Assembly (NCBI RefSeq): GCF_017356035.1
Contig: NZ_JAFIQX010000004.1
Location: 1-64,000, forward strand
Direction: 5' to 3'
DNA from: Longitalea luteola
GTDB lineage: Bacteria > Bacteroidota > Bacteroidia > Chitinophagales > Chitinophagaceae
Length of the DNA: 64,000 nt
Under the pieces are notes generated by a model. The model had not been told where the DNA came from. It made no database searches and saw nothing but the letters and a program-made list of their open reading frames with translations. The position numbers and the translations under genes were made by a program. Below are positions 1 to 64,000 of the stretch, piece by piece; within the stretch, counting starts at the first letter, position 1; every line of letters starts with the position of its first letter.

Positions 1-1
1 G

Positions 2-937
2 TTACCATATCGTTGGAATGGCATTAACATAACTGCCGCGGGCACATACAGCGACACCCTCACCAGCAAAGCAGGTTGTGACTCAATCATCAACCTCATC
101 CTGACTGTCAACACCGTTCTCAGAGACACCACCAGAGCAACCATCTGTACCAATCAGCTTCCATATCGCTGGAATGGCATTAATATAAACGCCGCTGGCA
201 CTTATAGAGACACTCTCATCAGCAGAAGCGGTTGTGACTCCATCACCAACCTCATCCTGACTGTCAATAGTATTCTCAGAGATACCACCATAGCAACCAT
301 CTGTACCAACCAGTTGCCATACCGTTGGAACGGTATTAATATTAACGCAGCCGGAACATATAAAGACACCCTCATCAGCCGAAGCGGTTGCGATTCTATC
401 ACGAACCTCATCCTGACTGTCAATAGCATTCTCAGAGATACTACCAGAGCAACCATCTGTACCAACCAGCTTCCATATAACTGGAATGGCATCAACATCA
501 ACGCCGCTGGCACTTACAGCGACACCCTCATCAGCAGCGCAGGTTGCGATTCCATCACCAACCTCATCCTTACCGTAAACAGCATCTTAACCGATACCAC
601 GACAGCAACCATCTGTACCAACCAGTTACCTTACAACTGGATCGGCAATGCCTACAACACGGCAGGCACATACAATGTCACACTCACCAGCACCGCTGGT
701 TGTGACTCTATTGCCACACTCATCCTGAACATAAATCCAACACTCAGTTCAACACAAACAGTAACCATCTGCCCAGTCCAATTACCCTATTCCTGGAATG
801 GCAACACATACAACGCCGCCGGTACCTACACAGCAACACGCACCAGCGTGGCCGGTTGCGATTCCGTTATCACATTAATACTGAATGTAAGTTCATCATT
901 TTCCAGAACGGAAAACATAGCCACTTGCGAACCTTCT
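2..937 (+). repeat. Six tandem 156-bp coding repeats (52 aa each)
   Basis: The codons for LPY + RW/NW/SW-NG recur at 2, 158, 314, 470, 626 and 782, an exact 156-base period. Copies 1 to 4 are close at DNA level; copies 5 and 6 diverge at the base level while keeping the residue pattern. The array runs off the left edge, so the copy number is a minimum. Confidence 0.95.
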
Positions 938-2086
938 TACCGGTTACCAAATGGCACTGTTGCAACGGCCAGTGGTGTATATACCTCCACCTTTACGAAC
1001 CAGGCAGGTTGCGACAGCACCATAATAACGAACCTGACCTTGCAGCCTTCACCCAACTTAAAGGTGAATAATCCAGCTGCTGAATGTAAACCAACCATCG
1101 ATATTACAGCAGCAGCAATTACCGCTGGTAGCGACCCGGATCTCATCCTTTCTTACTGGACGAACCCAACCGCTACCAGTCCGCTCACTACTCCAAATGC
1201 TGTAAGCAACAATGGCATATATTATATCAAAGCAACAAATGCTGCAGGCTGCCAAAGCATTAAATCGGTATCCGTTCAAATAAACCGGGCGCCCACGGCC
1301 AACATTACAGCTGGTAATATTTGCCCCGGCGTAAAAACTAAGTTAACGATCACCTTCTCTGGTCAGGCCCCATTCGGTGTAACCTATACTGATGGCACTG
1401 CCAATTACACCTTCAATAACATCTCAACATCAGTATATGAAACAGAAATTGCGCCAATAACAAATACCACATATACTATTACCAGCGTATCGGATGCCTT
1501 GTGCACGAATACTGCCGTGAATGCATCTGCTACCGCTAACCTGATCATTCCGCCTGCTGGTTTAAGGTATAACGAAGTATTAACCGGCATTAATCAGTCT
1601 ACCCAACTGAGGGCGCGTGATCTCGGCAGCAATTACGCCTATAAATGGACACCATCCATAGGTTTAAGCAAGAGCGATATAAGAACCCCTGTGTTCAACT
1701 ATTCTCAACGCATGGATTATCTCATCTATATAACATCAGATGGTGGCTGTATAGTGGTTGATACCCAAACCGTAAAAGTGATCGCCCGCACACAGGTTAA
1801 TGAGCCGCCTAACCTGTGGGTGCCCACAGCCTGGTCGCCACATAATAAAGATGGCCATAATGATCTCCTGTTCCCATTCACCGTTAACATAGTTGAGCTG
1901 CGGTATTTCCGGGTATTCAACAGATGGGGCGAGCTGGTATTTGAGACCAGAGAATTAGGCAAAGGCTGGGATGGCATTTACAAAGGAGTGCCACAGGTGA
2001 TGGACACTTATACATGGACGGTGGAAGCGGTAGGTAATGATGGTACCGTATTCAAGAAAGCAGGTAATGCAATGTTGTTACGATAA
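2..2086 (+). CDS. T9SS type B sorted repeat protein (gliding motility-associated C-terminal domain), 5' truncated
   Basis: The reading frame is open from base 2, so the start lies before the window; a TTG at 314 is only an internal codon. It is a large secreted or surface protein. The N-terminal visible part is six 52-residue units, each with a conserved Cys pair (ATICTNQLPY... and SGCDSI...), then a diverged seventh unit, then Ig/PKD-like segments. The last ~95 residues (NLWVPTAWSPHNKDGHND ... NRWGELVFET ... GWDGIYKG) match the CHU_C or type B sorting domain, which directs export by the type IX secretion system. The PorP/SprF gene starts 11 bases downstream, the usual partner arrangement for type B substrates. 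Substrate or adhesive target cannot be read from sequence. Confidence 0.9.
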   Translation, partial: LPYRWNGINITAAGTYSDTLTSKAGCDSIINLILTVNTVLRDTTRATICTNQLPYRWNGININAAGTYRDTLISRSGCDSITNLILTVNSILRDTTIATICTNQLPYRWNGININAAGTYKDTLISRSGCDSITNLILTVNSILRDTTRATICTNQLPYNWNGININAAGTYSDTLISSAGCDSITNLILTVNSILTDTTTATICTNQLPYNWIGNAYNTAGTYNVTLTSTAGCDSIATLILNINPTLSSTQTVTICPVQLPYSWNGNTYNAAGTYTATRTSVAGCDSVITLILNVSSSFSRTENIATCEPSYRLPNGTVATASGVYTSTFTNQAGCDSTIITNLTLQPSPNLKVNNPAAECKPTIDITAAAITAGSDPDLILSYWTNPTATSPLTTPNAVSNNGIYYIKATNAAGCQSIKSVSVQINRAPTANITAGNICPGVKTKLTITFSGQAPFGVTYTDGTANYTFNNISTSVYETEIAPITNTTYTITSVSDALCTNTAVNASATANLIIPPAGLRYNEVLTGINQSTQLRARDLGSNYAYKWTPSIGLSKSDIRTPVFNYSQRMDYLIYITSDGGCIVVDTQTVKVIARTQVNEPPNLWVPTAWSPHNKDGHNDLLFPFTVNIVELRYFRVFNRWGELVFETRELGKGWDGIYKGVPQVMDTYTWTVEAVGNDGTVFKKAGNAMLLR

Positions 2087-2097
2087 AAATTTGCGTT

Positions 2098-3111
2098 ATG
2101 AAACGAAAACTTACTACTACAATTGCAATGATATGGATGCTTATTCCGGGCTTCGCATGGACCCAGGACCCAAGCTTTTCCCAATTCTTTGCTTCACCAT
2201 TAAATATCAATCCGGGTTTAACGGCGAATATCAATAGCAAATGGCGCCTGGTCACCAATTTCCGGGACCAGTGGATAGGCCCTGCCAGTCCATACACGAC
2301 CGGAACGGTCTCATTTGACAGCAAGATCATGAAAGATAAACTGCCTGAAACGAGCGTGTTTGGATTGGGCGGCATGTTGATGTACGATTATGCGATGTCA
2401 GGCATTCATAAAAGCGTATATGGATCTGTGAATGTATCGTATAACATTACATTATCAGATAATATGGGCGATCACCGGTTGGGAATAGGCGTGGGGGGCA
2501 TAGTTGCCAGCAAACGCATAGAATTTCACCGCCTCATTTATCCTGAACAATTTACCGGCAATGGATTCAATACCAATTTACCATCGGGAGAAGCCGCACG
2601 CACGAATATGAAACCCTATTTTTCCTCCAGTGCCGGCGCCACGTACAGCTATACCAATGACAGAAGCAATTTCGATGCAGGCGTTGCGGTATTCCATTTG
2701 AACAGGCCCAGGCAAACAGTGCTCGACGATCCTAACAAATACCTGGCCATGCGGAAGGTAGCGCACGCCAATTTCGAGACCTATCTCAATGATTATATCC
2801 TGCTCAACACCAACGGCATTTACCAGGAACAATCAAAGGCCAGCTATTTTTCAGTTGGCGGGGCACTTGGCTTTTTCATTAATGAAACCGGCGAAGATCA
2901 GATCTTATACCTCGGGCTTTGGTACTGGTCGAAAAATGCCATTATCCCATACGTTGGTTTGCGTTATAAAACCATGCAATTCGGCTTATCCTATGACATT
3001 ACTGTTTCCAAACTCAGCGAGGCCGAACAAAAACCGAAAACATTCGAACTTTCTTTTATACTTCGGGGAGATGACCACAAGGACGGTGTCATCTGGTGCC
3101 CCTGGAAATAG
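2098..3111 (+). CDS. PorP/SprF family type IX secretion system membrane protein
   Basis: The 337-residue product starts with a signal peptide (MKRKLTTTIAMIWMLIPGFAWTQ) followed by DPSFSQFFASPLNINPGLT, the hallmark N-terminus of the PorP/SprF family. This is an outer-membrane beta-barrel family that works with T9SS type B substrates, anchoring or helping export of the neighbouring large protein. The length and the glycine/aromatic-rich strands ending in a charged tail fit the family. It follows the repeat protein by 11 bases, so the two are almost certainly one transcript. No regulatory site is visible in the gap. The specific role (gliding or adhesin surface retention) is inferred from the partner gene. 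Confidence 0.93.
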   Translation: MKRKLTTTIAMIWMLIPGFAWTQDPSFSQFFASPLNINPGLTANINSKWRLVTNFRDQWIGPASPYTTGTVSFDSKIMKDKLPETSVFGLGGMLMYDYAMSGIHKSVYGSVNVSYNITLSDNMGDHRLGIGVGGIVASKRIEFHRLIYPEQFTGNGFNTNLPSGEAARTNMKPYFSSSAGATYSYTNDRSNFDAGVAVFHLNRPRQTVLDDPNKYLAMRKVAHANFETYLNDYILLNTNGIYQEQSKASYFSVGGALGFFINETGEDQILYLGLWYWSKNAIIPYVGLRYKTMQFGLSYDITVSKLSEAEQKPKTFELSFILRGDDHKDGVIWCPWK

Positions 3112-3245
3112 CTGCTATTTGGCGGCATGTCATGACGAACAGCCCTAAATAATCTACCAAACCGCCCCGGTCATCACATACTTTATCGGTCAGGAATTCG
3201 TTAAGAACAGAGCTTTATGCTGAAACAGGCTTTTCAGTGTAAAGC

Positions 3246-3281
3246 TTTGTATTTTTTTAAGTATTCAGCAGTTATTTTTGC
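3246..3281 (+). promoter_or_regulatory. Bacteroidota-type promoter for the AsmA-like gene
   Basis: A TTTG at 3246-3249 (-33-like) and TATTTTTGC at 3273-3281, which fits the Bacteroidota -7 consensus TAnnTTTGC, are separated by 23 bases. The CDS starts about 48 bases downstream. Confidence 0.55.
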
Positions 3282-3329
3282 ACCGGCATTGCCTTTAAGG
3301 CCCTACAGAATCCCCAAACCAATTCGTCC

Positions 3330-6300
3330 ATGAAAAGCAAGACGCGAAAAAGGCTTATTCGCTTTCTGTTGATCCCGGTTATTGTCCTGGTGTTGTTGGT
3401 AGCAACGGCATTTACCATGCTGGTTACCCAGCAATCAAGGCTGGTTAAACTGGCGGTTAAAGAGTTCAATAAAAAATTGTCGGGCACCATCTCTGTCGAA
3501 AGCAGTAAGATTTCCTTATTTGAAAATTTTCCATATATATCGGTGCGGCTGAACAATGTGCGCCTCTATGGCGGCAAAAGCACCACACAAAAGCCCTTGT
3601 TCCAGGCAGAACGGATGTTTGCGGGGTTTAGCCTCAAAGATATTCTTAACCAAAATTATAATGTAAAGGTGATCGGCATGAAGAACGGGCACCTTGACGT
3701 AGTGGCCGAGAAGAATGGGCAGGTAAACATTGTAGAGGCCAGCCGCATCACCAGCGACACTACTACTGCAACGGATACGGCGCAGTCGCCCCTGAAACTG
3801 GATATCAGGAAGATCATTTTACGCAACATGGCGATCTCTTATCTCGACAAACCCAGCGGTCGCCATATCGTTACACAGATAGAACGCATCCAATCCTCCG
3901 TTCAGAACGATAGTTTGAAAATAAATGCCGCACTTACCGGCAAATTCGTCATCGATTATACGAGTCCGGGCAATTCAACCCTGTTCCGCCAGAAACACCT
4001 TGAAACAGATCTGGCCGTTTTGTATGAAAAAAGCACGGAACTGGTGACGATAAATACCGGTAAATTGAAAGTGGAAGACGCCGTTTTCAATATTACCGGC
4101 TCGGCCAGCCTGCAACAAAATAACAATGCTGTTGATATAAAATTTGGCGGCGACAAACCCGACCTGCAACAATTGTTTGCCTTTGTGCCAGAATCAGTAG
4201 CCAAACAATTGAAACATTTTCGCTACGACGGACATGTGAACTTTGAAGGAACCGTAAAGGGAAGTCTCGCCAACGGACAAATGCCCCGTATAGACGTTTC
4301 TTTCGGCTGTACGAAAGCCTGGCTGCACAATACCCAATCCGACAAAAAGCTCGACTCCCTGGCCTTTAAAGGCTATTACACCAACGGCGACCAGAAGAAT
4401 TCGACCACCTCTGAATTACGCCTGCTCGGTGTACATGCAAAACCAGGCACCGGTATTTTCGACGGAAATTTCATCATGCGCAATTTCGACAATCCGAAAA
4501 TACTCATGCAGGTCGATTCAGATCTCGAGCTTGGATTCATCGGCGCATTCCTGGGTATTAAGGACCTGCAGCGCATCACCGGCCAGATCAGCCTTAAAAT
4601 GAATTTTAAAGAACTGGTCGATATGAGTATGCCCGAACAACAGGTGGGCCGACTCACCGAGGGTGTTCAAAGCGAACTCACCGTAAAGAACCTCACTTTC
4701 CGCATTCCCAATTATCCATATAATGTAGAACGGCTGAACCTCCATGCCGACATGAAGAATGGTTTTGTGCGCCTGGATTCACTGGCCTGCAGGATCGGTC
4801 AGTCAGATTTCTATTTGAACGGGTCGCTGAGCGATCTGCCTGCCATCTTCCATCACCAGACGAAACCGGTAGTAGCTACGTTGAATGCCCGTAGCCAGAA
4901 AATGGTCCTGCGCGAACTGTTGAATATCGACACGACAAAGAATCGTAGAGGCAAAGAAGAGATCTATGGTTTCAATATAGGTGTATCGCTTACCACTTCA
5001 GTAAACGAATTGCTGCATCCCAATCCACTGCCTAAAGGCATTGTGAAGATCGAGCGCCTCAACGCTGGTTTTAAACGCTACCCGCATACCTTTCATGATT
5101 TTGGTGCCGAACTTACCATTGCCGATACCTCCCTGCGGTTAAAGAATTTCGCCGGTCTTATCGACAGTACCGACATTGCATTCAGCGGCCGGGTGAACAA
5201 CTATGCCCTGTGGTTCGACTCAGTGAAAAAAGGCAGAACGGAGATCGCATTCGACCTGAAATCAAAACGGCTGGCCTTACGAGACCTGTTGGGACGGCGC
5301 AGCAAGCGATCGGTTCCAAAAGCGTTTCACGACGAAGTTGCCACCAATGTGTGGCTGCGCTCAAAGACCATGCTGCGGTATGATTCTGTCTTCAAATTTG
5401 CCAAAATAAAATTAGCCAACGTTTCCGGCCACCTGACAAAACATGCGTTTGAGCTCGACAGCATCAAAGGCACCGTGATGTTCAACACCGAAAACTTCAT
5501 CAAAATAGATACTCTTACAGGTAAAGTGGGGAGAAGCGACTTTGACATCAACATGCGCCTGTATACCGGTAAAGACAGCACCCGGCGGATGAAGGAAAAC
5601 TATCTGCGCTTCAATTCACGCTTCCTCGATGTTGACCAGATGACCAATTACAAATTCGATATGACGATGGAGAAACCCAGACCGAGACGCCGCAGGGGAG
5701 GTGATACATCGGCAGCGCCGGAAGCAGCTGTGCCAGTTCAAACAGTTTCTTCACCATCGGTTCATGCGAAAGCCTTCAATATTTTCCAGGTGCCTTTTGT
5801 CGATTTTAAGGCATCGGTGAACATTGGGAAAATAAAGTACCGCCGGTTATGGATAAAGAACGTGGCCAGCAATGTACGCATGCTCGAAAATCACCACCTG
5901 TACCTCGATACCCTGCACATGGAAATGGCAGGAGGAAAGATAGATGCCCGCGCTCATTTCAATGGCAATAACCCCGAAAAGATCTATCTGAGAAGCCGCA
6001 TTAAAGTAGATGATATTGACCTGGAAAAAATGATGCTGAAGCTCGATTACCTTGGGCAGGATTACGTCATCAACAAAAATATCAGGGGCCATATAACCGG
6101 ACAGGTAAAAGGTTATATGCGCATACATCCAGACTTAACGCCGATGCTGGATCAGTCGCAGGCGCAGCTCGATATAAATATTTATAATGGAGAACTGATC
6201 AATTTTGCGCCCATGGCAGCCATGTCGGCCTATTTCAAGGACAAGAACATGATGAAGGTACGCTTTGATACCTTGCGCAATGTGCTTACCTTCAAAGACA

Positions 6301-6593
6301 ATACGCTGAACATTCCTACCATGAACATCAACTCCTCCCTGGGCTTCCTGGAATTCTCCGGTACCCAGTCGCTGGATATGAATATGCAATACTATGTGCG
6401 CATTCCCCTTAAAATGGTAACCCAGGTAGGTTTCCGCATGTTGTTCAATAAAAAGCAGGAGGAAGTAGACCCCGATCAGGTGGATGCCATCGAATACCGG
6501 GACAAGGATAGGCGCGTTCGATTTATGAACCTGACCATTACCGGCACACCGGACAACTATAAAGTCAATTTGGGCAAACCTAAGAAGGCTTAA
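3330..6593 (+). CDS. AsmA family protein
   Basis: This 1087-residue protein has one N-terminal membrane anchor (about residues 10-32, FLLIPVIVLVLLVATAFTML). The AsmA-type start of the mature region follows, VESSKISLFENFPYISVRLNNVRLYG. The long beta-rich body suits the repeating beta-groove fold of AsmA/TamB/YhdP proteins, inner-membrane anchored periplasmic bridges linked to lipid transport and outer-membrane assembly. A Pro/Arg-rich linker (PRPRRRRGGDTS) near residues 780-800 separates a C-terminal AsmA-like domain (about 830-1087). It has its own promoter and is not in an operon. The final Ala codon and the TAA stop lie inside a heptanucleotide array (first unit CTTAACG at 6589-6595), so the natural C-terminus may have been altered. 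Its exact cargo is unknown. Confidence 0.85.
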   Translation: MKSKTRKRLIRFLLIPVIVLVLLVATAFTMLVTQQSRLVKLAVKEFNKKLSGTISVESSKISLFENFPYISVRLNNVRLYGGKSTTQKPLFQAERMFAGFSLKDILNQNYNVKVIGMKNGHLDVVAEKNGQVNIVEASRITSDTTTATDTAQSPLKLDIRKIILRNMAISYLDKPSGRHIVTQIERIQSSVQNDSLKINAALTGKFVIDYTSPGNSTLFRQKHLETDLAVLYEKSTELVTINTGKLKVEDAVFNITGSASLQQNNNAVDIKFGGDKPDLQQLFAFVPESVAKQLKHFRYDGHVNFEGTVKGSLANGQMPRIDVSFGCTKAWLHNTQSDKKLDSLAFKGYYTNGDQKNSTTSELRLLGVHAKPGTGIFDGNFIMRNFDNPKILMQVDSDLELGFIGAFLGIKDLQRITGQISLKMNFKELVDMSMPEQQVGRLTEGVQSELTVKNLTFRIPNYPYNVERLNLHADMKNGFVRLDSLACRIGQSDFYLNGSLSDLPAIFHHQTKPVVATLNARSQKMVLRELLNIDTTKNRRGKEEIYGFNIGVSLTTSVNELLHPNPLPKGIVKIERLNAGFKRYPHTFHDFGAELTIADTSLRLKNFAGLIDSTDIAFSGRVNNYALWFDSVKKGRTEIAFDLKSKRLALRDLLGRRSKRSVPKAFHDEVATNVWLRSKTMLRYDSVFKFAKIKLANVSGHLTKHAFELDSIKGTVMFNTENFIKIDTLTGKVGRSDFDINMRLYTGKDSTRRMKENYLRFNSRFLDVDQMTNYKFDMTMEKPRPRRRRGGDTSAAPEAAVPVQTVSSPSVHAKAFNIFQVPFVDFKASVNIGKIKYRRLWIKNVASNVRMLENHHLYLDTLHMEMAGGKIDARAHFNGNNPEKIYLRSRIKVDDIDLEKMMLKLDYLGQDYVINKNIRGHITGQVKGYMRIHPDLTPMLDQSQAQLDINIYNGELINFAPMAAMSAYFKDKNMMKVRFDTLRNVLTFKDNTLNIPTMNINSSLGFLEFSGTQSLDMNMQYYVRIPLKMVTQVGFRMLFNKKQEEVDPDQVDAIEYRDKDRRVRFMNLTITGTPDNYKVNLGKPKKA

Positions 6594-6698
6594 CGCAGAA
6601 CGCAGAACGCTTAACGCGCAGCGCATAACGCAGAACGTTCCGTATTAAACCTTGCGCCTTTAGCCTTGAGCCTTCAGCCTTGCGCCTTCAGCCTTTTC
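6589..6698. repeat. Two heptanucleotide arrays between convergent gene ends
   Basis: Array 1 (6589-6637) reads CTTAACG CAGAACG CAGAACG, then CTTAACG CGCAGCG CATAACG CAGAACG, that is seven units of nnnAACG type. Array 2 (6650-6691, trailing to 6698) is six units of CCTTnnG. The AsmA stop TAA (6591-6593) and the sigma factor stop (TCA on +, 6674-6676) are both inside units. Confidence 0.9.
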
Positions 6699-7936
6699 AG
6701 TACTTTCATAAGCGTATTCTTTTCAGATATGGAGGTACTGAGCGTGATCGCCTGCTCATAATGTATTTTCGCTTTCTCAATATTGGTATCCGCATACAAA
6801 TATCCCAGCAGCGCATGATAGTAATTGAGATCGGTCAGGTTTAATTTTTTCACTTCCTGGATAGCCTGTTTATGACCGTACACTTTGCCAATGGCAAAAG
6901 CCCTGTTCAGCGCCGTGAGCGGCGAATATTCAAGAATGATGAGTTGATTGTATAATTGTAAGATATGCTCCCATTTATTTTGACCGGTAGGCGTAGTATG
7001 CCAGTAGGCAATACCGGCTTCCAGGTGATATTTCGAGATCTCATTGCCCAAACAGGCATTCACGAGGTAATAATTCCCTTTCGCTATCAGCTCTTTGCTC
7101 CATAAACTTTTATCCTGCTCTTCAAACAAAATGGCTTCACCCGCATCATTGGCCCTGGCATCGAGCCGTGAGCTCTGAAAACACATCAGGGCGAGCAGGG
7201 CATTGGTTTCAGTGGTATTCGTGGCGGCATGCTCCGTTAAAACAAGCGTCAACCTGATAGCTTCAGAACAAAGATCTTTTCTGATCAAATGATCGTCTGT
7301 TTTGGAAAAATAACCTTCGTTGAACAACAGGTACAAAACCCGTAATACGGCTTCCAGCCGGGCCGGCGATGCATCCACAGGGTGGGAGAGTGCATGTTTG
7401 AATGACGGATTACGCAGGTTGGCCCTGGCGCGTAACAATCGCTTTTTGATCGTTTCTGTTTTTGCGAGGAACGCGCTGGCAATTTCTTCAATACTGAACC
7501 CGCAAAGAATTTTCAGCGCTAAACAGATCTGCGCTTCTGTTGAATTTACCGGATTGCAAACAGCAAAGATCATCGCCAGCTGGCTGTCGGATATGATCTG
7601 GTGGGTAAAATCCAGGTCCTGCTCTATCTCCAGTTCATTATTGCCGATGATAAGCGGAAGAGTGCCTTTGATCTTTGATTCAAAAAGGTTAACCCGCTTC
7701 AGATAGTCTCTTGTTTTGTTCTTCGCAACGGTGTACAACCAGGCCGTAGGGTTTTCGGGTTTGCCATTCACCCGCCACACTTCGGCTGCTTTTAAAAAAG
7801 TTTCGCTTACGATATCCTCTGCAATTTCAATGGCATGGAGGCCAAAAAGACGGCCTATTACAGCCGTCATTTTGCTATACTCCATCCTGAAAAGTTGCGG
7901 TAAAAGCTCATTATGCGAATTCGCAAATGTCTCCAT
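6674..7936 (-). CDS. ECF sigma factor with long C-terminal extension (ECF42-like, DUF6596)
   Basis: The 420-residue protein has sigma-70 region 2 at its N-terminus (EIAEDIVSETFLKAAEVW, then AWLYTVAKNKTRDYLKR). Region 4 lies around residues 120-175 (FSIEEIASAFLAKTETIKKRLLRAR). A ~200-residue TPR-like C-terminal domain follows (SRLDARANDAG, ALNRAFAIGKVYG, YHALLGYLYADTNIEKAKIHYEQA). This layout is that of the ECF42/DUF6596 sigma factors, which lack an anti-sigma gene and are encoded beside DGPF/YciI proteins, exactly as here (the DGPF gene is 5 bases upstream). The C-terminal domain probably controls activity. The last residues (KAQG) and stop are encoded by a heptanucleotide array. The target regulon is unknown. 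Confidence 0.9.
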   Translation of the reverse strand: METFANSHNELLPQLFRMEYSKMTAVIGRLFGLHAIEIAEDIVSETFLKAAEVWRVNGKPENPTAWLYTVAKNKTRDYLKRVNLFESKIKGTLPLIIGNNELEIEQDLDFTHQIISDSQLAMIFAVCNPVNSTEAQICLALKILCGFSIEEIASAFLAKTETIKKRLLRARANLRNPSFKHALSHPVDASPARLEAVLRVLYLLFNEGYFSKTDDHLIRKDLCSEAIRLTLVLTEHAATNTTETNALLALMCFQSSRLDARANDAGEAILFEEQDKSLWSKELIAKGNYYLVNACLGNEISKYHLEAGIAYWHTTPTGQNKWEHILQLYNQLIILEYSPLTALNRAFAIGKVYGHKQAIQEVKKLNLTDLNYYHALLGYLYADTNIEKAKIHYEQAITLSTSISEKNTLMKVLKRLKAQG

Positions 7937-7941
7937 GTTGC

Positions 7942-8286
7942 TTAATTGTTCTCTCCGGGTGTCAACAGGGCCCTTACTTCAACGCTGCCACCCATTTTAA
8001 GGATCGGGTTACCCTTCGCCAGCTCGATGGCTTCGTCAATAGTTGTCGTTTTTACAACAATATAGCCCCTGACGAATTCCTTGATCTCTGTGAACGGGCC
8101 ATCGGTGACAATATTGTCCGGCAGCACCGTTTTGGCCTGTCCCATAGACAACCGGTTGCCTTTGTCAACCAGTTTATTTTGCGCGGCAATACCGGCCAGC
8201 CAGTTCATTCGCTCCTGCATTTGCTCAGGCGTTGGAGTATCGGGTGCCGGATTACTGTTTCTGAAGATCAGCATAAACTCTTTCAT
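7942..8286 (-). CDS. YciI/DGPF domain protein
   Basis: This small protein begins MKEFMLIFRNSN and carries the signature DGPFTEIKEFVRGYIVV. It belongs to the YCII-related (DGPF) family, an alpha/beta ferredoxin-like fold with no settled biochemical role. I chose the internal ATG at 8286 because the family begins at MKEFMLI; an upstream ATG at 8310 would add MQTQNCTI. It is the first gene of a two-gene unit with the ECF42-like sigma factor (5-base gap). That conserved pairing suggests it is part of, or a target of, the sigma factor circuit. Function is inferred only from this association. Confidence 0.88.
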   Translation of the reverse strand: MKEFMLIFRNSNPAPDTPTPEQMQERMNWLAGIAAQNKLVDKGNRLSMGQAKTVLPDNIVTDGPFTEIKEFVRGYIVVKTTTIDEAIELAKGNPILKMGGSVEVRALLTPGENN

Positions 8287-8349
8287 GATCGTACAATTTT
8301 GTGTTTGCATGATAACGATTGAAAGGTAAACGGGGGGACAAAAACATCC

Positions 8350-8401
8350 AAAAAAATAAATGCCCGGTAAGCCGGTATCACCTGATACCAGCCCCGGGCA
8401 T
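8350..8401 (-). terminator. Intrinsic terminator after the TlpA-like gene
   Basis: ATGCCCGG (8360-8367) pairs with CCGGGCAT (8394-8401), with an inner stem GGTATCA/TGATACC. On the minus strand it is followed by a T-rich run (8350-8359). It lies just past the stop of the 8422-9786 gene. Confidence 0.8.
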
Positions 8402-8421
8402 GCCTGTTTAGCTGTATAATT

Positions 8422-9786
8422 TTATTTATTAAGTGTGTTCAGCAACAATTCCTTCAATTCGGGCATCGAAGGACGTGGGGAATCTACTGTAACAATTTTC
8501 CCTTCCTGGTCAAACACCAGGAAACGGGGAATACCGTGAATGTCGTAATATTTGGTGAAATCGCTCCAGCCTTTAGCGTATAGCTGAATGCCGCCCAACT
8601 GTTCTTTCTCTACAAAATTTTTCCATTTCTCTTTGTCCTTTTCTTCATCTACCGAAATGGATACAAAGGCAATGTTCTTATCCCTCAACTCTTCTTCCAG
8701 CTTTTTTAAATGCGGGATCTCCTTTTTACAGGGACCGCACCACGTAGCCCATACATCCACCAGCACTACTTTTCCTTTCAGGCTGGCCATACTAACCGGA
8801 TTCCCGTTTTTATCAGGGTACGAAAAATTAAATGCCTTATCGCCTTTTTTATACGTGCTCAGCTTTTTCAATGCCCGTGCATACCTCGCCTGCATGGAAT
8901 CAGTTATCAGGTATTTTTTTACCGGTTCAATTTCTTCATTGAATTTTTCCAGGGATCTGTAACCAGCCATCTGGTTTTCCACATAAACGCCCCGGATGGT
9001 ATCATTGCCAAAATAACCAAGGATCTCGGGCAACGATAACCTTGCATTTGCTTCAGGTTCCTTTACCCTGGTATATACATAAGTTGCGTACAACCTTATG
9101 AGATCAACCCCATAACCGGAATATAAAACGGCACTATTGGCAAACTTATTAGGTTGGTAGATACTTGCGTAATAGGGAATAATATCATTTTTACCAGGAT
9201 GCTTGCTATTAGGCGTAAACAGAAACTTTAAAGCAGCATGTTCAATGTCAATATCGATCGATCTTTTCAGCAGTTCATTGAAAGCCGCATTCGGCGTATT
9301 TACTTTTTTCTTGAATGCTTCCGCCTTTGGTAAAAAGCCGGCCAGGGTAGGAAAGAAGCTGGCATAAGTAACGGTATCTTTCCGGGGAAACACACTCATG
9401 CGGGTTACCGGCTGTGAGTAGCTGATCCATTCTTTCAGTATTTTATTTTCCGGCGAAGGTTGTATAAGTTCATAACCATCGTCATTGATAGTGATCTGAA
9501 ATTTATCGCCATCTTTTAAGTAGAAGCGGATAAAACTTCTCTTTTGCTGATCGCTTAAAAAATAAAACCCGCTTTTAAGCGGATGAGGCAATGCAAAAGC
9601 AAATTGATGATTATTCACCCGGGCTGTTGCCAGTTCCAGTTTCTCCCCCTGCTGAACATCATACAGAACAAGCGATTGCAAATTCTCTTTGTTGACCGTA
9701 CCCTGCACAATGGTCAATTTGCCCTGCGCAGCTACTACGGAAGTGGCAAGGCAAAACAATACACTAAATAATACCCTGATTCTCAT
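8422..9786 (-). CDS. TlpA-family thiol-disulfide oxidoreductase with N-terminal DUF4369-like domain
   Basis: The 454-residue protein has a signal peptide (MRIRVLFSVLFCLATSVVAAQG). Residues ~22-120 resemble DUF4369 (VQGTVNKENLQSLVLYD), the middle is helical, and the C-terminal thioredoxin/AhpC-TSA domain runs from ~315 to 454. The active site WATWCGPCKKE is intact, followed by SISVDEEKDKEKW and the cis-Pro loop GIPRFLVFD. Such proteins work in the periplasm, reducing or resolving disulfides in exported proteins. It is monocistronic, with its own terminator. It diverges from the ECF sigma gene of the SusCD locus (214-base gap) and may be served by the same physiological cue; that link is inference. 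Confidence 0.92.
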   Translation of the reverse strand: MRIRVLFSVLFCLATSVVAAQGKLTIVQGTVNKENLQSLVLYDVQQGEKLELATARVNNHQFAFALPHPLKSGFYFLSDQQKRSFIRFYLKDGDKFQITINDDGYELIQPSPENKILKEWISYSQPVTRMSVFPRKDTVTYASFFPTLAGFLPKAEAFKKKVNTPNAAFNELLKRSIDIDIEHAALKFLFTPNSKHPGKNDIIPYYASIYQPNKFANSAVLYSGYGVDLIRLYATYVYTRVKEPEANARLSLPEILGYFGNDTIRGVYVENQMAGYRSLEKFNEEIEPVKKYLITDSMQARYARALKKLSTYKKGDKAFNFSYPDKNGNPVSMASLKGKVVLVDVWATWCGPCKKEIPHLKKLEEELRDKNIAFVSISVDEEKDKEKWKNFVEKEQLGGIQLYAKGWSDFTKYYDIHGIPRFLVFDQEGKIVTVDSPRPSMPELKELLLNTLNK

Positions 9787-10000
9787 TTAATAGTTATTTT
9801 AAAAATGCCTGTTTGCTTATAGATAATATAATTTACGGCCGGTTTGCACCGGCATCATCATTCACTAATAGCATAAACGATGGAGATGAGATTTTTACCC
9901 CAGGATGGCAGGAAGTTTTGACAATAGAAAAAACGGTTGCTTAACAATTAATTACATAAACTGTAATTTTATTTTAATATTGGGGCACTTTTAAGGTTTC

Positions 10001-10636
10001 ATGTACACCAACCAAAACGAACATATAGAAGAACAAAAGATTTGGAATGCCTTTCGGGAAGGAGATGATAAAAGCCTTGAGATCATTTACAGACACTACT
10101 TTGACGAGCTGTATAATTATGGTAATAAATGGCTGAATGACATTTCTTTAACGGAAGATTCGATCCAGGACCTTTTTATAAAACTGCTGCGGACCCGGCA
10201 GAACCTTTCTGCCACCAACTCGGTAAAATACTATCTGTTCAGAGCCTTCAGGTCCATTGTATTGGATAAGCTTAAATCAAAAAATAAAACCGCTTACCTC
10301 GATGAAGCCGGCAAGGCCTTGTTTGTCTTCGACCTGTCGCCGGAGAAGAATATGATCAAAAAGGAAGAGGAAAACTCCTTGCAAAAACGGTTGACGGTTG
10401 CCCTGGACGCACTTACCCCGCGCCAGCGGGAAGCGATCTTTCTACGTTATATAGAAGGTTTTTCCTACGACCAGGTTGCCGAAATGATGGACCTTACTAC
10501 CAAAGGAACCTATAAATTGATGGCCAGGGCCATAGATGCTTTAAAAGAGCAATTAAAGGGTACAGCATGGCATATACTGATGCCATCGGGAATTTTAATT
10601 CCGGTGATCAAATATTTTTCAAAGATCATGGGGTAA
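10001..10636 (+). CDS. ECF RNA polymerase sigma factor of the SusCD locus
   Basis: The 211-residue sigma-70 family protein has region 2 (DKSLEIIYRHYFDELYNYGNK ... DSIQDLFIKL) and region 4 (LTPRQREAIFLRYIEGFSYDQVAEMMDLTTKG). A ~25-residue C-terminal tail with a hydrophobic stretch (WHILMPSGILIPVIKYFSK) follows. It precedes FecR (101-base gap), SusC and SusD genes, the classic order for trans-envelope signalling in which the FecR-like anti-sigma releases the factor when SusC senses its ligand. Likely target: the downstream SusC promoter and itself. No -7 box matching TAnnTTTG is clear upstream; the best candidate (TAATATTG near 9976) has one mismatch. Confidence 0.93.
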   Translation: MYTNQNEHIEEQKIWNAFREGDDKSLEIIYRHYFDELYNYGNKWLNDISLTEDSIQDLFIKLLRTRQNLSATNSVKYYLFRAFRSIVLDKLKSKNKTAYLDEAGKALFVFDLSPEKNMIKKEEENSLQKRLTVALDALTPRQREAIFLRYIEGFSYDQVAEMMDLTTKGTYKLMARAIDALKEQLKGTAWHILMPSGILIPVIKYFSKIMG

Positions 10637-10737
10637 TAAATCAGGTTCCTCCGTTTTAATAGTTAGTTAACCACCTGAACCGCTAAAATACCATTGCCGC
10701 AATGTAAAGTTTCGGGCAGGGAAGATCCGACTTGTTT

Positions 10738-11760
10738 ATGACTGATCAATACACAAAATATTATCATTACACCGTTGCTGACTTTATGTTGGATGAGGAC
10801 TTCCTGTTGTGGTTAAAACAACCGGATGGAACCAGGAATGCATTCTGGAATACCCTGCAAATGACCTATCCACATCTCGTTGACAAGATTACCGACGCCC
10901 GGAAACTCGCAGCAGCCCTGCAAGTGCAAAAAGAAAAAGCCTCCGATGCAGCCAAAGACAGGATCTGGAATGCGGTTACCTCGTCAGTTACACCAGCCGC
11001 GAAACTAAGGTCAATGAAAAGGGCTCTTGGCTGGATGGCTGCAGCAGCTGTTCTGCTCATCGTTGGCGGACTGTTCGTTTTTCAATATCATCGAACAAAA
11101 GAAGTATTGATAAAAACGGCCTATGGAGAAAAACGCGCGGTAACATTGCCCGATGGAAGCCAGGTGGTATTGAATGCCAATTCTGAAATAAGATACAAAC
11201 CAAGGCCCAAAAAGAATGCGCCCAGGGAAGTATGGGTTAACGGTGAAGCCTGGTTCGATGTGGTGCATAGAAATAAGTCCGGCACACCGGTAACTGCGGC
11301 CGATCGTTTTATTGTGCATTTACAGAACATGCAGGTAGAAGTGCTGGGGACAACATTTACCATAAACACAAGACGCAACCAGGAACAGGTAGTATTAGAA
11401 ACCGGTAAGGTGAAAGTACAGCTCAAAACAAGACCTGCCGCCGTTTATCTGCAACCTGGCGAATTTATACGTTTTAACAAAGACAGTAAAACACTATCAA
11501 AAGCCACAACCAATCCCGTCGATTGCTCCTTATGGAAAGAAAACCGGTTGAAGTTTAACAACACCCCATTGAGTGAGGTCATCAGATTAATAGAAGATAA
11601 TTACGGTTATAAGGTGAATGTTCCCGACAGCTCGTTATTAACCCGCACTCTTGGTGGCACTATTTCATCGGAAGATCATCAAATCTTATTCAAAGCCCTG
11701 GAAAACATGTTGGATGTAAAGATCACGATAACCAACCAAACTATAACTATCAGCAAGTAA
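10738..11760 (+). CDS. FecR family anti-sigma factor with DUF4974
   Basis: I start at ATG 10738 (MTDQYTKYYHY); a TTG six bases earlier is less likely. The cytoplasmic N-terminal ~95 residues would hold the sigma factor. One membrane helix follows (ALGWMAAAAVLLIVGGLFVFQ). The periplasmic FecR domain comes next (TAYGEKRAVTLPDGSQVVLN ... VLGTTFTINTR ... GKVKVQL), and the C-terminal DUF4974 domain last (LKFNNTPLSEVIRLIEDNYG ... LGGTISSEDH). It would keep the upstream ECF factor inactive until the STN domain of SusC contacts FecR in the periplasm. It lies 23 bases before SusC, so it is probably cotranscribed. Confidence 0.95.
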   Translation: MTDQYTKYYHYTVADFMLDEDFLLWLKQPDGTRNAFWNTLQMTYPHLVDKITDARKLAAALQVQKEKASDAAKDRIWNAVTSSVTPAAKLRSMKRALGWMAAAAVLLIVGGLFVFQYHRTKEVLIKTAYGEKRAVTLPDGSQVVLNANSEIRYKPRPKKNAPREVWVNGEAWFDVVHRNKSGTPVTAADRFIVHLQNMQVEVLGTTFTINTRRNQEQVVLETGKVKVQLKTRPAAVYLQPGEFIRFNKDSKTLSKATTNPVDCSLWKENRLKFNNTPLSEVIRLIEDNYGYKVNVPDSSLLTRTLGGTISSEDHQILFKALENMLDVKITITNQTITISK

Positions 11761-11783
11761 TAACCAGACATTAAAAAGCTCGA

Positions 11784-14700
11784 ATGAAAAAACTGCTTAT
11801 CAGAAGCAAGGTGACTGCTATTGCCTTAACTGTATGTTTAGGCACCTTCTGGGTTCATTCCGCCAAAAGCGCAGGTTCAGGCCATTACTTTAAATGGCAG
11901 GGAGCTACGCCGGTAAGATCTGTACTGGATGCAATCTCAGAATACTACAAAATTAACCTTGCGTACGAAAACCGATTGGTACAGGGCATTTATACCTCCT
12001 ATAAATTTGTGCCCGGCCGGTACTCCGCCAAAAAAGTACTACGTGATCTATTGGAGCCTTTAGGTTTGAAAGCGGCCCAACTCAACGAAAAAAATTTCAC
12101 CATCGTTACAGCCAAACGCACCGCTTTACAATTACAGCTGCCACCAGCTGATTACATTACCCCCGCAGCTGCTATTATTGGAAATAATGACAACCTGCAG
12201 ATCGACACTACCGTGCGGCCTGTTTCTCGCCAGCAAAAAATGTCCGATACGTCAGTACCCGATAAATTGATCAGAGGCCGGGTTATTTCTGCAAATGGCG
12301 AAAGCCCGGTACCAGGCGCCACTATCCTGGTGCGAAATATGAAGATCGGAACCACCACAGATGCCGAAGGTTATTTCACGATACGAATACCCGGCAGGGT
12401 CAACAGCATCACGGTAGGGCATATCAGCTTCACGCCGGTGAATATAACAACTGCCGAGAGAACGATGATGACCATTAAGTTAACGCCCAGGAAAGAACAG
12501 CTTGAACAGGTCATTGTAAGCACCGGTATGTATAAAAGGCCAAAGGAAAATTTTACCGGGGCGGCCACCACCATTTCGGGCGAGGACCTGCGAAGGGTGA
12601 ACAATGTAAATATACTCGATGCATTGAAAGTGTTTGATCCCTCGGTTCGCATTCCCGACAATGTACAGTTCGGCAGTGATCCCAACAGACTGCCAACAAT
12701 AACGTTGCGGGGAACCAATAATTTCCCGCAGCAAACAATGGGCAGCGCCACGCCATCTTCCGGAGCTGATTTCATGGCCAACTACACGAGCAATCCGAAT
12801 CAGCCCTTATTCATTCTCGACGGATTTGAAGTAAGCCTGCAAAAAATATACGACCTCGATGTTAACCGGATCGCCAGTTTTACGATCTTAAAAGATGCCG
12901 CCGCAACCTCTATGTATGGGTCAAAGGCGGCAAATGGCGTTATAGTGATCGATACGCGCCAGCCAATGCCCGGTAAACTGCGGCTGAACTACAGCGGTAT
13001 GATGCAGGTGACGGCGCCCGACCTTACCGTATATGACCTTACCAATGCAGCAGAAAAACTGGAAGTAGAACGACTGGCAGGTGTATACAATGAGTATGCC
13101 ACAGGTATACGCCCGGATGCCGACGCTGTCTTGCGCGAACGGTATTCCAACCGTCTTGCGGCCGTACAACGGGGTGTAAATACCTACTGGCTGCATAAAC
13201 CTGTTCGAACCGGTTTGGGAACCCGCCACTCGCTGTTCCTGGAAGGAGGCGATGCCGTTATCCGTTATGGAATAGACATGATGTATAGCAGCAACAGCGG
13301 CGTCATGAAAAACAGCAATCGCGATAACTACAGCGGGGGCATGAATTTCAGCTATCGCCACAAAGGCCTGCTCTTTAAAAACGTTCTATCCGTTACCTAC
13401 AACAAATCACGCAATTCCAATTACGGCACATTCGCCGACTATACAAAACAAAACCAATACTGGAATCCCTACGATTCAAACGGTAACCTGGTACGGGTTC
13501 TTGAGGTCGTAAAAACGCCCGTTTCCCCTACACAAACCACGTCTTACTTTAATCCATTATACAATGCATCGCTGAATACGATCGACAAAAGCCAGTATGG
13601 CAACATGACCAATCAAACCAATCTGGAATGGTTGCTGGGCAAAGGCTTCCGGTTAACAGGCCGTTTGCAGCTGACAAAACAAAATGAAGAGTCTGACGTG
13701 TTTGCGCCGGGAACGCATACAAAATTCGATACGGTAACCAGTATAACCCGTAAAGGAAGTTATACTAAAACCACCGCGAATTTCTTTTCATTCGATGGTT
13801 CGTTGCAATTGGATTACACAAAAAGACTGGGCAAACACCTGTTGTTGAACTCAACAGGAACCAGTATAGCGCAAACCAATAGCGACTACTACAGCGTAAC
13901 GGCAACCGGCTTTCCCAATGAACGGCTCGACCAGATCAATTTTGGTAATAACTACCAGGAAAACAGTAAACCTACCTACACCAATAATACCTCACGGCTG
14001 ATCTCGGTGTACACAAATTTCAACTACAGTTATGATAGCCGGTATGCTGCCGACATCAGCTTACGTACAGACGGCTCTTCGCAATTTGGTTCAAACAAAC
14101 GTTTTGGTGTTTTCTGGAGCGCCGGCGTAAGCTGGAACCTGCATAAGGAAAAGTTCCTCGCCGATAAACCATACATTAACATGTTGCGCCTGCGCAGCAG
14201 TATTGGAGAAACAGGCGATAGCCGGTTTCAGTCATTCATGGGTATAACCACCTATCAATATTATACCGACCAGAATTATCGCGGCCTCGTGGGCGCCACT
14301 TTAAAAGGCTATGGCAATGAGAACCTGCAATGGCAATCTACCCGCAAAACCAACGTCGGGTTAGACCTGGGCCTTTTCAATAACCGCTTGTTGCTGAACG
14401 TAGACATTTACCGCGAACTTACCAGTCAGCTGATCCTGGATGTAACCACACCGCCCTCTGTAGGATTCAACAGTTATAAAGAAAATGCCGGCCTGCTCGA
14501 GAACAAAGGTTATGAGTTTAAAGCAAACCTGTTCCTGATTAAAAATGAGCGCAAGCAGATCTACTGGAGCATATTCGGAAATGGTTTGCATAACCGCGAT
14601 TATATTAAGTCGATCTCTAATTCGCTGAAAAGACTGAATGAATTGAACGATGCGAATAGTACATCTCCGACCAATGAAAATTATAACAAACAGGTAAGGC

Positions 14701-15329
14701 CGCAATTCAAATTCCAGGAACGCATGAGCGTGAATACGCTGTGGGCTGTTCCTTCAATGGGCATCGATCCGGCCACCGGCCGCGAAGTGTTCGTGAAAAG
14801 AGACGGCACCCTGACCTATGTCTGGGATCCGGCCGATAAAATGCCGGTAGGATATACAGTGCCCGACCTGCGGGGTAGCTTTGGCACCACCGTTACCCTG
14901 AAAGGCTTTACGGTAGGTTTGTACTTCGCGTATGAACTGGGTGGCAAATTGTATAACCAGACGCTGGCAGACAGGGTAGAAGTGACCAATTTTACGTATA
15001 ACGTCGACCGCCGGGTACTATACGGCCGCTGGTCAAAACCCGGCGATGTCACCTTTTTTAAAGGGCTGGTGAACGACTACGGTAACCCGGTGACCACAGC
15101 CACCCTGGCCACTTCCCGCTTTGTGCAAAAGAACAACTTCGTTAACGCAGAAAGCATTTCCGTTTCTTATTTACTGCCTCACAAATTGAGCAGAAAATTA
15201 AATTTGAGCAATACCAAATTCACTTTTGTAGCCAATGATCTCAAACGCTGGTCGGCCATCCAGGTGGAAAGGGGATTGGATTATCCCTTCGCCCGCAACC
15301 TGACATTGAATATCAGCACCTCGTTTTGA
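11784..15329 (+). CDS. SusC/RagA family TonB-dependent outer-membrane receptor with STN signalling domain
   Basis: The 1181-residue protein starts with a signal peptide (to about residue 29). It is followed by a secretin/TonB N-terminal (STN) domain (FKWQGATPVRSVLDAISEYY ... ITYENR-like) and a carboxypeptidase regulatory-like beta domain (RGRVISANGESPVPGATILV). Next is the plug (NILDALKVFDPSVRIP ... ILKDAAATSMYGSKAANGV, the SusC signature) and the 22-strand barrel to the C-terminus (NLTLNISTSF). It imports a ligand held by SusD, using TonB energy. The STN domain marks it as a signalling receptor for the adjacent FecR/ECF pair. The substrate is not evident, because no glycoside hydrolase is in the locus. 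Confidence 0.96.
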   Translation: MKKLLIRSKVTAIALTVCLGTFWVHSAKSAGSGHYFKWQGATPVRSVLDAISEYYKINLAYENRLVQGIYTSYKFVPGRYSAKKVLRDLLEPLGLKAAQLNEKNFTIVTAKRTALQLQLPPADYITPAAAIIGNNDNLQIDTTVRPVSRQQKMSDTSVPDKLIRGRVISANGESPVPGATILVRNMKIGTTTDAEGYFTIRIPGRVNSITVGHISFTPVNITTAERTMMTIKLTPRKEQLEQVIVSTGMYKRPKENFTGAATTISGEDLRRVNNVNILDALKVFDPSVRIPDNVQFGSDPNRLPTITLRGTNNFPQQTMGSATPSSGADFMANYTSNPNQPLFILDGFEVSLQKIYDLDVNRIASFTILKDAAATSMYGSKAANGVIVIDTRQPMPGKLRLNYSGMMQVTAPDLTVYDLTNAAEKLEVERLAGVYNEYATGIRPDADAVLRERYSNRLAAVQRGVNTYWLHKPVRTGLGTRHSLFLEGGDAVIRYGIDMMYSSNSGVMKNSNRDNYSGGMNFSYRHKGLLFKNVLSVTYNKSRNSNYGTFADYTKQNQYWNPYDSNGNLVRVLEVVKTPVSPTQTTSYFNPLYNASLNTIDKSQYGNMTNQTNLEWLLGKGFRLTGRLQLTKQNEESDVFAPGTHTKFDTVTSITRKGSYTKTTANFFSFDGSLQLDYTKRLGKHLLLNSTGTSIAQTNSDYYSVTATGFPNERLDQINFGNNYQENSKPTYTNNTSRLISVYTNFNYSYDSRYAADISLRTDGSSQFGSNKRFGVFWSAGVSWNLHKEKFLADKPYINMLRLRSSIGETGDSRFQSFMGITTYQYYTDQNYRGLVGATLKGYGNENLQWQSTRKTNVGLDLGLFNNRLLLNVDIYRELTSQLILDVTTPPSVGFNSYKENAGLLENKGYEFKANLFLIKNERKQIYWSIFGNGLHNRDYIKSISNSLKRLNELNDANSTSPTNENYNKQVRPQFKFQERMSVNTLWAVPSMGIDPATGREVFVKRDGTLTYVWDPADKMPVGYTVPDLRGSFGTTVTLKGFTVGLYFAYELGGKLYNQTLADRVEVTNFTYNVDRRVLYGRWSKPGDVTFFKGLVNDYGNPVTTATLATSRFVQKNNFVNAESISVSYLLPHKLSRKLNLSNTKFTFVANDLKRWSAIQVERGLDYPFARNLTLNISTSF

Positions 15330-15349
15330 TCATCATAACCTAAGAACTA

Positions 15350-16768
15350 ATGAAACTGAAATATATCATTTACTTGTTGTTACCGGCCTGCTTCACCGGC
15401 ATGGGTTGTAAAAAATGGCTCGATGTTCAGCCGAAATCCGATATCAGGCAACAGGAACTGTTCACATCAGAGTCGGGATTTAAAGATGCATTGATCGGCA
15501 CCTATCAGCTGCTGGCTACCAGGCCGGCCTACGGTCAACATCTTACCATGGGTTTCGTTGATGCCATGGCGCAACGGTATGCCACCAGCTCAAGCAGCCA
15601 CAGGTTTTACACCACAGCCAGGTATGATTATCAAAACACCACTGTAAAAAGTTACATCAAAGATATCTGGGGCACTTTGTACAAGGCCATTGGGAACCTC
15701 GACAATGTGCTCATGCAAATTGACAATAACAAACAGCTGTTCCTGAACAATAATTACAACATCATAAAAGGCGAAGCATTGGCCCTGCGGGCACTGTTGC
15801 ATTTTGACCTGGTTCGTTTGTTTGGTGCAGCACCTGTAGTTGACGGCAATCGCAAAGCCATTCCTTATGTCACTACATTCGGCATTGAGGCGTATCCTTT
15901 ATTGCCGGTAAACCAGGTGATCGACAGTTGCCTGGCCGACCTGCAATCAGCAGCAGAACTCTTAAGCGTGGATAAAACACTCCGCAACGACTATCCTGAT
16001 GACCCTTACCTGGCTTATACCCGCAACCACATGAATTATTGGGCGGTGAAGGGATTGCAGGCCAGGATCCATTTATATAAAGGCGATAAAACAGCCGCTG
16101 CAACGGCAGCCTGGGAAGTGATCGCCAGTGCGCCTGAAAATTTCCCGTTCGTCACCAGCGCTGCTGCCGCAGCTACTAATAATCGCGACAGGCCGTATGT
16201 CACGGAATTGCTTTTTTCACTGTATGCGTTTAAACTCAACGAATATGTAGACGAATATTTCAAGACAAACGCAACCAATGGAACCCCGCAACTGTACACC
16301 ACCGCTACCAATCTCAACAATTTATATGAAACAGCCAGCGGCGGCAGTTCCGATCTGCGGTATGTAAATCTGTTTGTAACGTTCTCCTCCGGTTCTTCTA
16401 CATCTAAATACTACCAGGATGCCATTACCAGTGAACCTTTAAGAGGACATATCCCTATAATAAGACTGAGCGAAATGTATTATATCGCGGCAGAATGCGC
16501 CGCCACACCGGCGGAAGGAATGGCTTTCATTAATATCATTCGCAGTAACCGGGGACTGGCCCAGCGGGCTACCAACGTTAACGCCGCCACGCTGGAAGCA
16601 GAGATCCTGAAAGAATATAAAAAGGAAATGTATGCAGAAGGCCAGCTGTTCTACTATTTCAAGCGTAAGAACACAGCCCGGGTAGATGGCAGTACCATCA
16701 ACATGACCGACGCCACCTGGATTTTACCGCTTCCCGATGATGAAATTGAGTTTGCGATCAGACCTTAA
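15350..16768 (+). CDS. RagB/SusD family nutrient-binding lipoprotein
   Basis: The 472-residue lipoprotein has signal and lipobox LLPACFTGMGC, then KKWLDVQPKSDIRQQELFTSE, the standard SusD start. The TPR-bearing core includes ALALRALLHFDLVRLFG, a motif found in almost all SusD homologues. The C-terminal half has RLSEMYYIAAECAATP and ends EKEMYAEGQLFYYFKRKN-like, also typical. It sits on the cell surface as the lid of the SusC barrel and binds the ligand. Its start is 20 bases after the SusC stop, so it is in the same operon. It is shorter than glycan-type SusD proteins (often 500-600), which fits peptide- or small-ligand-type systems, but this is weak evidence. Confidence 0.95.
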   Translation: MKLKYIIYLLLPACFTGMGCKKWLDVQPKSDIRQQELFTSESGFKDALIGTYQLLATRPAYGQHLTMGFVDAMAQRYATSSSSHRFYTTARYDYQNTTVKSYIKDIWGTLYKAIGNLDNVLMQIDNNKQLFLNNNYNIIKGEALALRALLHFDLVRLFGAAPVVDGNRKAIPYVTTFGIEAYPLLPVNQVIDSCLADLQSAAELLSVDKTLRNDYPDDPYLAYTRNHMNYWAVKGLQARIHLYKGDKTAAATAAWEVIASAPENFPFVTSAAAAATNNRDRPYVTELLFSLYAFKLNEYVDEYFKTNATNGTPQLYTTATNLNNLYETASGGSSDLRYVNLFVTFSSGSSTSKYYQDAITSEPLRGHIPIIRLSEMYYIAAECAATPAEGMAFINIIRSNRGLAQRATNVNAATLEAEILKEYKKEMYAEGQLFYYFKRKNTARVDGSTINMTDATWILPLPDDEIEFAIRP

Positions 16769-16788
16769 TCAATGCAATTAAAACTAAT

Positions 16789-17541
16789 ATGGTAAACTAT
16801 ATAAAGCATATATCCCTGCCGGTGTTCCTCCTGTTGCTGTTCACCGCCTGCAAAAAAAGTGAGTTGACCAGTTATACGCAACCCGGCATGGTATATTTCT
16901 ATAAAGACCATTACGACCCTGACAAAGACAGTATAGTATATTCCTTTGCCATTAAGTCGAACGCGCTGCAGGCCGACACTATAAAAATTCCCTTGCGGAT
17001 AATGGGCGCTGCTGCCGATTACGACAGAAGCGTGAACATCCAGGTAGTGACCGACAGTTCAACAGCAACCCCGGATCATTATACAATCCTGCCAACGGTC
17101 ATTAAGGCGGGTGAATATACCACCAACGTGTCGTTATTGGTATACAGGAAACCAGACTTAAAAAGCAACGAGCTGCGCCTGTTATTGGAAGTGGCGGCAT
17201 CCGATGATTTTCAACCCGGCATTTACAATTCGGCATCTGGCGCATCGATGGGCGGTGGTTCCGTACGTTTTCCGGTAAGGATCAATGACTATTTAACCAA
17301 ACCCCTGAACTGGGATACCTTTATGGTCTTTTATTTTGGCAGCTACAGCCAGGTTAAATATAAAATAGTGATCGACGTTACCGGCCGCACCGAATTTTCA
17401 ACAGGTGCTACAGGCCTAACCCCTTCAGAAATGACTTACTTCGGTAAAGCATGCTCTTATTACCTGGAAGAGTATAATAGAACAAACGGCACAAAACTTA
17501 CAGATGAAACCGGACAGGAAGTAACTTTTCCGCTACTCTAA
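16789..17541 (+). CDS. DUF4843 domain lipoprotein
   Basis: The 250-residue lipoprotein has lipobox LLLLFTAC and Lys-Lys after the Cys. The body (GMVYFYKDHYDPDKDSIVYS ... IKIPLRIMGAAADYDR ... VIKAGEYTTNVSLLVYR) matches the DUF4843 family, beta-sandwich surface proteins usually found directly after SusD. It lies 20 bases after SusD and 20 before the PKD-like gene, so it is part of the uptake operon. It is probably a surface accessory protein binding the same ligand or its source polymer; this is inference from position. Confidence 0.88.
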   Translation: MVNYIKHISLPVFLLLLFTACKKSELTSYTQPGMVYFYKDHYDPDKDSIVYSFAIKSNALQADTIKIPLRIMGAAADYDRSVNIQVVTDSSTATPDHYTILPTVIKAGEYTTNVSLLVYRKPDLKSNELRLLLEVAASDDFQPGIYNSASGASMGGGSVRFPVRINDYLTKPLNWDTFMVFYFGSYSQVKYKIVIDVTGRTEFSTGATGLTPSEMTYFGKACSYYLEEYNRTNGTKLTDETGQEVTFPLL

Positions 17542-17561
17542 CTCTCAAAAGCGATTAGTAC

Positions 17562-19004
17562 ATGACCAAACGTTATATCAATATTTATATATTTTGCCTG
17601 GCAGCGCTCGTGCTGGCAGCTTGTTATAAAGACAAAGGCAATTACGATTACCAGGCTATAAACGAAGTAACATTAAAAACCGACCGGGAAGCGATCAGTC
17701 TGATATTGCCCGATTCGCTAAAAGTAAACGTAACGATCGAACAAACCATACCTGATCCCGCCGGATTCAGTTTCGAATGGGTGTTGTATCTGGCCGGGGG
17801 CACCCCGCTTGAACGCCGGGTGCTCGATACGACGCAAAACCTGAAAGCCCGCATTACTGAACTGCCCGGCAGTTATTACCTCATGCTCTATGCAAAAGAT
17901 CGAAAAACAGGCGTAGAATATCAAAAGCGATTGGTTGTTTCCGTATTGACGGCCTATAGCGAAGGCTGGATGGTAGTAGAAGAAAATAACGGCGCCTGCG
18001 ACATTTCCATGATCAGTCCGGTTGATACTATCTTCAGGAATATTTATTCAACTACTAATAATGGACAAAAGTTGCCGGCCGGCACTTTCCGCATCCCTGA
18101 GATCAAGACCCATAACGGTGATCAAAAGATCTATATCATTTCGCCGGCCGATATGATCCAGGTTACCTATTCCGATTTCAAGAAATTGTCAACATTCAAC
18201 GAATTCTTCTGGGAGCCGCCCGTTCCAAAACCGCAGGAATACTTTGTGAACGGCACCGAGGATATGATGCTGAACAATGGCAAGATCCATAGCCGTTCAC
18301 TAAATGCTCCGTCAGGCGCTAATAAATTAAATCTGCCGCCTAGCGGAAACCACTTCATTGCCCCTTACGAACTCTATAGTGTGGCCAGCGGTTATGTCGT
18401 ATTTGACACCGTATCACAAAGCTTTTTGAAACTGAACGCAAGTTCATCCAGTTTAACGCCTTTTCCCACACCTTCGGGAACCCGGCTTTTTTACCTCAAC
18501 AACATTGGCAAGAAACTGCTGTATGCCGAGTTGAATGCATCGCCTAAATGCTACGCCTACTTCAAAAACAATGACAATGATTCGTTGTTTGCGTATGGCT
18601 TCAATCCTGCTGTAACGAACCCTGACCTGGATAAGACAGAGATCCTGAGTGCACCCGGTTTGATCGATGCCCGGTTATTCGTAGGCTCAAGAACACTGCC
18701 GCATTTATACTATGTAAGTGGCCATCAGATCTACAAACTGGACGTTCCGGCAAAAACAGCGGCGCCTGTATACAGCTTCCCCGCGGGTACTGAAATAAGG
18801 GCCATGAAAATGTACCGCAACCTGAAATTGAGTACCGATTCATACAACAATAAACTGATCGCTGTGGCTACACATGAGAACGGTGAGGGCAAGGTCTATT
18901 ATTTCCCCATCAGCCCAACGGGCAGCTTCGTCAACAATACCTATAGCAAAGTTTTCACCGGCTTCAATAAGATCAATGAAATAACATTCAAAAGCCTCAA
19001 ATAA
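17562..19004 (+). CDS. PKD-like family surface lipoprotein
   Basis: The 480-residue lipoprotein has lipobox LAALVLAAC followed by YKDKGNYDYQAINEVTL, the conserved start of the Bacteroidota PKD-like family (PF16407 type). The N-terminal ~110 residues form a PKD/Ig-like sandwich (FSFEWVLYLAGG). The rest has beta-propeller-like segments (GWMVVEENNGACDISMIS, KLLYAELNASPKCYAYFKN). It is the fifth gene of the SusCD operon. The TAA stop abuts a heptanucleotide array starting at 19007. The role is probably surface ligand binding alongside SusD; no catalytic motif is visible. Confidence 0.85.
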   Translation: MTKRYINIYIFCLAALVLAACYKDKGNYDYQAINEVTLKTDREAISLILPDSLKVNVTIEQTIPDPAGFSFEWVLYLAGGTPLERRVLDTTQNLKARITELPGSYYLMLYAKDRKTGVEYQKRLVVSVLTAYSEGWMVVEENNGACDISMISPVDTIFRNIYSTTNNGQKLPAGTFRIPEIKTHNGDQKIYIISPADMIQVTYSDFKKLSTFNEFFWEPPVPKPQEYFVNGTEDMMLNNGKIHSRSLNAPSGANKLNLPPSGNHFIAPYELYSVASGYVVFDTVSQSFLKLNASSSSLTPFPTPSGTRLFYLNNIGKKLLYAELNASPKCYAYFKNNDNDSLFAYGFNPAVTNPDLDKTEILSAPGLIDARLFVGSRTLPHLYYVSGHQIYKLDVPAKTAAPVYSFPAGTEIRAMKMYRNLKLSTDSYNNKLIAVATHENGEGKVYYFPISPTGSFVNNTYSKVFTGFNKINEITFKSLK

Positions 19005-19006
19005 GG

Positions 19007-19055
19007 CTGAAGGCGCAAGGCTGAAGGCTGAAGGCGCAAGGCTGAAGGCTGAAGG
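19007..19055. repeat. Heptanucleotide array (CTGAAGG/CGCAAGG)
   Basis: Seven consecutive 7-base units: CTGAAGG (5 copies) and CGCAAGG (2 copies), directly after the PKD-like gene stop (19002-19004). Same word family, opposite orientation, as 6650-6691; same orientation as 63131-63179. Confidence 0.93.
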
Positions 19056-19089
19056 CAAAACTCAGTTATCGGTGTTTTTGCGTTTTGCG

Positions 19090-19130
19090 CCTGCCTGCCG
19101 GCAGGCAGGTTCAGCGTTCAGCGTTCAGCG
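19090..19130. repeat. 20-bp perfect palindrome plus three TTCAGCG heptads
   Basis: CCTGCCTGCCGGCAGGCAGG (19090-19109) is its own reverse complement. It is followed by TTCAGCG three times (19110-19130). It lies between the SusCD operon and the thioredoxin-like gene and could form a hairpin in either transcript, but has no T-run. Confidence 0.85.
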
Positions 19131-19149
19131 TTAAAATTAAATAATGATC

Positions 19150-20265
19150 ATGAAAAAACTAATACTGTCAGTTTGCATCAGTGCAGCAGCCTTCGCCGGT
19201 TATGCGCAGGAAACATCAGCCTGGAGCCATACCGGCTCATGGGCCTCCTTATTGGAAAAAGCAAAAACGGAAAACAAACCGGTAGTGATCGACTGCTATT
19301 TTACCGGTTGCCACCCCTGCGCCCAAATGGACAGGGAAGTATTTCCAAACAGGCTTGTCAGCAAAGAACTGGCCGACAATTTTATCGGCATTAAAGTAGA
19401 TGTATTCTCGGAAAAGATAGGGGACTCCATCAACATTAAATATGGCATTTCTGGTTTTCCAACCTTTCTCGTACTCGATCCAAATGGCCAGCTCGTAACT
19501 ATGTTCAGTGGTTATAAAGATGCCGGACAATTTTTAACTGAACTGCAAACGGCTAAACAAAAAATCGCCGACAAGCAGGTACTGGCCGGTTTCTCACCTG
19601 CTTATACTGATATCTACCCCGAGTTTTACAAACAATATTACAACCGGCAGAACCGGAACTCAGATTTTACCGCCGCCGGTACCTGGATCAAAGCGCAAAA
19701 GGACTGGACCTCAGAAGCCGTTGCCATGTCCATTTTCCGCACAGGCAAACTCGAAACTGCCGTCGAAGAATACCTGATCGACAATTACAGCCGTTACAAG
19801 GCGTTATACGGCGCCTACCTGATGCAAAATAAAGTATCCGGTATCCTCACCGCCCAATTAAACAAAAAGCTGAACAAGCTGAGAGACGATGCGGCTTTCC
19901 GGCAATTCCTGCAGGAAAAGAAAAAACTGTTTCCCGCCGAAGACTGGACGATCCTTGAACATATAGTGGCATTTTCTTATTATACCACTATTGCCAAAGA
20001 CAATGAAGCCCTGCTCCGTTTCATGAATGAACACCCGGTGATCTATATGAACTATTATGGTTCCCTCTGCAACAGCTTACTTGTAAAAAAAGAAATAACA
20101 GCGGCCAATGCACAACTGCTTAAAGGATGGGCCGATAAAGCCATGACCGTTGAAACAGGCTTTGAATTGCTTACCGCCACTGCCAATATCTTAAAAACAG
20201 CCGGCGACCTGGAAGGATTTAAAAAAATATGTTTCCCTGGCCATTGCCAAAGCAAAGAAATATAA
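19150..20265 (+). CDS. Periplasmic thioredoxin-like protein; C-terminus frameshifted in an A7 run
   Basis: The signal peptide is MKKLILSVCISAAAFAGYAQ; I prefer ATG 19150 over 19144, which adds MI. A thioredoxin fold follows with the redox site GCHPCAQMDREVF (Cys-His-Pro-Cys) and cis-Pro segment GISGFPTFLVLDPNGQ. A ~230-residue helical C-terminal region comes after it. As written the frame ends GFKKICFPGHCQSKEI at 20265. Dropping one A from the AAAAAAA run at 20221-20227 instead gives KKYVSLAIAKAKKYNVPADK and so on, to a stop at 20306-20308, a far more natural helical ending. So this is a frameshift by sequencing error, mutation or slippage. It is downstream of the SusCD operon across a repeat. 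Role: probably periplasmic disulfide exchange for that locus (inferred). Confidence 0.85.
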   Translation: MKKLILSVCISAAAFAGYAQETSAWSHTGSWASLLEKAKTENKPVVIDCYFTGCHPCAQMDREVFPNRLVSKELADNFIGIKVDVFSEKIGDSINIKYGISGFPTFLVLDPNGQLVTMFSGYKDAGQFLTELQTAKQKIADKQVLAGFSPAYTDIYPEFYKQYYNRQNRNSDFTAAGTWIKAQKDWTSEAVAMSIFRTGKLETAVEEYLIDNYSRYKALYGAYLMQNKVSGILTAQLNKKLNKLRDDAAFRQFLQEKKKLFPAEDWTILEHIVAFSYYTTIAKDNEALLRFMNEHPVIYMNYYGSLCNSLLVKKEITAANAQLLKGWADKAMTVETGFELLTATANILKTAGDLEGFKKICFPGHCQSKEI

Positions 20266-20337
20266 TGTGCCTGCTGATAAATATGAGAAAATGTTAGCGG
20301 CCATTTAAAACAGTATCCAGCCCTGAAAACCCAACGA

Positions 20338-20362
20338 AAAACCCCATACATATGGGGTTTTT
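20338..20362 (+). terminator. Intrinsic terminator after the thioredoxin-like gene
   Basis: AAACCCCATA pairs with TATGGGGTTT across a 2-base loop, followed by further T residues. It lies about 30 bases after the restored stop codon (20308). Confidence 0.85.
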
Positions 20363-20673
20363 GGGTTTAATAATTTACACTAAAGAGAGTGGTCTGTTTC
20401 TCTTCACAGGCATTGGATATCATCATAAGGATACCGGACAAAACGGGGCCATCTTCGGATAAATGTCTGGTTGGATCAGCGTCATCAAATATAATAAGTA
20501 ATTGAAATAAATAAAAGACTTTATCAACTGCAATTGTAAGTTTTTGAAACAAAATTCAAGCCCACCTCTTTAAGTGTTTTGATTACAATTGTTTAAAACA
20601 CCATTTTAAAAAGTGATCCGGATCAAGAAATTGTTATCCATTTTTTCACTGTTGTTTAACCAGCATTTCATTA
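20363..20673. other. AT-rich intergenic region, no feature seen
   Basis: Convergent ends of the thioredoxin-like and ABC-F genes. A 61-codon minus-strand frame (20367-20552) has no recognisable similarity or start context and is probably chance. Confidence 0.5.
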
Positions 20674-22269
20674 TCAGCTAGCCACCAGTTCAATCGTACG
20701 TTCTACCCGTACCTCCGCTATAAAATGTTCATCATGCGAAACCACGATCAACGTTCCCTCGTATGAGTTGATCGCTGCGGTGAGTATAGCTATATTGTGA
20801 ATATCCAGGTTATTGGTTGGCTCATCCAGCACAATGATATCGGGCGCCTGACTGCCAATGGTGAGGCAACAAAGCACTAACCGCATACGTTCGCCGCCAC
20901 TCAGTGAACTGCAGCGTTTATCCCAGTCTTCTTTCGTGAACAGGAACCGGTTAAGCCTGATCTTGATCTCATGTTCCTGCAAAGCCGTGGTATTGAAAGC
21001 ACAGGCCTGTTCGTATACGGTATACTGGTTGTTGATCAGGGAATAATCCTGGTCGATATACACCCATTTATTAGCTGCCCGGTACACAGTGCCAATGCCT
21101 GGCTCCAGTTCGCCCAGGATGATCTTTATAAGGGTCGTTTTTCCGGCACCATTCGATCCTTTGATCACCATGCGTTCTCCACTGGTGATCAACAGGTCCA
21201 GGTTTTCGTTCCATAATGACTGCTCGCCATAAGCGTAATTTATCCCGCTTGCAGTAAACAATATTTTTCCACGATGTAAGGTAGTATTATCAAATCCGAA
21301 TTGCATTTTATCAATGTCGGGCAGTTCATTGCGCAATGCCTGCAGCTCATCACTAATGCCGCTGATCTTTTCGGCATGGGTGCTTTTGATCTTTGACGTA
21401 CTGTTTTCTGCATTGTTCCGCAGCGTGTTCATCATAATGCGGGCAACGCCGGCTTTTTCCTGTTTATGTTTGCCGCGGGCATCCAGTTTTTGCTGCCGTT
21501 CCATGGTCTCCCGTTCTTTTTCCCGGGCCTTTCGCAACGCTTTCTCCCTGCTTTGAATATCCTGTTGTAAAGCGTTACTGGCTATCTGCTTTTGTTCTGT
21601 ATAAAAATCATAATTACCACCATACACCGTTATGCCCCGGGCACTTAATTCGCAAACGGGGTTAAGCAGGTTCAGCAGTTTCCTGTCGTGACTTACCACG
21701 AGCAGCGTACAATTAGTGTCCTGGATAAAATGGTACAGGAGCTCCCGGCCTGTTAGATCCAGGTGATTGCTGGGCTCATCCAGCAGCACCAATTCGGGCT
21801 TATGAATATGAATACCTGCCAGGAATACTTTTGTTTTCTGTCCGCCGCTCAGGGTCTCCATGCGCTGGTGCAGGTCCAGGTCCTTTAATTGCCAGTATTG
21901 AAGCGCCTCCTGGCACCTTTCCTCGATCGTCCAGTCATCGTTCAGCAATTGAAGATTACGTTCCGTTACCTGACCCGCCAGGATGGCCTGCAGGGCCATG
22001 AGCTGCTCATCTATTCGCAATGCCTGCGCAACAGTAAGCTTATTGTATTGTCCGAATAATTGCGGTATATAATACGGGGTGGCATCAACCTGCAGCTGAC
22101 CTTCATGCGGTATTAATTCACCGGCTATAATGCGTAACAAAGTGGATTTTCCGGCGCCATTGTTTCCGATCAGGGCCATTTTGTCGCGGCGGGCAACAGT
22201 GAGATTGATGTTCTCGAATAACAGATCTTTATTGGGATGCAGGTAAGAGAGATGCTGCAGAATAAGCAT
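20674..22269 (-). CDS. ABC-F family ATP-binding protein (ribosome-associated)
   Basis: This 531-residue soluble protein has two ABC domains. Domain 1: Walker A GNNGAGKSTLL, signature LSGGQKTKV, Walker B LVLLDEPSNHLD, switch VVSHD. Domain 2: GSNGAGKTTLI, LSGGERMRLV, IIVLDEPTNNLD, VVSHDEHF. A charged helical linker lies between them (residues ~235-310, KALRKAREKERETMERQQK), as in ABC-F translation factors. No membrane segments. Members act on the ribosomal E site and some protect against macrolides, lincosamides, pleuromutilins or phenicols. The 5' leader has a 14-codon ORF and a start-codon-sequestering stem, a layout typical of antibiotic-inducible ABC-F genes, which favours a protection role; this remains inference. 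Confidence 0.92.
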   Translation of the reverse strand: MLILQHLSYLHPNKDLLFENINLTVARRDKMALIGNNGAGKSTLLRIIAGELIPHEGQLQVDATPYYIPQLFGQYNKLTVAQALRIDEQLMALQAILAGQVTERNLQLLNDDWTIEERCQEALQYWQLKDLDLHQRMETLSGGQKTKVFLAGIHIHKPELVLLDEPSNHLDLTGRELLYHFIQDTNCTLLVVSHDRKLLNLLNPVCELSARGITVYGGNYDFYTEQKQIASNALQQDIQSREKALRKAREKERETMERQQKLDARGKHKQEKAGVARIMMNTLRNNAENSTSKIKSTHAEKISGISDELQALRNELPDIDKMQFGFDNTTLHRGKILFTASGINYAYGEQSLWNENLDLLITSGERMVIKGSNGAGKTTLIKIILGELEPGIGTVYRAANKWVYIDQDYSLINNQYTVYEQACAFNTTALQEHEIKIRLNRFLFTKEDWDKRCSSLSGGERMRLVLCCLTIGSQAPDIIVLDEPTNNLDIHNIAILTAAINSYEGTLIVVSHDEHFIAEVRVERTIELVAS

Positions 22270-22348
22270 AATTTCTTTCTTATAAGGTTAACAAACAATA
22301 AGCAACCGCATTGCGGTGCACCATCTATGTTATTTTGAAAGAAATTAT
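22268..22348 (-). promoter_or_regulatory. Leader stem that sequesters the ABC-F start codon
   Basis: On the minus strand ATAATTTCTTTC (22348-22337) is perfectly complementary to GAAAGAAATTAT (22279-22268). The downstream arm covers the A and U of the ABC-F start codon at 22269. The loop holds a 14-codon ORF and a second hairpin (ACCGCAATGCGGT, 22317-22305). The 3' arm begins right after the leader stop codon. Confidence 0.75.
22280..22324 (-). CDS. Putative 14-residue regulatory leader peptide
   Basis: ATG at 22324 opens MVHRNAVAYCLLTL followed by TAA at 22282-22280, inside the loop of the start-codon-sequestering stem of the ABC-F gene. The stop codon is directly next to the 3' stem arm, so a ribosome held near the end of the leader would prevent that arm from pairing and expose the ABC-F start. 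This matches the logic of translational attenuators. No experimental support; the peptide sequence is not one I recognise. Confidence 0.5.
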   Translation of the reverse strand: MVHRNAVAYCLLTL

Positions 22349-22383
22349 CTACTACATTATATAAACCTTGGATCAGAAGAAGC

Positions 22384-22392
22384 GCAAAGATA
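22384..22392 (-). promoter_or_regulatory. -7 element of the ABC-F gene
   Basis: The minus strand reads TATCTTTGC, an exact match to TAnnTTTGC. Transcription would begin around 22377, giving a leader of about 108 bases before the ABC-F start. No good -33 element is visible at the usual distance. Confidence 0.6.
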
Positions 22393-22404
22393 CAAAAAGT
22401 TTTT

Positions 22405-23721
22405 TTATTTCCTTGCAGCGGCCAACAACGCATCAACGGCATCATATCCACAGGGGTAAGATATCGTATTGGCAGAAGCGCCGGCTGCTAACAAAGCTTT
22501 AACGGCGTCCGGCGAACGGCGTTCCGTCCAGTAAGAATCTACACAGGCTTTTATTGCCAGCGCCAGCGGGGTTTGTCCGTTCTTATCAGGCACATCAACC
22601 GGTGAACCGGCGGCGATGAATACCTGAACAACCTCCGGGTATCCGCGCCAGGCTGCAATATGAATGGCAAGGCTGCCGATGGGGATATCATAATAGCCAT
22701 CGCCGGCGCGATAGGGTGCGTCTGCCGGGATGCCCAGGTTCAGCAATTGCTGCACGCCTGCTGCATTGCCACATACACTGAAACGGGCAAGCAGTTCACC
22801 ACCCATAGCCAATACCTGCGAAACAAGTGAAGGCGATGCCCTCACTATCTTTTCTATTGCTTCAGGATCGTCCATGGCACAGGCCGCGATCAATTGATAT
22901 ACGCCTTCCAGCTGAACAGCTATGCCTTTCTGTGCAAACAGTTCCAGCACATCGTTACGGCCCTCGCAGGCAGCCATCATAACCGGGGTGAAACCATTAC
23001 TTGCCAGCAGAGGATCGGCGCCACGTTCAAGCAACAGCGCTACAAACGGTAATCCATTAGCGCGCTTTAATGAATGATGTAATGCATGCCAGCCCCGTTT
23101 TCTTTCGCCATTCGGATCGGCGCCATGATCCAGCAGGTATTGCAGGCCATGGTAATCATGCCAGTCAAGCTTTCTGATCAACATCATCGACAGGTTTTCC
23201 TGCGTAAGTTTACCGGTTGCTACGAGCAACTGCATAGCTTCATTATCGTAAGTTTCCGGTGAATGATACACCGCTTCTTCATCATTCGGGTTGGCGCCAT
23301 AAGCGAGCAGGAGTTCTGTAAGTCCTGCATGATGCGCCACACCGGCAGCCCCATATAAAGGCGTTTCGTAACCGGGATAGGGGCCTTCCACCGTAAATCC
23401 CGCATTGGGATCTGCACCTCCTTCCAGCAGTGCCTGCGCCGCCTGCATAAAATCATCACTTCTTGTTTTATCCTGTTGCAGGTATATCGAAAGACATAGA
23501 TATACCAATGCATTGCCGCCGTATGGTTCCGACACAGCCGTAGCATTCGCCGGATCATCGGCCAGGAATTCGCGCACAGCATCGACCTGCGCAGTAATCG
23601 CGGCCGTGTGAATATCACAGGTAGCCAGCTCAGGATGTGCCGCCAGTAACTGCTCCGCTTCTTCGAGCGAACCATGCCATATCGCCGCTTTTATGAACGC
23701 CGTGCGTCGTTCTTCATTCAT
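22405..23721 (-). CDS. Ankyrin repeat protein
   Basis: The 438-residue protein has no signal peptide. At least eight ankyrin units are visible: LLEGGADPNAGF, TPLYGAAGVAHHAGLTELLLAYGANPN, LQYLLDHGADPNGE, GWHALHHSLKRANGLPFVALLLERGADPL, TPVMMAACEGRNDVLELFA, LAIHIAAWRGYPEVVQVFIAAGSPVD, TPLALAIKACVD and VKALLAAGASAN. It is probably a cytoplasmic protein-interaction scaffold; no enzymatic domain is seen. It is monocistronic. Its 3' end is 136 bases upstream of the ABC-F start, so the ABC-F -7 box lies just past its stop. No functional clue comes from the neighbours. Confidence 0.88.
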   Translation of the reverse strand: MNEERRTAFIKAAIWHGSLEEAEQLLAAHPELATCDIHTAAITAQVDAVREFLADDPANATAVSEPYGGNALVYLCLSIYLQQDKTRSDDFMQAAQALLEGGADPNAGFTVEGPYPGYETPLYGAAGVAHHAGLTELLLAYGANPNDEEAVYHSPETYDNEAMQLLVATGKLTQENLSMMLIRKLDWHDYHGLQYLLDHGADPNGERKRGWHALHHSLKRANGLPFVALLLERGADPLLASNGFTPVMMAACEGRNDVLELFAQKGIAVQLEGVYQLIAACAMDDPEAIEKIVRASPSLVSQVLAMGGELLARFSVCGNAAGVQQLLNLGIPADAPYRAGDGYYDIPIGSLAIHIAAWRGYPEVVQVFIAAGSPVDVPDKNGQTPLALAIKACVDSYWTERRSPDAVKALLAAGASANTISYPCGYDAVDALLAAARK

Positions 23722-23819
23722 AGTTTTACATTCAGTATAACAATTTATTAAAAAAACAGGATTTTGTTGCCACCATCATCTTGTGAACCTATCACTGGTC
23801 AACTTGTTAACTAATTAAC

Positions 23820-23847
23820 TTGTCAACTTTTTAAGCTGTATCTTTGC
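23820..23847 (+). promoter_or_regulatory. Promoter of the HMA-AraC regulator, nearly leaderless
   Basis: TTG at 23820-23822 and TATCTTTGC at 23839-23847, spacing 16. The expected transcription start falls within a few bases of the ATG at 23851, so the mRNA may be leaderless. An inverted repeat GTTAA-CTAA-TTAAC lies just upstream (about 23807-23819), a possible operator. Confidence 0.6.
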
Positions 23848-23850
23848 ACT

Positions 23851-24411
23851 ATGCAATTGTATATTAAAAATATGGTGTGCGACCGCTGTATACTGGCCAT
23901 AAAACAACAACTGGACGGTGCCGGCATTGCATATAATAGTGTGAATCTGGGCGAAGTGGCGCTAGACCAGGATCCTACCCCTGAACAATTGGATACCCTG
24001 AATAAAAACCTTACGGCCATTGGCTTTGAACTACTCGACGACAGAAAAGAAAAGCTGGTAGAGAAGGTAAAAAATATCATTATCGCGCTTATTCACCGGA
24101 ATGACGACAGCAACAATAAGAAGCTGTCGGCCATTCTCGAGGAAAGACTGCAAATGGATTATCATTACCTCTCCAACCTGTTCTCTTCCATGGAAGGTAT
24201 AACTATCGAAAAATACACCATCCGGCAGCGCATCGAGCGGGTAAAAGAACTGCTTACCTATAATGAATTAAGCCTGAGCGAGATCGCCGACCAAATGGAA
24301 TACAGCAGTGTGCAACATCTTTCCCAGCAGTTTAAAAAAGAGACCGGTTTAACGCCTTCCCGGTTCCGCGAATTAAAGGAGAACACGCGCAAACCCTTAG
24401 ACAAGGTATAG
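23851..24411 (+). CDS. AraC-family regulator with N-terminal HMA-like metal-binding domain
   Basis: The 186-residue protein is a fusion. Residues 1-70 resemble a heavy-metal-associated ferredoxin fold with the ligand motif MVCDRC (CxxC) at 8-13 and strand-helix pattern KNMVCDRCILAIKQQL ... IGFELLDD. Residues ~95-180 are an AraC-type double HTH (LSLSEIADQMEYSSVQHLSQ, then FKKETGLTPSRFRELK). It lacks the usual cupin. It sits directly upstream of the CopA-type ATPase and HMA chaperone, so it is likely a Cu(I)-sensing activator of those genes, with ligand binding by the CxxC. Metal identity is inferred from the neighbours. Confidence 0.85.
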   Translation: MQLYIKNMVCDRCILAIKQQLDGAGIAYNSVNLGEVALDQDPTPEQLDTLNKNLTAIGFELLDDRKEKLVEKVKNIIIALIHRNDDSNNKKLSAILEERLQMDYHYLSNLFSSMEGITIEKYTIRQRIERVKELLTYNELSLSEIADQMEYSSVQHLSQQFKKETGLTPSRFRELKENTRKPLDKV

Positions 24412-24515
24412 TTATAGCTTTGTTAACGGCCATGCTTAAAATTATATACATCCCCCGCTTAATTGTATAACGATCAGTTGCTGACCATATAGGACCTTTG
24501 TATAAAGGATTTTAT

Positions 24516-26777
24516 ATGTCAGCTATAACTATTGATAAGGAGAACAAAAATACAGTTCGCCAAAGTACGGTCAGGAAAACATTTCCCGTACTGGAAATGA
24601 CCTGTGCCGCCTGTGCCATCAGTGTGGAATCGATGCTCAAATCGGCTGCAGGCGTAAAGGATGCGGGCGTTAATTTCGCTAATCAAACCGCGTGGGTAGA
24701 ATATGATCCTGCCATTGCTACCACTACCGACCTGCAGAAAACGGTTCGCTCCATCGGGTACGACCTGGTCATTGACGAAGCCAACAGCAACGAAATAAAA
24801 GAAGCAGCGCAGCGGGAACATTACAAGGCCTTACAGCAACGAACCATCTGGGCATCCGTATTATCAGTGCCGGTAGTGATCATCGGGATGTTCTTTATGG
24901 ATATGCCCTACGGGAATTATATATCCATGCTGCTCACACTGCCAGTAGTGGCCTGGTTTGGCCGTTCCTTTTTTATCAATGCGTGGAAACAGGCGCGTCA
25001 TGGTAAAGCGAATATGGATACGCTGGTGGCCCTGAGTACCGGGATCGCGTTTTTATTCAGCGCCTTTAATACCATTAACCCCGGCTTCTGGCATGCGCGT
25101 GGCATTCATCCGCATGTATATTTTGAAGCAGCGGCAGTGATCATCGCCTTCATCTCTTTGGGTAAATTACTGGAAGAACGGGCTAAATACAATACTTCTT
25201 CCGCTATTAAAAAGCTAATGGGCCTTCAGCCGAAAACAGTGAGGGTAATTATGAATGGCCGGGAACAGGAATTACCGGTTTCGGCTGTGCAACCCGGACA
25301 TACCATCCTCGTGAGGCCCGGTGAAAAAATACCTGTAGACGGAAGTGTGATCGCCGGTTCTTCCTACGTTGATGAAAGCATGATCACAGGTGAGCCGGTA
25401 CCGGTTCAAAAAGAAAAGGACAGCAAGGTTTTTGCCGGTACGGTAAATCAGAAAGGGAGCTTTCAATTCCTGGCCGAAAAAGTAGGTAACGATACCATGC
25501 TGGCCCACATTATACAAATGGTGCAGGAAGCACAGGGCAGTAAAGCGCCGGTACAAAAACTGGTCGATAAGATCGCCGGCATCTTCGTACCCATCGTGAT
25601 CGGTATTTCCATACTCACTTTTATAACCTGGATGCTGGTGGGTGGCGACAATGCATTTACCAATGCCCTGTTAACCGCCGTAACGGTGCTGGTCATTGCC
25701 TGTCCATGTGCGTTAGGACTGGCAACACCTACCGCCATTATGGTGGGTATAGGCAAAGGAGCAGAGCACAATATCCTCATAAAAGACGCGGAAAGCCTTG
25801 AGCTCGGCTATAAAGTAGATGCTGTCATCCTGGATAAAACTGGTACTATTACGGAAGGCAAACCCGTAGTATCGCAAATGACCTGGTCAGCCGGCGAAAA
25901 GGACAGCAGCACCTTAAAACAGGTCCTTTACAGCCTGGAAGTAAAGTCTGAGCACCCGCTGGCAGAAGCTGTCGTGAACGAACTAAAAAAAGAAGCGATC
26001 AGCGCGGCGCAGGTAACCGGTTTTGAAAGCCTGACCGCCAGAGGCGTAACAGGTATCTATAACGGTCTCCGTTATTATGTGGGCAACAGGCAACTGATCG
26101 ATGAAAGACAAATACGCATCGGGGAAGACCTGCAGCAGGCCGCCTCGCTTTTACAGCAGCAGGCCCATACCGTTATCTATTTTGCCGATCAGCACCAGGT
26201 GCTGGCCATTATAGCCATTGCAGATAAAATAAAACCTACTTCGCTTAAAGCCGTACAGCAACTGCAGCAAATGGGTATCGAAGTGTATATGCTCACGGGG
26301 GATAATGAACAAACGGCCGCAGCGGTAGCCAGGCAAGCCGGTATAACGCATTATACAGCGGGCATGCTGCCGGCAGAAAAAGCGGATTTTATAAAAGAAC
26401 TGCAACAACAAAACAAAGTGGTTGCCATGGTAGGGGATGGTATCAATGATTCGCAGGCGCTGGCGCAGGCCGATGTGAGCATAGCCATGGGAAAGGGCTC
26501 GGATATTGCGATGGACGTAGCGAAAATGACGCTTATCACGTCCGACCTGCAATCTATTCCCCGGGCGCTGGTGCTTTCCCGCAAAACGGTGCGCACCATC
26601 AGGCAGAACCTGTTCTGGGCATTTATTTATAACCTGCTTGGTATACCCCTTGCAGCCGGTGTATTATATGCATTCAACGGATTCCTGTTAAACCCGATGA
26701 TCGCCGGTGCTGCCATGGCCCTAAGTTCTGTATCAGTAGTGACCAATAGTTTACGATTAAAAACAACCAAATTATAA
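24516..26777 (+). CDS. copA: Copper-translocating P1B-type ATPase
   Basis: The start ATG 24516 gives [12 protein letters not shown]; a TTG 18 bases earlier is possible. There is one N-terminal HMA domain ([14 protein letters not shown]). Eight membrane helices follow, with the transport motif [11 protein letters not shown] in helix 6 (about residue 395). Also present are the TGE actuator loop (MITGEPVPV), the phosphorylation site DKTGTITEG (~438), the HP motif [10 protein letters not shown] and the hinge [23 protein letters not shown] plus HMA is typical of Cu(I)/Ag(I) exporters in the inner membrane. It lies 104 bases after the HMA-AraC regulator and 11 before the chaperone; the three form a copper-efflux module. 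Confidence 0.95.
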
Positions 26778-26788
26778 ATTGAACACAT

Positions 26789-27004
26789 ATGGAAAGTATA
26801 AAATTCAGGACAAACATTAAATGCGGTGGCTGTATTGCCACAGTGACCCCCTTTTTAAATGAAGCAGTAGGCGAGAACAACTGGCAGGTAGATCTTCAAT
26901 CACCAGAAAAGGTATTGACCATTCATACTGGCGATAAAACGAAGGAAGCAACCGTGATCCAGAAGCTTCAGGAAGCGGGGTATAAAGCAGAGACAGTAAG
27001 CTAA
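26789..27004 (+). CDS. Small HMA-domain copper chaperone
   Basis: The 71-residue protein is a single HMA fold. The metal site is NIKCGGCIATVTPFL (CGGC rather than the CxxC with preceding MT or MH), then VDLQSPEKVLTI and LQEAGYKAETVS, the expected beta-alpha-beta-beta-alpha-beta pattern. It lies 11 bases after the ATPase in the same transcript and would deliver cytosolic Cu(I) to the ATPase or its regulator (CopZ-like). A strong hairpin follows at 27008. Function is by family and position. Confidence 0.9.
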   Translation: MESIKFRTNIKCGGCIATVTPFLNEAVGENNWQVDLQSPEKVLTIHTGDKTKEATVIQKLQEAGYKAETVS

Positions 27005-27007
27005 CAC

Positions 27008-27055
27008 AGGAGTGCCACACTTTCCTTGCGATGGCGGTATAAGTGTGGCACTCCT
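27008..27055. terminator. Perfect 14-bp hairpin between convergent operons
   Basis: AGGAGTGCCACACT (27008-27021) is complementary to AGTGTGGCACTCCT (27042-27055), 20-base loop. It lies between the copper operon and the convergent MFS gene. There is no long T-run on either side, so it may act as a bidirectional barrier or 3' stabiliser rather than a textbook terminator. Confidence 0.7.
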
Positions 27056-27063
27056 ATTAAACT

Positions 27064-28569
27064 TTATGGAACGGTATTGGTCTCTTTGATCACCTTTTCC
27101 TTGCGGCGCGGCACCACCCGTTTGCGGATAAGCTGGCGGAACGCATCATGCAGATCGATGATCTGGCCGATCAAAAAATATTCGCGCAGGTTACTTTTAA
27201 TATTACTACGGATCATCCGCCGGACCACATTTTTAGCTACCTCACCGGTTTCTTTTACATTCACCAGCAGTTCCACAGCAACAAAGGCCAGCCCGGCAGC
27301 GATCAGGAACAGGAAGGTGAACTCATGCAGGCTCAGCAGGTGGATCACTTTCTGCCATTGGGGCCCTTTCCATGCCGCATCTACCGACAGGGACCTGGTA
27401 CTGAAATAATCGGCCAGGTAACCGCCGAATAGCGGGGCGATAAAAGAAAAAATAGCGGTAATGATATTTTTGGTCGAAAGGTACACCACTGATTCCTCGG
27501 CCGGTGATAATTTCAAACTGATATTCGTCAGCGACAGGTTGATGCCTGCATTGCTGATGCCCGTACCCGCATGGATCACCAGCAACAGCAGCAGGTTCAG
27601 GTATTCCCTGGTATAAATGCCCACATAACACCAACCGATCAGCACCAGGATATACAGCGGCGCACAAATGGCTATAATGGTCTTATTGCTGAACCGGTCG
27701 GCAAAACGGCCCCACATGCGAACGGTTAAAATACTGCACAGCTGGCTAATGATCGTGAACCCGATGATGTAGGAAATAGACAACCCCATTTTTTTCATCA
27801 TGAACACCACAAAAAACGGCGTGGCAATATTCAGCGCAAATACCCAGGCGGAGTTGAAAACCAGTAAACGCCGGAAATTTTGATCCCGCAAGGGCCGCTG
27901 CAGAATGCTGATGATATCACCGCTGGTCACTTTTCCTAACGGCTCGGGCGTAGCCGAAAGGAACAAGGCGCTGCTGATGCCGGCAATACCGCCGGCAATG
28001 AACAATCCGGCATACACATTCAATTCGGAAGTTATCTGGTGGTTCTTGGTATAATCAACAATGAAGGCAGTAGCTAATCCCAATACGATGTTCAGCAATT
28101 GGGTGTAGCTGGTGCGGCGTGAAAAATAAGTACCCAGCTGGTTCTCCGGCACGAGGTCTTTCATCCAGGCATTCCAGCAGGGCCCTGCTATTGACCCAAA
28201 GAAATAATGAAAGAACAGGATAAAAATGACCGTTTCAACCGGAATATTTTTGAAGAAGAGGATGAGCAGTCCAATGATCAACAAAGGCGTTCTCGCGAGT
28301 AAGGAACAGATCACTGCAATGGCCCGCCGGTTATTGTAGCGGCGTACCAGCCAAATGGAAAGTAACTGAAAAACGTTGGTGATGGTAGGCAATCCGGCCA
28401 GTAAGCCGATCTGAAAATTATTGGCATCGAGTAACAACACCATGGCAACAAGGAAAGTGCCGCTGGTAAATGTGATCATCGCTTCTGAAGCCAGTCCATC
28501 GCCGATCACCAGCTTCATGCCACGTTGTACTTGCTTGTCCGTTAATATAGGTTCAGGCCGCCATGACAT
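27064..28569 (-). CDS. MFS transporter, last gene of the glycan operon
   Basis: The 501-residue polytopic protein has about twelve hydrophobic helices (for example FTSGTFLVAMVLLL, FQIGLLAGLPTITNVFQLLSIW, TVIFILFFHYFFGSIAG, LNLLLLLVIHAGTGISNAGI). The MFS-type loop after helix 2 is LVRRYNNRRAIAVI. The extended charged C-terminus (VVRRMIRSNIKSNLREYF) is cytosolic. It lies 27 bases after the GT9 gene on the same strand, so it is probably the export or uptake arm of the glycan cluster, but MFS substrate specificity cannot be read from sequence. Confidence 0.87.
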   Translation of the reverse strand: MSWRPEPILTDKQVQRGMKLVIGDGLASEAMITFTSGTFLVAMVLLLDANNFQIGLLAGLPTITNVFQLLSIWLVRRYNNRRAIAVICSLLARTPLLIIGLLILFFKNIPVETVIFILFFHYFFGSIAGPCWNAWMKDLVPENQLGTYFSRRTSYTQLLNIVLGLATAFIVDYTKNHQITSELNVYAGLFIAGGIAGISSALFLSATPEPLGKVTSGDIISILQRPLRDQNFRRLLVFNSAWVFALNIATPFFVVFMMKKMGLSISYIIGFTIISQLCSILTVRMWGRFADRFSNKTIIAICAPLYILVLIGWCYVGIYTREYLNLLLLLVIHAGTGISNAGINLSLTNISLKLSPAEESVVYLSTKNIITAIFSFIAPLFGGYLADYFSTRSLSVDAAWKGPQWQKVIHLLSLHEFTFLFLIAAGLAFVAVELLVNVKETGEVAKNVVRRMIRSNIKSNLREYFLIGQIIDLHDAFRQLIRKRVVPRRKEKVIKETNTVP

Positions 28570-28596
28570 AATAATCCATTTTCAAACTGTTAAATA

Positions 28597-29727
28597 TTAC
28601 AGTATCAGGGTATCAGGGGCTATGTACTGCATATTTGATCCTTTCTGCAATAATGATTCCAAAGCCCGGGCAATGTCAGCAGGCTGGGGCAGCGCGGCTT
28701 CCCTGATCATCCGGTTGTTGCGTACATAAGCGATCACTTCATTTTTACTTTGCAAACGGGCCGGTACATTCCAGGGAAATACTTTCCCACATACCTTCCA
28801 CGGTGTATGTTGCGGATTGGTTAACGCATACAATACTATGACCGGCGTTTGCCTGGCGGCAGCTATATGAATGGTGGCTGTATTGACCGATACAATGGCG
28901 GCGGCGCCATCGGCCAGCGCAATAAATTCCCCTGCGGTAAACAGTCCGGCGGTATCAATAGCATGATCGCCAATCCCAGCAGCAATGGCGCTCGTCAGTG
29001 CACGTTCTTTGGCCGTACCAGTAAGCAAGATAGGCAGCCCGTAACTGGCTGCCAGTTTTCCCAATGTGATCCACTCACTCACCGGGTACATTCTTTTTTC
29101 TTCACTTACACCGGGGTGAAAAATGAGATAACCTTTTGTAAGATCCACCGGCAACTGATGCAGTTTGGCCAGCATGTTTTGCATATCAGCCTTACTTACT
29201 GTCAGCAGTAACCGGTCATCTGCAGTAGCAGCGCCGGTGACCGCCACCAATGCCAGGTCGCGCTTTACCTGGTGCTGAATAAAACTATAAGGTTCCTTAT
29301 CAGGCAGCCAGTGGCTGAGCAGGCCATACGGATTCTCGCGGCTGTATGCCAGTCGCAGGGGAATGCCTGCCATCATGGTCAGCATGGCTGCGGGCAGCGC
29401 GCTCTGGCTGTAAACGGTGAAGATGATTGCTGCATCAAACTGCAGCTCACGTAACACGTTAACAAGTTCAAGCAGGTCATCGCCCGCTGCAGCCGCATCA
29501 GCTTTTATCCATGGCAGATCGCGGATGATCACATCATCTATTACCGGAATGTAACTGGTAATACTTTTAGCCAGGGTAGAGGTAAGCACGGTTATATGAC
29601 AATGAAACGTTTCCTTCAATGCTTTTAAAGCGGGCGTCGTCATAATGAGGTCGCCCATATTGTCGGCTCTTATGCAAAGGATCTTTTTACACGTGTTCCA
29701 CACTGGTTGTTGCTTTAACATATTCAA
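28597..29727 (-). CDS. Glycosyltransferase family 9 (heptosyltransferase-like)
   Basis: The 376-residue protein has an N-terminal half ILCIRADNMGDLIMTTPALKALKE and a C-terminal nucleotide-sugar site FHPGVSEEKRMYPVSEW ... TGTAKE ... NTATIHIAAARQTPVIVLYALTNPQHTPW. These are diagnostic of the GT9 fold (GT-B), which uses ADP-heptose in LPS core synthesis. Its start overlaps the GmhB-like gene by 41 bases (an internal ATG at 29721 shortens this slightly), indicating tight translational coupling. With a heptose-bisphosphate phosphatase beside it, transfer of a heptose is the best guess. Acceptor unknown. Confidence 0.9.
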   Translation of the reverse strand: MNMLKQQPVWNTCKKILCIRADNMGDLIMTTPALKALKETFHCHITVLTSTLAKSITSYIPVIDDVIIRDLPWIKADAAAAGDDLLELVNVLRELQFDAAIIFTVYSQSALPAAMLTMMAGIPLRLAYSRENPYGLLSHWLPDKEPYSFIQHQVKRDLALVAVTGAATADDRLLLTVSKADMQNMLAKLHQLPVDLTKGYLIFHPGVSEEKRMYPVSEWITLGKLAASYGLPILLTGTAKERALTSAIAAGIGDHAIDTAGLFTAGEFIALADGAAAIVSVNTATIHIAAARQTPVIVLYALTNPQHTPWKVCGKVFPWNVPARLQSKNEVIAYVRNNRMIREAALPQPADIARALESLLQKGSNMQYIAPDTLIL

Positions 29728-30271
29728 TAATGGTAGCAGCAGCTTCTTTCCAGTTGCTGCACAGCTGCGTGGGCGTTCTGCTTTCGTTCAACACCCATTC
29801 GGTTTCATTACCATTATTTAATAAGATAGTTTTACAACCGGCCCTGTTGCCGGCTTCAACATCATTCAAAATATCACCGATCATCCAGGATCGTTCCAGG
29901 TCTGTATCCATTTCCATCGCCGCCTTTAATAACATCCCGGGCAATGGTTTGCGGCAGTAGCAGGCCTTTGCGTAAGGCTCGCGGTTGCCGTCGATATGAT
30001 GCGGGCAGTAATAATAACCGTTTAACTGCACGCCGTTCTCCAATAATGTATGCTTAATAAATTGAAATACCTGTTGCACATCTTCTTCTGAAAAATAAGA
30101 TAATGCAATTCCGGGTTGATTGGAAACGATGATCAGCTGGAAGCCTTGTGCCTGCAGCGATCGCAGGGCTTCAATGGCATTGTCTTCAAATTGTATCAGG
30201 TTGGTATTAACGTTATAAGGCACATCCTTGATCAGTGTACCGTCTTTATCAATAAAAACAGCTTTGTTCAT
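29687..30271 (-). CDS. gmhB: HAD-IIIA phosphatase, D,D-heptose 1,7-bisphosphate phosphatase-like
   Basis: The 194-residue protein has motif 1 FIDKDGTLIKDV, motif 2 IIVSNQPG, a zinc-binding loop with CPHH ... ACYCRKPLPGML (the Cys/His cluster found in GmhB) and motif 4 WMIGDILNDVEAGNRAGC. The length matches the GmhB family, which removes the 7-phosphate from heptose bisphosphate on the way to ADP-heptose. It overlaps the GT4 gene by 4 bases (ATGA) upstream and the GT9 gene downstream. No other heptose genes (gmhA, hldE) are here, so precursor supply would have to come from elsewhere or the substrate differs. Confidence 0.85.
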   Translation of the reverse strand: MNKAVFIDKDGTLIKDVPYNVNTNLIQFEDNAIEALRSLQAQGFQLIIVSNQPGIALSYFSEEDVQQVFQFIKHTLLENGVQLNGYYYCPHHIDGNREPYAKACYCRKPLPGMLLKAAMEMDTDLERSWMIGDILNDVEAGNRAGCKTILLNNGNETEWVLNESRTPTQLCSNWKEAAATIIEYVKATTSVEHV

Positions 30272-31599
30272 ACTACAGAACTTTTAAAACCAGGCAACAG
30301 GTTCAGCAGGTTCAGCAATGCTGTATGATCTGTTACCATTTGCAAAACAGGCGCTTTGGCCGGTTTATGCACATCGGTCAATACCTGGTTGTATACCTGG
30401 TGCATGGATGCTGCGATCTTGTTCCAGGTGAAACTATGGCGCACATGTTTAATGGCATTCTTACACATTGTACGATGCAGATCGGCATCACTCAGCAACA
30501 GGTTTATTTTAGCTGCCAGTGCAGTGGGTTCACGCGGCGGCACGAGGAAACCGGTATGTTCATCCACCACACTGTATTTTATGCCGCCTACATTGGAGCC
30601 TATCACGGGTGTTCCGCAGGCCATTGCTTCCAGCGGCGTGATCCCAAATGGTTCATACCAGGGAGTGGAAATGAATACATCCGCAGCAGCATAATAATAT
30701 TTCAATAACGACCGGCCTTTACGTCCCGTAAATGTAACCTGGTCAGATACGCCGCTTTCCCTCGCCACTTCTTGCAGCCGGCCTATTTCCGGTGTAGACG
30801 CCGGATCAGGTGAATCTGATTCACCGCCCACCACCAGTAATTTTATTTTGCTGTTATGCCTGTTTACTTCGCCCAATGCCCTGATCACATTATCCACGCC
30901 TTTGCGGGGCACCATTCTGCCCAGTTGCAGAATGATCTTATCCTTTTTTGGTAGCCGTAAATATTCCCGCGCCTCCTCTTTATCTATGGGGTAAAACTCT
31001 TTTGGGTTGAAACCACAGGGCACAATTACGATCCTGTCAGGATCTGCATAGTAATGATCCAGCAGGTCTTCCTTATCCTGGGGGCATTCTGCCACGATCA
31101 GGTTGGCGTCATCGATGATATGTTTTTCGATAATGGTCCTTTCCGGCGGAAATCCGTCCTGCTGCTTCTGGTGCAGTTGACGCACCAGTCCCAACGCGTG
31201 AAACGTAACAACATACGGAATGCCTGTGGTCTTTTTAATATTCGATGCCACCAGGGCCGACATAAAAAAATGTGCGTGTATGATCTCATAATACAATTCC
31301 TGGCGGCTCATAAAGAACAGCATCTGAAAAGTGAACTCCTGCATGTATTGTAATAACTGCTCTTTTGGAACAAATTCGGGCGGGCCCGCAGTGATGTGAA
31401 CCACCCGTACGCCGGGTTTCCATTCAACCACTTCGGGAACAGCTGTATTGTCGCGCCGTGTGTATATATCTATATGGTATCCTTTACGAGCCAGCTCCAG
31501 GCTCAGTTCGGCGACATACACGTTTTGTCCGCCATTATCTATGCCACCCAACGTAGCGAGGGGCGAAGCATGTTCACTGATGAAAGCAACCCGTTTCAT
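30268..31599 (-). CDS. Glycosyltransferase family 4
   Basis: The 443-residue GT-B enzyme has the N-terminal glycine loop GGIDNGGQNVYVAELSLELARKG, resembling sucrose-phosphate-synthase-like and MshA-like GT4 members. The donor domain is LQLGRMVPRKGVDNVIRALGEV ... VVGGESDSP. The retaining-enzyme EX7E motif is EPFGITPLEAMACGTPVIGSNVGG. It acts in the cytosol with a nucleotide sugar. It overlaps its neighbours by 4 bases on both sides (30268-30271 and 31596-31599), so it is in one operon of coupled genes. Donor and acceptor sugars are unknown. Confidence 0.9.
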   Translation of the reverse strand: MKRVAFISEHASPLATLGGIDNGGQNVYVAELSLELARKGYHIDIYTRRDNTAVPEVVEWKPGVRVVHITAGPPEFVPKEQLLQYMQEFTFQMLFFMSRQELYYEIIHAHFFMSALVASNIKKTTGIPYVVTFHALGLVRQLHQKQQDGFPPERTIIEKHIIDDANLIVAECPQDKEDLLDHYYADPDRIVIVPCGFNPKEFYPIDKEEAREYLRLPKKDKIILQLGRMVPRKGVDNVIRALGEVNRHNSKIKLLVVGGESDSPDPASTPEIGRLQEVARESGVSDQVTFTGRKGRSLLKYYYAAADVFISTPWYEPFGITPLEAMACGTPVIGSNVGGIKYSVVDEHTGFLVPPREPTALAAKINLLLSDADLHRTMCKNAIKHVRHSFTWNKIAASMHQVYNQVLTDVHKPAKAPVLQMVTDHTALLNLLNLLPGFKSSVV

Positions 31600-32576
31600 A
31601 CCGTCACGTTTTTATGATTAATCGCAAATTGAAATACCTCGTTCCATTCTCGTGTAAACCGATCCATACTAAAATGTTCCAGGGCAACTTGCCGGGCTTG
31701 CGCTCCCATAGTGATTGCCAGTGAGCGATCTTGCAACAACCGCTTCATATCTGCTATCAGCGCATCAACATCAGTGTTGATGAATGCCGATTCGCCATTT
31801 CTGAGCAGATTGGCGTATTCCGTTGTTGCCAGCGACACCACCGGTAAACCTGCCATCATGGCCTCGCACACCGACAGCCCAAAACTGGTGTGCCGTATCG
31901 GATTGAATAAAAACCGGTAACGGGTTGTGAAGGCGGTTAACCGGGGAAACAATACTTCACCCAAACCGCCATATTTCTCTGTGCCCATACCCGCCAGATC
32001 AACAGGTACTTCGGCCCGTACCTGTTCAAAAATATCCCAGCCGGTGATGCGGCCACGTTCCTTAATATGATTGATCACCACGATCCCTTTCTCCAACTCA
32101 CCGGTATATTTGTGTGTGGGTTCTGTAATGCCATGTTGTATCACTTTGACCAGGGGAACATTGTTCTTCCACATTAATTTATTATAGTGGGTAACATGAA
32201 CCAGCACCACGTCAGGATCAGTCAATGGATGTGATGAATTCACCGGATGCGGCTCCGGCGCATTGTGCTCCAGGTAAACAGCAGGTAATTGACGTTGCTC
32301 CGCTGACAATACCTCAAACTGATCGATGCGGTAATTCTTTTCCGACTGGAACAGGATACAATCAAATTGATGTTCCCTTACTTCTTCCGCAGGAACTTCA
32401 ATTACATTATCGCCAAACAAAAATGTCTTGCCCCTTCCATAATAACCTTCATTCTTCTCTTTGTTGACAGGAATATAAATGTCAAAGCCACATTGGGAAA
32501 GATAATACAAATAGCTTCCGTGAATATGCCAGGTAAATAGCTTTAGCCTTTCTGATTGTTGTACAACTGAAGTCAT
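31596..32576 (-). CDS. Glycosyltransferase (GT4/GT1-type), first gene of the minus-strand glycan operon
   Basis: The 326-residue GT-B protein starts with LKLFTWHIHGSYLYYLSQCG and shows VYLEHNAPEPHPVNSSHP, a donor-domain helix ERGRITGWDIFEQV, and FNPIRHTSFGLSVCEAMMAGLPVVSLAT as the EX7E region (CEAMMAGLP). It is the promoter-proximal gene of a five-gene run. The 212-base divergent gap to the carbamoyltransferase must hold both promoters, although no exact TAnnTTTG box was found. The sequence is shorter than typical GT4 proteins, but no motif is missing. Confidence 0.85.
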   Translation of the reverse strand: MTSVVQQSERLKLFTWHIHGSYLYYLSQCGFDIYIPVNKEKNEGYYGRGKTFLFGDNVIEVPAEEVREHQFDCILFQSEKNYRIDQFEVLSAEQRQLPAVYLEHNAPEPHPVNSSHPLTDPDVVLVHVTHYNKLMWKNNVPLVKVIQHGITEPTHKYTGELEKGIVVINHIKERGRITGWDIFEQVRAEVPVDLAGMGTEKYGGLGEVLFPRLTAFTTRYRFLFNPIRHTSFGLSVCEAMMAGLPVVSLATTEYANLLRNGESAFINTDVDALIADMKRLLQDRSLAITMGAQARQVALEHFSMDRFTREWNEVFQFAINHKNVTV

Positions 32577-32788
32577 AACGGTGATCTCATTTTAATGTTG
32601 AACTTCTCATTAAAGCATAAAAAGAATGCCGCATGAACATGTGGAAATAGAGAAACGCTTCTCTGACTTTCAACTTTTTATAAGGCGTTATGTCCACAAC
32701 TTTCATAGACAAATGGCATAATTCACTTGGGTAAGGTATTTGATGCGTTCGCCAATTAATAACCATAATCATAAAAATTTCCCGTCGC

Positions 32789-34492
32789 ATGTATACACTC
32801 GGAATTAATGCAGCATTCCATGACTCGGCCGCTGCGCTCATAAAAGATGGCGTTTTGATTGCCGCCGCAGAGGACGAACGCTTCACGCATATCAAACATG
32901 GCAAAAGGCCCATCCCATTCTCGGCATATGAACTTCCCTTCCATGCAATAGATTATTGTCTGCAGGAAGCCGGCATTACCATGAAAGAGGTCGATCACAT
33001 CGCCTATTCCTTCGACCCTTCGCTGCTAAACAACCATCAGCAAAAAGCCAACGGCAACAACAATGTTGCTACAAGCATATTTTCCGAACAATGGAACGAC
33101 CTGTTCCTGTCTTATATGCAACAGGCGCCCCAGCATCTGCGCGATGGCTATCCCCATCACCTGCAGAAGCGTTTGTCCGGGATGGTTATACAACCGGAAA
33201 GATGGCATTTCGTGGAGCATCATATTGCCCATGCCGCCAGCGCTTTTTTTCCTTCACCGTTTAAGGAAGCGGCGGTCTTAACACTGGATGGGCGTGGTGA
33301 ACTGGCCAGCACCAGCTATTTTGTGGGGAAAGACAACTCGCTGCAGAAAGTGGGCGAAGTATGTATGCCGCATTCACTGGGTATGTTGTATGAAAAAATG
33401 ACAACCTACCTGGGTTTCCTGCACTCATCCGACGAATATAAAGTGATGGCACTGGCCTCTTATGGCAAGCCGGTATACCTCGATAAATTCAGGTCCTTTA
33501 TTCATCTGGATGGCAAAGGTTGTTATACCATAGATGATTTTTCTCCTGAAGAAGCGTTTGGACCGGCCCGCAAAAAGGGAGCGACATTTGAACAACGGTA
33601 TTTTGATATTGCCCATTCCTTGCAGAAGGTGCTCGAAGAAACCGTGTTGGAACTGGCGCACTGGTTATATAAAGAAACCAAACAGGAAAACCTTTGTATG
33701 GCGGGCGGGGTAGCCCTGAATTGTGTGTTGAATGCGATCATCAGGGACAAAGGCCCCTTTAAAAATGTCTGGGTACAACCTGCAGCAGGCGATGCAGGAA
33801 CAGCCCTCGGCGCCGCCATCTGGATTGACCGGAAATTCAATGCCGGCACACCGGCGCAGCCCATGGAACATGCATATTGGGGACCAGCGTATTCAGACGC
33901 CGACGTAGAGAACCTGTTGCAATGGATGAAGATCCCTTACCGCCGGCTGAACAATGTAGCAGCTGAAACCGCCAGGATCCTGGCACAGAATAAGGTCATA
34001 GGCTGGTTCCAGGGCAGAATGGAATTCGGCCCCCGGGCATTGGGCAGCCGCTCCATCCTGGCTTCACCCGCAGAAGCCTCCATGCAGCAAAAACTGAACG
34101 AAATAAAAGACCGCGAAGACTTCAGGCCTGTAGCCCCGGTAGTGATGGAGGAAGTGGCAGGGGAGTGGTTTGAGAATGCAACCGTTTCACCGTTCATGTT
34201 GTTCGTGTACAACATCAAACCCGACAAAGCCGACAAAATACCGGCAGTACGGCATGTTGACGGAACCGCGCGTATTCAAACCATCAACAAAAAGCAACAT
34301 CAGCTGTATTACGATCTGTTGTACGAGTTCAACAAACTCACCGGCGTGCCGGTGCTCATCAATACCTCCTTCAACACCAGGGGCGAACCCATCGTTTGTT
34401 CACCCAAGGATGCCATTGCCTGTTTCTGGACATCACCTTTTGATGCGTTGGTCATTAATTCATTTTTACTGGAAAAAAATGCAGTTGCATGA
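32789..34492 (+). CDS. O-carbamoyltransferase, NodU/CmcH family
   Basis: The 567-residue protein has the full family layout. The N-terminal Kae1-like domain is LGINAAFHDSAAALIKDGV, AAAEDERFTHIKHGKRP, HHIAHAASAFFPSPF, TLDGRGE, MAGGVALNCVLN, then GDAGTALGAA. The C-terminal domain is GWFQGRMEFGPRALGSRSIL, INTSFNTRGEPIVCSPKDA. These enzymes use carbamoyl phosphate and ATP to put a carbamoyl group on a hydroxyl of a sugar or small molecule. It opens the plus-strand operon and overlaps the GT2 gene by 4 bases. In this cluster the acceptor is probably a sugar of the glycan (inferred). Confidence 0.93.
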   Translation: MYTLGINAAFHDSAAALIKDGVLIAAAEDERFTHIKHGKRPIPFSAYELPFHAIDYCLQEAGITMKEVDHIAYSFDPSLLNNHQQKANGNNNVATSIFSEQWNDLFLSYMQQAPQHLRDGYPHHLQKRLSGMVIQPERWHFVEHHIAHAASAFFPSPFKEAAVLTLDGRGELASTSYFVGKDNSLQKVGEVCMPHSLGMLYEKMTTYLGFLHSSDEYKVMALASYGKPVYLDKFRSFIHLDGKGCYTIDDFSPEEAFGPARKKGATFEQRYFDIAHSLQKVLEETVLELAHWLYKETKQENLCMAGGVALNCVLNAIIRDKGPFKNVWVQPAAGDAGTALGAAIWIDRKFNAGTPAQPMEHAYWGPAYSDADVENLLQWMKIPYRRLNNVAAETARILAQNKVIGWFQGRMEFGPRALGSRSILASPAEASMQQKLNEIKDREDFRPVAPVVMEEVAGEWFENATVSPFMLFVYNIKPDKADKIPAVRHVDGTARIQTINKKQHQLYYDLLYEFNKLTGVPVLINTSFNTRGEPIVCSPKDAIACFWTSPFDALVINSFLLEKNAVA

Positions 34493-35469
34493 AACCTTCC
34501 GTCTCTGTTGTGATCGCCACCTGGCAGCGCACTGCTTTGGTACAACGCTGCCTGGAGGCCCTGGCCAAACAAACAATGCCTGAAACTTTTTACGAGATCA
34601 TAATTGTAACCGACGGACCCGACCCTGCTACCGTACGGTTTATGAAACAATGGCTCAGGGCATACCGGGGCAAGGTAGCCGTAACCTGCATTTCATTACC
34701 GGTGAAAAAAGGCCCTGCCGCTGCCCGGAATGCCGGTTGGCGTAAGGCGCTTGGCGAACTCATTGTTTTTACCGATGATGACTGCGTTCCACAACCGGAA
34801 TGCCTGGAAAAATACTGGGTAGCGTATACCCCATACCGCGATACAGCCATTGCCTTTTCAGGCCGGATCATTGTGCCGCTGTCGGGCATACCTACCGACT
34901 ATGAAAAAAACACGGCGCAGCTCGAAAGGGCGCGTTTCGTGACCGCCAACTGCGCCTGCAGCCGCAAATCGCTGGAACTGACCGGCGGGCTGGATGAAGA
35001 GTTTACGATGGCCTGGCGGGAAGACACAGCCCTCGAATTTGACCTGAGTGAAAAGAATATTCCTATTATAAAAGTGCCCGAAGCCGTGATCGTACATCCG
35101 GTACGGGCAGCCTCCTGGGGTATCAGCATTAAGGAACAAAAGAAAAGCATGTTCAATGCCCTCCTGTATAAAAAACATACACGGCTGTATGAAAAAAGCA
35201 GGATGGAAAGGCCGCCCCGGTATTATTATATAATTACCTGCCTGCTATTGCTGGCCCTGGTATTCGCTTTTCACAACAGGCCGGGGACCATTTTTTGCAT
35301 GGCAGTTTGGATGATGTTCACCGGCTGGTTTGCCTGGAAGCGGCTGAAGGACACTTCCCGCAGCCTGCCGCATGTGGCAGAAATGATCTTTACCTCTGCC
35401 GTAATTCCGGTAATATCCGTTTACTGGAATTTGTATGGCGCTGTAAAATTTAAGACCTTTTTTGTATGA
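34489..35469 (+). CDS. Membrane-anchored glycosyltransferase family 2
   Basis: The 326-residue GT-A enzyme starts SVSVVIATWQRTALVQRCLE. The metal-binding DxD is in VFTDDDCVPQPECLEKYW, and the acceptor segment is LDEEFTMAWREDTALEFDL. Two C-terminal membrane helices follow (YYIITCLLLLALVFAFH and TIFCMAVWMMFTGWFAW), then a third weaker one (FTSAVIPVISVYW). The active site is cytosolic on the inner membrane, suggesting a lipid-linked or membrane acceptor. It overlaps the genes on both sides by 4 bases (ATGA), so is translationally coupled. Confidence 0.92.
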   Translation: MKPSVSVVIATWQRTALVQRCLEALAKQTMPETFYEIIIVTDGPDPATVRFMKQWLRAYRGKVAVTCISLPVKKGPAAARNAGWRKALGELIVFTDDDCVPQPECLEKYWVAYTPYRDTAIAFSGRIIVPLSGIPTDYEKNTAQLERARFVTANCACSRKSLELTGGLDEEFTMAWREDTALEFDLSEKNIPIIKVPEAVIVHPVRAASWGISIKEQKKSMFNALLYKKHTRLYEKSRMERPPRYYYIITCLLLLALVFAFHNRPGTIFCMAVWMMFTGWFAWKRLKDTSRSLPHVAEMIFTSAVIPVISVYWNLYGAVKFKTFFV

Positions 35470-36521
35470 TGACATTTACCACTGAAAAACCAAAGATCGC
35501 CCTGCTCAGGGCTTTGCAATTAGGCGATATGCTCTGCGCTGTGCCCGCATTCCGGGCTTTGCGCCAAGCGTTCCCACCGGCAGAAATCACGCTATTAGGT
35601 CTGCCCTGGGCGGGCTCTTTTGTTCAACGGTACAACCACTATATCAACCGGCATATTGTTTTCCCCGGCTACCCCGGCCTGCCGGAACAACCCTTCTCGC
35701 AAACAGCCTGGGACCAGTTTGTGGAACAGATGCGCGGGGAGCAATTCGATTGCATTATACAAATGCAGGGAAACGGCACGATTGTAAACGACATGTTACA
35801 GCAATTGGGTGCCCGGCGGCTGGCCGGCTTTCATCGCCATGATTGCCAGATGGATGCCGAATGGTTTACAGAATATCCCGAAACAGTGCACGAAATAAAC
35901 CGCCACCTGTTATTGATGAAACACCTGGGCATTCCGGACAGCGGTACCCAGCTGGAGTTTCCTATAACCGACGAGGAGGAAGAGAGCATGCAGGAAGTAG
36001 CACCCTTTGTACATTATGAAAAATATGTTGTGGTGCATCCCGGCTCAAGAAGTTCGGCCCGGCAATGGCCGCCCTGTTATTTTGCCGCCATGGCCGATCA
36101 CTGTGCCCAGCACGGGTATCGCGTGGTGCTCACCGGCACGGCAGAAGAAAAGTATCTTACAGATTATGTTGCCGCGCTGATGCAGCATAAGGCGATCAAC
36201 CTGGCCGGCAAAACAAACCTGGGCGTTGTGGCCGCGCTCATAAAAAATGCCAGCCTGCTCATCGCTAATTGTACCGGCGTATCGCATATTGCGGCCGCCA
36301 CCAAAACGCCCAGTATTATCATCAGCATGGATGGCGAACCGCACCGCTGGGGGCCGTTAAATCACGAACTTCATCATGTTTTTGACTGGACAAAGAGAAA
36401 ATCATTTACGGAAGTATATCACCGGCTGTGTGACCTCATCCTGATGGAACAGAAAAAAGAAATAAGCTTATCGAAACCGGTGGCCATACAATTAGGAGCA
36501 ATGGGTTTTGTTGCTCAATAG
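35466..36521 (+). CDS. Second glycosyltransferase family 9 (heptosyltransferase-like)
   Basis: The 351-residue GT-B protein has N-terminal ALLRALQLGDMLCAVPAFRALRQAF. The donor site is VVHPGSRSSARQWPPCYFAAMADH, VLTGTAEEKYLTDYVA and NCTGVSHIAAATKTPSIIISM, which fit GT9 (ADP-heptose transferase type). It is the last gene of the plus-strand operon. Its final 30 bases overlap the convergent response regulator gene (36492-36881). Two GT9 enzymes and a GmhB-like phosphatase in one cluster make a heptose-containing product likely, though GT9 enzymes can use other donors. Confidence 0.9.
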   Translation: MMTFTTEKPKIALLRALQLGDMLCAVPAFRALRQAFPPAEITLLGLPWAGSFVQRYNHYINRHIVFPGYPGLPEQPFSQTAWDQFVEQMRGEQFDCIIQMQGNGTIVNDMLQQLGARRLAGFHRHDCQMDAEWFTEYPETVHEINRHLLLMKHLGIPDSGTQLEFPITDEEEESMQEVAPFVHYEKYVVVHPGSRSSARQWPPCYFAAMADHCAQHGYRVVLTGTAEEKYLTDYVAALMQHKAINLAGKTNLGVVAALIKNASLLIANCTGVSHIAAATKTPSIIISMDGEPHRWGPLNHELHHVFDWTKRKSFTEVYHRLCDLILMEQKKEISLSKPVAIQLGAMGFVAQ

Positions 36522-36881
36522 GATCATCAGTTCATCGAGCAGCATATGAATATTTTCCGGTTTATGAATGCAATAGGATGCCCCTGACTGCAAAGCCATC
36601 TTGCGGTCTGCCTCGCTGATATGTGTGGAATATATTACAAACACTGCACGATGCAGCTTTTCCACCTGTTTTAAATGCTTCAGGCAACAAAAACCATCAT
36701 GCTTGGGCATATTGATATCGATAAATACAAAATCAGGCTGTAGTTCTTTTAGCAATTCAGTAGCCTCTTCCAAACTGCTGGCCCAAATGCAACGGCAATC
36801 GTTCTTAGCCATTTCCAATGCCAGTTTGATAATATAATACTCCTCTTCATCATCGTCTACCAGTAAAATTGTTTTTTGCAT
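36492..36881 (-). CDS. Single-domain response regulator (CheY-like)
   Basis: The 129-residue receiver domain has the acidic pocket ILLVDDDEEEYY, the phosphoacceptor Asp in FVFIDINMPKHDG, Thr/Ser switch VIYSTH and Lys in YCIHKPENI. No output domain. Stand-alone receivers of this kind in Bacteroidota act in phosphorelays with hybrid or PAS kinases. The 3' end overlaps the GT9 gene antisense by 30 bases, so their transcripts are convergent and might interfere. The cognate kinase is unknown; the PAS kinase at 40153 is near but lacks its own His. Confidence 0.92.
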   Translation of the reverse strand: MQKTILLVDDDEEEYYIIKLALEMAKNDCRCIWASSLEEATELLKELQPDFVFIDINMPKHDGFCCLKHLKQVEKLHRAVFVIYSTHISEADRKMALQSGASYCIHKPENIHMLLDELMILLSNKTHCS

Positions 36882-37192
36882 ACAACTGTCTTTTGAACAA
36901 GGTTAATTTCAGGCAGCATGGGCTTCAGGGTTTTATCAGCAATCAATACCGCTCCCTTTTCTAAAAAGCAGGGAAGTTGCATTAATAAATGCTGCTGCTA
37001 AACACAGTTCACGTATAAAGCCATTAAGGGTTGATAAAAAAGAGTGATGGGAATATACAATAACAAAAAAGATGTATGAACAAACGGAGAGTAGGTTGAA
37101 CCGTAGGTGGTATAAAGATACCTCTACTTGGCAATGAAAAAAAATTATTTTAGCTGATTTCAGTTCCCTGAATAGTTCAAACAGCAAAAACT
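36882..37192. other. Intergenic region, no feature seen
   Basis: AT-rich sequence between two response regulator genes on the minus strand. No promoter consensus, hairpin or supported ORF was found; the minus-strand frame 36936-37367 overlaps the next gene in another frame and is a shadow. Confidence 0.5.
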
Positions 37193-37552
37193 TCAATGCC
37201 CTTTTATGAGTTTTTCCGCCAATTGTAACAAATGCTGGTTGGAAAATGGTTTTTCGAGAAAAGCATCGGCCCCGGCCTGATTTATCAGCGCACGTAAATG
37301 GGGCGTTGCCGACAAAATGAGCACAGGTATATGCTGCGTTGAGGGAGATTGCTTCAGGTGCCTGCAAATTTCCAGTCCATCTACCCCCGACAATTGTTTG
37401 TCGATGATAAAAAGATCGGGAATGTCATACTCACCATTTAAAATAAAATTGCCGTTTGGATAGGTGGCCGGGTTGAAACCCGCGCGGGTAAATAAAATAT
37501 TTATGGCGTCGGATATGGCGGGATCGTCTTCAATGATGGTTACTTTTCTCAT
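37193..37552 (-). CDS. Single-domain response regulator
   Basis: I start at ATG 37552 (MRKVTIIEDDPAISDAINIL). An upstream ATG at 37609 would add 19 residues that do not belong to a receiver domain. The 119-residue product has the acidic pair EDD, phosphoacceptor Asp in LFIIDKQLSGVDG, switch LILSAT and conserved Lys in AFLEKPFS. No output domain. It is the first gene downstream of the TPP riboswitch at 37758-37855 on the same strand (about 200 bases away), but nothing connects a receiver to thiamine. Confidence 0.9.
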   Translation of the reverse strand: MRKVTIIEDDPAISDAINILFTRAGFNPATYPNGNFILNGEYDIPDLFIIDKQLSGVDGLEICRHLKQSPSTQHIPVLILSATPHLRALINQAGADAFLEKPFSNQHLLQLAEKLIKGH

Positions 37553-37727
37553 ATGAATGAAATGTGTACATAACGCTTGCTGGTGGAACGGCAATGCAAT
37601 ATTAATCAATGTTAATGATCTGCTCCTTCCATACCATTTTCACCACCGTGCTTTAAATGCTATCCGCTGCAATAAGCAAGCCTGAACCGGCCTCCGATGG
37701 TTGTATATTGCCCATCAAAAAGGACAT

Positions 37728-37755
37728 AAAAAAAGACTCCGGCTGTACCGGAGTC
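37728..37755 (-). terminator. Intrinsic terminator, expression platform of the TPP riboswitch
   Basis: On the minus strand GACTCCGG-loop-CCGGAGTC (37755-37735) is followed by seven U residues (37734-37728). It lies right after the aptamer, as expected for a transcriptional off-switch. Confidence 0.85.
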
Positions 37756-37757
37756 CT

Positions 37758-37855
37758 CATGTATTCTTCAGTCCCTTCGCTGGCATTATCCAGATCAGGT
37801 TGTCGGGGTATGTTCTCAGGTTCAATTTTCATGAGTAGGTTCCTCACGGATTCTT
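37758..37855 (-). promoter_or_regulatory. TPP (thiamine pyrophosphate) riboswitch, apparently orphan
   Basis: The minus strand contains CTGAGAACATACCCC then ACCTGATCTGGATAATGCC and AGCGAAGGGA, the near-invariant J3-2, P4/J2-4 and P5 parts of the THI element. The P2/P3 side (GAGGAACC...) is less canonical. A terminator follows. The next 200 bases hold only a 24-codon frame (37727-37653, MSFLMGNIQPSEAGSGLLIA, then four more residues) and the following gene is a response regulator, not a thiamine gene. Confidence 0.85.
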
Positions 37856-38298
37856 CTCATTTTATTTAACCACCCCCTTGAAGAATATTTGTCATTATTT
37901 ATATAAAACACGTGCCAGCAAATGCCCGCTTTAACTCAAACGATCCTGGGGCATATTGTGGAAATATCTCAGCACCGGGTTCAACAAAAAAATTTTCTGG
38001 GGTATATTTTTTATGTTTAATGATTTGTAAATAGCTTTATTCACGAACGGTTCTCTCACCCTAGCTCGCCGTTTGTTCACACACTTCTGCTACAGACGTG
38101 TTCCATTTATTAATTACAGTTTAAATATCGATGTCAGGCACCGGTAATTTGATATATAACGTATAATAACAAACGTTGTTTGTACAGGAGCAGTTCATAA
38201 ATAGTTGATCAGTGTTTACAACAATAAAGTAATCAATCCAGTGAGCATTAAAATTGCAGTATATGGTTCACATTTTCTAACGATTAAACACTTTAATT
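37856..38298. other. Upstream region of the KGG protein gene
   Basis: About 440 AT-rich bases with no supported ORF. An inverted repeat ACAAAC-gtt-GTTTGT lies around 38167-38181 and could be an operator; no exact TAnnTTTG box was found. This region should hold the KGG gene promoter and the start of the riboswitch transcript. Confidence 0.4.
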
Positions 38299-39363
38299 AT
38301 GACTAGAAGAGATCGCCAGGGCAGCCAGGGTTCCGGCCGCCAAAATGAAAGAAGCCGTGGTCGCTTCGGCTCGCGACGTAATGAAGGTTATGGCCAGCAG
38401 GGAGGCTATGGAGGAATGCAGGGAGGCGGTTACGAGCAGGAAGACTGGCAACAGCAAAGAGGTTACGGTCAACAAGGCTATGGAGGAATGCAGGGAGGAT
38501 ATGGTCAGCAAGGTGGACACAGAGGTCAGCAGGGTGGTTTTGGTGGATCAGGGGGATATGGACGTGGCGGATACAGAGAACAGCAAGGTGGTTATAGCGG
38601 ATATGGACAACAAGGATACGGCAACCAGGGCGGATATGGTCAGGAAGGTGAATGGGGACGTCAGGGCGGATATGGCCAGCAAGGAGGCTGGGGTGGTCAG
38701 CAAGGTGGCTGGGGCGGACATCAGGGCGGATATGGTGGCCAGCAAGGTGGATACGGAGGTCAGCAGGGTGGATACGGTGGTATGCAAGGTGGCTATGGCG
38801 GCATGCAGGGTGGTTATGGCGGCCAACAGGGCGGTTATGGCCGGCAGGGCCGCATGGGCCAGGGTTATGATGAAGACTATGATGAAGATTATAACCAGTC
38901 TCGTATGCAGGGCCGCTATCGCGGACAGGAACAGGAATTCGATGAAGATTATGACGACGATGATGATTATGGCATGCAGGGCCAGTATGGCGGCGGAGAA
39001 GAGGAAGATGAATGGTATATTGAAGAAGATGAAGAGGATGAAGATGAATATGGAGGCCGGCAGATGCAGGGCCGTTCCCGCCAGGGATTTGGCAGCCAGC
39101 GCGGACAGCAGTCCGAAGAAGACGATTATGATGAAGATGAAGGAAGAGGCGGTTCTTCCCGCCGTGGATTTGCCAGCATGCCTAAAGACCAGGTACGCCG
39201 CATAGCCAGTATGGGTGGAGAAGCACGCAACCGTTCCAACCAGGGCCGTTCAGGCAGTAAAAGCAGCTCCTCATCCCGCAGCCGTTCACAACAAAGCGGA
39301 TCCAGCGGCCGCAAAAGCCGCTCAGGTTCCAGCAGCAATCGCAGCAGAAGCAGTTCCAGGTAA
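38299..39363 (+). CDS. Large low-complexity KGG-motif (YciG-like) protein with G/Y/Q-rich, acidic and Ser/Arg segments
   Basis: The 354-residue protein has four compositional blocks. A basic start (1-32, RRDRQGSQG...RSRGRF). A Gly/Tyr/Gln region of about 160 residues built on GGYGGQQ and GGYGGMQ units. An acidic block (~190-275, DEDYDEDY, EEEDEWYIEEDEEDEDE). Then the KGG stress motif GFASMPKDQVRRIASMGGEA, and a Ser/Arg tail of ~45 residues ending SRSSSR. The KGG motif is the family mark of E. coli YciG, whose gene sits next to yciF; a YciF-like gene follows here too. The G/Y/Q plus Arg/Ser make-up resembles phase-separating RNA-binding proteins; that comparison is compositional only. It has its own terminator. 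Confidence 0.85.
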   Translation: MTRRDRQGSQGSGRQNERSRGRFGSRRNEGYGQQGGYGGMQGGGYEQEDWQQQRGYGQQGYGGMQGGYGQQGGHRGQQGGFGGSGGYGRGGYREQQGGYSGYGQQGYGNQGGYGQEGEWGRQGGYGQQGGWGGQQGGWGGHQGGYGGQQGGYGGQQGGYGGMQGGYGGMQGGYGGQQGGYGRQGRMGQGYDEDYDEDYNQSRMQGRYRGQEQEFDEDYDDDDDYGMQGQYGGGEEEDEWYIEEDEEDEDEYGGRQMQGRSRQGFGSQRGQQSEEDDYDEDEGRGGSSRRGFASMPKDQVRRIASMGGEARNRSNQGRSGSKSSSSSRSRSQQSGSSGRKSRSGSSSNRSRSSSR

Positions 39364-39399
39364 ATATACCTGGTGTGAATAAGACAGGGTTTATAATGC

Positions 39400-39426
39400 A
39401 AGGATAGGGCGTTTTGCTCTATCCTT
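39400..39426 (+). terminator. Hairpin after the KGG gene
   Basis: AAGGATAG (39400-39407) pairs with CTATCCTT (39419-39426), plus inner GC pairs around a GTTTT loop. The T-run after it is short, so termination may be partial and read into the YciF-like gene. Confidence 0.6.
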
Positions 39427-39465
39427 TCCATTCACTAATTTATAAACACCATAAAACTTTATAAT

Positions 39466-40095
39466 ATGGCCACGGCTACAGAAACAGGCAAACATAAAAA
39501 CGGTCATATGCCGGAAACGACTGAAAGCAAAAAAAAGGGCGGTATGCAGCAAGGCGCCGATGAATCGCCATCTTACCTGCAGAAATTTTTTATCGACCAG
39601 ATAAAGGATATGTATTATGCCGAAAAGGAATTGATCCAGGCATTGCCCGAAGTAAAAGCCGCCGCTACCACCGAAGAGCTGGAAGATGCGATAGACGATC
39701 ACATTCAGCAAACGCGGCGGCATGTGAAAAGGCTTGAAAAGATCTTTCACATGGTGGGACAAAAACCGGAGGGGAAAAAATGTGAAGCCATGGATGGCCT
39801 CATTAAAGAATGCAGAACCATTATCCGCGAAACTGAAGAAAATACCATGACCCGCGATGCCGCTTTGATCATCGCCGCACAAAAAATAGAACATTATGAG
39901 ATCGCTTCTTATGGCGGACTGGTGGCGCTGGCATTGACCATGGGTATGGAAAGAGCAGCCGATATACTGGATAAAACGTTGGCTGAAGAAGAAATGAACG
40001 ATCAGTTGTTGACAGATATCGCCGAAACATATATCAACGTGGAAGCCGAACACGAAGGCGCCTATAACTGGGATAAAAAAATATGGGTAGTATAG
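39466..40095 (+). CDS. YciF-like ferritin-superfamily protein (DUF892)
   Basis: The 209-residue protein has a ~40-residue charged N-terminal extension. The DUF892 four-helix bundle follows: YLQKFFIDQIKDMYYAEKEL, DAIDDHIQQTRRHVKRLEKIF, AALIIAAQKIEHYEIASYGG and DILDKTLAEEEMNDQLLTDIAE. The Glu/His residues suited to a di-iron site are present (E in AEKEL, ExxxH in DHIQQTRRH, KIEHYEI, EEEMND). E. coli YciF is a stress-induced member. The gene follows the KGG gene by 102 bases on the same strand, reproducing the yciG-yciF pairing. A clean terminator follows. Confidence 0.92.
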   Translation: MATATETGKHKNGHMPETTESKKKGGMQQGADESPSYLQKFFIDQIKDMYYAEKELIQALPEVKAAATTEELEDAIDDHIQQTRRHVKRLEKIFHMVGQKPEGKKCEAMDGLIKECRTIIRETEENTMTRDAALIIAAQKIEHYEIASYGGLVALALTMGMERAADILDKTLAEEEMNDQLLTDIAETYINVEAEHEGAYNWDKKIWVV

Positions 40096-40122
40096 CCCTG
40101 GAATTCCCGCAGAGCAAAAAAT

Positions 40123-40155
40123 TAACCCCTGCATTGGCAGGGGTTAGTTTTTTTA
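40123..40155. terminator. Bidirectional intrinsic terminator
   Basis: TAACCCCTGC-ATTG-GCAGGGGTTA (40123-40146), flanked by AAAAAA on the left and GTTTTTTTA on the right, so it serves both the YciF-like gene (+) and the PAS kinase gene (-), whose stop lies inside the T-run. Confidence 0.9.
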
Positions 40156-41310
40156 TTCAGCAGGTAAATAACATTCAAAAGTGGCGCCGTCGTTTAGCTG
40201 CGAGATCGCCTGGATAATACCATCATGCGCTTCAACGATCTTTTTGGCTATCGCCAGCCCCATGCCGGAACCATGGTACTGGCTTTTGGGATGCATCTTT
40301 TCAAACATAATAAAAATGCGGTGGGCGTCTGCCGGATCGAAACCGATACCATTATCAGTAAACGTCAAAAGTACCATTGTTTTGTTGGTCGATCTAAAGC
40401 CGGCAGGCAATTCATCGCCCTGCACCAGCCGGCTCGAAATGGTCACCCGCGGTTGGTTACCGGGCGCCTGGAACTTCAGGCTGTTGTCGATGAGATTATA
40501 GAACAGCGTTTGAAGCATTTCTTTATATCCCCGAATGGCCGGCAGTTTACCGGCCGTAACCACCGCCTGCTTTTCCGCTATTTTATGCTGTAGTTTATAA
40601 ACCGCATGGTTAAAGATCTCGTCCAGCTCAATGGTCTTTCGCTCCTGGTTAAAGCTGTTGATCTGGCTGAGTGCGCTGATATCATCCAGCATCAGGTTCA
40701 TGCGGTTCAATGAAGCCTGTATCCGGCGGATATTGGCTTTGCCGCCATTCGACAAAGCATTTCCTTCCGATTTCATCAGCAGCTCAAAGGCTGTATAAAC
40801 ATGCCGTAATGGTTCCTTTATATCATTGGTGGTAATGTATGTGAACGTGGCCATCTCAGTAGAAGCAGTTTCCAATTGGCGATACCTGAGCTCGAGCGCT
40901 TCATTCAACTGCTGTAATTTTTTCTCGGCCTTTTCCCGGTGCGATACGTCATGCATGATGTTCATCACCCCTTTTACATGACCGTCGTCATCTTTTAAGG
41001 GTATAAAATGATTTTCGTAATTCTGGCGGTTCAATAAACCGGGCCGTGCGGGCAGATATGTTTTCTTGCCCCGCATCGCAAATTCGATAGCTTCGATCAT
41101 TTCCGGGTCTTCCTGCAATTGCGGGAACACCTCAAAATAATATCTTCCAACAATGTCTTCCTTTTCAATACCTGTTACCGCTGCGGCTGTTTTGTTCCAG
41201 GCAATAACCCGCCCCTGATCATCAATAGCCATCACCCGGTCAATACTGCAATCATTGAGTATCTCATATAAATTAGCAAGAGCATGGTCCCTCTGAGTAT
41301 CTTTTTGCAT
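40153..41310 (-). CDS. PAS-domain sensor kinase lacking the phosphoacceptor histidine
   Basis: The 385-residue soluble protein has a PAS domain (~15-125, AIDDQGRVIAWNKTAAAVTG ... NHFIPLKDDDGHVKGV), a short coiled coil, a dimerisation helix, and a complete HATPase domain: N box YNLIDNSLKF, G1 DNGIGFDP, F box MFEKMHP, G2 GSGMGLAIAKKIVEAH. In relatives with SHDLQEPLR at the phosphorylation helix, the His is strictly conserved; here it reads TNDIKEPLR, so residue 162 is Asn (AAT). It could trans-phosphorylate a partner, act as an ATP-driven scaffold, or be inactive. It is monocistronic with its own promoter (41384-41413). Confidence 0.88.
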   Translation of the reverse strand: MQKDTQRDHALANLYEILNDCSIDRVMAIDDQGRVIAWNKTAAAVTGIEKEDIVGRYYFEVFPQLQEDPEMIEAIEFAMRGKKTYLPARPGLLNRQNYENHFIPLKDDDGHVKGVMNIMHDVSHREKAEKKLQQLNEALELRYRQLETASTEMATFTYITTNDIKEPLRHVYTAFELLMKSEGNALSNGGKANIRRIQASLNRMNLMLDDISALSQINSFNQERKTIELDEIFNHAVYKLQHKIAEKQAVVTAGKLPAIRGYKEMLQTLFYNLIDNSLKFQAPGNQPRVTISSRLVQGDELPAGFRSTNKTMVLLTFTDNGIGFDPADAHRIFIMFEKMHPKSQYHGSGMGLAIAKKIVEAHDGIIQAISQLNDGATFECYLPAE

Positions 41311-41383
41311 GGAAAGGTATTTAGAGTTTGTATGTATGCGGCACCTGTAGTACGTTAGAAAAGAGCTTATGGAGTACGGAGCC

Positions 41384-41413
41384 CAAATATAAATTATTCA
41401 AATGATTCTCAAA
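41384..41413 (-). promoter_or_regulatory. Promoter of the PAS kinase gene
   Basis: The minus strand has TTG at 41412-41410 (within TTTTG) and TATATTTG at 41391-41384, spacing 18, a good fit to the TTG/TAnnTTTG consensus. The start codon is at 41310. Confidence 0.5.
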
Positions 41414-41495
41414 ATGATGGTGGTTACATAATCAAATTAAAATAAGGTATGTCATTTGAAGACATAGTGTTTAAATACACATCAAATTTGCTGCC

Positions 41496-41966
41496 ATGGA
41501 CATCATCGTTGAAACACCCAAAGGAAGTGCGCAGAAATATACCTATGATAAGGACCTGAAATTATTCCGTTTTAAGAAAGTGCTCGCTGCCGGACTTGTA
41601 TTCCCTTTTGACTTTGGTTTTATTCCCGGCACGCGGGGAGAAGACGGCGACCCGTTGGACATAATGGTGATCTCTGAATACAACGGCTTCCCGGGTTGCG
41701 TAATGGATGTACGCGTCGTTGGCTGCCTGCCTGCTATGCAAACATATGCAAGGAAATCTTTCCGCAACGATCGCTATATTGGCGTACTGGAGCAAAGCTC
41801 AGCCTATGAGCAGATCACGACGCTGGAAGATCTGCCCTCGGCCTTAATCGATAGCATCAAGCTGTTTTTTACCACTTACCTTCAGGCGGAAGGAAAAACG
41901 GTTAACTGGGAAACAGAATTGAATGCGTTGCAGGCGATGGAACAAGTTCAAAGTTCAAAGCTTTGA
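41496..41966 (+). CDS. ppa: Inorganic pyrophosphatase, family I (divergent)
   Basis: The 156-residue cytosolic enzyme would hydrolyse PPi to phosphate. The signature EDGDPLDIMV (three catalytic Asp) is intact, as are the substrate Glu and Lys near the start (VETPKGSAQKY) and VDLPSALIDSI-like helices. Differences: the metal-binding acidic residue usually found in the AEQTE or MTDE segment is replaced (PAMQTYARKSF), and the next site reads RNDRYIGV. It is shorter than the E. coli enzyme (175). The last codons (SSKL) and the TGA stop are encoded by a heptanucleotide array, so part of the native C-terminus may have been overwritten. Activity is probable but not certain. Confidence 0.85.
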   Translation: MDIIVETPKGSAQKYTYDKDLKLFRFKKVLAAGLVFPFDFGFIPGTRGEDGDPLDIMVISEYNGFPGCVMDVRVVGCLPAMQTYARKSFRNDRYIGVLEQSSAYEQITTLEDLPSALIDSIKLFFTTYLQAEGKTVNWETELNALQAMEQVQSSKL

Positions 41967-42092
41967 GTTCAAAGTTTAAAGTTCAAAGTTCAAAGTTTTA
42001 AGAGTCTAAGTTTTGTCTTAAGTACAAAGCCTAAAGTACAGTTTAAAGTTCAGGGAACTTTAAACTGTAAACTATGAACTATGAACTTTTAG
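41947..42092. repeat. Heptanucleotide arrays between convergent gene ends (TTCAAAG; CTATGAA)
   Basis: From 41947: TTCAAAG TTCAAAG, CTTTGAG, TTCAAAG, TTTAAAG, TTCAAAG TTCAAAG, then degenerate units; from 42065: CTGTAAA, CTATGAA twice, CTTTTAG. The pyrophosphatase stop (TGA, 41964-41966) and the oxidoreductase stop (TAG on minus, 42081-42079) are both inside units. Confidence 0.9.
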
Positions 42093-43128
42093 TAGGCGGG
42101 GGACTGTGTTTTCGAACCGCGGGCGCAACCTTGGTTCCAAGCAGCTCAATGGCCTTCATAACATTGGCATGCGGCATGGTGCCCACACTGATGTGTAACA
42201 GAAAACGGGTTAAACCGAGTATTTCCTGTTCATATAGTATTTTTTCGGTCACTTCCTGGGCGCTGCCTACCAGCAGGGCGCCCCGTTTGCTGCGCATGGC
42301 TTCAAACTGTTGCCGCGTCATGGGCTGCCACCCACGTTCTTTACCCAATTGGGTCATTACATGATTGTAGGAAGGATAAAATTCGTCAGCCGCCTGTTGC
42401 GAGGTTTCGGCTATATAACCATGTGAATGTACAGCCAACTGCAATTTTTGTTCATCATGTCCCGCTTTCTTGTAAGTATTGCGGTACAGTTGCGCCAGGG
42501 GCACAAAGTTTTCCGGACTGCCACCAATAATAGCCATCGCCAATGGTAAGCCGTAATTAGCGGCCCGCACGACCGATTGCGGTGTTCCACCCACGGCTAC
42601 CCATACAGGCAGTTCAGGCCGATACGGCCTTGGATAAATACCCAGGTTATCGATCGCCGGCCGGTGTTTGCCTTTCCAGGTTACTCTTTCGCTTTTATTG
42701 AGTTTTACCAGCAGGTCGAGCTTTTCGGCAAAGAGGTCATCATAATCATTCAGGTCATAGCCGAAGAGGGGAAAAGATTCAATAAATGAACCCCGGCCGG
42801 CCATGATCTCAGCACGGCCATCGCTCAACAGGTCAACTGTGGCAAAATCCTGGAACACCCTGACCGGATCATCAGAACTCAGAACGGTCACGGCGCTGGA
42901 GAGTTTGATGTTTTTTGTTTTAGCAGCAGCTGCTGCAAGAATAACAGCAGGCGAGGATGCGATAAAATCGGGCCGGTGATGTTCACCGACCGCAAAAACA
43001 TCCAGTCCAACCTGGTCCATCAGCGCTACTTCTTCCATCAGATCGCGCATGCGCTGGTGCTGCGAGATGGTTGCCCCCGTGTCAGGATCGGGCGTTAATT
43101 CAACGAATGTGCTTATTCCTATTTCCAT
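42079..43128 (-). CDS. LLM class flavin-dependent oxidoreductase (luciferase-like)
   Basis: The 349-residue TIM-barrel protein starts [15 protein letters not shown] and shows [56 protein letters not shown] and [28 protein letters not shown], typical of luciferase-like monooxygenases in the alkanal/atu2307 type group. It uses reduced flavin and oxygen on an unknown substrate. It is monocistronic. The C-terminal residues (THR-LYS-SER-SER) and stop come from a repeat array, and another heptad array begins 10 bases upstream of the start codon (43138-43179). Confidence 0.92.
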
Positions 43129-43137
43129 AATTATATG

Positions 43138-43179
43138 CTTAACGCTAAACGCTTAACGCATAACGCTTAATACAAAACG
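43138..43179. repeat. Heptanucleotide array (CTTAACG type)
   Basis: Six units: CTTAACG, CTAAACG, CTTAACG, CATAACG, CTTAATA, CAAAACG. Same word family as 6589-6637. It sits in the 5' region of the luciferase-like gene. Confidence 0.9.
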
Positions 43180-43239
43180 ACTTGCTTTTTCGTGGTAGAA
43201 TGCCTTAACTCTGAAACGCGAAATATAAAAACAACCTGC

Positions 43240-43281
43240 TTTTGCGTTTTGCGTTCGGCGTTCTGCGTTCAGCTTTCTGCA
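43240..43281. repeat. Heptanucleotide array (TTnnGCG type)
   Basis: Six units: TTTTGCG twice, TTCGGCG, TTCTGCG, TTCAGCT, TTCTGCA. Related to the TTCAGCG units at 19110 and, in reverse complement, to CGCAGAA words. Confidence 0.88.
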
Positions 43282-43390
43282 TTTAATAACCAAATGTATC
43301 CTAAAAATGTTTATATCTGGTTCACTATACTCTGGGGAAGTAACTGCAAAACAACTTATTTTCACGCCATGAAACACATTGCTTTAGCCA

Positions 43391-43978
43391 TTGCCAATCT
43401 GTTCATTGGAAGATTTCCAGATGTTTGAAAGGGACCTGCCGGGTGAGAACAAATCGGGACTAAGCTTTCAAAAACCTTCCGACGCCATGCCGCTCGAGAC
43501 CTGCGAAACGATCAATGGCGCCTGGGGCTATAATATCACTGACCGAAACTACAAATCAGTGAAACAGGTAGTGCAGTTGCTGGTAAGCGCTGCCGGCCGT
43601 GATGCCAACCTGTTGCTGAACGTTGGACCAATGCCAACAGGACTGATACAATCAGAATTTGTTGATACGCTGGCCGGGGCAGGGAAGTGGCTGCAGCAAT
43701 ATGGCGAAAGTATCTATGGCACCCGGGGCGGACCACTGCCGCCACAAACCTGGGGAGTTAGCACGCAAAAGGGAAAACTGATCTACCTGCATTTATTCAA
43801 AGCACCGGAAGGAAATACCATCTTACTGCCTGATACAAAACTTAAGATCAAGCAAGTGAAATTACTGGGCAGCAATACACCGGTGAAATTCACCAAACAA
43901 AAGAATGGCGTCGCCATTTCAACAGAAGGTATTTCGCCCGATGGGGCGGATACTATTATTGTGGTGGAAAAGGGCTAG
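43391..43978 (+). pseudogene. C-terminal fragment of a GH29 alpha-L-fucosidase
   Basis: The frame gives DFQMFERDLPGEN, LETCETINGAWGYN, SVKQVVQLLVSAAGRDANLLLNVGPMPTGLIQ and GAGKWLQQYGESIYGTRGGPLPP. These are the conserved last third of the GH29 catalytic domain plus the C-terminal beta domain. The N-terminal ~300 residues, with the catalytic Asp, are absent. Just upstream, an ATG at 43370 encodes MKHIALAIANLFIGRFPDV in another frame, possibly the old signal peptide joined by a deletion. It cannot be an active fucosidase. It is flanked by heptad arrays on both sides, which may have helped the deletion. Confidence 0.88.
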
Positions 43979-43996
43979 TAGTCAATAATCGTGAGA

Positions 43997-44083
43997 CGGC
44001 AAACGGAAAACCGGCAAATGTGAAACGGCAAACATGTAAGAGCAAACGGAATACCGGCAAACGTGAAACGGCAAACGAAAGAA
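43997..44083. repeat. Heptanucleotide array (CGGCAAA type) with occasional extra base
   Basis: Units such as CGGCAAA, CGGAAAA, (C)CGGCAAA, TGTGAAA, CGGCAAA recur twice in nearly the same order from 43997 to about 44083, downstream of the fucosidase fragment. Confidence 0.85.
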
Positions 44084-44129
44084 CCGCTAAGGAGATTGCA
44101 AACATAAAAACATGTTGACCGGACTGGAC

Positions 44130-44185
44130 TTTGCCTCCCTGCCCGCCCAAGCCTTGGCGAAGGTCGGCCTCCTTAAGCCATCGCC
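44130..44185. repeat. Dispersed GC-rich repeat element (LRQGFGGQ-type when translated)
   Basis: GC-rich segment with a hairpin core CCAAG-C-CTTGG. Its minus-strand frame reads ADLRQGLGGQGG, a peptide pattern I have seen in many unrelated predicted proteins of environmental Bacteroidota, which suggests a dispersed palindromic DNA element rather than a protein. It abuts the stop codon of the 44173-44994 gene. Single copy in this window. Confidence 0.5.
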
Positions 44186-44994
44186 AGGATCTTAGCGCCA
44201 CCCACATATTTTACCATCTGGATCTGGCCTTTAGGCATATTGCCGAAAGCGATGCCTGCTGCCAGCAACAGGCTATGGCGATTGAACTGCTTTCTATCAG
44301 CAGCTCGCTCATAATACGTACCGAGCTTGTTTAATTCCATTGTAAATGGTTCACTGCGGGGCGTGACAGCCATCCAGTCTGTTTCCTCGATCGTATACAT
44401 ATTCATCTCTCGATTTGCACCATGCTCAGGCTGATATTCTCCATTTGAATAAAACATGTCTTCTACAGTAGCTAAAACAGCAATAAACCTGTACCAGGAA
44501 TATTTACCGGGCGGGAAAAAGTTGATGCCAGGCATCAGCGCCGGAAAAGTGATGGACGCTTTCACCGTTTCTTTTGACAACGTGTAGTCAAGCTGGTTGG
44601 CTACTATGGTTTCAAAAGGGGTGCGGCGATTGAGGTTAAAACCCTGCAGCAGGCCTGGCGCTTTACTGAGTTCAACATTGCGCTCTCCATGCGGATGTTC
44701 GGTGTCCAGCGCCTGTATAGGTATAAACAAGGAGTTTAACGGACCCGCCAGATTAAAATCACCCAGGTATTTGAGTGGGCGGAGCGCTTCCAACACCTGT
44801 CCCGCAATGCGGGCTCTTCCGCCAAATTCCTTATTGTTCTTCCGGGTGGTGGCAAAGGAGGCCCGCGTTTCAATTTGCCTTTTGGTAGGCCCACCCTTCA
44901 TTCGTACGACGGGTTTATCAGACCCGCGGACCTTATATACAGAAATATTACTTACTGTGCCCGTAAAAGAAAACGGAGGTTCAAATTTTCCCAT
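44173..44994 (-). CDS. Conserved hypothetical protein, 273 aa
   Basis: I do not recognise a named function. The protein has no signal peptide or membrane helix. The N-terminus (SFTGTVSNISVYKVRGSDKPVVRMKGGPTKRQI) is basic with a Gly-rich turn. The middle has IAGQVLEALRPLKYLGDFNLAGPLNSLF and VELSKAPGLLQGFNLNRRTPFE. The end is beta-rich (YYERAADRKQFNRHSLLLAAGIAFGNM). Codon use and length suggest a real gene. Similar N-termini occur in Bacteroidota proteins of unknown role that may be structural or phage-related; that is only an impression. It is monocistronic, between repeats and a gene-poor stretch. Confidence 0.7.
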   Translation of the reverse strand: MGKFEPPFSFTGTVSNISVYKVRGSDKPVVRMKGGPTKRQIETRASFATTRKNNKEFGGRARIAGQVLEALRPLKYLGDFNLAGPLNSLFIPIQALDTEHPHGERNVELSKAPGLLQGFNLNRRTPFETIVANQLDYTLSKETVKASITFPALMPGINFFPPGKYSWYRFIAVLATVEDMFYSNGEYQPEHGANREMNMYTIEETDWMAVTPRSEPFTMELNKLGTYYERAADRKQFNRHSLLLAAGIAFGNMPKGQIQMVKYVGGAKILAMA

Positions 44995-45848
44995 AACAGT
45001 TGGTTTAATGGTTGATTAGCATGTTGGCAGCTGCTCATTTCCGAACTGCAACATCTCGCTGCCCAAACAACACATGCAAATTAATGAAAATATCTCAACT
45101 TCGTTCTATCATTCAGGTTATCTATCTTTTACACATTAAATGGATACACATATCCTATAACCCTTCCGCAGCGTTACAGCTTCGCCACTCCCAATTACCA
45201 GGTTATTTCCATTTGTTTACCCTTGTACCAATCCAGGATCGCCTCTGCTTCGTATCTGATTCGCCCATTTCCCCATCGTCTCAGCTATGTTTTTCATCGG
45301 TTTGCCGTACATGTCCCGTATCTTTAAAGGAACGGGTTATGTACGGCACATATACGAGACATGTACGGAACATGTACGAAACATCAGCGAAGCAGGTACG
45401 AGGCAAACCCGGCCCAGGGGTAACCGTGGGGTAAGGAACAGGCAACAAAAAGTTAATGCTACTGTGCGGCAGTGTAGGGGGAAATTTCAGCCTTTTTTAA
45501 GTTCAGCTTTGGCCTTTGGCTAGTCAACGGCTTGAAAAGTAGCCAGGTAAAGTTAATGTTAAGTTGCTCATGAATGCCGTAGCTGAACCTCAATAAAAAA
45601 TTTCGTTTCACTGATAGTTGTAACAAAATCGCCCACGGCGATACATATAACGTTGTATGCATGAAATGATCTGTAAAGGGCCCGAATGGCATGAAGCTTT
45701 GTAAAGCGTTCAGGCATCCGGGTATGGCCATGTCACTTGTCAATGACCACGCTGAAAAGCAGGTATTCTTGAACAGTTAATATGGCCGCCTTTTAAAATA
45801 CATTTTATTTGCATGCTTTTCAATTGAAACTAAAACCTCAAACATTTT
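44995..45848. other. Gene-poor region of about 850 bases
   Basis: No ORF here has recognisable protein character. The 45012-45434 plus frame and the 45459-45743 minus frame have unlikely composition. The only clear structure is the hairpin at 45304-45347 and a run of short repeats ACATGTACG(A/G)A right after it (45350-45385). A TTTATTTGC near 45798 is one mismatch from a -7 box and may serve the next gene. Confidence 0.5.
45304..45347. other. Strong two-part hairpin in a gene-poor region
   Basis: GCCGTACAT (45304-45312) pairs with ATGTACGGC (45339-45347); inside, CCCGT pairs with ACGGG across a 12-base loop. Possible structured RNA, operator pair or degenerate element; no promoter or T-run found. 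Confidence 0.6.
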
Positions 45849-46403
45849 ATGAAAAAAGTAATTTTCCTGGGCGCTATGGCCACTGTCCTTGCATTTGCTG
45901 CCTGTAAAAATGATGGCAAAAAAGAAGAAACCAATGAAGCCACTGGCGCAACCCAGACTGCTGCCACCAGTGAAGAACAAAAACCCGCTGCAGCCAATCA
46001 GCCCAAGGAATACAACGTAACAGCCACACCCGATACGGCTATTTTGGGTAAGAAAAAAGAAGCGCTTGTGAAAGTGAACGGCGCTACCGCCATGGCATTG
46101 ACCGATCCTGATGGTAAAGACAATGGTATTGAGCTGGTACTTAAGCTTACGCTCACGAATAAACAACAGATCGGAGAAGGAAATGGGGTGTTTATGGATT
46201 ATACCAAATCACGTTTACAACTGGATAACGGAACCAATATTACCTGTGACAACGCCACTGATCATTTACGGGCAGAACCGGAAGCTACTTCCAAACAGGA
46301 AGAATGGACTTACAAAATTCCTGCAGGCGCCAAACCTACTGCCCTGAACCTGTTCATGAATGATACCCGCGTATCACTAGGAGTTGCTTTAAGCGATAAA
46401 TAA
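45849..46403 (+). CDS. Lipoprotein of unknown function, 184 aa
   Basis: Signal and lipobox ATVLAFAAC are followed by KNDGKKEETNEATG and a low-complexity Ala/Thr/Gln/Glu linker (~20-50). A beta-rich domain then follows (LVKVNGATAMALTDPDGKDNGIELVLKLTLTN ... TKSRLQLDNGTNITCDNATD ... EEWTYKIPAGAKPTALNLFM). This immunoglobulin-like pattern recalls DUF4352-type domains, but I am not certain. It is likely anchored in the inner or outer membrane facing the periplasm or surface. Monocistronic, with a clear terminator at 46436. Confidence 0.82.
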   Translation: MKKVIFLGAMATVLAFAACKNDGKKEETNEATGATQTAATSEEQKPAAANQPKEYNVTATPDTAILGKKKEALVKVNGATAMALTDPDGKDNGIELVLKLTLTNKQQIGEGNGVFMDYTKSRLQLDNGTNITCDNATDHLRAEPEATSKQEEWTYKIPAGAKPTALNLFMNDTRVSLGVALSDK

Positions 46404-46435
46404 GTATAATCTGCGTGCAAAAACGCCAGATAACT

Positions 46436-46469
46436 GGTGAGTCATTCCAAAGAGTGGCTCACCTTTTTA
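46436..46469 (+). terminator. Intrinsic terminator
   Basis: GGTGAGTCA pairs with TGGCTCACC (one G-T pair), followed by TTTTTAT. Ends the 45849-46403 transcript. Confidence 0.85.
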
Positions 46470-46804
46470 TTATACATACGCGCCATAGCTAAAATGACAA
46501 TTAAAACCACGGCTTAATATCCTGACTATTATCTTTTATAAAAATTAATTGTATTATGTACATCTTCACCTGCTCCATACTATAACCGAAGAAATTCTTT
46601 ACCGCCGCCATACACTTTGATCAGTTATGAATTTGGCGTGGTTTTGGCTATAAGCCAGCCGATCTAACAACACGAGATGTATTGAACCGTTTATATAACG
46701 CTTTTGGACGCCCGCAGCGCATGTGCCATTTCAGAACGGTGTTATATAGGTATTGACTGTTCCCCGCTATATTACTTATCAATAACTCAAAACAAACTGA
46801 TCAA
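46470..46804. other. Intergenic region, no feature seen
   Basis: AT-rich upstream region of the first lipocalin-like gene. No exact promoter consensus or supported ORF. Confidence 0.4.
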
Positions 46805-47227
46805 ATGAAAAAAATGATCCTGTCCATGGTGGCATTTGCAGCCCTGGTCTATTCCTGTAGCAAGGATGATGATAAAGATTCAACCAATGAGTTGATCGTG
46901 GGAAAATGGAGTATGGAAAGCCAGTACCGGAATGTAGTTACCAATAATGTTGGCAAACGCGATACAACAAAATTTCCTGCTGGCATCCAAACCTGGGAAT
47001 TCACCAGCAACGGAAAAGCTTATATATATGTGATGACTGCCGGTGGTGCTGCCAGAGATACGGGTGATTATTCAATAAGCGGTTCCAACGTGATAATAAA
47101 ACAGAAAGCATTGGCTGACACTTTTAAGCTCGTTACTATTTCCAGTTCTTCGTTACAGGCCTATAAAAAGCTCATCAGTTCCTCCACCAAATACACAGAA
47201 TACTGGTTCAATTATAAAAAGCAATAA
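46805..47227 (+). CDS. Lipocalin-like lipoprotein (paralogue 1)
   Basis: The 140-residue lipoprotein has signal MKKMILSMVAFAALVYSC with SKDDDKDS after the Cys. The GKWSM start of a lipocalin-like domain follows (LIVGKWSMESQYRNV), with WEFTSNGKAYIYV and DYSISGSNVIIKQ. The ending is TEYWFNYKKQ. The same order of features and ending (ELWANYKK) appear in the gene at 47645, so the two are tandem paralogues with separate terminators. Such proteins are common in Bacteroidota and their ligand is unknown. Confidence 0.87.
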   Translation: MKKMILSMVAFAALVYSCSKDDDKDSTNELIVGKWSMESQYRNVVTNNVGKRDTTKFPAGIQTWEFTSNGKAYIYVMTAGGAARDTGDYSISGSNVIIKQKALADTFKLVTISSSSLQAYKKLISSSTKYTEYWFNYKKQ

Positions 47228-47243
47228 CACCTTCCATTATTCC

Positions 47244-47270
47244 AGCCCCTGTTAACAGGGGCTTTTTTTT
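47244..47270 (+). terminator. Intrinsic terminator
   Basis: AGCCCCTGTTAACAGGGGCT followed by eight T residues, 16 bases after the stop codon of the lipocalin-like gene. Confidence 0.95.
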
Positions 47271-47348
47271 GCCCGATATATGCAAGCAGGAACGCGTTTG
47301 CCGTATTTTGGACCTCCCGCTGATCTTTCATCATTTTTGTAACAGTAC

Positions 47349-47379
47349 TTGCATAAGCCGGCTATTTATATATTTTTGC
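47349..47379 (+). promoter_or_regulatory. Promoter with optimal Bacteroidota spacing
   Basis: TTG at 47349-47351 and TATTTTTGC at 47371-47379, spacing 19. The expected start is near 47386, about 260 bases before the second lipocalin-like gene and 11 before a 27-codon ORF. Confidence 0.65.
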
Positions 47380-47396
47380 ATACTCATACCATATTC

Positions 47397-47480
47397 ATGA
47401 AAAACAACCCCGGCTGCTTACGATCCGCGTATACCTTGTCGCGCCATTGGCATAATCAGAAGTTGGCACACCTGACCTGA
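47397..47480 (+). CDS. Possible 27-residue small ORF after a strong promoter
   Basis: ATG 47397 to TGA 47480 encodes MKNNPGCLRSAYTLSRHWHN then QKLAHLT. It starts 18 bases after the -7 box at 47371-47379. No homologue is known to me; it could be a leader ORF in a long 5' untranslated region of the next gene, or chance. Confidence 0.25.
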   Translation: MKNNPGCLRSAYTLSRHWHNQKLAHLT

Positions 47481-47644
47481 TGTGAACAACACAAACCACC
47501 ACAGTCGCTGAAAGAAATAAATTTATTATAAGTCTGATTGAATATAAACGCGACGGTTATTCACCTGTATTCGTACGCTTAACCTGCCTTACAAAAGACC
47601 CATAACAATAATTACAAAAACAATTAACCGAAAACGACCTAAGA

Positions 47645-48052
47645 ATGAAAAAAACGATCGTATCTATGCTGGCTTTATCGGCCCTGGTTTTTTCCTGTAA
47701 AAAAGACGATAAAAAATCATCCAGTGACCAGATCATTGGAAAATGGACCCTCGTAAGCCATTATGAGAACCAATTTTATAGCAATGCCCCTCATCGCGAT
47801 ACAACTTTATATCCTTCAGGTTACGAAACCATTGAATTTAAAACTGATGGAAAGCTGTATATCCAGGGTATCGATATGAACGGCCCTTATAAAGATACCA
47901 CCGCTTACAAAGTAGATGGTTCAAATCTTATCCTGCAGGGCCAGGACACACTTAAGATCAGTAATATTTCCGGTGCTGATCTGCAATTGTATGTAAAGTA
48001 CCAATATGCCGCAGATGAGTATGATGAATTATGGGCTAATTATAAGAAATAG
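47645..48052 (+). CDS. Lipocalin-like lipoprotein (paralogue 2)
   Basis: The 135-residue lipoprotein has signal MKKTIVSMLALSALVFSC, then KKDDKKSSSDQIIGKWTLVSHYENQF, the lipocalin-like start GKW. It continues with IEFKTDGKLYIQG and YKVDGSNLILQG and ends YDELWANYKK. It is parallel in layout to the gene at 46805 with moderate sequence identity, indicating an old duplication. A promoter lies about 265 bases upstream (47349-47379), giving an unusually long leader. Terminator at 48077. Ligand unknown. Confidence 0.87.
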   Translation: MKKTIVSMLALSALVFSCKKDDKKSSSDQIIGKWTLVSHYENQFYSNAPHRDTTLYPSGYETIEFKTDGKLYIQGIDMNGPYKDTTAYKVDGSNLILQGQDTLKISNISGADLQLYVKYQYAADEYDELWANYKK

Positions 48053-48076
48053 TTCGACTTTTCATACATACAACAG

Positions 48077-48105
48077 TCCCCCGGCTAAACCGGGGGATTT
48101 TTTTT
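48077..48105 (+). terminator. Intrinsic terminator
   Basis: TCCCCCGG-CTAAA-CCGGGGGA followed by eight T residues, 24 bases after the stop codon. Confidence 0.95.
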
Positions 48106-48202
48106 GCAGGTTATTTTTGCAGGTACGTGTTTGTCGTCACCCCTTTATTAAAGCCGGCTTTGTTATCTTGTCAACTTATCCCTATTTTTAGCCCCATTTT
48201 TT

Positions 48203-48997
48203 ATGCCGTCAAAATTAGAAGTAAGAACAGTGAACGTAACCCGTTACGTGACGCCGCTGCGCGAAGGCGGTTCACTGCCTGCCATTGCCGAAGCAGACGA
48301 TGGTTTTATGTATGTGCTGAAGTTCCGCGGGGCAGGGCAGGGGATCAAAGCGCTGATCGCCGAACTGATCGGCGGTGAAATAGCCCGTGCTTTGGGAATA
48401 AAAGTTCCTGAAATTGTTTTCGCGTTATTGGATACTGCCTTTGGGCGTACGGAACCTGATGAAGAGATTCAGGATCTGCTGAAAGCAAGTGTTGGCATGA
48501 ACCTGGCGCTGCATTATTTGTCAGGCGCCATTACCTTCGACCCGGCAGTGACCACCCTCGATGCCCGCCTGGCCTCCCAAATTGTATGGCTCGACAGTTT
48601 ACTGATGAATGTAGACCGCACGCCCCGGAATACCAATATGCTTATCTGGCATAAAGAATTATGGCTGATCGATCATGGCGCTACCTTATACTTTCACCAT
48701 AACTGGCAAAACTGGAAAGAACAGGCGCAAAAACCTTTTGCACAGATAAAAGACCATGTATTGTTGCCACAGGCCTCCCAGCTGGAAGAAGTGGACGCAG
48801 CATTTCGACCGGTACTTACGGAAGAACGTATCCGCGCTATTGTTGATCTGTTGCCCGACGAATGGCTGTCGACCGACCTGGAAGAAGCATCCGTTGCGGA
48901 ACGCCGCCAGGTATACGCCGATTTTTTAATTACCCGAATTGCATCGTCACCCATTTTTGTTAAAGAAGCCCAACATGCACGAAAAATACTTATTTGA
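48203..48997 (+). CDS. HipA-like kinase (HipA_2 family)
   Basis: The 264-residue protein lacks the N-terminal domain of full HipA but keeps a kinase-like core. It shows VLKFRGAGQGIKALIAELIGGEIARALG (phosphate loop, Lys and alpha-C region), then WLDSLLMNVDRTPRNTNMLI (catalytic loop with Asp-Arg and two Asn, about 135-146) and LWLIDHGATLYFHH (metal-binding Asp, about 157). It would phosphorylate an unknown target. It overlaps the DUF3037 gene by 23 bases, a pairing recurrent in bacteria. No HipB-like antitoxin gene is adjacent, so classic HipAB toxin action is unlikely. Confidence 0.85.
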   Translation: MPSKLEVRTVNVTRYVTPLREGGSLPAIAEADDGFMYVLKFRGAGQGIKALIAELIGGEIARALGIKVPEIVFALLDTAFGRTEPDEEIQDLLKASVGMNLALHYLSGAITFDPAVTTLDARLASQIVWLDSLLMNVDRTPRNTNMLIWHKELWLIDHGATLYFHHNWQNWKEQAQKPFAQIKDHVLLPQASQLEEVDAAFRPVLTEERIRAIVDLLPDEWLSTDLEEASVAERRQVYADFLITRIASSPIFVKEAQHARKILI

Positions 48998-49358
48998 GTA
49001 CGCTGTCATTCGTATGGTGCCTAAGGTGGAACGCGAAGAATTCTGCAATGTGGGCATTATCCTGTATTGTAAAGAGCTGAAATTTTTGCAAACCCTGTAC
49101 ACCATAAACGAGAACCGGGTGCGGGCATTGGATGAAAAAGCGGATATCCCTGAAATTCAGTCCTACCTGCAGGCATTCGACCGCATTTGTAAGGGCGACA
49201 AAAACGGCGGTCCCATAGCCCTGCTCGATATGCCTTCCCGTTTCCGGTGGCTGACCGCACAACGGAGCACCATTTTACAAACTTCGCGTGTGCATCCGGG
49301 CTTTTGCAGCGATCCCCTGACCGCATTGACACGATTACATGAACAATTAGTATTGTAG
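48975..49358 (+). CDS. DUF3037 protein, partner of the HipA-like kinase
   Basis: I start at ATG 48975 (MHEKYLFEYAVIRMVPKVER). An upstream ATG at 48939 lies deep in the kinase gene. The 127-residue product matches DUF3037: YAVIRMVPKVEREEFCNVGIILY, then a central helix (IPEIQSYLQAFDRIC) and SRFRWLTAQRSTILQTSRVHPG. The function is unknown. Because it overlaps the kinase gene by 23 bases and the two families co-occur, it is likely the kinase substrate, regulator or antitoxin-like partner; none of these is shown by the sequence. Confidence 0.87.
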   Translation: MHEKYLFEYAVIRMVPKVEREEFCNVGIILYCKELKFLQTLYTINENRVRALDEKADIPEIQSYLQAFDRICKGDKNGGPIALLDMPSRFRWLTAQRSTILQTSRVHPGFCSDPLTALTRLHEQLVL

Positions 49359-49828
49359 TGAAATTAGAAACACCCGGGTTGTGCCCGCATTGTAACTGAG
49401 GTATGCGATTTGTAGCTTCATGCACAATCCTTATTGTATATTTTCGTTCTTTATATTACATTTTTTAATAAAAATTCCAATATCCTTCATGGCATAGAGT
49501 TTGTACTTTTTGACAATATAAAATCTGTGCTGTTAAAAACCATTTGAGCATGAATTTCTGGTGTCCGTCATATGAACATTCTACCACATTCAGTGTTTTT
49601 ATCCATGTCCGTAACCGCTGGTTTTCCCGGCGGCGCTCATCCACAATAACGTGATAATTATCAATTTGAAATCATTTATGAAATGGGGGTTCTTTAACAT
49701 TTCTTTCTTTACCTTTGCGACGCTTTTAAATCAGACGTATTTACCCTCACCAACAATAAAGGCTCTCCTGGTAGCAGCATTTTATTTAGTAGTTAAAGTC
49801 GATACAAAAATTAATTTTTGGCATTATT
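49359..49828. other. Intergenic region upstream of the desaturase
   Basis: About 470 AT-rich bases. The one clear signal is the -7 box at 49710-49718. A 61-codon frame (49651-49836) spans that promoter and runs into the desaturase start, so it is judged spurious. Confidence 0.5.
49710..49718 (+). promoter_or_regulatory. -7 box of the desaturase gene
   Basis: TACCTTTGC is an exact TAnnTTTGC match. It predicts a leader of about 100 bases. No convincing -33 element. Confidence 0.55.
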
Positions 49829-50905
49829 ATGCATAAAGTAACCTTTAATAATAAAAACAAGACCTTTTTCAATACATTAAAATCTTCTGTTGACCAGTAT
49901 TTCGCTTCTCAGCAATTGAAAAAAACCGGTAACTGGAAATTATATTCCAAAACGGTCATACTGGCGCCTGCGGCCATCCTCATTTATGCATTGCTGCTTT
50001 TTTTACCTATGCCTGCCGCTTTGGCAATAGTGCTTTGCTGTTTATTGGGATTTGTGTTGGCCAGCATCGGATTTAATGTAATGCATGATGCGTGTCATGG
50101 CAGCTATTCGAGCAAAAGCTGGGTAAACAACCTGATGGCCCTCAGTTCAAACCTGCTGGGTGGTAATACCTACATCTGGAAATTCAAGCATAATATCGTT
50201 CACCATACCTACACCAATATCGACGGGGTTGATGATGATATTGCCCTGAGCCCCCTGATGCGGCAATGTTCTACCCAAAAATGGCTTCCGCCACACCGGT
50301 ACCAGCATATATATGGTTTCCTGTTATACGCTTTTACGTCGCTGGCCTGGTTCTTTGTGATGGATTTCACTAAATATTTCAACCAGAAAGTGCATAATAC
50401 GCCCATGACAAAAATGGACTTTAAGGAGCATGTCATCTTCTGGTTAAGTAAAGCCTTATACGCAGCCTTTTTCATAGTATTTCCTATCCTGTGGCTGGGT
50501 TGGATGCCGTGGTTATTCGGTTTTATTGCCCTGAATCTGACACTGGGTATAACACTGGCCGTGGTTTTCCAGTTAGCGCATGTGGTAGAACATACCGAAT
50601 TTGTGCATTATGATCACCAGGAGGATATGACCATCGAAAATGAGTGGGCCATCCACCAGGTTAAGACCACCGCAAATTTTGCTCCGCGCAATAAATTTAT
50701 TTCCTGGTTTGTGGGCGGATTGAATTATCAGGTAGAACATCACCTGTTCCCCCGGATCAGTCACGTGCATTATCCGGCCATCAACCGGATCGTAAAGCAA
50801 ACCTGCCGCCAGTTCAATATCACGTACAACGAATTTCCCACGATGCAGCAGGCAATAGCCTCGCATTACCGGATGATCCGCGAACTGGGCAGGAAGCCGG
50901 CTTAA
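49829..50905 (+). CDS. Membrane fatty acid desaturase (acyl-lipid/CoA type)
   Basis: The 358-residue protein has the three histidine boxes of the di-iron desaturases: HDACHGSY (HxxxH), HNIVHHTY (HxxHH) and QVEHHLFP (QxxHH). The Gln in the third box is typical of front-end or delta-6-like enzymes, but no cytochrome b5 domain is fused. Four to five membrane helices (ILAPAAILIYALLLFLPM, LAIVLCCLLGFVLASIGF, ALYAAFFIVFPILWLG, LWGFIALNLTLGITLA-like). It introduces a double bond into membrane lipid acyl chains. The regulation is probably temperature- or fluidity-linked (family knowledge only). Confidence 0.93.
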   Translation: MHKVTFNNKNKTFFNTLKSSVDQYFASQQLKKTGNWKLYSKTVILAPAAILIYALLLFLPMPAALAIVLCCLLGFVLASIGFNVMHDACHGSYSSKSWVNNLMALSSNLLGGNTYIWKFKHNIVHHTYTNIDGVDDDIALSPLMRQCSTQKWLPPHRYQHIYGFLLYAFTSLAWFFVMDFTKYFNQKVHNTPMTKMDFKEHVIFWLSKALYAAFFIVFPILWLGWMPWLFGFIALNLTLGITLAVVFQLAHVVEHTEFVHYDHQEDMTIENEWAIHQVKTTANFAPRNKFISWFVGGLNYQVEHHLFPRISHVHYPAINRIVKQTCRQFNITYNEFPTMQQAIASHYRMIRELGRKPA

Positions 50906-50951
50906 CAGCTGAAAACACGCTACACGTTCCAGGACTTCAAAGATATCTCTG

Positions 50952-50988
50952 ACAACCTGTGATCCCCGGCCCCGGGGTTACAGGTTGT
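50952..50988 (+). terminator. Strong hairpin after the desaturase
   Basis: ACAACCTGT pairs with ACAGGTTGT, and inside it CCCCGG with CCGGGG. Followed by TTTCATTTT. Confidence 0.85.
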
Positions 50989-51339
50989 TTCATTTTAGTT
51001 CTACCCAAAGCCGGTGCAACAACCACTCTATTCCAACATTAGCAGGGTTTAGCTAAATACGGTTAAGTGATATATATCAGTAGAATCTCCATTGAATATA
51101 TTCTGTAAATAACCGTACTTTGTTACTGTAAATGATTGCCGGGGTACATGCACCTGCAATAAATTCATATCCATTCCTAAAGCACTACACGCCTGATTTA
51201 CTCCAATACTCCACACTTTTCACCCGAAAGAGTCCGCTTACCCGTTACAGGTCTGCTTTAATTTGCCAGGATACTCATTGAAAAAGGATTCCCAGCCCTA
51301 GACTAATGCATTCCTTTATAACATTTAAAACTGCTGGTT
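50989..51339. other. Upstream region of the first SBBP gene, no feature seen
   Basis: No exact promoter consensus, ORF or repeat found. Confidence 0.4.
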
Positions 51340-53082
51340 ATGAAAAAACGACTACTCTTCGGAAAGTGCTGTTTTTTTTCAACATTTATTTTGCTTACAA
51401 ACGTTGGTGTTGCCCAATTAACGCAGGAATGGGCAGCGCGTTTCAACGGTTCAGGCAACAGTACAGACGGGGCAAGGTCTCTTGCCATAGACAAACATGG
51501 AAATGTATACGTAACGGGAACAGCTACCGGCACCGGAACAGGTCTGGATTATAGAACCATAAAGTACAATGCCGCCGGCGTGCTTCAATGGAAAGCTTTG
51601 TGGAATGGTGCTGCGAACGGTGACGACGAAGCCTTTTCAATTGCCGTGGATGGCAATGGGAATGCTTATGTAACGGGAAGAAGTATAGGTAATGGAACCG
51701 GTTTTGATTTCGTTACCGTAAAATACAATTCAGCTGGCGTTAGACAATGGTCGGCGCGGTATAACGGCCCGGGCAATGGGTTCGATTGGGCCAAGGCAAT
51801 AAGGGTGGATGAAGATTGTAACGTATATGTTACGGGCGGCAGCGTGGGTAATGATAACACTTCAGACTATGCTACCATTAAATATAATAAGAATGGACAA
51901 AAGCAGTGGGTGGCCAGGTATGACGGTCCAGGAAATAACGAAGAATCGAATGCTTTAGTCGTGGATAAGGATGGAAATGTGTATGTGACAGGCAGAAGCC
52001 CTGAAGGCCTGGATGTGGATGAGCAGGATATGGATTATACCACCATTAAATATAATAAAAAAGGACAGGAACTTTGGGTAAGAAGATATGATGGACCCTT
52101 CCGGGGAAATTTTTATGATGAAGCGCTGGATATAACGGTAGATAAATCGGGGAATGTATATGTAACCGGGCGCAGTGCCGGCAGTAATCTCGAAGACGCC
52201 AACGATTATGCTACTGTTAAGTACAATACCAACGGAACTGAGCTTTGGTCAGCCCGATACAACGGTCCCGGCAATTCTATTGACGATGCATTATCCCTTG
52301 CAGTTGACGCTTCACAAAATGTATATGTAACAGGTTACAGCGCGGCTGAGCCTATTGAAACGAATTATGACTATGCCACCATCCGATATGATGCCAATGG
52401 GCAGGAAGTTTGGGTAAGAAGGTATAATGGCCCTGCGAATGATCATGACCAGGCCATCGCCCTGGCCCTTGACAAAGATGGTAATGTATATGTAACCGGG
52501 CGAAGCACTGGTATTGGCACTGCATTTGACTTTGCAACCATTAAATACAGTGGGGCAGGTGATGAGCAATCGGTGGCCAGATATAATGGCCCCGCTAATG
52601 GTAACGATGGCCCCGGAGGGTTATTTATAGGCTTTTATTCTTCTCACCCTATTGCCGTTGACAAGAAAGGCAATGTGTATGTAACCGGATTGAGCACAGG
52701 TGTTGGCACCGGTTTCGATATTACAACTATCAAATATTCACAACCATGTGAGCCCGATGCTGCTATTATCGCAGGCAGAATAGGCCAACCCGGCAATAAT
52801 ACAATACCAGCGGGCTTCCAGGTGGCAATTGCGCCCAATCCGGCTGCTATTACCACTAAAATATTTTACGAACTGCCGGTTGATGGGCGGGTTTCTATAC
52901 AGGTATTTGACCTGTTGGGCAGGCAGATAACAACGCTGGTAGACGCTACCAAACCGGCGGGTTTCCATAACATAAACTTCAATGTAACTACACTCCAGAA
53001 AGGCATCTACGTTTACCGCATCACGGTAAGATCAGGTACGACAGCCTGGAGCCAAACCGGCAAAATAAGTGTGATCAAATAA
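51340..53082 (+). CDS. SBBP-repeat beta-propeller protein with T9SS type A sorting domain (580 aa)
   Basis: After the signal peptide (to about residue 27, VGVAQ) come eight ~55-residue SBBP units. Each has DGNGNVYVTGxS, a GTGxDFxTIKYNxxG and an xQWxARYNGPGN segment. The final ~85 residues (FQVAIAPNPAAITTKIFYELP ... VFDLLGRQITTL ... LQKGIYVYRITV) are the T9SS type A sorting domain, so it is exported across the outer membrane and cell-surface anchored or released. It probably folds into one or more beta-propellers. The ligand is unknown. The gene at 53247 is a paralogue. Confidence 0.92.
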   Translation: MKKRLLFGKCCFFSTFILLTNVGVAQLTQEWAARFNGSGNSTDGARSLAIDKHGNVYVTGTATGTGTGLDYRTIKYNAAGVLQWKALWNGAANGDDEAFSIAVDGNGNAYVTGRSIGNGTGFDFVTVKYNSAGVRQWSARYNGPGNGFDWAKAIRVDEDCNVYVTGGSVGNDNTSDYATIKYNKNGQKQWVARYDGPGNNEESNALVVDKDGNVYVTGRSPEGLDVDEQDMDYTTIKYNKKGQELWVRRYDGPFRGNFYDEALDITVDKSGNVYVTGRSAGSNLEDANDYATVKYNTNGTELWSARYNGPGNSIDDALSLAVDASQNVYVTGYSAAEPIETNYDYATIRYDANGQEVWVRRYNGPANDHDQAIALALDKDGNVYVTGRSTGIGTAFDFATIKYSGAGDEQSVARYNGPANGNDGPGGLFIGFYSSHPIAVDKKGNVYVTGLSTGVGTGFDITTIKYSQPCEPDAAIIAGRIGQPGNNTIPAGFQVAIAPNPAAITTKIFYELPVDGRVSIQVFDLLGRQITTLVDATKPAGFHNINFNVTTLQKGIYVYRITVRSGTTAWSQTGKISVIK

Positions 53083-53108
53083 ATCAAGTTACTTTCCCGG
53101 GAGCTGGT

Positions 53109-53169
53109 CTAATATGCTAATGTGCTAACACTGTGAGGGCAGGCCTCCATTTGCACATTAGCATATTAG
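53109..53169. repeat. 17-bp perfect inverted repeat of octanucleotide words
   Basis: CTAATATGCTAATGTGC (53109-53125) and GCACATTAGCATATTAG (53153-53169), 27-base loop. The words are those of the GCTAATnn arrays at 59532, 61588 and 63083, here in head-to-head orientation. It lies just after the first SBBP gene. Confidence 0.93.
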
Positions 53170-53246
53170 CTAATTGGTTCACATGTTCCTTATGAAAATG
53201 GCATATAACTACTGTTAACCATTACTAACTCTTAAAACTTCAGATT

Positions 53247-56231
53247 ATGAGTAACATGTTGCTCATCTGGAAGCCATTATTGCTTGCCAGTCTCCATTTT
53301 ATTTCAACTATTGGTTTTACTCAGGTTACCGAAAAATGGGTAAAGCGGCAGAACGGAGATGCCAATACCCATGACATAGCAAGGGACCTGGTAATAGACT
53401 GTAAAGGTAATATTATTGTAACGGGACTTATCGATGGCAATGAAAACCTTTCCAATACTAACTGGGCCACTATTAAATACAACGATGATGGTGATACAAA
53501 ATGGGTAAAGAAATACAAGGGACCTGGAAATGGAGACGATGAAGCAACAGCCATAACAACAGATAACAACGGTAATATTTATGTGACAGGATGGAGTACC
53601 GGCATTGGTACTTCCAGCGACTTTACTACCATTAAATACGACGATGACGGCGATATAAAATGGGTAAGAAGATATAACGGGCCGGGGAATAGCAGTGATG
53701 AAGCATTCGCCATTGCCGTGGATGCAGATGGAAATGTTTATATAACCGGCAGAAGTACGGGCAGCGGGACCGCTGAAGATATTACCACCATCAAATACGA
53801 TGAGGATGGTCATACGGAATGGATAAGAAGATATAACGGACCGGGTAATGAAAGGGATCAGCCTACCGCCATTGCCGTGGATAAGAAGGGCAACGTATAT
53901 GTAACGGGATGGAGCGCCGGCATTGGAACCGGCAGTGATATTACCACTATTAAATACGACGATGATGGTGATTTGAAATGGGTAAGCCGGTATAACGGCC
54001 CTGTCAATGAATTCGACAGGGCAAATGACCTTGCCCTCGACGAAAACGGCAATGTGTATGTAACAGGGTCCATCACCACCCACGTGATTGAAGATTTTGG
54101 GATCATAAGTGACATTGCCACGATCAAATACAATACATTGGGTCAGCAGCAATGGCTTGCCGTATTTAGCCGCGAGGGTCACGACGAAGGAAATGCGCTG
54201 GCGGTGGATGCTGCAGGCAACGTGTACATAGGCGGAATTACCGGGTCTGCTCCCGGAAATCCTGACAATGACTATGTAACCATTAAATACAATACGGCAG
54301 GCGTGCAGCAGTGGGAGGCCTTTCTTGAAGGCACTGGCAATGATGAAAACAGCCTGGTCCATGACCTGTTGCTAGACAAAACGGGCAATGTGTATATTAC
54401 CGGCGCCCTTTCAGTGCGAATTGTCGGCGTCAATTTTTTCATAAATGAAACAGACTATGCTACTGTCAAGTATAATTCAAATGGTGTGCAACAATGGGCA
54501 GCCACCTATGACGGCCCCGGAAACGCCAGTGATATAGCATTTGCCATGGGTCTCGACAACAATGGAAACATATATGTAACCGGAAGAAGCGCTATTGACA
54601 GGTTTGACTTTGCCACCATTAAATACGATGCCGATGGTGAGCAAGAATGGTTAAAAAGATATAACGGCCAGAACGTTCAGGTAAAAGGAGGCCCCGATTT
54701 CGCAACTGCCCTGGCACTAGACAAGCATGGTAATGTGCATGTAACAGGCGGTATCACCAGGCTTCATACCGGAATGGACTACACCACTTATAAGTATGAT
54801 CCGGATGCAAACAGAATATGGAAAAAAACATACAACGGCCTGGGTGTTGGCCCCGACAAAGCCAGTGCCATAGCGGTTGATGCCAAAGGAAATGTGTATA
54901 TAACGGGAACAAGCGATGGAGGCGGCACTCGTGACGACTATACTACCGTTAAGTATGACAAATACGGCGATACAAAGTGGGTAAGAAGATATAATGGCCC
55001 CGGTAATTCCAACGATCAGGCTACTGCCATTGCTGTTGATGAAAACGGCAATGTGTATGTAACGGGGTTGAGCTTTGGAAACTCACCGGATTATGCTACT
55101 ATTAAGTATGACAATAGTGGAAATACGATATGGATAAAACGTTATAATGGTCCAGGCAATACATCCGATCAGGCCACAGCCATTGCTGTAGACATACAGG
55201 GCAATGTATATATAACAGGACACAGTCAGGGCAGTGGCAGTGAATCAGACTATGCCACCATTAAGTACGATGCCAATGGAAATGAACAATGGACGGCAAG
55301 ATACAATGGCCCTGATAATTACCTTGATGAAGCTAATGCCCTGGCGCTGGATGCCAATGGCAATGTATACGTCACTGGTGGCAGTTGGGGTGGTGGCACG
55401 GAGGACTTTGCTACTATTAAGTACAATACAGCTGGCGTGCTGCAGTGGGTGGCCAGGTACGATGGTTCCACGAGCTCTGGTTTCGATAAGGCCAGGGATA
55501 TAGCCGTAGATGTTTCCGGTAATGTATATGTAACAGGGCAGAGCCAGGGCGATTATACTACTATCAAGTACAATACTGCCGGCGTGCAGCAATGGCTGGC
55601 GGCGTATAACAATGGTTCAGAAGATATAGCCAATGCGCTGGCACTGGATGCCCGGGGAAATGTATATGTAACAGGAAGCAGCAGGTCAACCAACGGTTTT
55701 TTTGAAGACTATGCTACCATTAAATACAATGCAGCGGGCCTCGAACAATGGGTGGCCAGGTACGATGGTCCCGGACACACCGTAGATATTGCAACCGCTA
55801 TTGCCGTGGATGATGACGGTCATGTATATGTAACAGGGCACAGCTCTGGTGATCAAACCTTTTTTGATGGATCGTCATCCGATTATGCCACCATTAAATA
55901 TGAACAAACGCCCGGCAACGAAAGAATAAGCCAACCTGTAATAACGAATAGTGATTTGCCAGCCAGCTTCCAGGTTACCGTTGCACCTAATCCGGCTGCT
56001 GTTGCCACTAAAATATTTTATGAACTGCCATTTGAAGGCCGGGTGATTATACAGGTATTTGATCTTTTAGGCCGGCAGATTACGACATTGACGGATGCCA
56101 CCAAACCAGCAGGCTTTCATAATGAAGAATTCAATGTAACCACACTACAGAAAGGCATTTATGTTTACCGCATTAAAGTAAAAACAGAAAAGACTGAGTG
56201 GTCGCAAACAGGAAAACTAAAAATTAACTAG
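53247..56231 (+). CDS. SBBP-repeat protein with T9SS type A sorting domain (994 aa)
   Basis: Signal peptide to about residue 25 (TIGFTQ). About sixteen SBBP units follow with consensus AIAVDxNGNVYVTGxSxGxGTxxDxTTIKYDxxGxxxWVRRYNGPGN. The C-terminal sorting domain (FQVTVAPNPAAVATKIFYELP ... GIYVYRIKV) is nearly identical to that of the 51340 gene, which shows recent duplication or conversion of the 3' end. A surface protein with several beta-propellers; role unknown. Some units near residues 240-420 carry extra inserts (HVIEDFGIISD, VRIVGVNFFINETD). A decayed unit of a similar gene lies after the stop (56252-56325). Confidence 0.92.
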   Translation: MSNMLLIWKPLLLASLHFISTIGFTQVTEKWVKRQNGDANTHDIARDLVIDCKGNIIVTGLIDGNENLSNTNWATIKYNDDGDTKWVKKYKGPGNGDDEATAITTDNNGNIYVTGWSTGIGTSSDFTTIKYDDDGDIKWVRRYNGPGNSSDEAFAIAVDADGNVYITGRSTGSGTAEDITTIKYDEDGHTEWIRRYNGPGNERDQPTAIAVDKKGNVYVTGWSAGIGTGSDITTIKYDDDGDLKWVSRYNGPVNEFDRANDLALDENGNVYVTGSITTHVIEDFGIISDIATIKYNTLGQQQWLAVFSREGHDEGNALAVDAAGNVYIGGITGSAPGNPDNDYVTIKYNTAGVQQWEAFLEGTGNDENSLVHDLLLDKTGNVYITGALSVRIVGVNFFINETDYATVKYNSNGVQQWAATYDGPGNASDIAFAMGLDNNGNIYVTGRSAIDRFDFATIKYDADGEQEWLKRYNGQNVQVKGGPDFATALALDKHGNVHVTGGITRLHTGMDYTTYKYDPDANRIWKKTYNGLGVGPDKASAIAVDAKGNVYITGTSDGGGTRDDYTTVKYDKYGDTKWVRRYNGPGNSNDQATAIAVDENGNVYVTGLSFGNSPDYATIKYDNSGNTIWIKRYNGPGNTSDQATAIAVDIQGNVYITGHSQGSGSESDYATIKYDANGNEQWTARYNGPDNYLDEANALALDANGNVYVTGGSWGGGTEDFATIKYNTAGVLQWVARYDGSTSSGFDKARDIAVDVSGNVYVTGQSQGDYTTIKYNTAGVQQWLAAYNNGSEDIANALALDARGNVYVTGSSRSTNGFFEDYATIKYNAAGLEQWVARYDGPGHTVDIATAIAVDDDGHVYVTGHSSGDQTFFDGSSSDYATIKYEQTPGNERISQPVITNSDLPASFQVTVAPNPAAVATKIFYELPFEGRVIIQVFDLLGRQITTLTDATKPAGFHNEEFNVTTLQKGIYVYRIKVKTEKTEWSQTGKLKIN

Positions 56232-56251
56232 CTACCGTTAACCATTATGAT

Positions 56252-56325
56252 CCAGCAGGTGTACAACAATGGACCGGTATAACGGTCCGGCGAATCGCGG
56301 CGATACAGTAGAGACATAGCGGTGG
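56252..56325 (+). pseudogene. Relic of an SBBP-repeat gene
   Basis: GCAGGTGTACAACAATGGAC encodes AGVQQW(T). After a frameshift, the next frame reads YNGPANRGDTVET then a stop (TAG 56316-56318). Both pieces match the SBBP consensus xAGVQQWxARYNGPAN. It is a degenerate leftover, not translated. Confidence 0.75.
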
Positions 56326-56345
56326 TCTTACTGTCTTCATGAAAA

Positions 56346-56383
56346 AAGCATTACGGATTACCAGCGGTTCGTAATACTTTTTT
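56346..56383 (+). terminator. Probable intrinsic terminator
   Basis: AAGCATTACG (56346-56355) pairs with CGTAATACTT (56370-56379) except one mismatch, followed by a T-run. It follows the SBBP relic. Confidence 0.7.
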
Positions 56384-56488
56384 ATCATGCTGCCCATTTC
56401 AGCCGGGCACCTACTTTCGCCAATTGTATAAGGCTACGAAAGAGTGATATTGAAAGTCGTCAAACAGAATGTGATAATTTGATAGTTG

Positions 56489-56511
56489 GCTGCGGGGCCC
56501 GCAGCTTTTTT
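56489..56511 (+). terminator. Second intrinsic terminator with no gene before it
   Basis: GCTGCGG-GGC-CCGCAGC followed by six T residues. Only about 105 bases without an ORF separate it from the terminator at 56346, so it may end a small RNA or a relic transcript. Confidence 0.75.
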
Positions 56512-56612
56512 CTCTAATTCCATTTTTAGGGAAAATTTTCCCCACCTTGTGTTAAAAACTTTAACGGCAGAATTGAGTAACAAGGAGTACTTTACATTTA
56601 AAGGATTTTTAT

Positions 56613-57173
56613 ATGAAGTACTTCGCAGGCTGCCTGGTGGTCTTGTTCGGACATTTAAACCTGTACTCGCAACACTATATACCAGTTGACAGCTCTTCGG
56701 AAATTTCTTTCAAAATAAAAAACCTTGGCTTCAATACAACCGGCTCCTTTAGCGGTCTGGCGGGCACTATAACCTTTCTGCCCGATAGTTTGGCTGGCTG
56801 TAGTTTTGATGTAACTATAGATGCCAGTACGGTAAATACCGGGGTTGACAAACGCGATGACCACCTTCGCTGGGCCGATTTCTTTGATGTCAAAAACTAC
56901 CCGCAGATCAGGTTCGTATCTGAAAAAATAAATACCAGTAAAAAGAACGGAACATTATTTGTTTCCGGTAAGCTGACCATAAAAGGAATAACAAAAGATC
57001 TTGCATTTCCTTTTACAGCGCAGCCCATTGAGAACGGATTCCTGTTTGCGGGGGAATTCAGGATGAAACGGCGGGATTTTAATGTGGGCGCAGGAAATAC
57101 AATCAGTGATCGTCTAACGGTTCAGTTAAAAGTGGTCGCCAGGAAAGCAGCGTTAACAACAGACATACAGTAA
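56613..57173 (+). CDS. YceI family lipid-binding protein
   Basis: The 186-residue protein has a signal peptide (MKYFAGCLVVLFGHLNLYSQ) and the YceI fold: VDSSSEISFKIKNLGFNTTGSFSGLAGTITF, FDVTIDASTVNTGVDKRDDHLRWADFFDV, YPQIRFVSEKI, GKLTIKGITKDLAFPF and the final MKRRDFNVGAG. Periplasmic beta-barrel lipocalin-like proteins of this family bind isoprenoid or other long lipids. The internal DxxLR(W)xDFFDV motif is a YceI signature. It is followed 61 bases later by the DinB-like gene; cotranscription is possible. Confidence 0.93.
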   Translation: MKYFAGCLVVLFGHLNLYSQHYIPVDSSSEISFKIKNLGFNTTGSFSGLAGTITFLPDSLAGCSFDVTIDASTVNTGVDKRDDHLRWADFFDVKNYPQIRFVSEKINTSKKNGTLFVSGKLTIKGITKDLAFPFTAQPIENGFLFAGEFRMKRRDFNVGAGNTISDRLTVQLKVVARKAALTTDIQ

Positions 57174-57234
57174 AATTCAGGAACGGAAATTCTTAATTGA
57201 AAAATAATATTATTTTTAGGAACAAAACCGACCA

Positions 57235-57735
57235 ATGCAATTACAACAAGCTGTAAATACAATTTTTGTACAGTTATCTGACTCGCTCAGCCAGTTGTCG
57301 CAAGAGCAGTACAGCCAGTCGTGTAAAACACTTTTCAATAATACGATTGGTCAGCATGTGCGACATATTATCGAGCTGTTTCAGTGCCTTGAGAATGGAT
57401 ATGACACAGGGATCGTTAATTATGAAAGACGCAAGCGCGACACGATGATTGAAACGGATAAGGAGCTGGCGGGTCGCTTGTTGCTGGAAGTTCATCGGGG
57501 ATTGGGCAAACCGAATAAAACGCTCACGCTGGAAGCCTGTTACGACGAACATGTTACCGATTCCATTGCCATTGAAACGAATTATTTCCGCGAGGTAGCT
57601 TATAACCTCGAGCACACGATCCACCACATGGCTTTAATACGGGTAGGCATTACTGAAATTTCGAACATTCAATTACCAGATGATTTTGGGGTAGCCTCGT
57701 CTACCGTTAAGTATCGTAAACAATGTGCACAGTAA
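57235..57735 (+). CDS. DinB-like four-helix protein
   Basis: The 166-residue protein has metal-ligand-like His residues at the positions of the DinB/YfiT fold: IGQHVRHIIELFQCL near residue 38, and NLEHTIHHMALIRVGI near 125. The helical pattern without a signal peptide fits a cytosolic DinB-like enzyme or detoxification protein. The specific reaction is unknown. It overlaps the NRDE gene by 13 bases, so the two are coupled; with the ATP-grasp gene they make a three-gene operon. Confidence 0.8.
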   Translation: MQLQQAVNTIFVQLSDSLSQLSQEQYSQSCKTLFNNTIGQHVRHIIELFQCLENGYDTGIVNYERRKRDTMIETDKELAGRLLLEVHRGLGKPNKTLTLEACYDEHVTDSIAIETNYFREVAYNLEHTIHHMALIRVGITEISNIQLPDDFGVASSTVKYRKQCAQ

Positions 57736-58457
57736 CCTTTATTCCTGTAAGGGATAAGCTATATATTACATCCAACCGGGATGAAAAGCATTGGCGTTCC
57801 AATGCATTACCACCCACCATATATCCCGGCCAGTCGGGCAACCTGTTATTCCCGAAAGACGGAGATGCCGGTGGTACCTGGATCGCTGCCCATGAGAACG
57901 GTCATGCGATCGTTTTTTTGAACGGGGGATTTATTCGTCATACGCCGCAACCACCTTACCGCAAAAGCCGGGGGCTCATCCTGCTTGACCTGCTGGATGC
58001 ATCCGATCCGGTTGAGCGTTTCAGAGAGATCTCGCTTGAAAGGATAGAACCGTTCACCGCTGTTGTATGGGCGGGACAACTGTTTGAATGCCGTTGGGAT
58101 GGTGAAAAGAAACATATGACCCAGTTGCCGGCTACTGCGCCGCACATCTGGTCATCGGCGACCCTGTACGATGAGGAAGTGGTCAGGAAAAGAAAAAGCT
58201 GGTTCAATAAATGGCTGCAACAATCCCGCCCTGCGGGAGCGCCTACGCCCGACGATATTCTGCACTTTCACCAGTTCACCGGAGATGGCGACACCCACAA
58301 CGACTTGCGCATGAACCGGAACGGACAGGTATTCACTGTTAGCGTTACCTTATTGGCGCTCACCGATGATACCATCCGGATGCAATACCTCGATCTCAAG
58401 AACAACAATGCTTTCACCCAACAATTAATAGTTGAAAAACCAATGGCAGGCCGATAA
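57723..58457 (+). CDS. NRDE (TANGO2-like) family protein
   Basis: The 244-residue protein starts MCTVTFIPVRDKLYITSNRDEKHWR. The Cys-2 start and the NRDE motif are the family marks, and Cys-2 may act as an N-terminal nucleophile after Met removal. Further motifs are KDGDAGGTWIAAHENGHAIVFLNGG and GLILLDLLDASDP. The human TANGO2 relative is tied to haem or lipid handling; bacterial roles are unclear. It overlaps the upstream DinB-like gene by 13 bases and shares one base with the ATP-grasp start (TAATGA), so it is in one operon. Confidence 0.9.
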   Translation: MCTVTFIPVRDKLYITSNRDEKHWRSNALPPTIYPGQSGNLLFPKDGDAGGTWIAAHENGHAIVFLNGGFIRHTPQPPYRKSRGLILLDLLDASDPVERFREISLERIEPFTAVVWAGQLFECRWDGEKKHMTQLPATAPHIWSSATLYDEEVVRKRKSWFNKWLQQSRPAGAPTPDDILHFHQFTGDGDTHNDLRMNRNGQVFTVSVTLLALTDDTIRMQYLDLKNNNAFTQQLIVEKPMAGR

Positions 58458-59521
58458 TGAACAGCATACAACGCATCCTGCACCGACCGTTTTTTATTAA
58501 ATTACTGAACTGGGAATACTGGAGTTTTACAAGTGTATATCTGCTGATCTACCCGGTATGGATCTTACTGTGCCTCCGTGCCCGGTCTTTCTTTTTCTTT
58601 GCCGCTTCCAATCCAACCATTAAAAATGGCGGCTTTTTATGCGAAAGCAAAAAAGACATTATCAGTATTATCCCACCGCAATACCATCCACTCACCGCTT
58701 TTTTTTCCATCCCGGCCAATGGTGATATCGTGTTACGCGACCTGCGAAGGGCAGGCCTGCAGTTTCCGCTCATCGGCAAGCCCAATATGGGCGGCCGCGG
58801 CCGCGGCGTAAAAGTATTACGCGATGAGCAGGATGTACGCAACTATGCACGTACAGCATACCTCGATTTTCACATCCAGGAATTTGTTCCCTGGAAGAAT
58901 GAAGCCGGCATTTTTTATGTGCGGTATCCGGGCGAAGAAAAAGGCAGGATCACCGGTATTGTAGGTAAGGAATTCCTGTCGGTGACCGGCGACGGCAAAC
59001 ACACAATACTTCAATTGTTGCAACAGAATAAACGGGCATTGATGTATTTGCGCAGCCTGCAAAAGATCCATGGCGAACGGATGAACCTGGTATTACCTGC
59101 GGGTGAAAAAATGATCGTGTCGCCCTTCGGCAATCACGCCCGCGGCTCTAAATTCATCGACGAAAGCCACCTGGCCGATGAAGCCCTGAACAATGTCATA
59201 GATTCCATTTGTAAACAAATACCTGAATTTTATTTTGGCCGCCTCGACATCCGTTACGATACCTGGGAGGCCATGAAGCAGGGCAGGAATTTTTCTATCA
59301 TCGAAGTGAACGGCGCAGGAGCAGAACCAACCCATATTTATGATCCCGGGCACTCCATATTCTTTGCCTGGAAAGAGATCATCCGGCACTGGATCATGCT
59401 CAACCGCATCAGTCGCATGAACCATAAAAAAGGACATCGGTACCTTAGCTGGCGTGAAGGCATTGCCATGTTCAGGGAAGACAGGGAGTGGTCACGGAAA
59501 CTGGCGGCTATGACGGAATGA
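58457..59521 (+). CDS. ATP-grasp enzyme with N-terminal membrane segment
   Basis: The 354-residue protein has a hydrophobic N-terminal helix (YLLIYPVWILLCLRAR), then ATP-grasp motifs: GKPNMGGRGRGVKVL (glycine loop), FHIQEFVPWKNEAGIFYVRYPGEEKGRI (nucleotide contact) and GRLDIRYDTW...FSIIEVNGAGAEPTHIYDP (Mg-binding Asp, Glu, Asn). It would ligate a carboxylate to an amine or hydroxyl using ATP, probably at the membrane (relatives include D-Ala-D-Ala ligase-like proteins); substrates are unknown. The start overlaps the NRDE stop, so it is translationally coupled. Confidence 0.85.
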   Translation: MNSIQRILHRPFFIKLLNWEYWSFTSVYLLIYPVWILLCLRARSFFFFAASNPTIKNGGFLCESKKDIISIIPPQYHPLTAFFSIPANGDIVLRDLRRAGLQFPLIGKPNMGGRGRGVKVLRDEQDVRNYARTAYLDFHIQEFVPWKNEAGIFYVRYPGEEKGRITGIVGKEFLSVTGDGKHTILQLLQQNKRALMYLRSLQKIHGERMNLVLPAGEKMIVSPFGNHARGSKFIDESHLADEALNNVIDSICKQIPEFYFGRLDIRYDTWEAMKQGRNFSIIEVNGAGAEPTHIYDPGHSIFFAWKEIIRHWIMLNRISRMNHKKGHRYLSWREGIAMFREDREWSRKLAAMTE

Positions 59522-59531
59522 AAACCAATTG

Positions 59532-59642
59532 GCTAATTTGATAATATGCTAATGTGCTAATGAAATACAGGCTGGCATCGAAAAACCAAAAAGCCAATTA
59601 GCTAATTTGAAAATATGCTAATGTGCTAATGAAATACAGGCT
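59532..59642. repeat. Two direct copies of a 43-base octanucleotide element
   Basis: Copy 1 at 59531-59573 and copy 2 at 59600-59642 share GCTAATTT-GATAATAT-like octads then GTGCTAATGAAATACAGGCT. The same ending occurs at 63113-63132. They follow the ATP-grasp gene stop (59521). Confidence 0.93.
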
Positions 59643-59697
59643 AAGTGAGTGTTACGGTAAGTATGGAAAATATAGTACTGCGCAACAATGAAGCATT

Positions 59698-59789
59698 ATC
59701 AAATTATCGAATTATCACATCATCACATTAGCATTAGCCAATCAGCACATTAGCACATTAGCATATTAGTATTAGCACATTAGCACATT
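59698..59789. repeat. Octanucleotide array (ATTAGCAC, ATCnnATT)
   Basis: Units ATCAAATT, ATCGAATT, ATCACATC, ATCACATT, then ATTAGCAC/ATTAGCAT repeated up to the LysE start at 59795. The opening units match those at 61724-61755. Confidence 0.9.
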
Positions 59790-59794
59790 GAACG

Positions 59795-60427
59795 ATGTAC
59801 CTAAGAATCTTCATAACCGGCATGTGTATCAGCTTCCTCGGTACCTTACCCCTGGGAACGCTGAATATAGCGGCCATGCAGATCTCCGTCAGTGATGGAC
59901 TTCGTCCGGCCCTGTACTTTTCATTGGGCACTTTGCTGGTAGAGATCATATATGTACGCATTTCGCTGGTGGCTATGGACTGGGTGCAAAAACACAAGAC
60001 GCTGTTCCGCTGGCTCGAATGGATTACGGTACTGATCATTGCAGCCCTTGCGGTATCGAATTTCATTGCGGCAGCGAGCCCGCAGACACAGAAGAACGTC
60101 ATTCTTTCCCATACCATTCACCGGTTCTGGTTAGGCGTGGCCATGAGCGCCATAAATCCGGCGCAGATCCCTTTCTGGTTTGGCTGGAGCACGGCACTTT
60201 TCACTAAAAAGGTATTGCATCCGCGCAATGACCATTATAACGTTTATATAGCCGGTATTGGCCTGGGTACCTTCCTGGGTAATGCGGTGTTTATTTTTGG
60301 CGGACAATTCATCGTAAACGGCTTAAATGCGAACCAGAGCGTCATCAGCTGGATCATCGGGGCCGTTTTTGCCTGCACCGCCGTCATCATGGCCTGGCGC
60401 ATCATCAAAAAGAAAAACGCGGTTTAA
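59795..60427 (+). CDS. LysE family translocator
   Basis: The 210-residue membrane protein has six hydrophobic helices (ITGMCISFLGTLPLGTLNIAAMQIS, LRPALYFSLGTLLVEIIYVRIS, WITVLIIAALAVSNFIAA, HRFWLGVAMSAINPAQIPFWFGW, IAGIGLGTFLGNAVFIFGG and ISWIIGAVFACTAVIMAWRI). The LysE/RhtB signature NPAQIPFW appears in helix 4. It exports amino acids or small cationic solutes; the substrate is not predictable. It is monocistronic and flanked on both sides by repeat arrays (the array ends 6 bases before the start codon), so promoter signals must lie in the repeats. Confidence 0.88.
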   Translation: MYLRIFITGMCISFLGTLPLGTLNIAAMQISVSDGLRPALYFSLGTLLVEIIYVRISLVAMDWVQKHKTLFRWLEWITVLIIAALAVSNFIAAASPQTQKNVILSHTIHRFWLGVAMSAINPAQIPFWFGWSTALFTKKVLHPRNDHYNVYIAGIGLGTFLGNAVFIFGGQFIVNGLNANQSVISWIIGAVFACTAVIMAWRIIKKKNAV

Positions 60428-60438
60428 AAGACCAACTT

Positions 60439-60591
60439 GATTTCTGATTTCGGGACTTTGGGATTTCCTGATTTCGGGATTTTGAGATTTTGGGATTTTG
60501 AGATTTTGGGATTTTGAGATTTATTGGAATATTCAAACAGGAGGAAATCTCGAAATCTCGCAATCTCGAAATCAGAAATCAGAAATCAGCA
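60439..60591. repeat. Octanucleotide array (GAGATTTT/GGGATTTT) with inverse partner
   Basis: Left part: alternating GGGATTTT and GAGATTTT (60475-60522). Right part (60543-60591): GAAATCTC twice, GCAATCTC, then GAAATCA three times. The two halves are roughly complementary and may fold into a long imperfect hairpin in the LysE 3' region. Confidence 0.88.
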
Positions 60592-60726
60592 ATTGCATTT
60601 CAGTGCCGTTCAGCTCGTTATATAAGGAAAACAATTTCCACCAGGGATCATACTAAAAAAAAATGTAATTCGTTTTAAACGTGGTACCCGGTTACCAGTC
60701 TGAGCCGGATCATAAACCAAAACCCC

Positions 60727-61587
60727 ATGCAAAAGACACCATCCATTTTTCTGGGCATTATGGCCTGTTTCATCATTACACTATCATTTACAGCCTGTAA
60801 AAAAGATTCCAAACCGTCAACAGATAGCGATACCACCGCAGCACAGGACAATGCTATGGCAGAATCGGCTTATACCGATGCCAATACAATGGTGGATGCA
60901 TCCGTAACCTATGGCGCCAACTTTTCCTTCAGGGTAGCCACGAATGAACCAGCTGCCCGGATAGAAGAAGTCTTAGGGAACTGCGTAACGGTAACCATCG
61001 ATACCGTGAACGCCACCCGCTCGGTAGTCATTAATTTCGGCACCACCAACTGCCTCTGTGTTGATGGCAGAAAACGCCGCGGCCGCATCCTGGCCAACTG
61101 GACGGGCAGGTACCGCGAGGCAGGAACTGTAGTGAATATAACGTATGACAATTACTTTGTAAACGATAACCAGATCAAAGGAACCCATAAGACCACCAAC
61201 ATGGGCGCCAACAATGCCGGTAACCTGGTATACAAGATCGAGGTGAACGGTACGATCGTGAAAGCCAATAACGGAGGAGAAATTACCTGGGAGTCTACCC
61301 GCCAACGCGAATGGGTGGCCGGCATTAACACCCCGCTGAACATTTTGGATGATATTTATTCCATTACCGGTTCTGCTACCGGTACAGTGGCTTCGGGCCA
61401 TGCCTATACCATTAACATCACCCAGGCACTGGTTCGTAAAATGACCTGTAACTGGTTTGAAAGCGGTAAAATTGAGCTAACGCCTGAAGGGCTGGCAACC
61501 CGCACCCTTGATTACGGTAGTTCCGGCTGCGATGCCAATGCTACCGTTACAATAGGAGGAGCAACGTTTAATGTAGTGTTACCCTAA
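60727..61587 (+). CDS. Conserved Bacteroidota lipoprotein, 286 aa
   Basis: Lipobox ITLSFTAC is followed by KKDSKPSTDSD and a short acidic linker (~25-60). A beta-rich domain has CVTVTIDTVNATRSVVINFGTTNCLCVDGRKRRGRI, TWESTRQREWVAG and a final segment GCDANATVTIGGATFNV. Four Cys (N...C, C-L-C, and C...G-C) may form disulfides. The fold is unknown, but the pattern recurs in the phylum. It is monocistronic, with a repeat array starting at its stop. Function unknown. Confidence 0.8.
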   Translation: MQKTPSIFLGIMACFIITLSFTACKKDSKPSTDSDTTAAQDNAMAESAYTDANTMVDASVTYGANFSFRVATNEPAARIEEVLGNCVTVTIDTVNATRSVVINFGTTNCLCVDGRKRRGRILANWTGRYREAGTVVNITYDNYFVNDNQIKGTHKTTNMGANNAGNLVYKIEVNGTIVKANNGGEITWESTRQREWVAGINTPLNILDDIYSITGSATGTVASGHAYTINITQALVRKMTCNWFESGKIELTPEGLATRTLDYGSSGCDANATVTIGGATFNVVLP

Positions 61588-61756
61588 TAATATGATAATG
61601 TGATAATTGGATAATGTGATAATGGAAAACAAAAACGCAATTGCTAATGTGTAATCTGTTAATGAAAACAAATACATTGTGTGCTATTAGCTATGAAAAT
61701 TCGGATCAGCCTGTGGCTGTACAATCAAATTATCAAATTATCGAATTATCACATTA
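61588..61756. repeat. Octanucleotide arrays between convergent gene ends
   Basis: From 61596: GATAATGT, GATAATTG, GATAATGT, GATAATGG. From 61724: ATCAAATT twice, ATCGAATT, ATCACATT. The iron-sulfur protein stop (TGA on minus, 61751-61749) is inside the last unit. Confidence 0.9.
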
Positions 61757-63068
61757 ATTCGGAAACCCATTTATCCCTGTCATCAGGACTGAACTTCCAC
61801 GGCGCGAAATTATTCTCCACATTGCTGAACATGACGTTCCATTCCTGGGGTGCATTACTTTCTTCCATGATCAGCGACCGGCGCAGCTCGAGAATGATCT
61901 CCAGCGGACTTATATTCACCGGGCATTCCTGTACACAACCGTTACAGGTAGTGCAGGCGCGTAGCTCTTCAACGGTGATATAATCATGCAGCAGGGTTTT
62001 ACCATCATCTTTAAACTCCCCGTTTTGATCGATGTTCTTGCCCATGTCTTCCATGCGGTCGCGGGTGGCCATCATGATCCTGCGCGGTGATAACTTTTTA
62101 CCCGTTATTGTAGCCGGACAGGCCGCACTGCAGCGACCGCATTCCGTACAGGAATATGCATCGAGCAAATTCCGCCACGTAAGGTCGGTTACTTCTTTGG
62201 CGCCGAATGTAGCAGGTGGTGTGGCATTGGCCGGCGCCATCTCCGGCTGCATCGCATACAGCACTTCATTCTGAATGGCAGGCATATTATTCATCTTGCC
62301 CATAGGCTGCAGGCGGGAATAGTAAGCATTGGGGAACGCCAGTATAATATGCAGGTGTTTCGAGTAGGGGAGGTAGTTCAAAAAAGCATAAATGCCCAGG
62401 ATATGCAGCCACCAGCAGGTTCTTTCAACAGCCACCAGGGCGCTATTGCTTAAACCGTTCAGTAAAGGATGCAGGAGGGAAGAGAAGGCAAAATTACCGG
62501 TAGGGTTTTCGCCGTAATGTCCATACCCGCGTTGTTGCAACAGGGTATCGGAGGCATTCATGGTCAAAAAAAGCGTCATCAGTACGATCTCGGTAATGAG
62601 AATATAATTGGCATCGCTGCGGGGCCAACCGTTCAGATCGGGACTGGCCAGGCGTTTTACCTTTACTACATTTCTTCTTATAAGGAAAATGACACAGGCC
62701 AGTAAAACGGTGATGGCGAGAAATTCAAAAGAGTTGATGAGGAAGGAATAAAAGCCGCCACCGATCTGTGAAAAAATACGATGGGTGCCCAATAATCCAT
62801 CTATTATGATCTCCAGTACTTCAATATTGATAATGATGAAGCCGGCATAAATAAAAAAGTGCATCACCGCTACCAGGGGATTGCGGAACATCTTTTTTTG
62901 TCCGAACGCGATCAGCAATACATTCTTCCACCGTTCACCCGGCCGGTCAGAAAAGTCGGCGTCTTTTCCTAACAGGATATTCCGGCGGATAGCCATTATC
63001 TTTTTTGTAAACAACCAGATGGCTATGGCCGAAACAATGATAAAAAGGATCTGTGGTATGTATGACAT
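61749..63068 (-). CDS. Membrane iron-sulfur oxidoreductase subunit (two 4Fe-4S clusters)
   Basis: The 439-residue protein has an N-terminal membrane domain with five helices (YIPQILFIIVSAIAIWLFT, VAVMHFFIYAGFIIINIEVLE, FEFLAITVLLACVIFLI, LITEIVLMTLFLTM, TCWWLHILGIYAFL) like the NarI/HdrE-type quinone or haem domain. A cytosolic ferredoxin domain follows with two cluster motifs, CTECGRCSAACP and CTTCNGCVQECP. In related operons the next gene encodes a CCG-domain protein; here none follows within the window. The final Met codon and TGA stop lie in an octanucleotide array. It is likely to pass electrons between quinone and a soluble partner (inferred). Confidence 0.9.
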   Translation of the reverse strand: MSYIPQILFIIVSAIAIWLFTKKIMAIRRNILLGKDADFSDRPGERWKNVLLIAFGQKKMFRNPLVAVMHFFIYAGFIIINIEVLEIIIDGLLGTHRIFSQIGGGFYSFLINSFEFLAITVLLACVIFLIRRNVVKVKRLASPDLNGWPRSDANYILITEIVLMTLFLTMNASDTLLQQRGYGHYGENPTGNFAFSSLLHPLLNGLSNSALVAVERTCWWLHILGIYAFLNYLPYSKHLHIILAFPNAYYSRLQPMGKMNNMPAIQNEVLYAMQPEMAPANATPPATFGAKEVTDLTWRNLLDAYSCTECGRCSAACPATITGKKLSPRRIMMATRDRMEDMGKNIDQNGEFKDDGKTLLHDYITVEELRACTTCNGCVQECPVNISPLEIILELRRSLIMEESNAPQEWNVMFSNVENNFAPWKFSPDDRDKWVSELM

Positions 63069-63082
63069 AGCACTAAGATAAC

Positions 63083-63179
63083 GCTAATTAGCTAATTTGC
63101 TAATTTGCTGATGTGCTAATGAAATACAGGCTCAAGGCTGAAGGCTCAAGGCTGAAGGCTCAAGGCTGAAGGCGTAAGG
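63083..63179. repeat. Octanucleotide array passing directly into a heptanucleotide array
   Basis: GCTAATTA, GCTAATTT twice, GCTGATGT, GCTAATGA, AATACAGG (63083-63130) followed without gap by CTCAAGG/CTGAAGG three times each and CGTAAGG (63131-63179). Confidence 0.95.
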
Positions 63180-63198
63180 AAAAACGCACAGCATTCGG

Positions 63199-63310
63199 CA
63201 ACCGGTAACCGGCAACCGGTAACTGGTAACCGGTAACCGGCAACTGGTAACCGGTAACCGGCAACTGGCAACCGGTAACCGGTAACTGGTAACTGATAAC
63301 CGGCAACCAG
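63199..63310. repeat. Sixteen heptanucleotides of CAACCGG/TAACCGG type
   Basis: Perfect 7-base register over 112 bases with words CAACCGG, TAACCGG, CAACTGG, TAACTGG. It ends 10 bases before the bestrophin stop codon. Confidence 0.95.
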
Positions 63311-63319
63311 CCTCGGAAA

Positions 63320-64000
63320 TTACATTTGAATATAGTGATCGGGAACGCGGGCTGGTGGTATTTTTTCGAGCCCAAGCATTTCCTTCAGATCTATTTCGAT
63401 CGTACGGCTGATGGTACTGATGGGCACATCGTTGGCCGCGCCTTCAAAGGGGTTTTCAGTGCTCTCACCAATATCTTCCAGGGTTAAGAAGATCCAGCTT
63501 ACAATGATGCTGAAAGGAATGTTCAACCAGATAAAATGGGGGCCCAGCTTCGAGAACTCGTTGAGCATACCAAGCGGTATCAATACGGTCAAAATGCTAA
63601 AAAAGAAACGGCTGAGGGTGGAGTACTGGCGGGGGTAGGGAAAATTCTTGATGCGCTCACTGCCGCCCTGGTGATCGTAAAAGTCCTTGAGCTGTTGTTG
63701 CAATTCCAGGTATTTCAATTCGGTGATCCGGCCCTGTTCATGCAGTTGGCGAAGGTCGGCCGATTGCAGGGTGAGTATATGGGTGGCAATATTCTTTCTG
63801 TTTTTTACCGATTGCCATTCGTCTTCGGTCAAAAACTCTTTAATATCTTCTGCCAGGGTCGACTTCCATTCGGGCACCGAATAAAATTTAGCATATTCAA
63901 TGTACTGTGGACAGATCCGCGCATTTTCCCATTGTCTTTTTTCCCTGAGCTGATGGCGCAAAGCGGTGATCCAGGCCAAATGGCGGAACAGGATCCGCTG
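63320..64000 (-). CDS. Bestrophin family chloride-channel-like protein, 5' truncated by the window
   Basis: The frame stays open to base 64000 (codons for QRILFRHLAWITALRHQLRE), so the start is beyond the window; a TTG at 63979 is only internal. The features fit bestrophin/UPF0187: LAWITALRHQLREKR, a middle helix region (HILTLQSADLRQLHEQGRI), two hydrophobic helices (FFFSILTVLIPLGML, FIWLNIPFSIIVSWIFLTLEDIGE) and the conserved ENPFEGAANDVPISTISRTIEIDLKEML. It is likely an inner-membrane anion channel. Its 3' end abuts a heptad array. Confidence 0.9.
   Translation of the reverse strand, partial: QRILFRHLAWITALRHQLREKRQWENARICPQYIEYAKFYSVPEWKSTLAEDIKEFLTEDEWQSVKNRKNIATHILTLQSADLRQLHEQGRITELKYLELQQQLKDFYDHQGGSERIKNFPYPRQYSTLSRFFFSILTVLIPLGMLNEFSKLGPHFIWLNIPFSIIVSWIFLTLEDIGESTENPFEGAANDVPISTISRTIEIDLKEMLGLEKIPPARVPDHYIQM

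Follow-up and report, generated by a model that had tools for sequence, protein, structure and literature searches.

Degenerate arrays of seven- and eight-nucleotide words at gene boundaries in Longitalea luteola, with a possible role as insulators

The intergenic DNA of Longitalea luteola contains many short tandem arrays of degenerate words, seven or eight nucleotides (nt) long, that tend to start at gene ends, to face each other as inverted pairs, and to carry more G than C on the strand reading away from the gene. In 1.064 Mb sampled from the 7.3 Mb genome, 259 such arrays (148 of heptads and 111 of octads) were spread over 175 of 671 intergenic regions, with genes called simply as greedy longest open reading frames and with array counts that vary with the score threshold (13–16). 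Tentatively, and with somewhat less than even confidence, we interpret the arrays as sequence-degenerate stem arms that are reworked in whole-word steps and are probably kept as gene-boundary insulators.

The window, a stretch of 64,000 nt from one contig (Table 1), contained 10 period-7 and 9 period-8 segments in its 8,693 bases of intergenic DNA and no segment with any other unit length between 2 and 13, and no period-7 or period-8 segment was detected in any of 100 shuffles. A 464-kb sample of the same genome yielded 43 period-7, 24 period-8 and one period-11 segment; none was found at the remaining periods from 2 to 13 or in shuffled DNA, and the predicted coding DNA of this sample, five times longer, gave nine period-7 segments and one of period 8. 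This excess at lags 7 and 8 bears out a preliminary description of the window, whose listed loci were re-found and whose notion of one design (period 7 or 8, a constant core and variable bases) under many words holds, as does the likeness to cyanobacterial heptamer repeats. The words had also been called unrelated, which was too strong, because many fall into families that recur across the genome (31 to 57 clusters depending on the threshold, many of them small). The arrays do lie between genes as described, but not strictly so, since those at 6585, 19003 and 41944 overlap the adjacent gene end, and the "16 perfect heptads" counted at 63199 are 14 exact nAACnGG units and two imperfect ones. 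Overall, the earlier interpretation is partly supported. It had omitted two weak octad arrays (23794–23834 and 53148–53188) and had overlooked the paired inverted layout, the start at gene ends, the G>C polarity and the association of unit length with GC content. Reverse-complement partners among the window arrays were 59527/59695, 60446/60544, 61587/61724 and 43137/43240.

Table 1. Degenerate heptad and octad arrays in the window
Array	Position	Strand	Remarks
Heptad, nnAACGC	6585..6637	+	Begins within gene end (stop 6593); L. arenae ortholog without array
Heptad, nnAAGGC (CCTTnnG on +)	6650..6695	-	Overlaps stop of facing gene 6674-7936; L. arenae ortholog without array
Heptad, AAGGCnn, 21-nt higher order	19003..19056	+	Begins at stop of 17562-19004
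Heptad, GCTGAAC (GTTCAGC on +)	19109..19132	-	Inverted partner of 19003
Weak octad, AGTTnnnn	23794..23834	-	Score 15
Heptad, AGTTCnn	41944..42002	+	Overlaps end of pyrophosphatase gene 41496-41966; words resemble those in L. arenae and Niastella vici, differ in N. populi
Inverted partner of AGTTC array	42056..42087	-	
Heptad, nnAACGC, left arm	43137..43170	+	Breaks G>C rule; replaced by GCTAAT, AATGG and GGTAACC words at the L. arenae ortholog
TTnnGCG on +	43240..43283	-	Inverted partner of 43137; breaks G>C rule
Mixed heptad, CGGCAAA/GTGAAAC	43990..44077	+	Other words in L. arenae
Weak octad, AATnnGMT, single arm	53148..53188	-	Score 13
Octad arm, AATnnGMT	59527..59562	+	Ends in AATGAAATACAGGC
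Second copy of 59527 octad arm	59581..59631	+	Local duplication; single in L. arenae
Octad, ATTAGCnn/ATTATCnn	59695..59789	-	Inverted partner of 59527
Octad, GATTTYGR, left arm	60446..60522	+	Same family in L. arenae, copy number differs
GAAATCTC	60544..60593	-	Inverted partner of 60446; outer part period 7
Octad arm, GATAATnn	61587..61624	+	Begins at stop of 60727-61587; word order nearly the same in L. arenae, two bases differ
nnATTATC	61724..61756	-	Inverted partner of 61587; overlaps stop of facing gene 61749-63068
Octad arm, GCTAATnn	63083..63121	+	Upstream of 61749-63068 start; also in L. arenae
Heptad, AAGGCTS	63128..63179	+	Absent from L. arenae
Heptad, AACYGGY	63196..63308	+	14 of 16 units exact; shorter in L. 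arenae

Among both the 148 heptad arrays and the 111 octad arrays, four units was the commonest class (37 and 36 arrays, respectively), although the detection threshold drops most shorter arrays. Set beside the long simple sequence repeats described by Mrazek, which are near-perfect and exceed the length expected by chance, the arrays exceed that length but are degenerate. An assembly artefact is unlikely, because arrays were found in all four other sampled members of the genus, including G148 (one contig, 9.03 Mb), and two arrays were identical and others nearly so in an independent assembly of L. arenae. When the window was searched with the Rfam covariance models at the gathering score, no match fell over any array; the sole match was a TPP riboswitch at 37755-37887.

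The nearest gene end was a stop codon for 126 of 194 arrays, stops making up 558 of 1,098 region sides, and the median distance to the gene end was 3 nt for these 126 arrays versus 27.5 nt for the 68 nearest to a start. Of the 103 convergent regions, 35 contained arrays, as did 15 of the 94 divergent ones. At a match score of 12 or more, 48% of 187 arrays had a reverse-complement partner within their own region, compared with 25% for a direct partner and 8% in other regions, and neighbors of the same period were inverted and of the same family in 20 of 43 cases versus 826 of 10,014 at random. Octad arms of the AATnnGMT family with three or more words formed 22 convergent pairs (19 distinct partner arms) and no divergent pair.

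Among 224 one-sided arrays, the strand reading away from the gene had G>C in 167 and C>G in 41, and the bias persisted once the two largest octad families were removed (94:26 of 130, p = 3e-10), in the 172 arrays lacking four GG runs (131:29) and in L. arenae (55:12 of 71). It was 114:25 on stop sides, versus 136:129 of 292 in array-free DNA after stops. The start-side ratio of 53:16 is partly background, because array-free DNA before starts also leans toward G (210:127 of 368). No polarity was seen in 35 mid-region arrays kept outside the count (15:19), and the rule was followed neither by the AACGC family nor by G148 (5:5 on the stop side).

Such constant cores at fixed spacing might be tandem sites for a nucleic-acid-binding protein, as has been proposed for TAACTGA repeats, and octad arms do mostly begin at AAT, with 19 of 65 ending in a common AATACA-like motif. 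We consider this quite improbable: orientation tracks geometry rather than gene sense (41 arms of the octad family outward and 4 inward, start sides included), the 31 to 57 word clusters would demand many proteins, and orthologous sites differ in their words. RNA-binding sites in the mRNA sense were rejected as the only cause, given that most arms on start sides run antisense to the neighboring gene, and expansion driven by R-loops during outward transcription was set aside since the start-side polarity does not appear to fit. Arrays also supply stop triplets: the 45 nt after stop codons held 8.4 sense-strand triplets per 100 nt with arrays versus 5.4 without, and all three frames were closed there in 43% of 122 cases with arrays versus 16% of 399 array-free ones. 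Translation stopping was rejected as a common cause, however, because on inspection the AGTTC, AGTTAT and GTTACAG families place their stops mainly on the opposite strand.

Unit length went together with base composition. Mean GC content was 43.7% in the 148 heptad arrays versus 29.5% in the 111 octad arrays, while the duplex energy per unit came to -9.45 and -9.49, respectively (about -9.5 kcal/mol). At the level of families, the link between GC content and unit length gave p = 0.0007 to 0.03, and in a mixed set of other genomes p = 0.06. The compensation is statistical only, because some heptads are AT-rich, such as the AGTTC family with 29% GC.

Comparison with L. arenae revealed a high turnover of words. 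Among 159 orthologous regions, 45 had arrays in both species, 20 in L. luteola only and 8 in L. arenae only; 39 of 77 L. luteola arrays in the shared regions retained family and orientation, and the orthologous sites often carried different words or no array. In 54 alignable arrays, substitutions affected 180 of 1502 core positions, 140 of 538 variable bases and 1498 of 9069 positions in the rest of the region, a contrast between core and variable bases that would be expected from the replacement of words by others sharing their core. Unit identity at lags 1 to 4 was 0.76, 0.71, 0.68 and 0.63 in 93 heptad arrays of five or more units, detection on lag 1 being a source of bias. In the octad family, identical adjacent words were rarer than expected (0.17 versus 0.27), unlike the mark of simple slippage.

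The main rival explanation is that replication misaligned by 7–8 nt makes and rewrites arrays wherever selection is weak, as between genes, with position, pairing and polarity as functionless by-products. We hold this to be a real possibility, if a doubtful one. It agrees with the rapid turnover between close species, with the faster divergence of variable bases than of the rest of the region, with the constant energy per unit and with the higher heptad identity at lag 1 than at lags 2, 3 and 4, subject to the same detection bias; it also agrees with a published idea that 7 nt reflects the length of DNA that the polymerase holds (Mrazek, as related in PMC4679880; also cited in PMC4692102). It does not predict the 167:41 polarity, the 22:0 convergent pairs or the presence of paired arrays at terminator-poor places, and the shortage of identical octad neighbors runs against it.

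Arms that spread as mobile units, through a REP/REPIN-like transposase or by copying from locus to locus, would fit the fairly sharp arm ends with their shared inner motif, the sites with an array in one species and none in the other, and shared strings slightly longer within L. luteola than between it and L. arenae (19.4 versus 17.7 nt, p = 0.0004). This is very improbable, since RAYT-type Y1_Tnp genes (Pfam counts) are not commoner in nine genomes of the array-rich genus (1–3 each) than in 19 genomes elsewhere (0–7), and long strings are not in excess (of 154 queries, 12 had strings of at least 28 nt in L. luteola and 14 in L. arenae). Mobility by RAYT was accordingly rejected, there being no association with Y1_Tnp counts over the 28 genomes, as was recent copying between loci, given the lack of a long-string excess.

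Variable bases matched no better between partner arms than between arms from different sites (19.2 versus 19.8), which shows that word-by-word base pairing is not maintained. The use of GATAAT or GCTAAT was common to both arms (r = 0.52, 22 pairs) and changed jointly (r = 0.93, 7 loci), but a second variant, TAAT/TGAT, displayed neither shared use (r = 0.04) nor joint change (r = -0.36), and a general co-change test on 12 loci found none (p = 0.41). Compensation of hairpin base pairs at variable bases was rejected on the partner-arm comparison and the 12-locus test.

Folding was in excess. In regions of 80–260 nt, with at most 70 per class, the z-score was -0.97 without arrays (70 regions), -1.88 with one (58) and -3.02 with two or more (48). 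In convergent regions, a first crude scan found intrinsic terminators in a fraction of 0.13 of 23 regions with two or more arrays versus 0.47 of 59 array-free regions; a careful scan gave 10 of 23 versus 42 of 59, and 17 of 19 with one array. Pooled over five genomes, terminators were present in 89 of 119 convergent regions with at most one array versus 13 of 32 with two or more (p = 0.0005), a split chosen post hoc across genomes that are related. A GC hairpin followed by a T-run was absent from 19 of these 32 regions and from 30 of the 119, with the arrays themselves scanned too. The contrast between no array and any array was not significant, and orthologs showed no clean exchange of a terminator for arrays.

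Termination might instead involve Rho: a transcript would meet the G-rich, C-poor arm and, past the loop, an arm with a pyrimidine-C every 7–8 nt that would load Rho and end antisense or read-through transcription. Sites for Rho (rut) are rich in C, poor in G and free of structure, with YC repeats as their basis (PMC9160355), and YC dinucleotides near stops numbered 6.8 per 100 nt outward and 12.6 inward (9.7 and 9.9 in array-free DNA); such loading would need no fixed word. We regard it as improbable, the inward C content being just moderate and the arms short compared with a rut site. It cannot explain the class, because Cyanobacteria lack Rho, according to PMC13289151, and yet Nostoc has similar heptads (PMC4692102).

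The closest known case is that of the GGGNATC heptads of Xanthomonas and Nostoc, which have the same layout. Rehm (2015; PMC4692102) described GGGAATC/GGGANTN heptads in Xanthomonas and GGGGA(C/T)T in Nostoc, intergenic, with fixed and variable positions and a mode of four units; they lie on the coding strand beside or over stops and on the non-coding strand before starts, with few between divergent genes and with convergent inverted pairs reported in Xanthomonas. The present arrays share the intergenic position, convergent inverted pairs, four-unit mode and a G-rich strand pointing away from the gene. Each of those genomes has a single type of G-rich word, which was interpreted as quadruplex-forming, whereas here there are many words and octads besides, and four or more GGG runs occur in only 9 of the 259 arrays. 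Between the two Xanthomonas species, 83% of repeats are found again in the same context; here, arrays recur in 45 of the 65 L. luteola array regions, and 39 of the 77 arrays in these retain their family. Tandem pairs of GGGAATC and of TAACTGA both numbered zero in the 1.064 Mb. The TAACTGA repeats that MacGregor (2015, PMC4679880) described from Beggiatoaceae, Cyanobacteria and some Bacteroidetes are likewise intergenic heptads in direct orientation, and in some Bacteroidetes they are mixed with other heptamers. They consist of a single exact word, however, which in the main host is mostly forward and precedes start codons, while the present arrays favor stops (126 of 194). Like cyanobacterial STRRs, the arrays are tandem heptamers between genes, but 111 of 259 are octads and the host belongs to Bacteroidota. 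REP, BIME and REPIN elements are paired, inverted and intergenic near gene ends; the present arrays share this arrangement but show no fixed palindrome and no RAYT-type link. The heptanucleotide repeats of rnpB, attributed to Vioque (1997), reportedly lie in a hairpin. In the Nostoc tRNA-Leu intron, degenerate heptanucleotides pair into a hairpin in P6b (Costa 2002, as cited in PMC3488679), and two repeat classes occur at one locus in different strains, according to the same source. Both are placed there inside structured RNA genes, in contrast to the hundreds of intergenic sites, octads included, found here.

Returning to the insulator interpretation, a typical element would consist of two short arrays of 7- or 8-nt words, convergent and inverted around a short loop, each arm beginning at a gene end with its G-rich strand pointing away from that gene. 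Words would be gained, lost and exchanged whole through misaligned copying (slippage or unequal exchange), one unit amounting to a duplex of about 9.5 kcal/mol, 7 nt when GC-richer and 8 nt when AT-rich, so that layout would be conserved and spelling not. Our best guess is that two such arrays together work as a two-way stem-loop of degenerate sequence, keeping adjacent transcription units apart and partly replacing intrinsic terminators; we infer both the copying mechanism and this insulating role. It is possible, if unlikely, that the heptads described independently from Xanthomonas, Nostoc, Beggiatoa and Bacteroidota belong together as dialects of a single kind of gene-boundary element, one recognized not by sequence but by its layout of inverted, G-outward arms at gene ends, with unit length set by a fixed duplex energy and with many vocabularies per genome that can be swapped at a persisting site.

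The preference of bacterial intergenic repeats for seven-base units has been noted before and has no settled answer. New here are the large number of vocabularies, the use of two unit lengths, and a layout and polarity seen in arrays that lack the capacity to form G-quadruplexes. A genome with many vocabularies allows layout to be told apart from spelling, and it rules out quadruplex formation as the general reason why such repeats come in four units, sit at gene ends and turn their G-rich strand outward. That words vary by species while the layout is constant suggests a gene-boundary element for which exact spelling hardly matters, and equal duplex energy per unit is a suggested physical rule open to testing in any genome. 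Should paired arrays indeed insulate genes, terminator finders would be missing transcript ends in array-rich Bacteroidota.

The arrays of 7- and 8-nt words that the preliminary description had reported between genes proved to be real. When intergenic DNA from 464 kb of the L. luteola genome was scanned for self-matching segments at fixed lags, 43 segments were found at period 7 and 24 at period 8; the other periods from 2 to 13 yielded none, except for one segment at period 11, and shuffled sequence yielded none. The excess at lags 7 and 8 that had been proposed as a check is present, and multiples of these lags were likewise seen in the scan, as expected. Coding DNA of five times the intergenic length held nine period-7 segments and one period-8 segment. 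The array detector found 20 arrays in the window, which is bases 1–64000 of contig C38 (genome 7.30 Mb, 43 contigs), and 259 in 1.064 Mb of the genome, distributed over 175 of 671 intergenic regions.

The arrays begin at gene ends. In the first 864 kb, 126 of 194 arrays lay nearest a stop codon, at a median distance of 3 nt, and 68 lay nearest a start codon (median 27.5 nt); of the 126 stop-side arrays, 44 overlapped with the end of the gene. Taken over all word families, the strand that reads outward from the adjoining gene was G-rich, with more G than C in 167 of 224 clearly one-sided arrays and more C than G in 41. The corresponding counts for array-free DNA were 136:129 after stops and 210:127 before starts; since the latter leans the same way, the 53:16 ratio of start-side arrays is partly background. 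The polarity was repeated in Longitalea arenae (Chitinophagaceae, Bacteroidota), the nearest named genome (55:12 of 71 arrays), and in arrays pooled from other genera (30:9 of 39). It was not followed on the stop side of another genome of the genus, G148 (5:5), nor by the 35 arrays that lie across a region's center, which were excluded from the count (15:19).

Many arrays are also paired. At a match score of at least 12, 48% of 187 arrays had a reverse-complement partner within the same region; a direct partner was present for 25%, and the value for other regions was 8%. The octad family AATnnGMT is a clear example, comprising 65 arms of 3–6 words, mostly starting at AAT and finishing at AAT; an AATACA-like motif directly follows 19 of them, and the arm pairs were convergent in 22 cases (19 distinct partner arms) and divergent in none. 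Regions with at least two arrays folded far better than shuffled versions of their sequence (48 regions, mean z −3.02), whereas regions without arrays hardly did (−0.97, n = 70).

The nearest description is that of GGGAATC heptads by Rehm et al. 2015 (PMC4692102), which share position, polarity, pairing and the four-unit mode with the present arrays. That paper connects the four-unit mode with the quadruplex and its four G-tracts. Four GGG runs occurred in only 9 of our 259 arrays, and one-sided arrays lacking four GG runs (n = 172) still showed a polarity of 131:29. A quadruplex is not the common cause of the layout, because arrays unable to form one have the same layout. Other reports describe TAACTGA arrays, plus other heptamer assemblages in some Bacteroidetes (MacGregor 2015, PMC4679880), and, for the Nostoc tRNA-Leu intron, degenerate heptanucleotide repeats that base-pair to form a hairpin (PMC3488679). 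Among open-licence papers, we found none describing a system with many words and two periods, or a link between GC content and unit length.

Such a link was observed here. Mean GC was 43.7% in heptad arrays (n = 148) and 29.5% in octad arrays (n = 111), and the nearest-neighbor duplex energy per unit was nearly equal (−9.45 and −9.49 kcal/mol, p = 0.9); with swapped unit lengths it would be −10.8 and −8.3 kcal/mol. The GC split recurred in L. arenae (p = 4e-8), was weak in a mixed set of other genomes (p = 0.06) and persisted after clustering into word families (p = 0.0007 to 0.03, depending on threshold), where duplex energies again did not differ. Some heptad families are AT-rich, and we take the link as a real, but statistical, rule.

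L. arenae is mostly syntenic over 20 kb, with ≈81% identity over the longest block. A 364-kb stretch of L. luteola contained 235 intergenic regions, and a syntenic counterpart existed in L. arenae for 159 of them; arrays were present in both species in 45, in L. luteola only in 20, in L. arenae only in 8, and in neither in 86. Family and orientation were kept by 39 of 77 L. luteola arrays in shared regions, and two arrays were fully identical. In the 54 alignable arrays, a subset biased toward conserved ones, differences amounted to 12.0% at core positions, 26.0% at variable positions and 16.5% in the rest of the region. Because all words of an array share the core, word exchange is visible only at variable bases; these values fit whole-word rewriting, and strong selection on the cores need not be invoked. 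A switch between GATAAT and GCTAAT affected both arms at certain loci (r = 0.93 over 7 loci, p = 0.004); a family-free test for co-change at 12 loci was negative. Individual features are listed below.

Individual features of the window and of other sampled loci
Feature	Location	Observation
Array	window 61587	Near base-for-base conservation in L. arenae
Array	window 60446	Copy number differs in L. arenae
Array	window 43137	Other words at L. arenae ortholog
Array	window 6585	Missing at L. arenae ortholog
Octad arm with its AATGAAATACAGGC end	window 59527–59631	Duplicated locally; single in L. arenae
38-base octad arm	L169, about 18615–18786 (−)	Present twice (18742, 18615) with identical left flank; a local duplication
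Short palindromic insert CCCGCAAAGCGGGACAAGTTGT and variants	L173 ~15359; L175 ~18070; L194 ~13384; L039 ~11676; also L. arenae	Within octad arrays, after AAT or GAT of a word; resembles a small mobile palindrome
AAAGG heptads, terminator-like hairpin, AACCT heptads	L234, 11693–12103 (Bacteroidota relative outside the family)	Order matches L. luteola array layout, by eye
TPP riboswitch	window 37755–37887 (−)	59.7 bits, exceeding the Rfam gathering score
Long tandem repeats, ~156 and ~159 nt	window 1–830 and 53467–54011	Both lengths divisible by three; overlap with large ORFs, which probably encode repeat-rich proteins

The four-unit pattern AAGGCnn had 289 overlapping matches in the whole L. 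luteola genome (reversed control, 1), none in L. arenae and matches in 6 of 146 other genomes of the family; four-unit GATAATnn matched 8 of 394 other genomes of the phylum. On these counts, the individual words are species-specific. The design itself is recurrent across the phylum, but patchy. Single 20-kb stretches from the family's other genera gave nine period-7 segments, located in 3 of 20 stretches, and those from other Bacteroidota gave eight period-7 and four period-8 segments, located in 7 of 20, with at most one segment at any remaining unit length from 2 to 13. Niastella (4 loci) had 11 segments at period 7, three at period 8 and two at period 11, and other Chitinophagaceae (14 loci) four at period 7 and none at period 8; Sphingobacteriaceae and Dyadobacter (36 loci) showed no clear excess over other periods (three, one and two at periods 7, 8 and 3).

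No Rfam family covered the window arrays. Intrinsic terminators were fewer in regions with at least two arrays than in those with none or one, both convergent (13/32 versus 89/119, p = 0.0005) and co-directional (9/50 versus 129/392, p = 0.035). This is a lead rather than proof, since the initial comparison of regions with no array and any array was not significant. In orthologous regions, no terminator loss accompanied array gain.

The arrays are real, orderly, dense in the genus and recurrent in Bacteroidota. They belong to a sparsely described class of heptad elements, of which they form a variant with many words. They are likely generated by misaligned copying. Our best reading of their role, although unproven, is that they may insulate gene boundaries.
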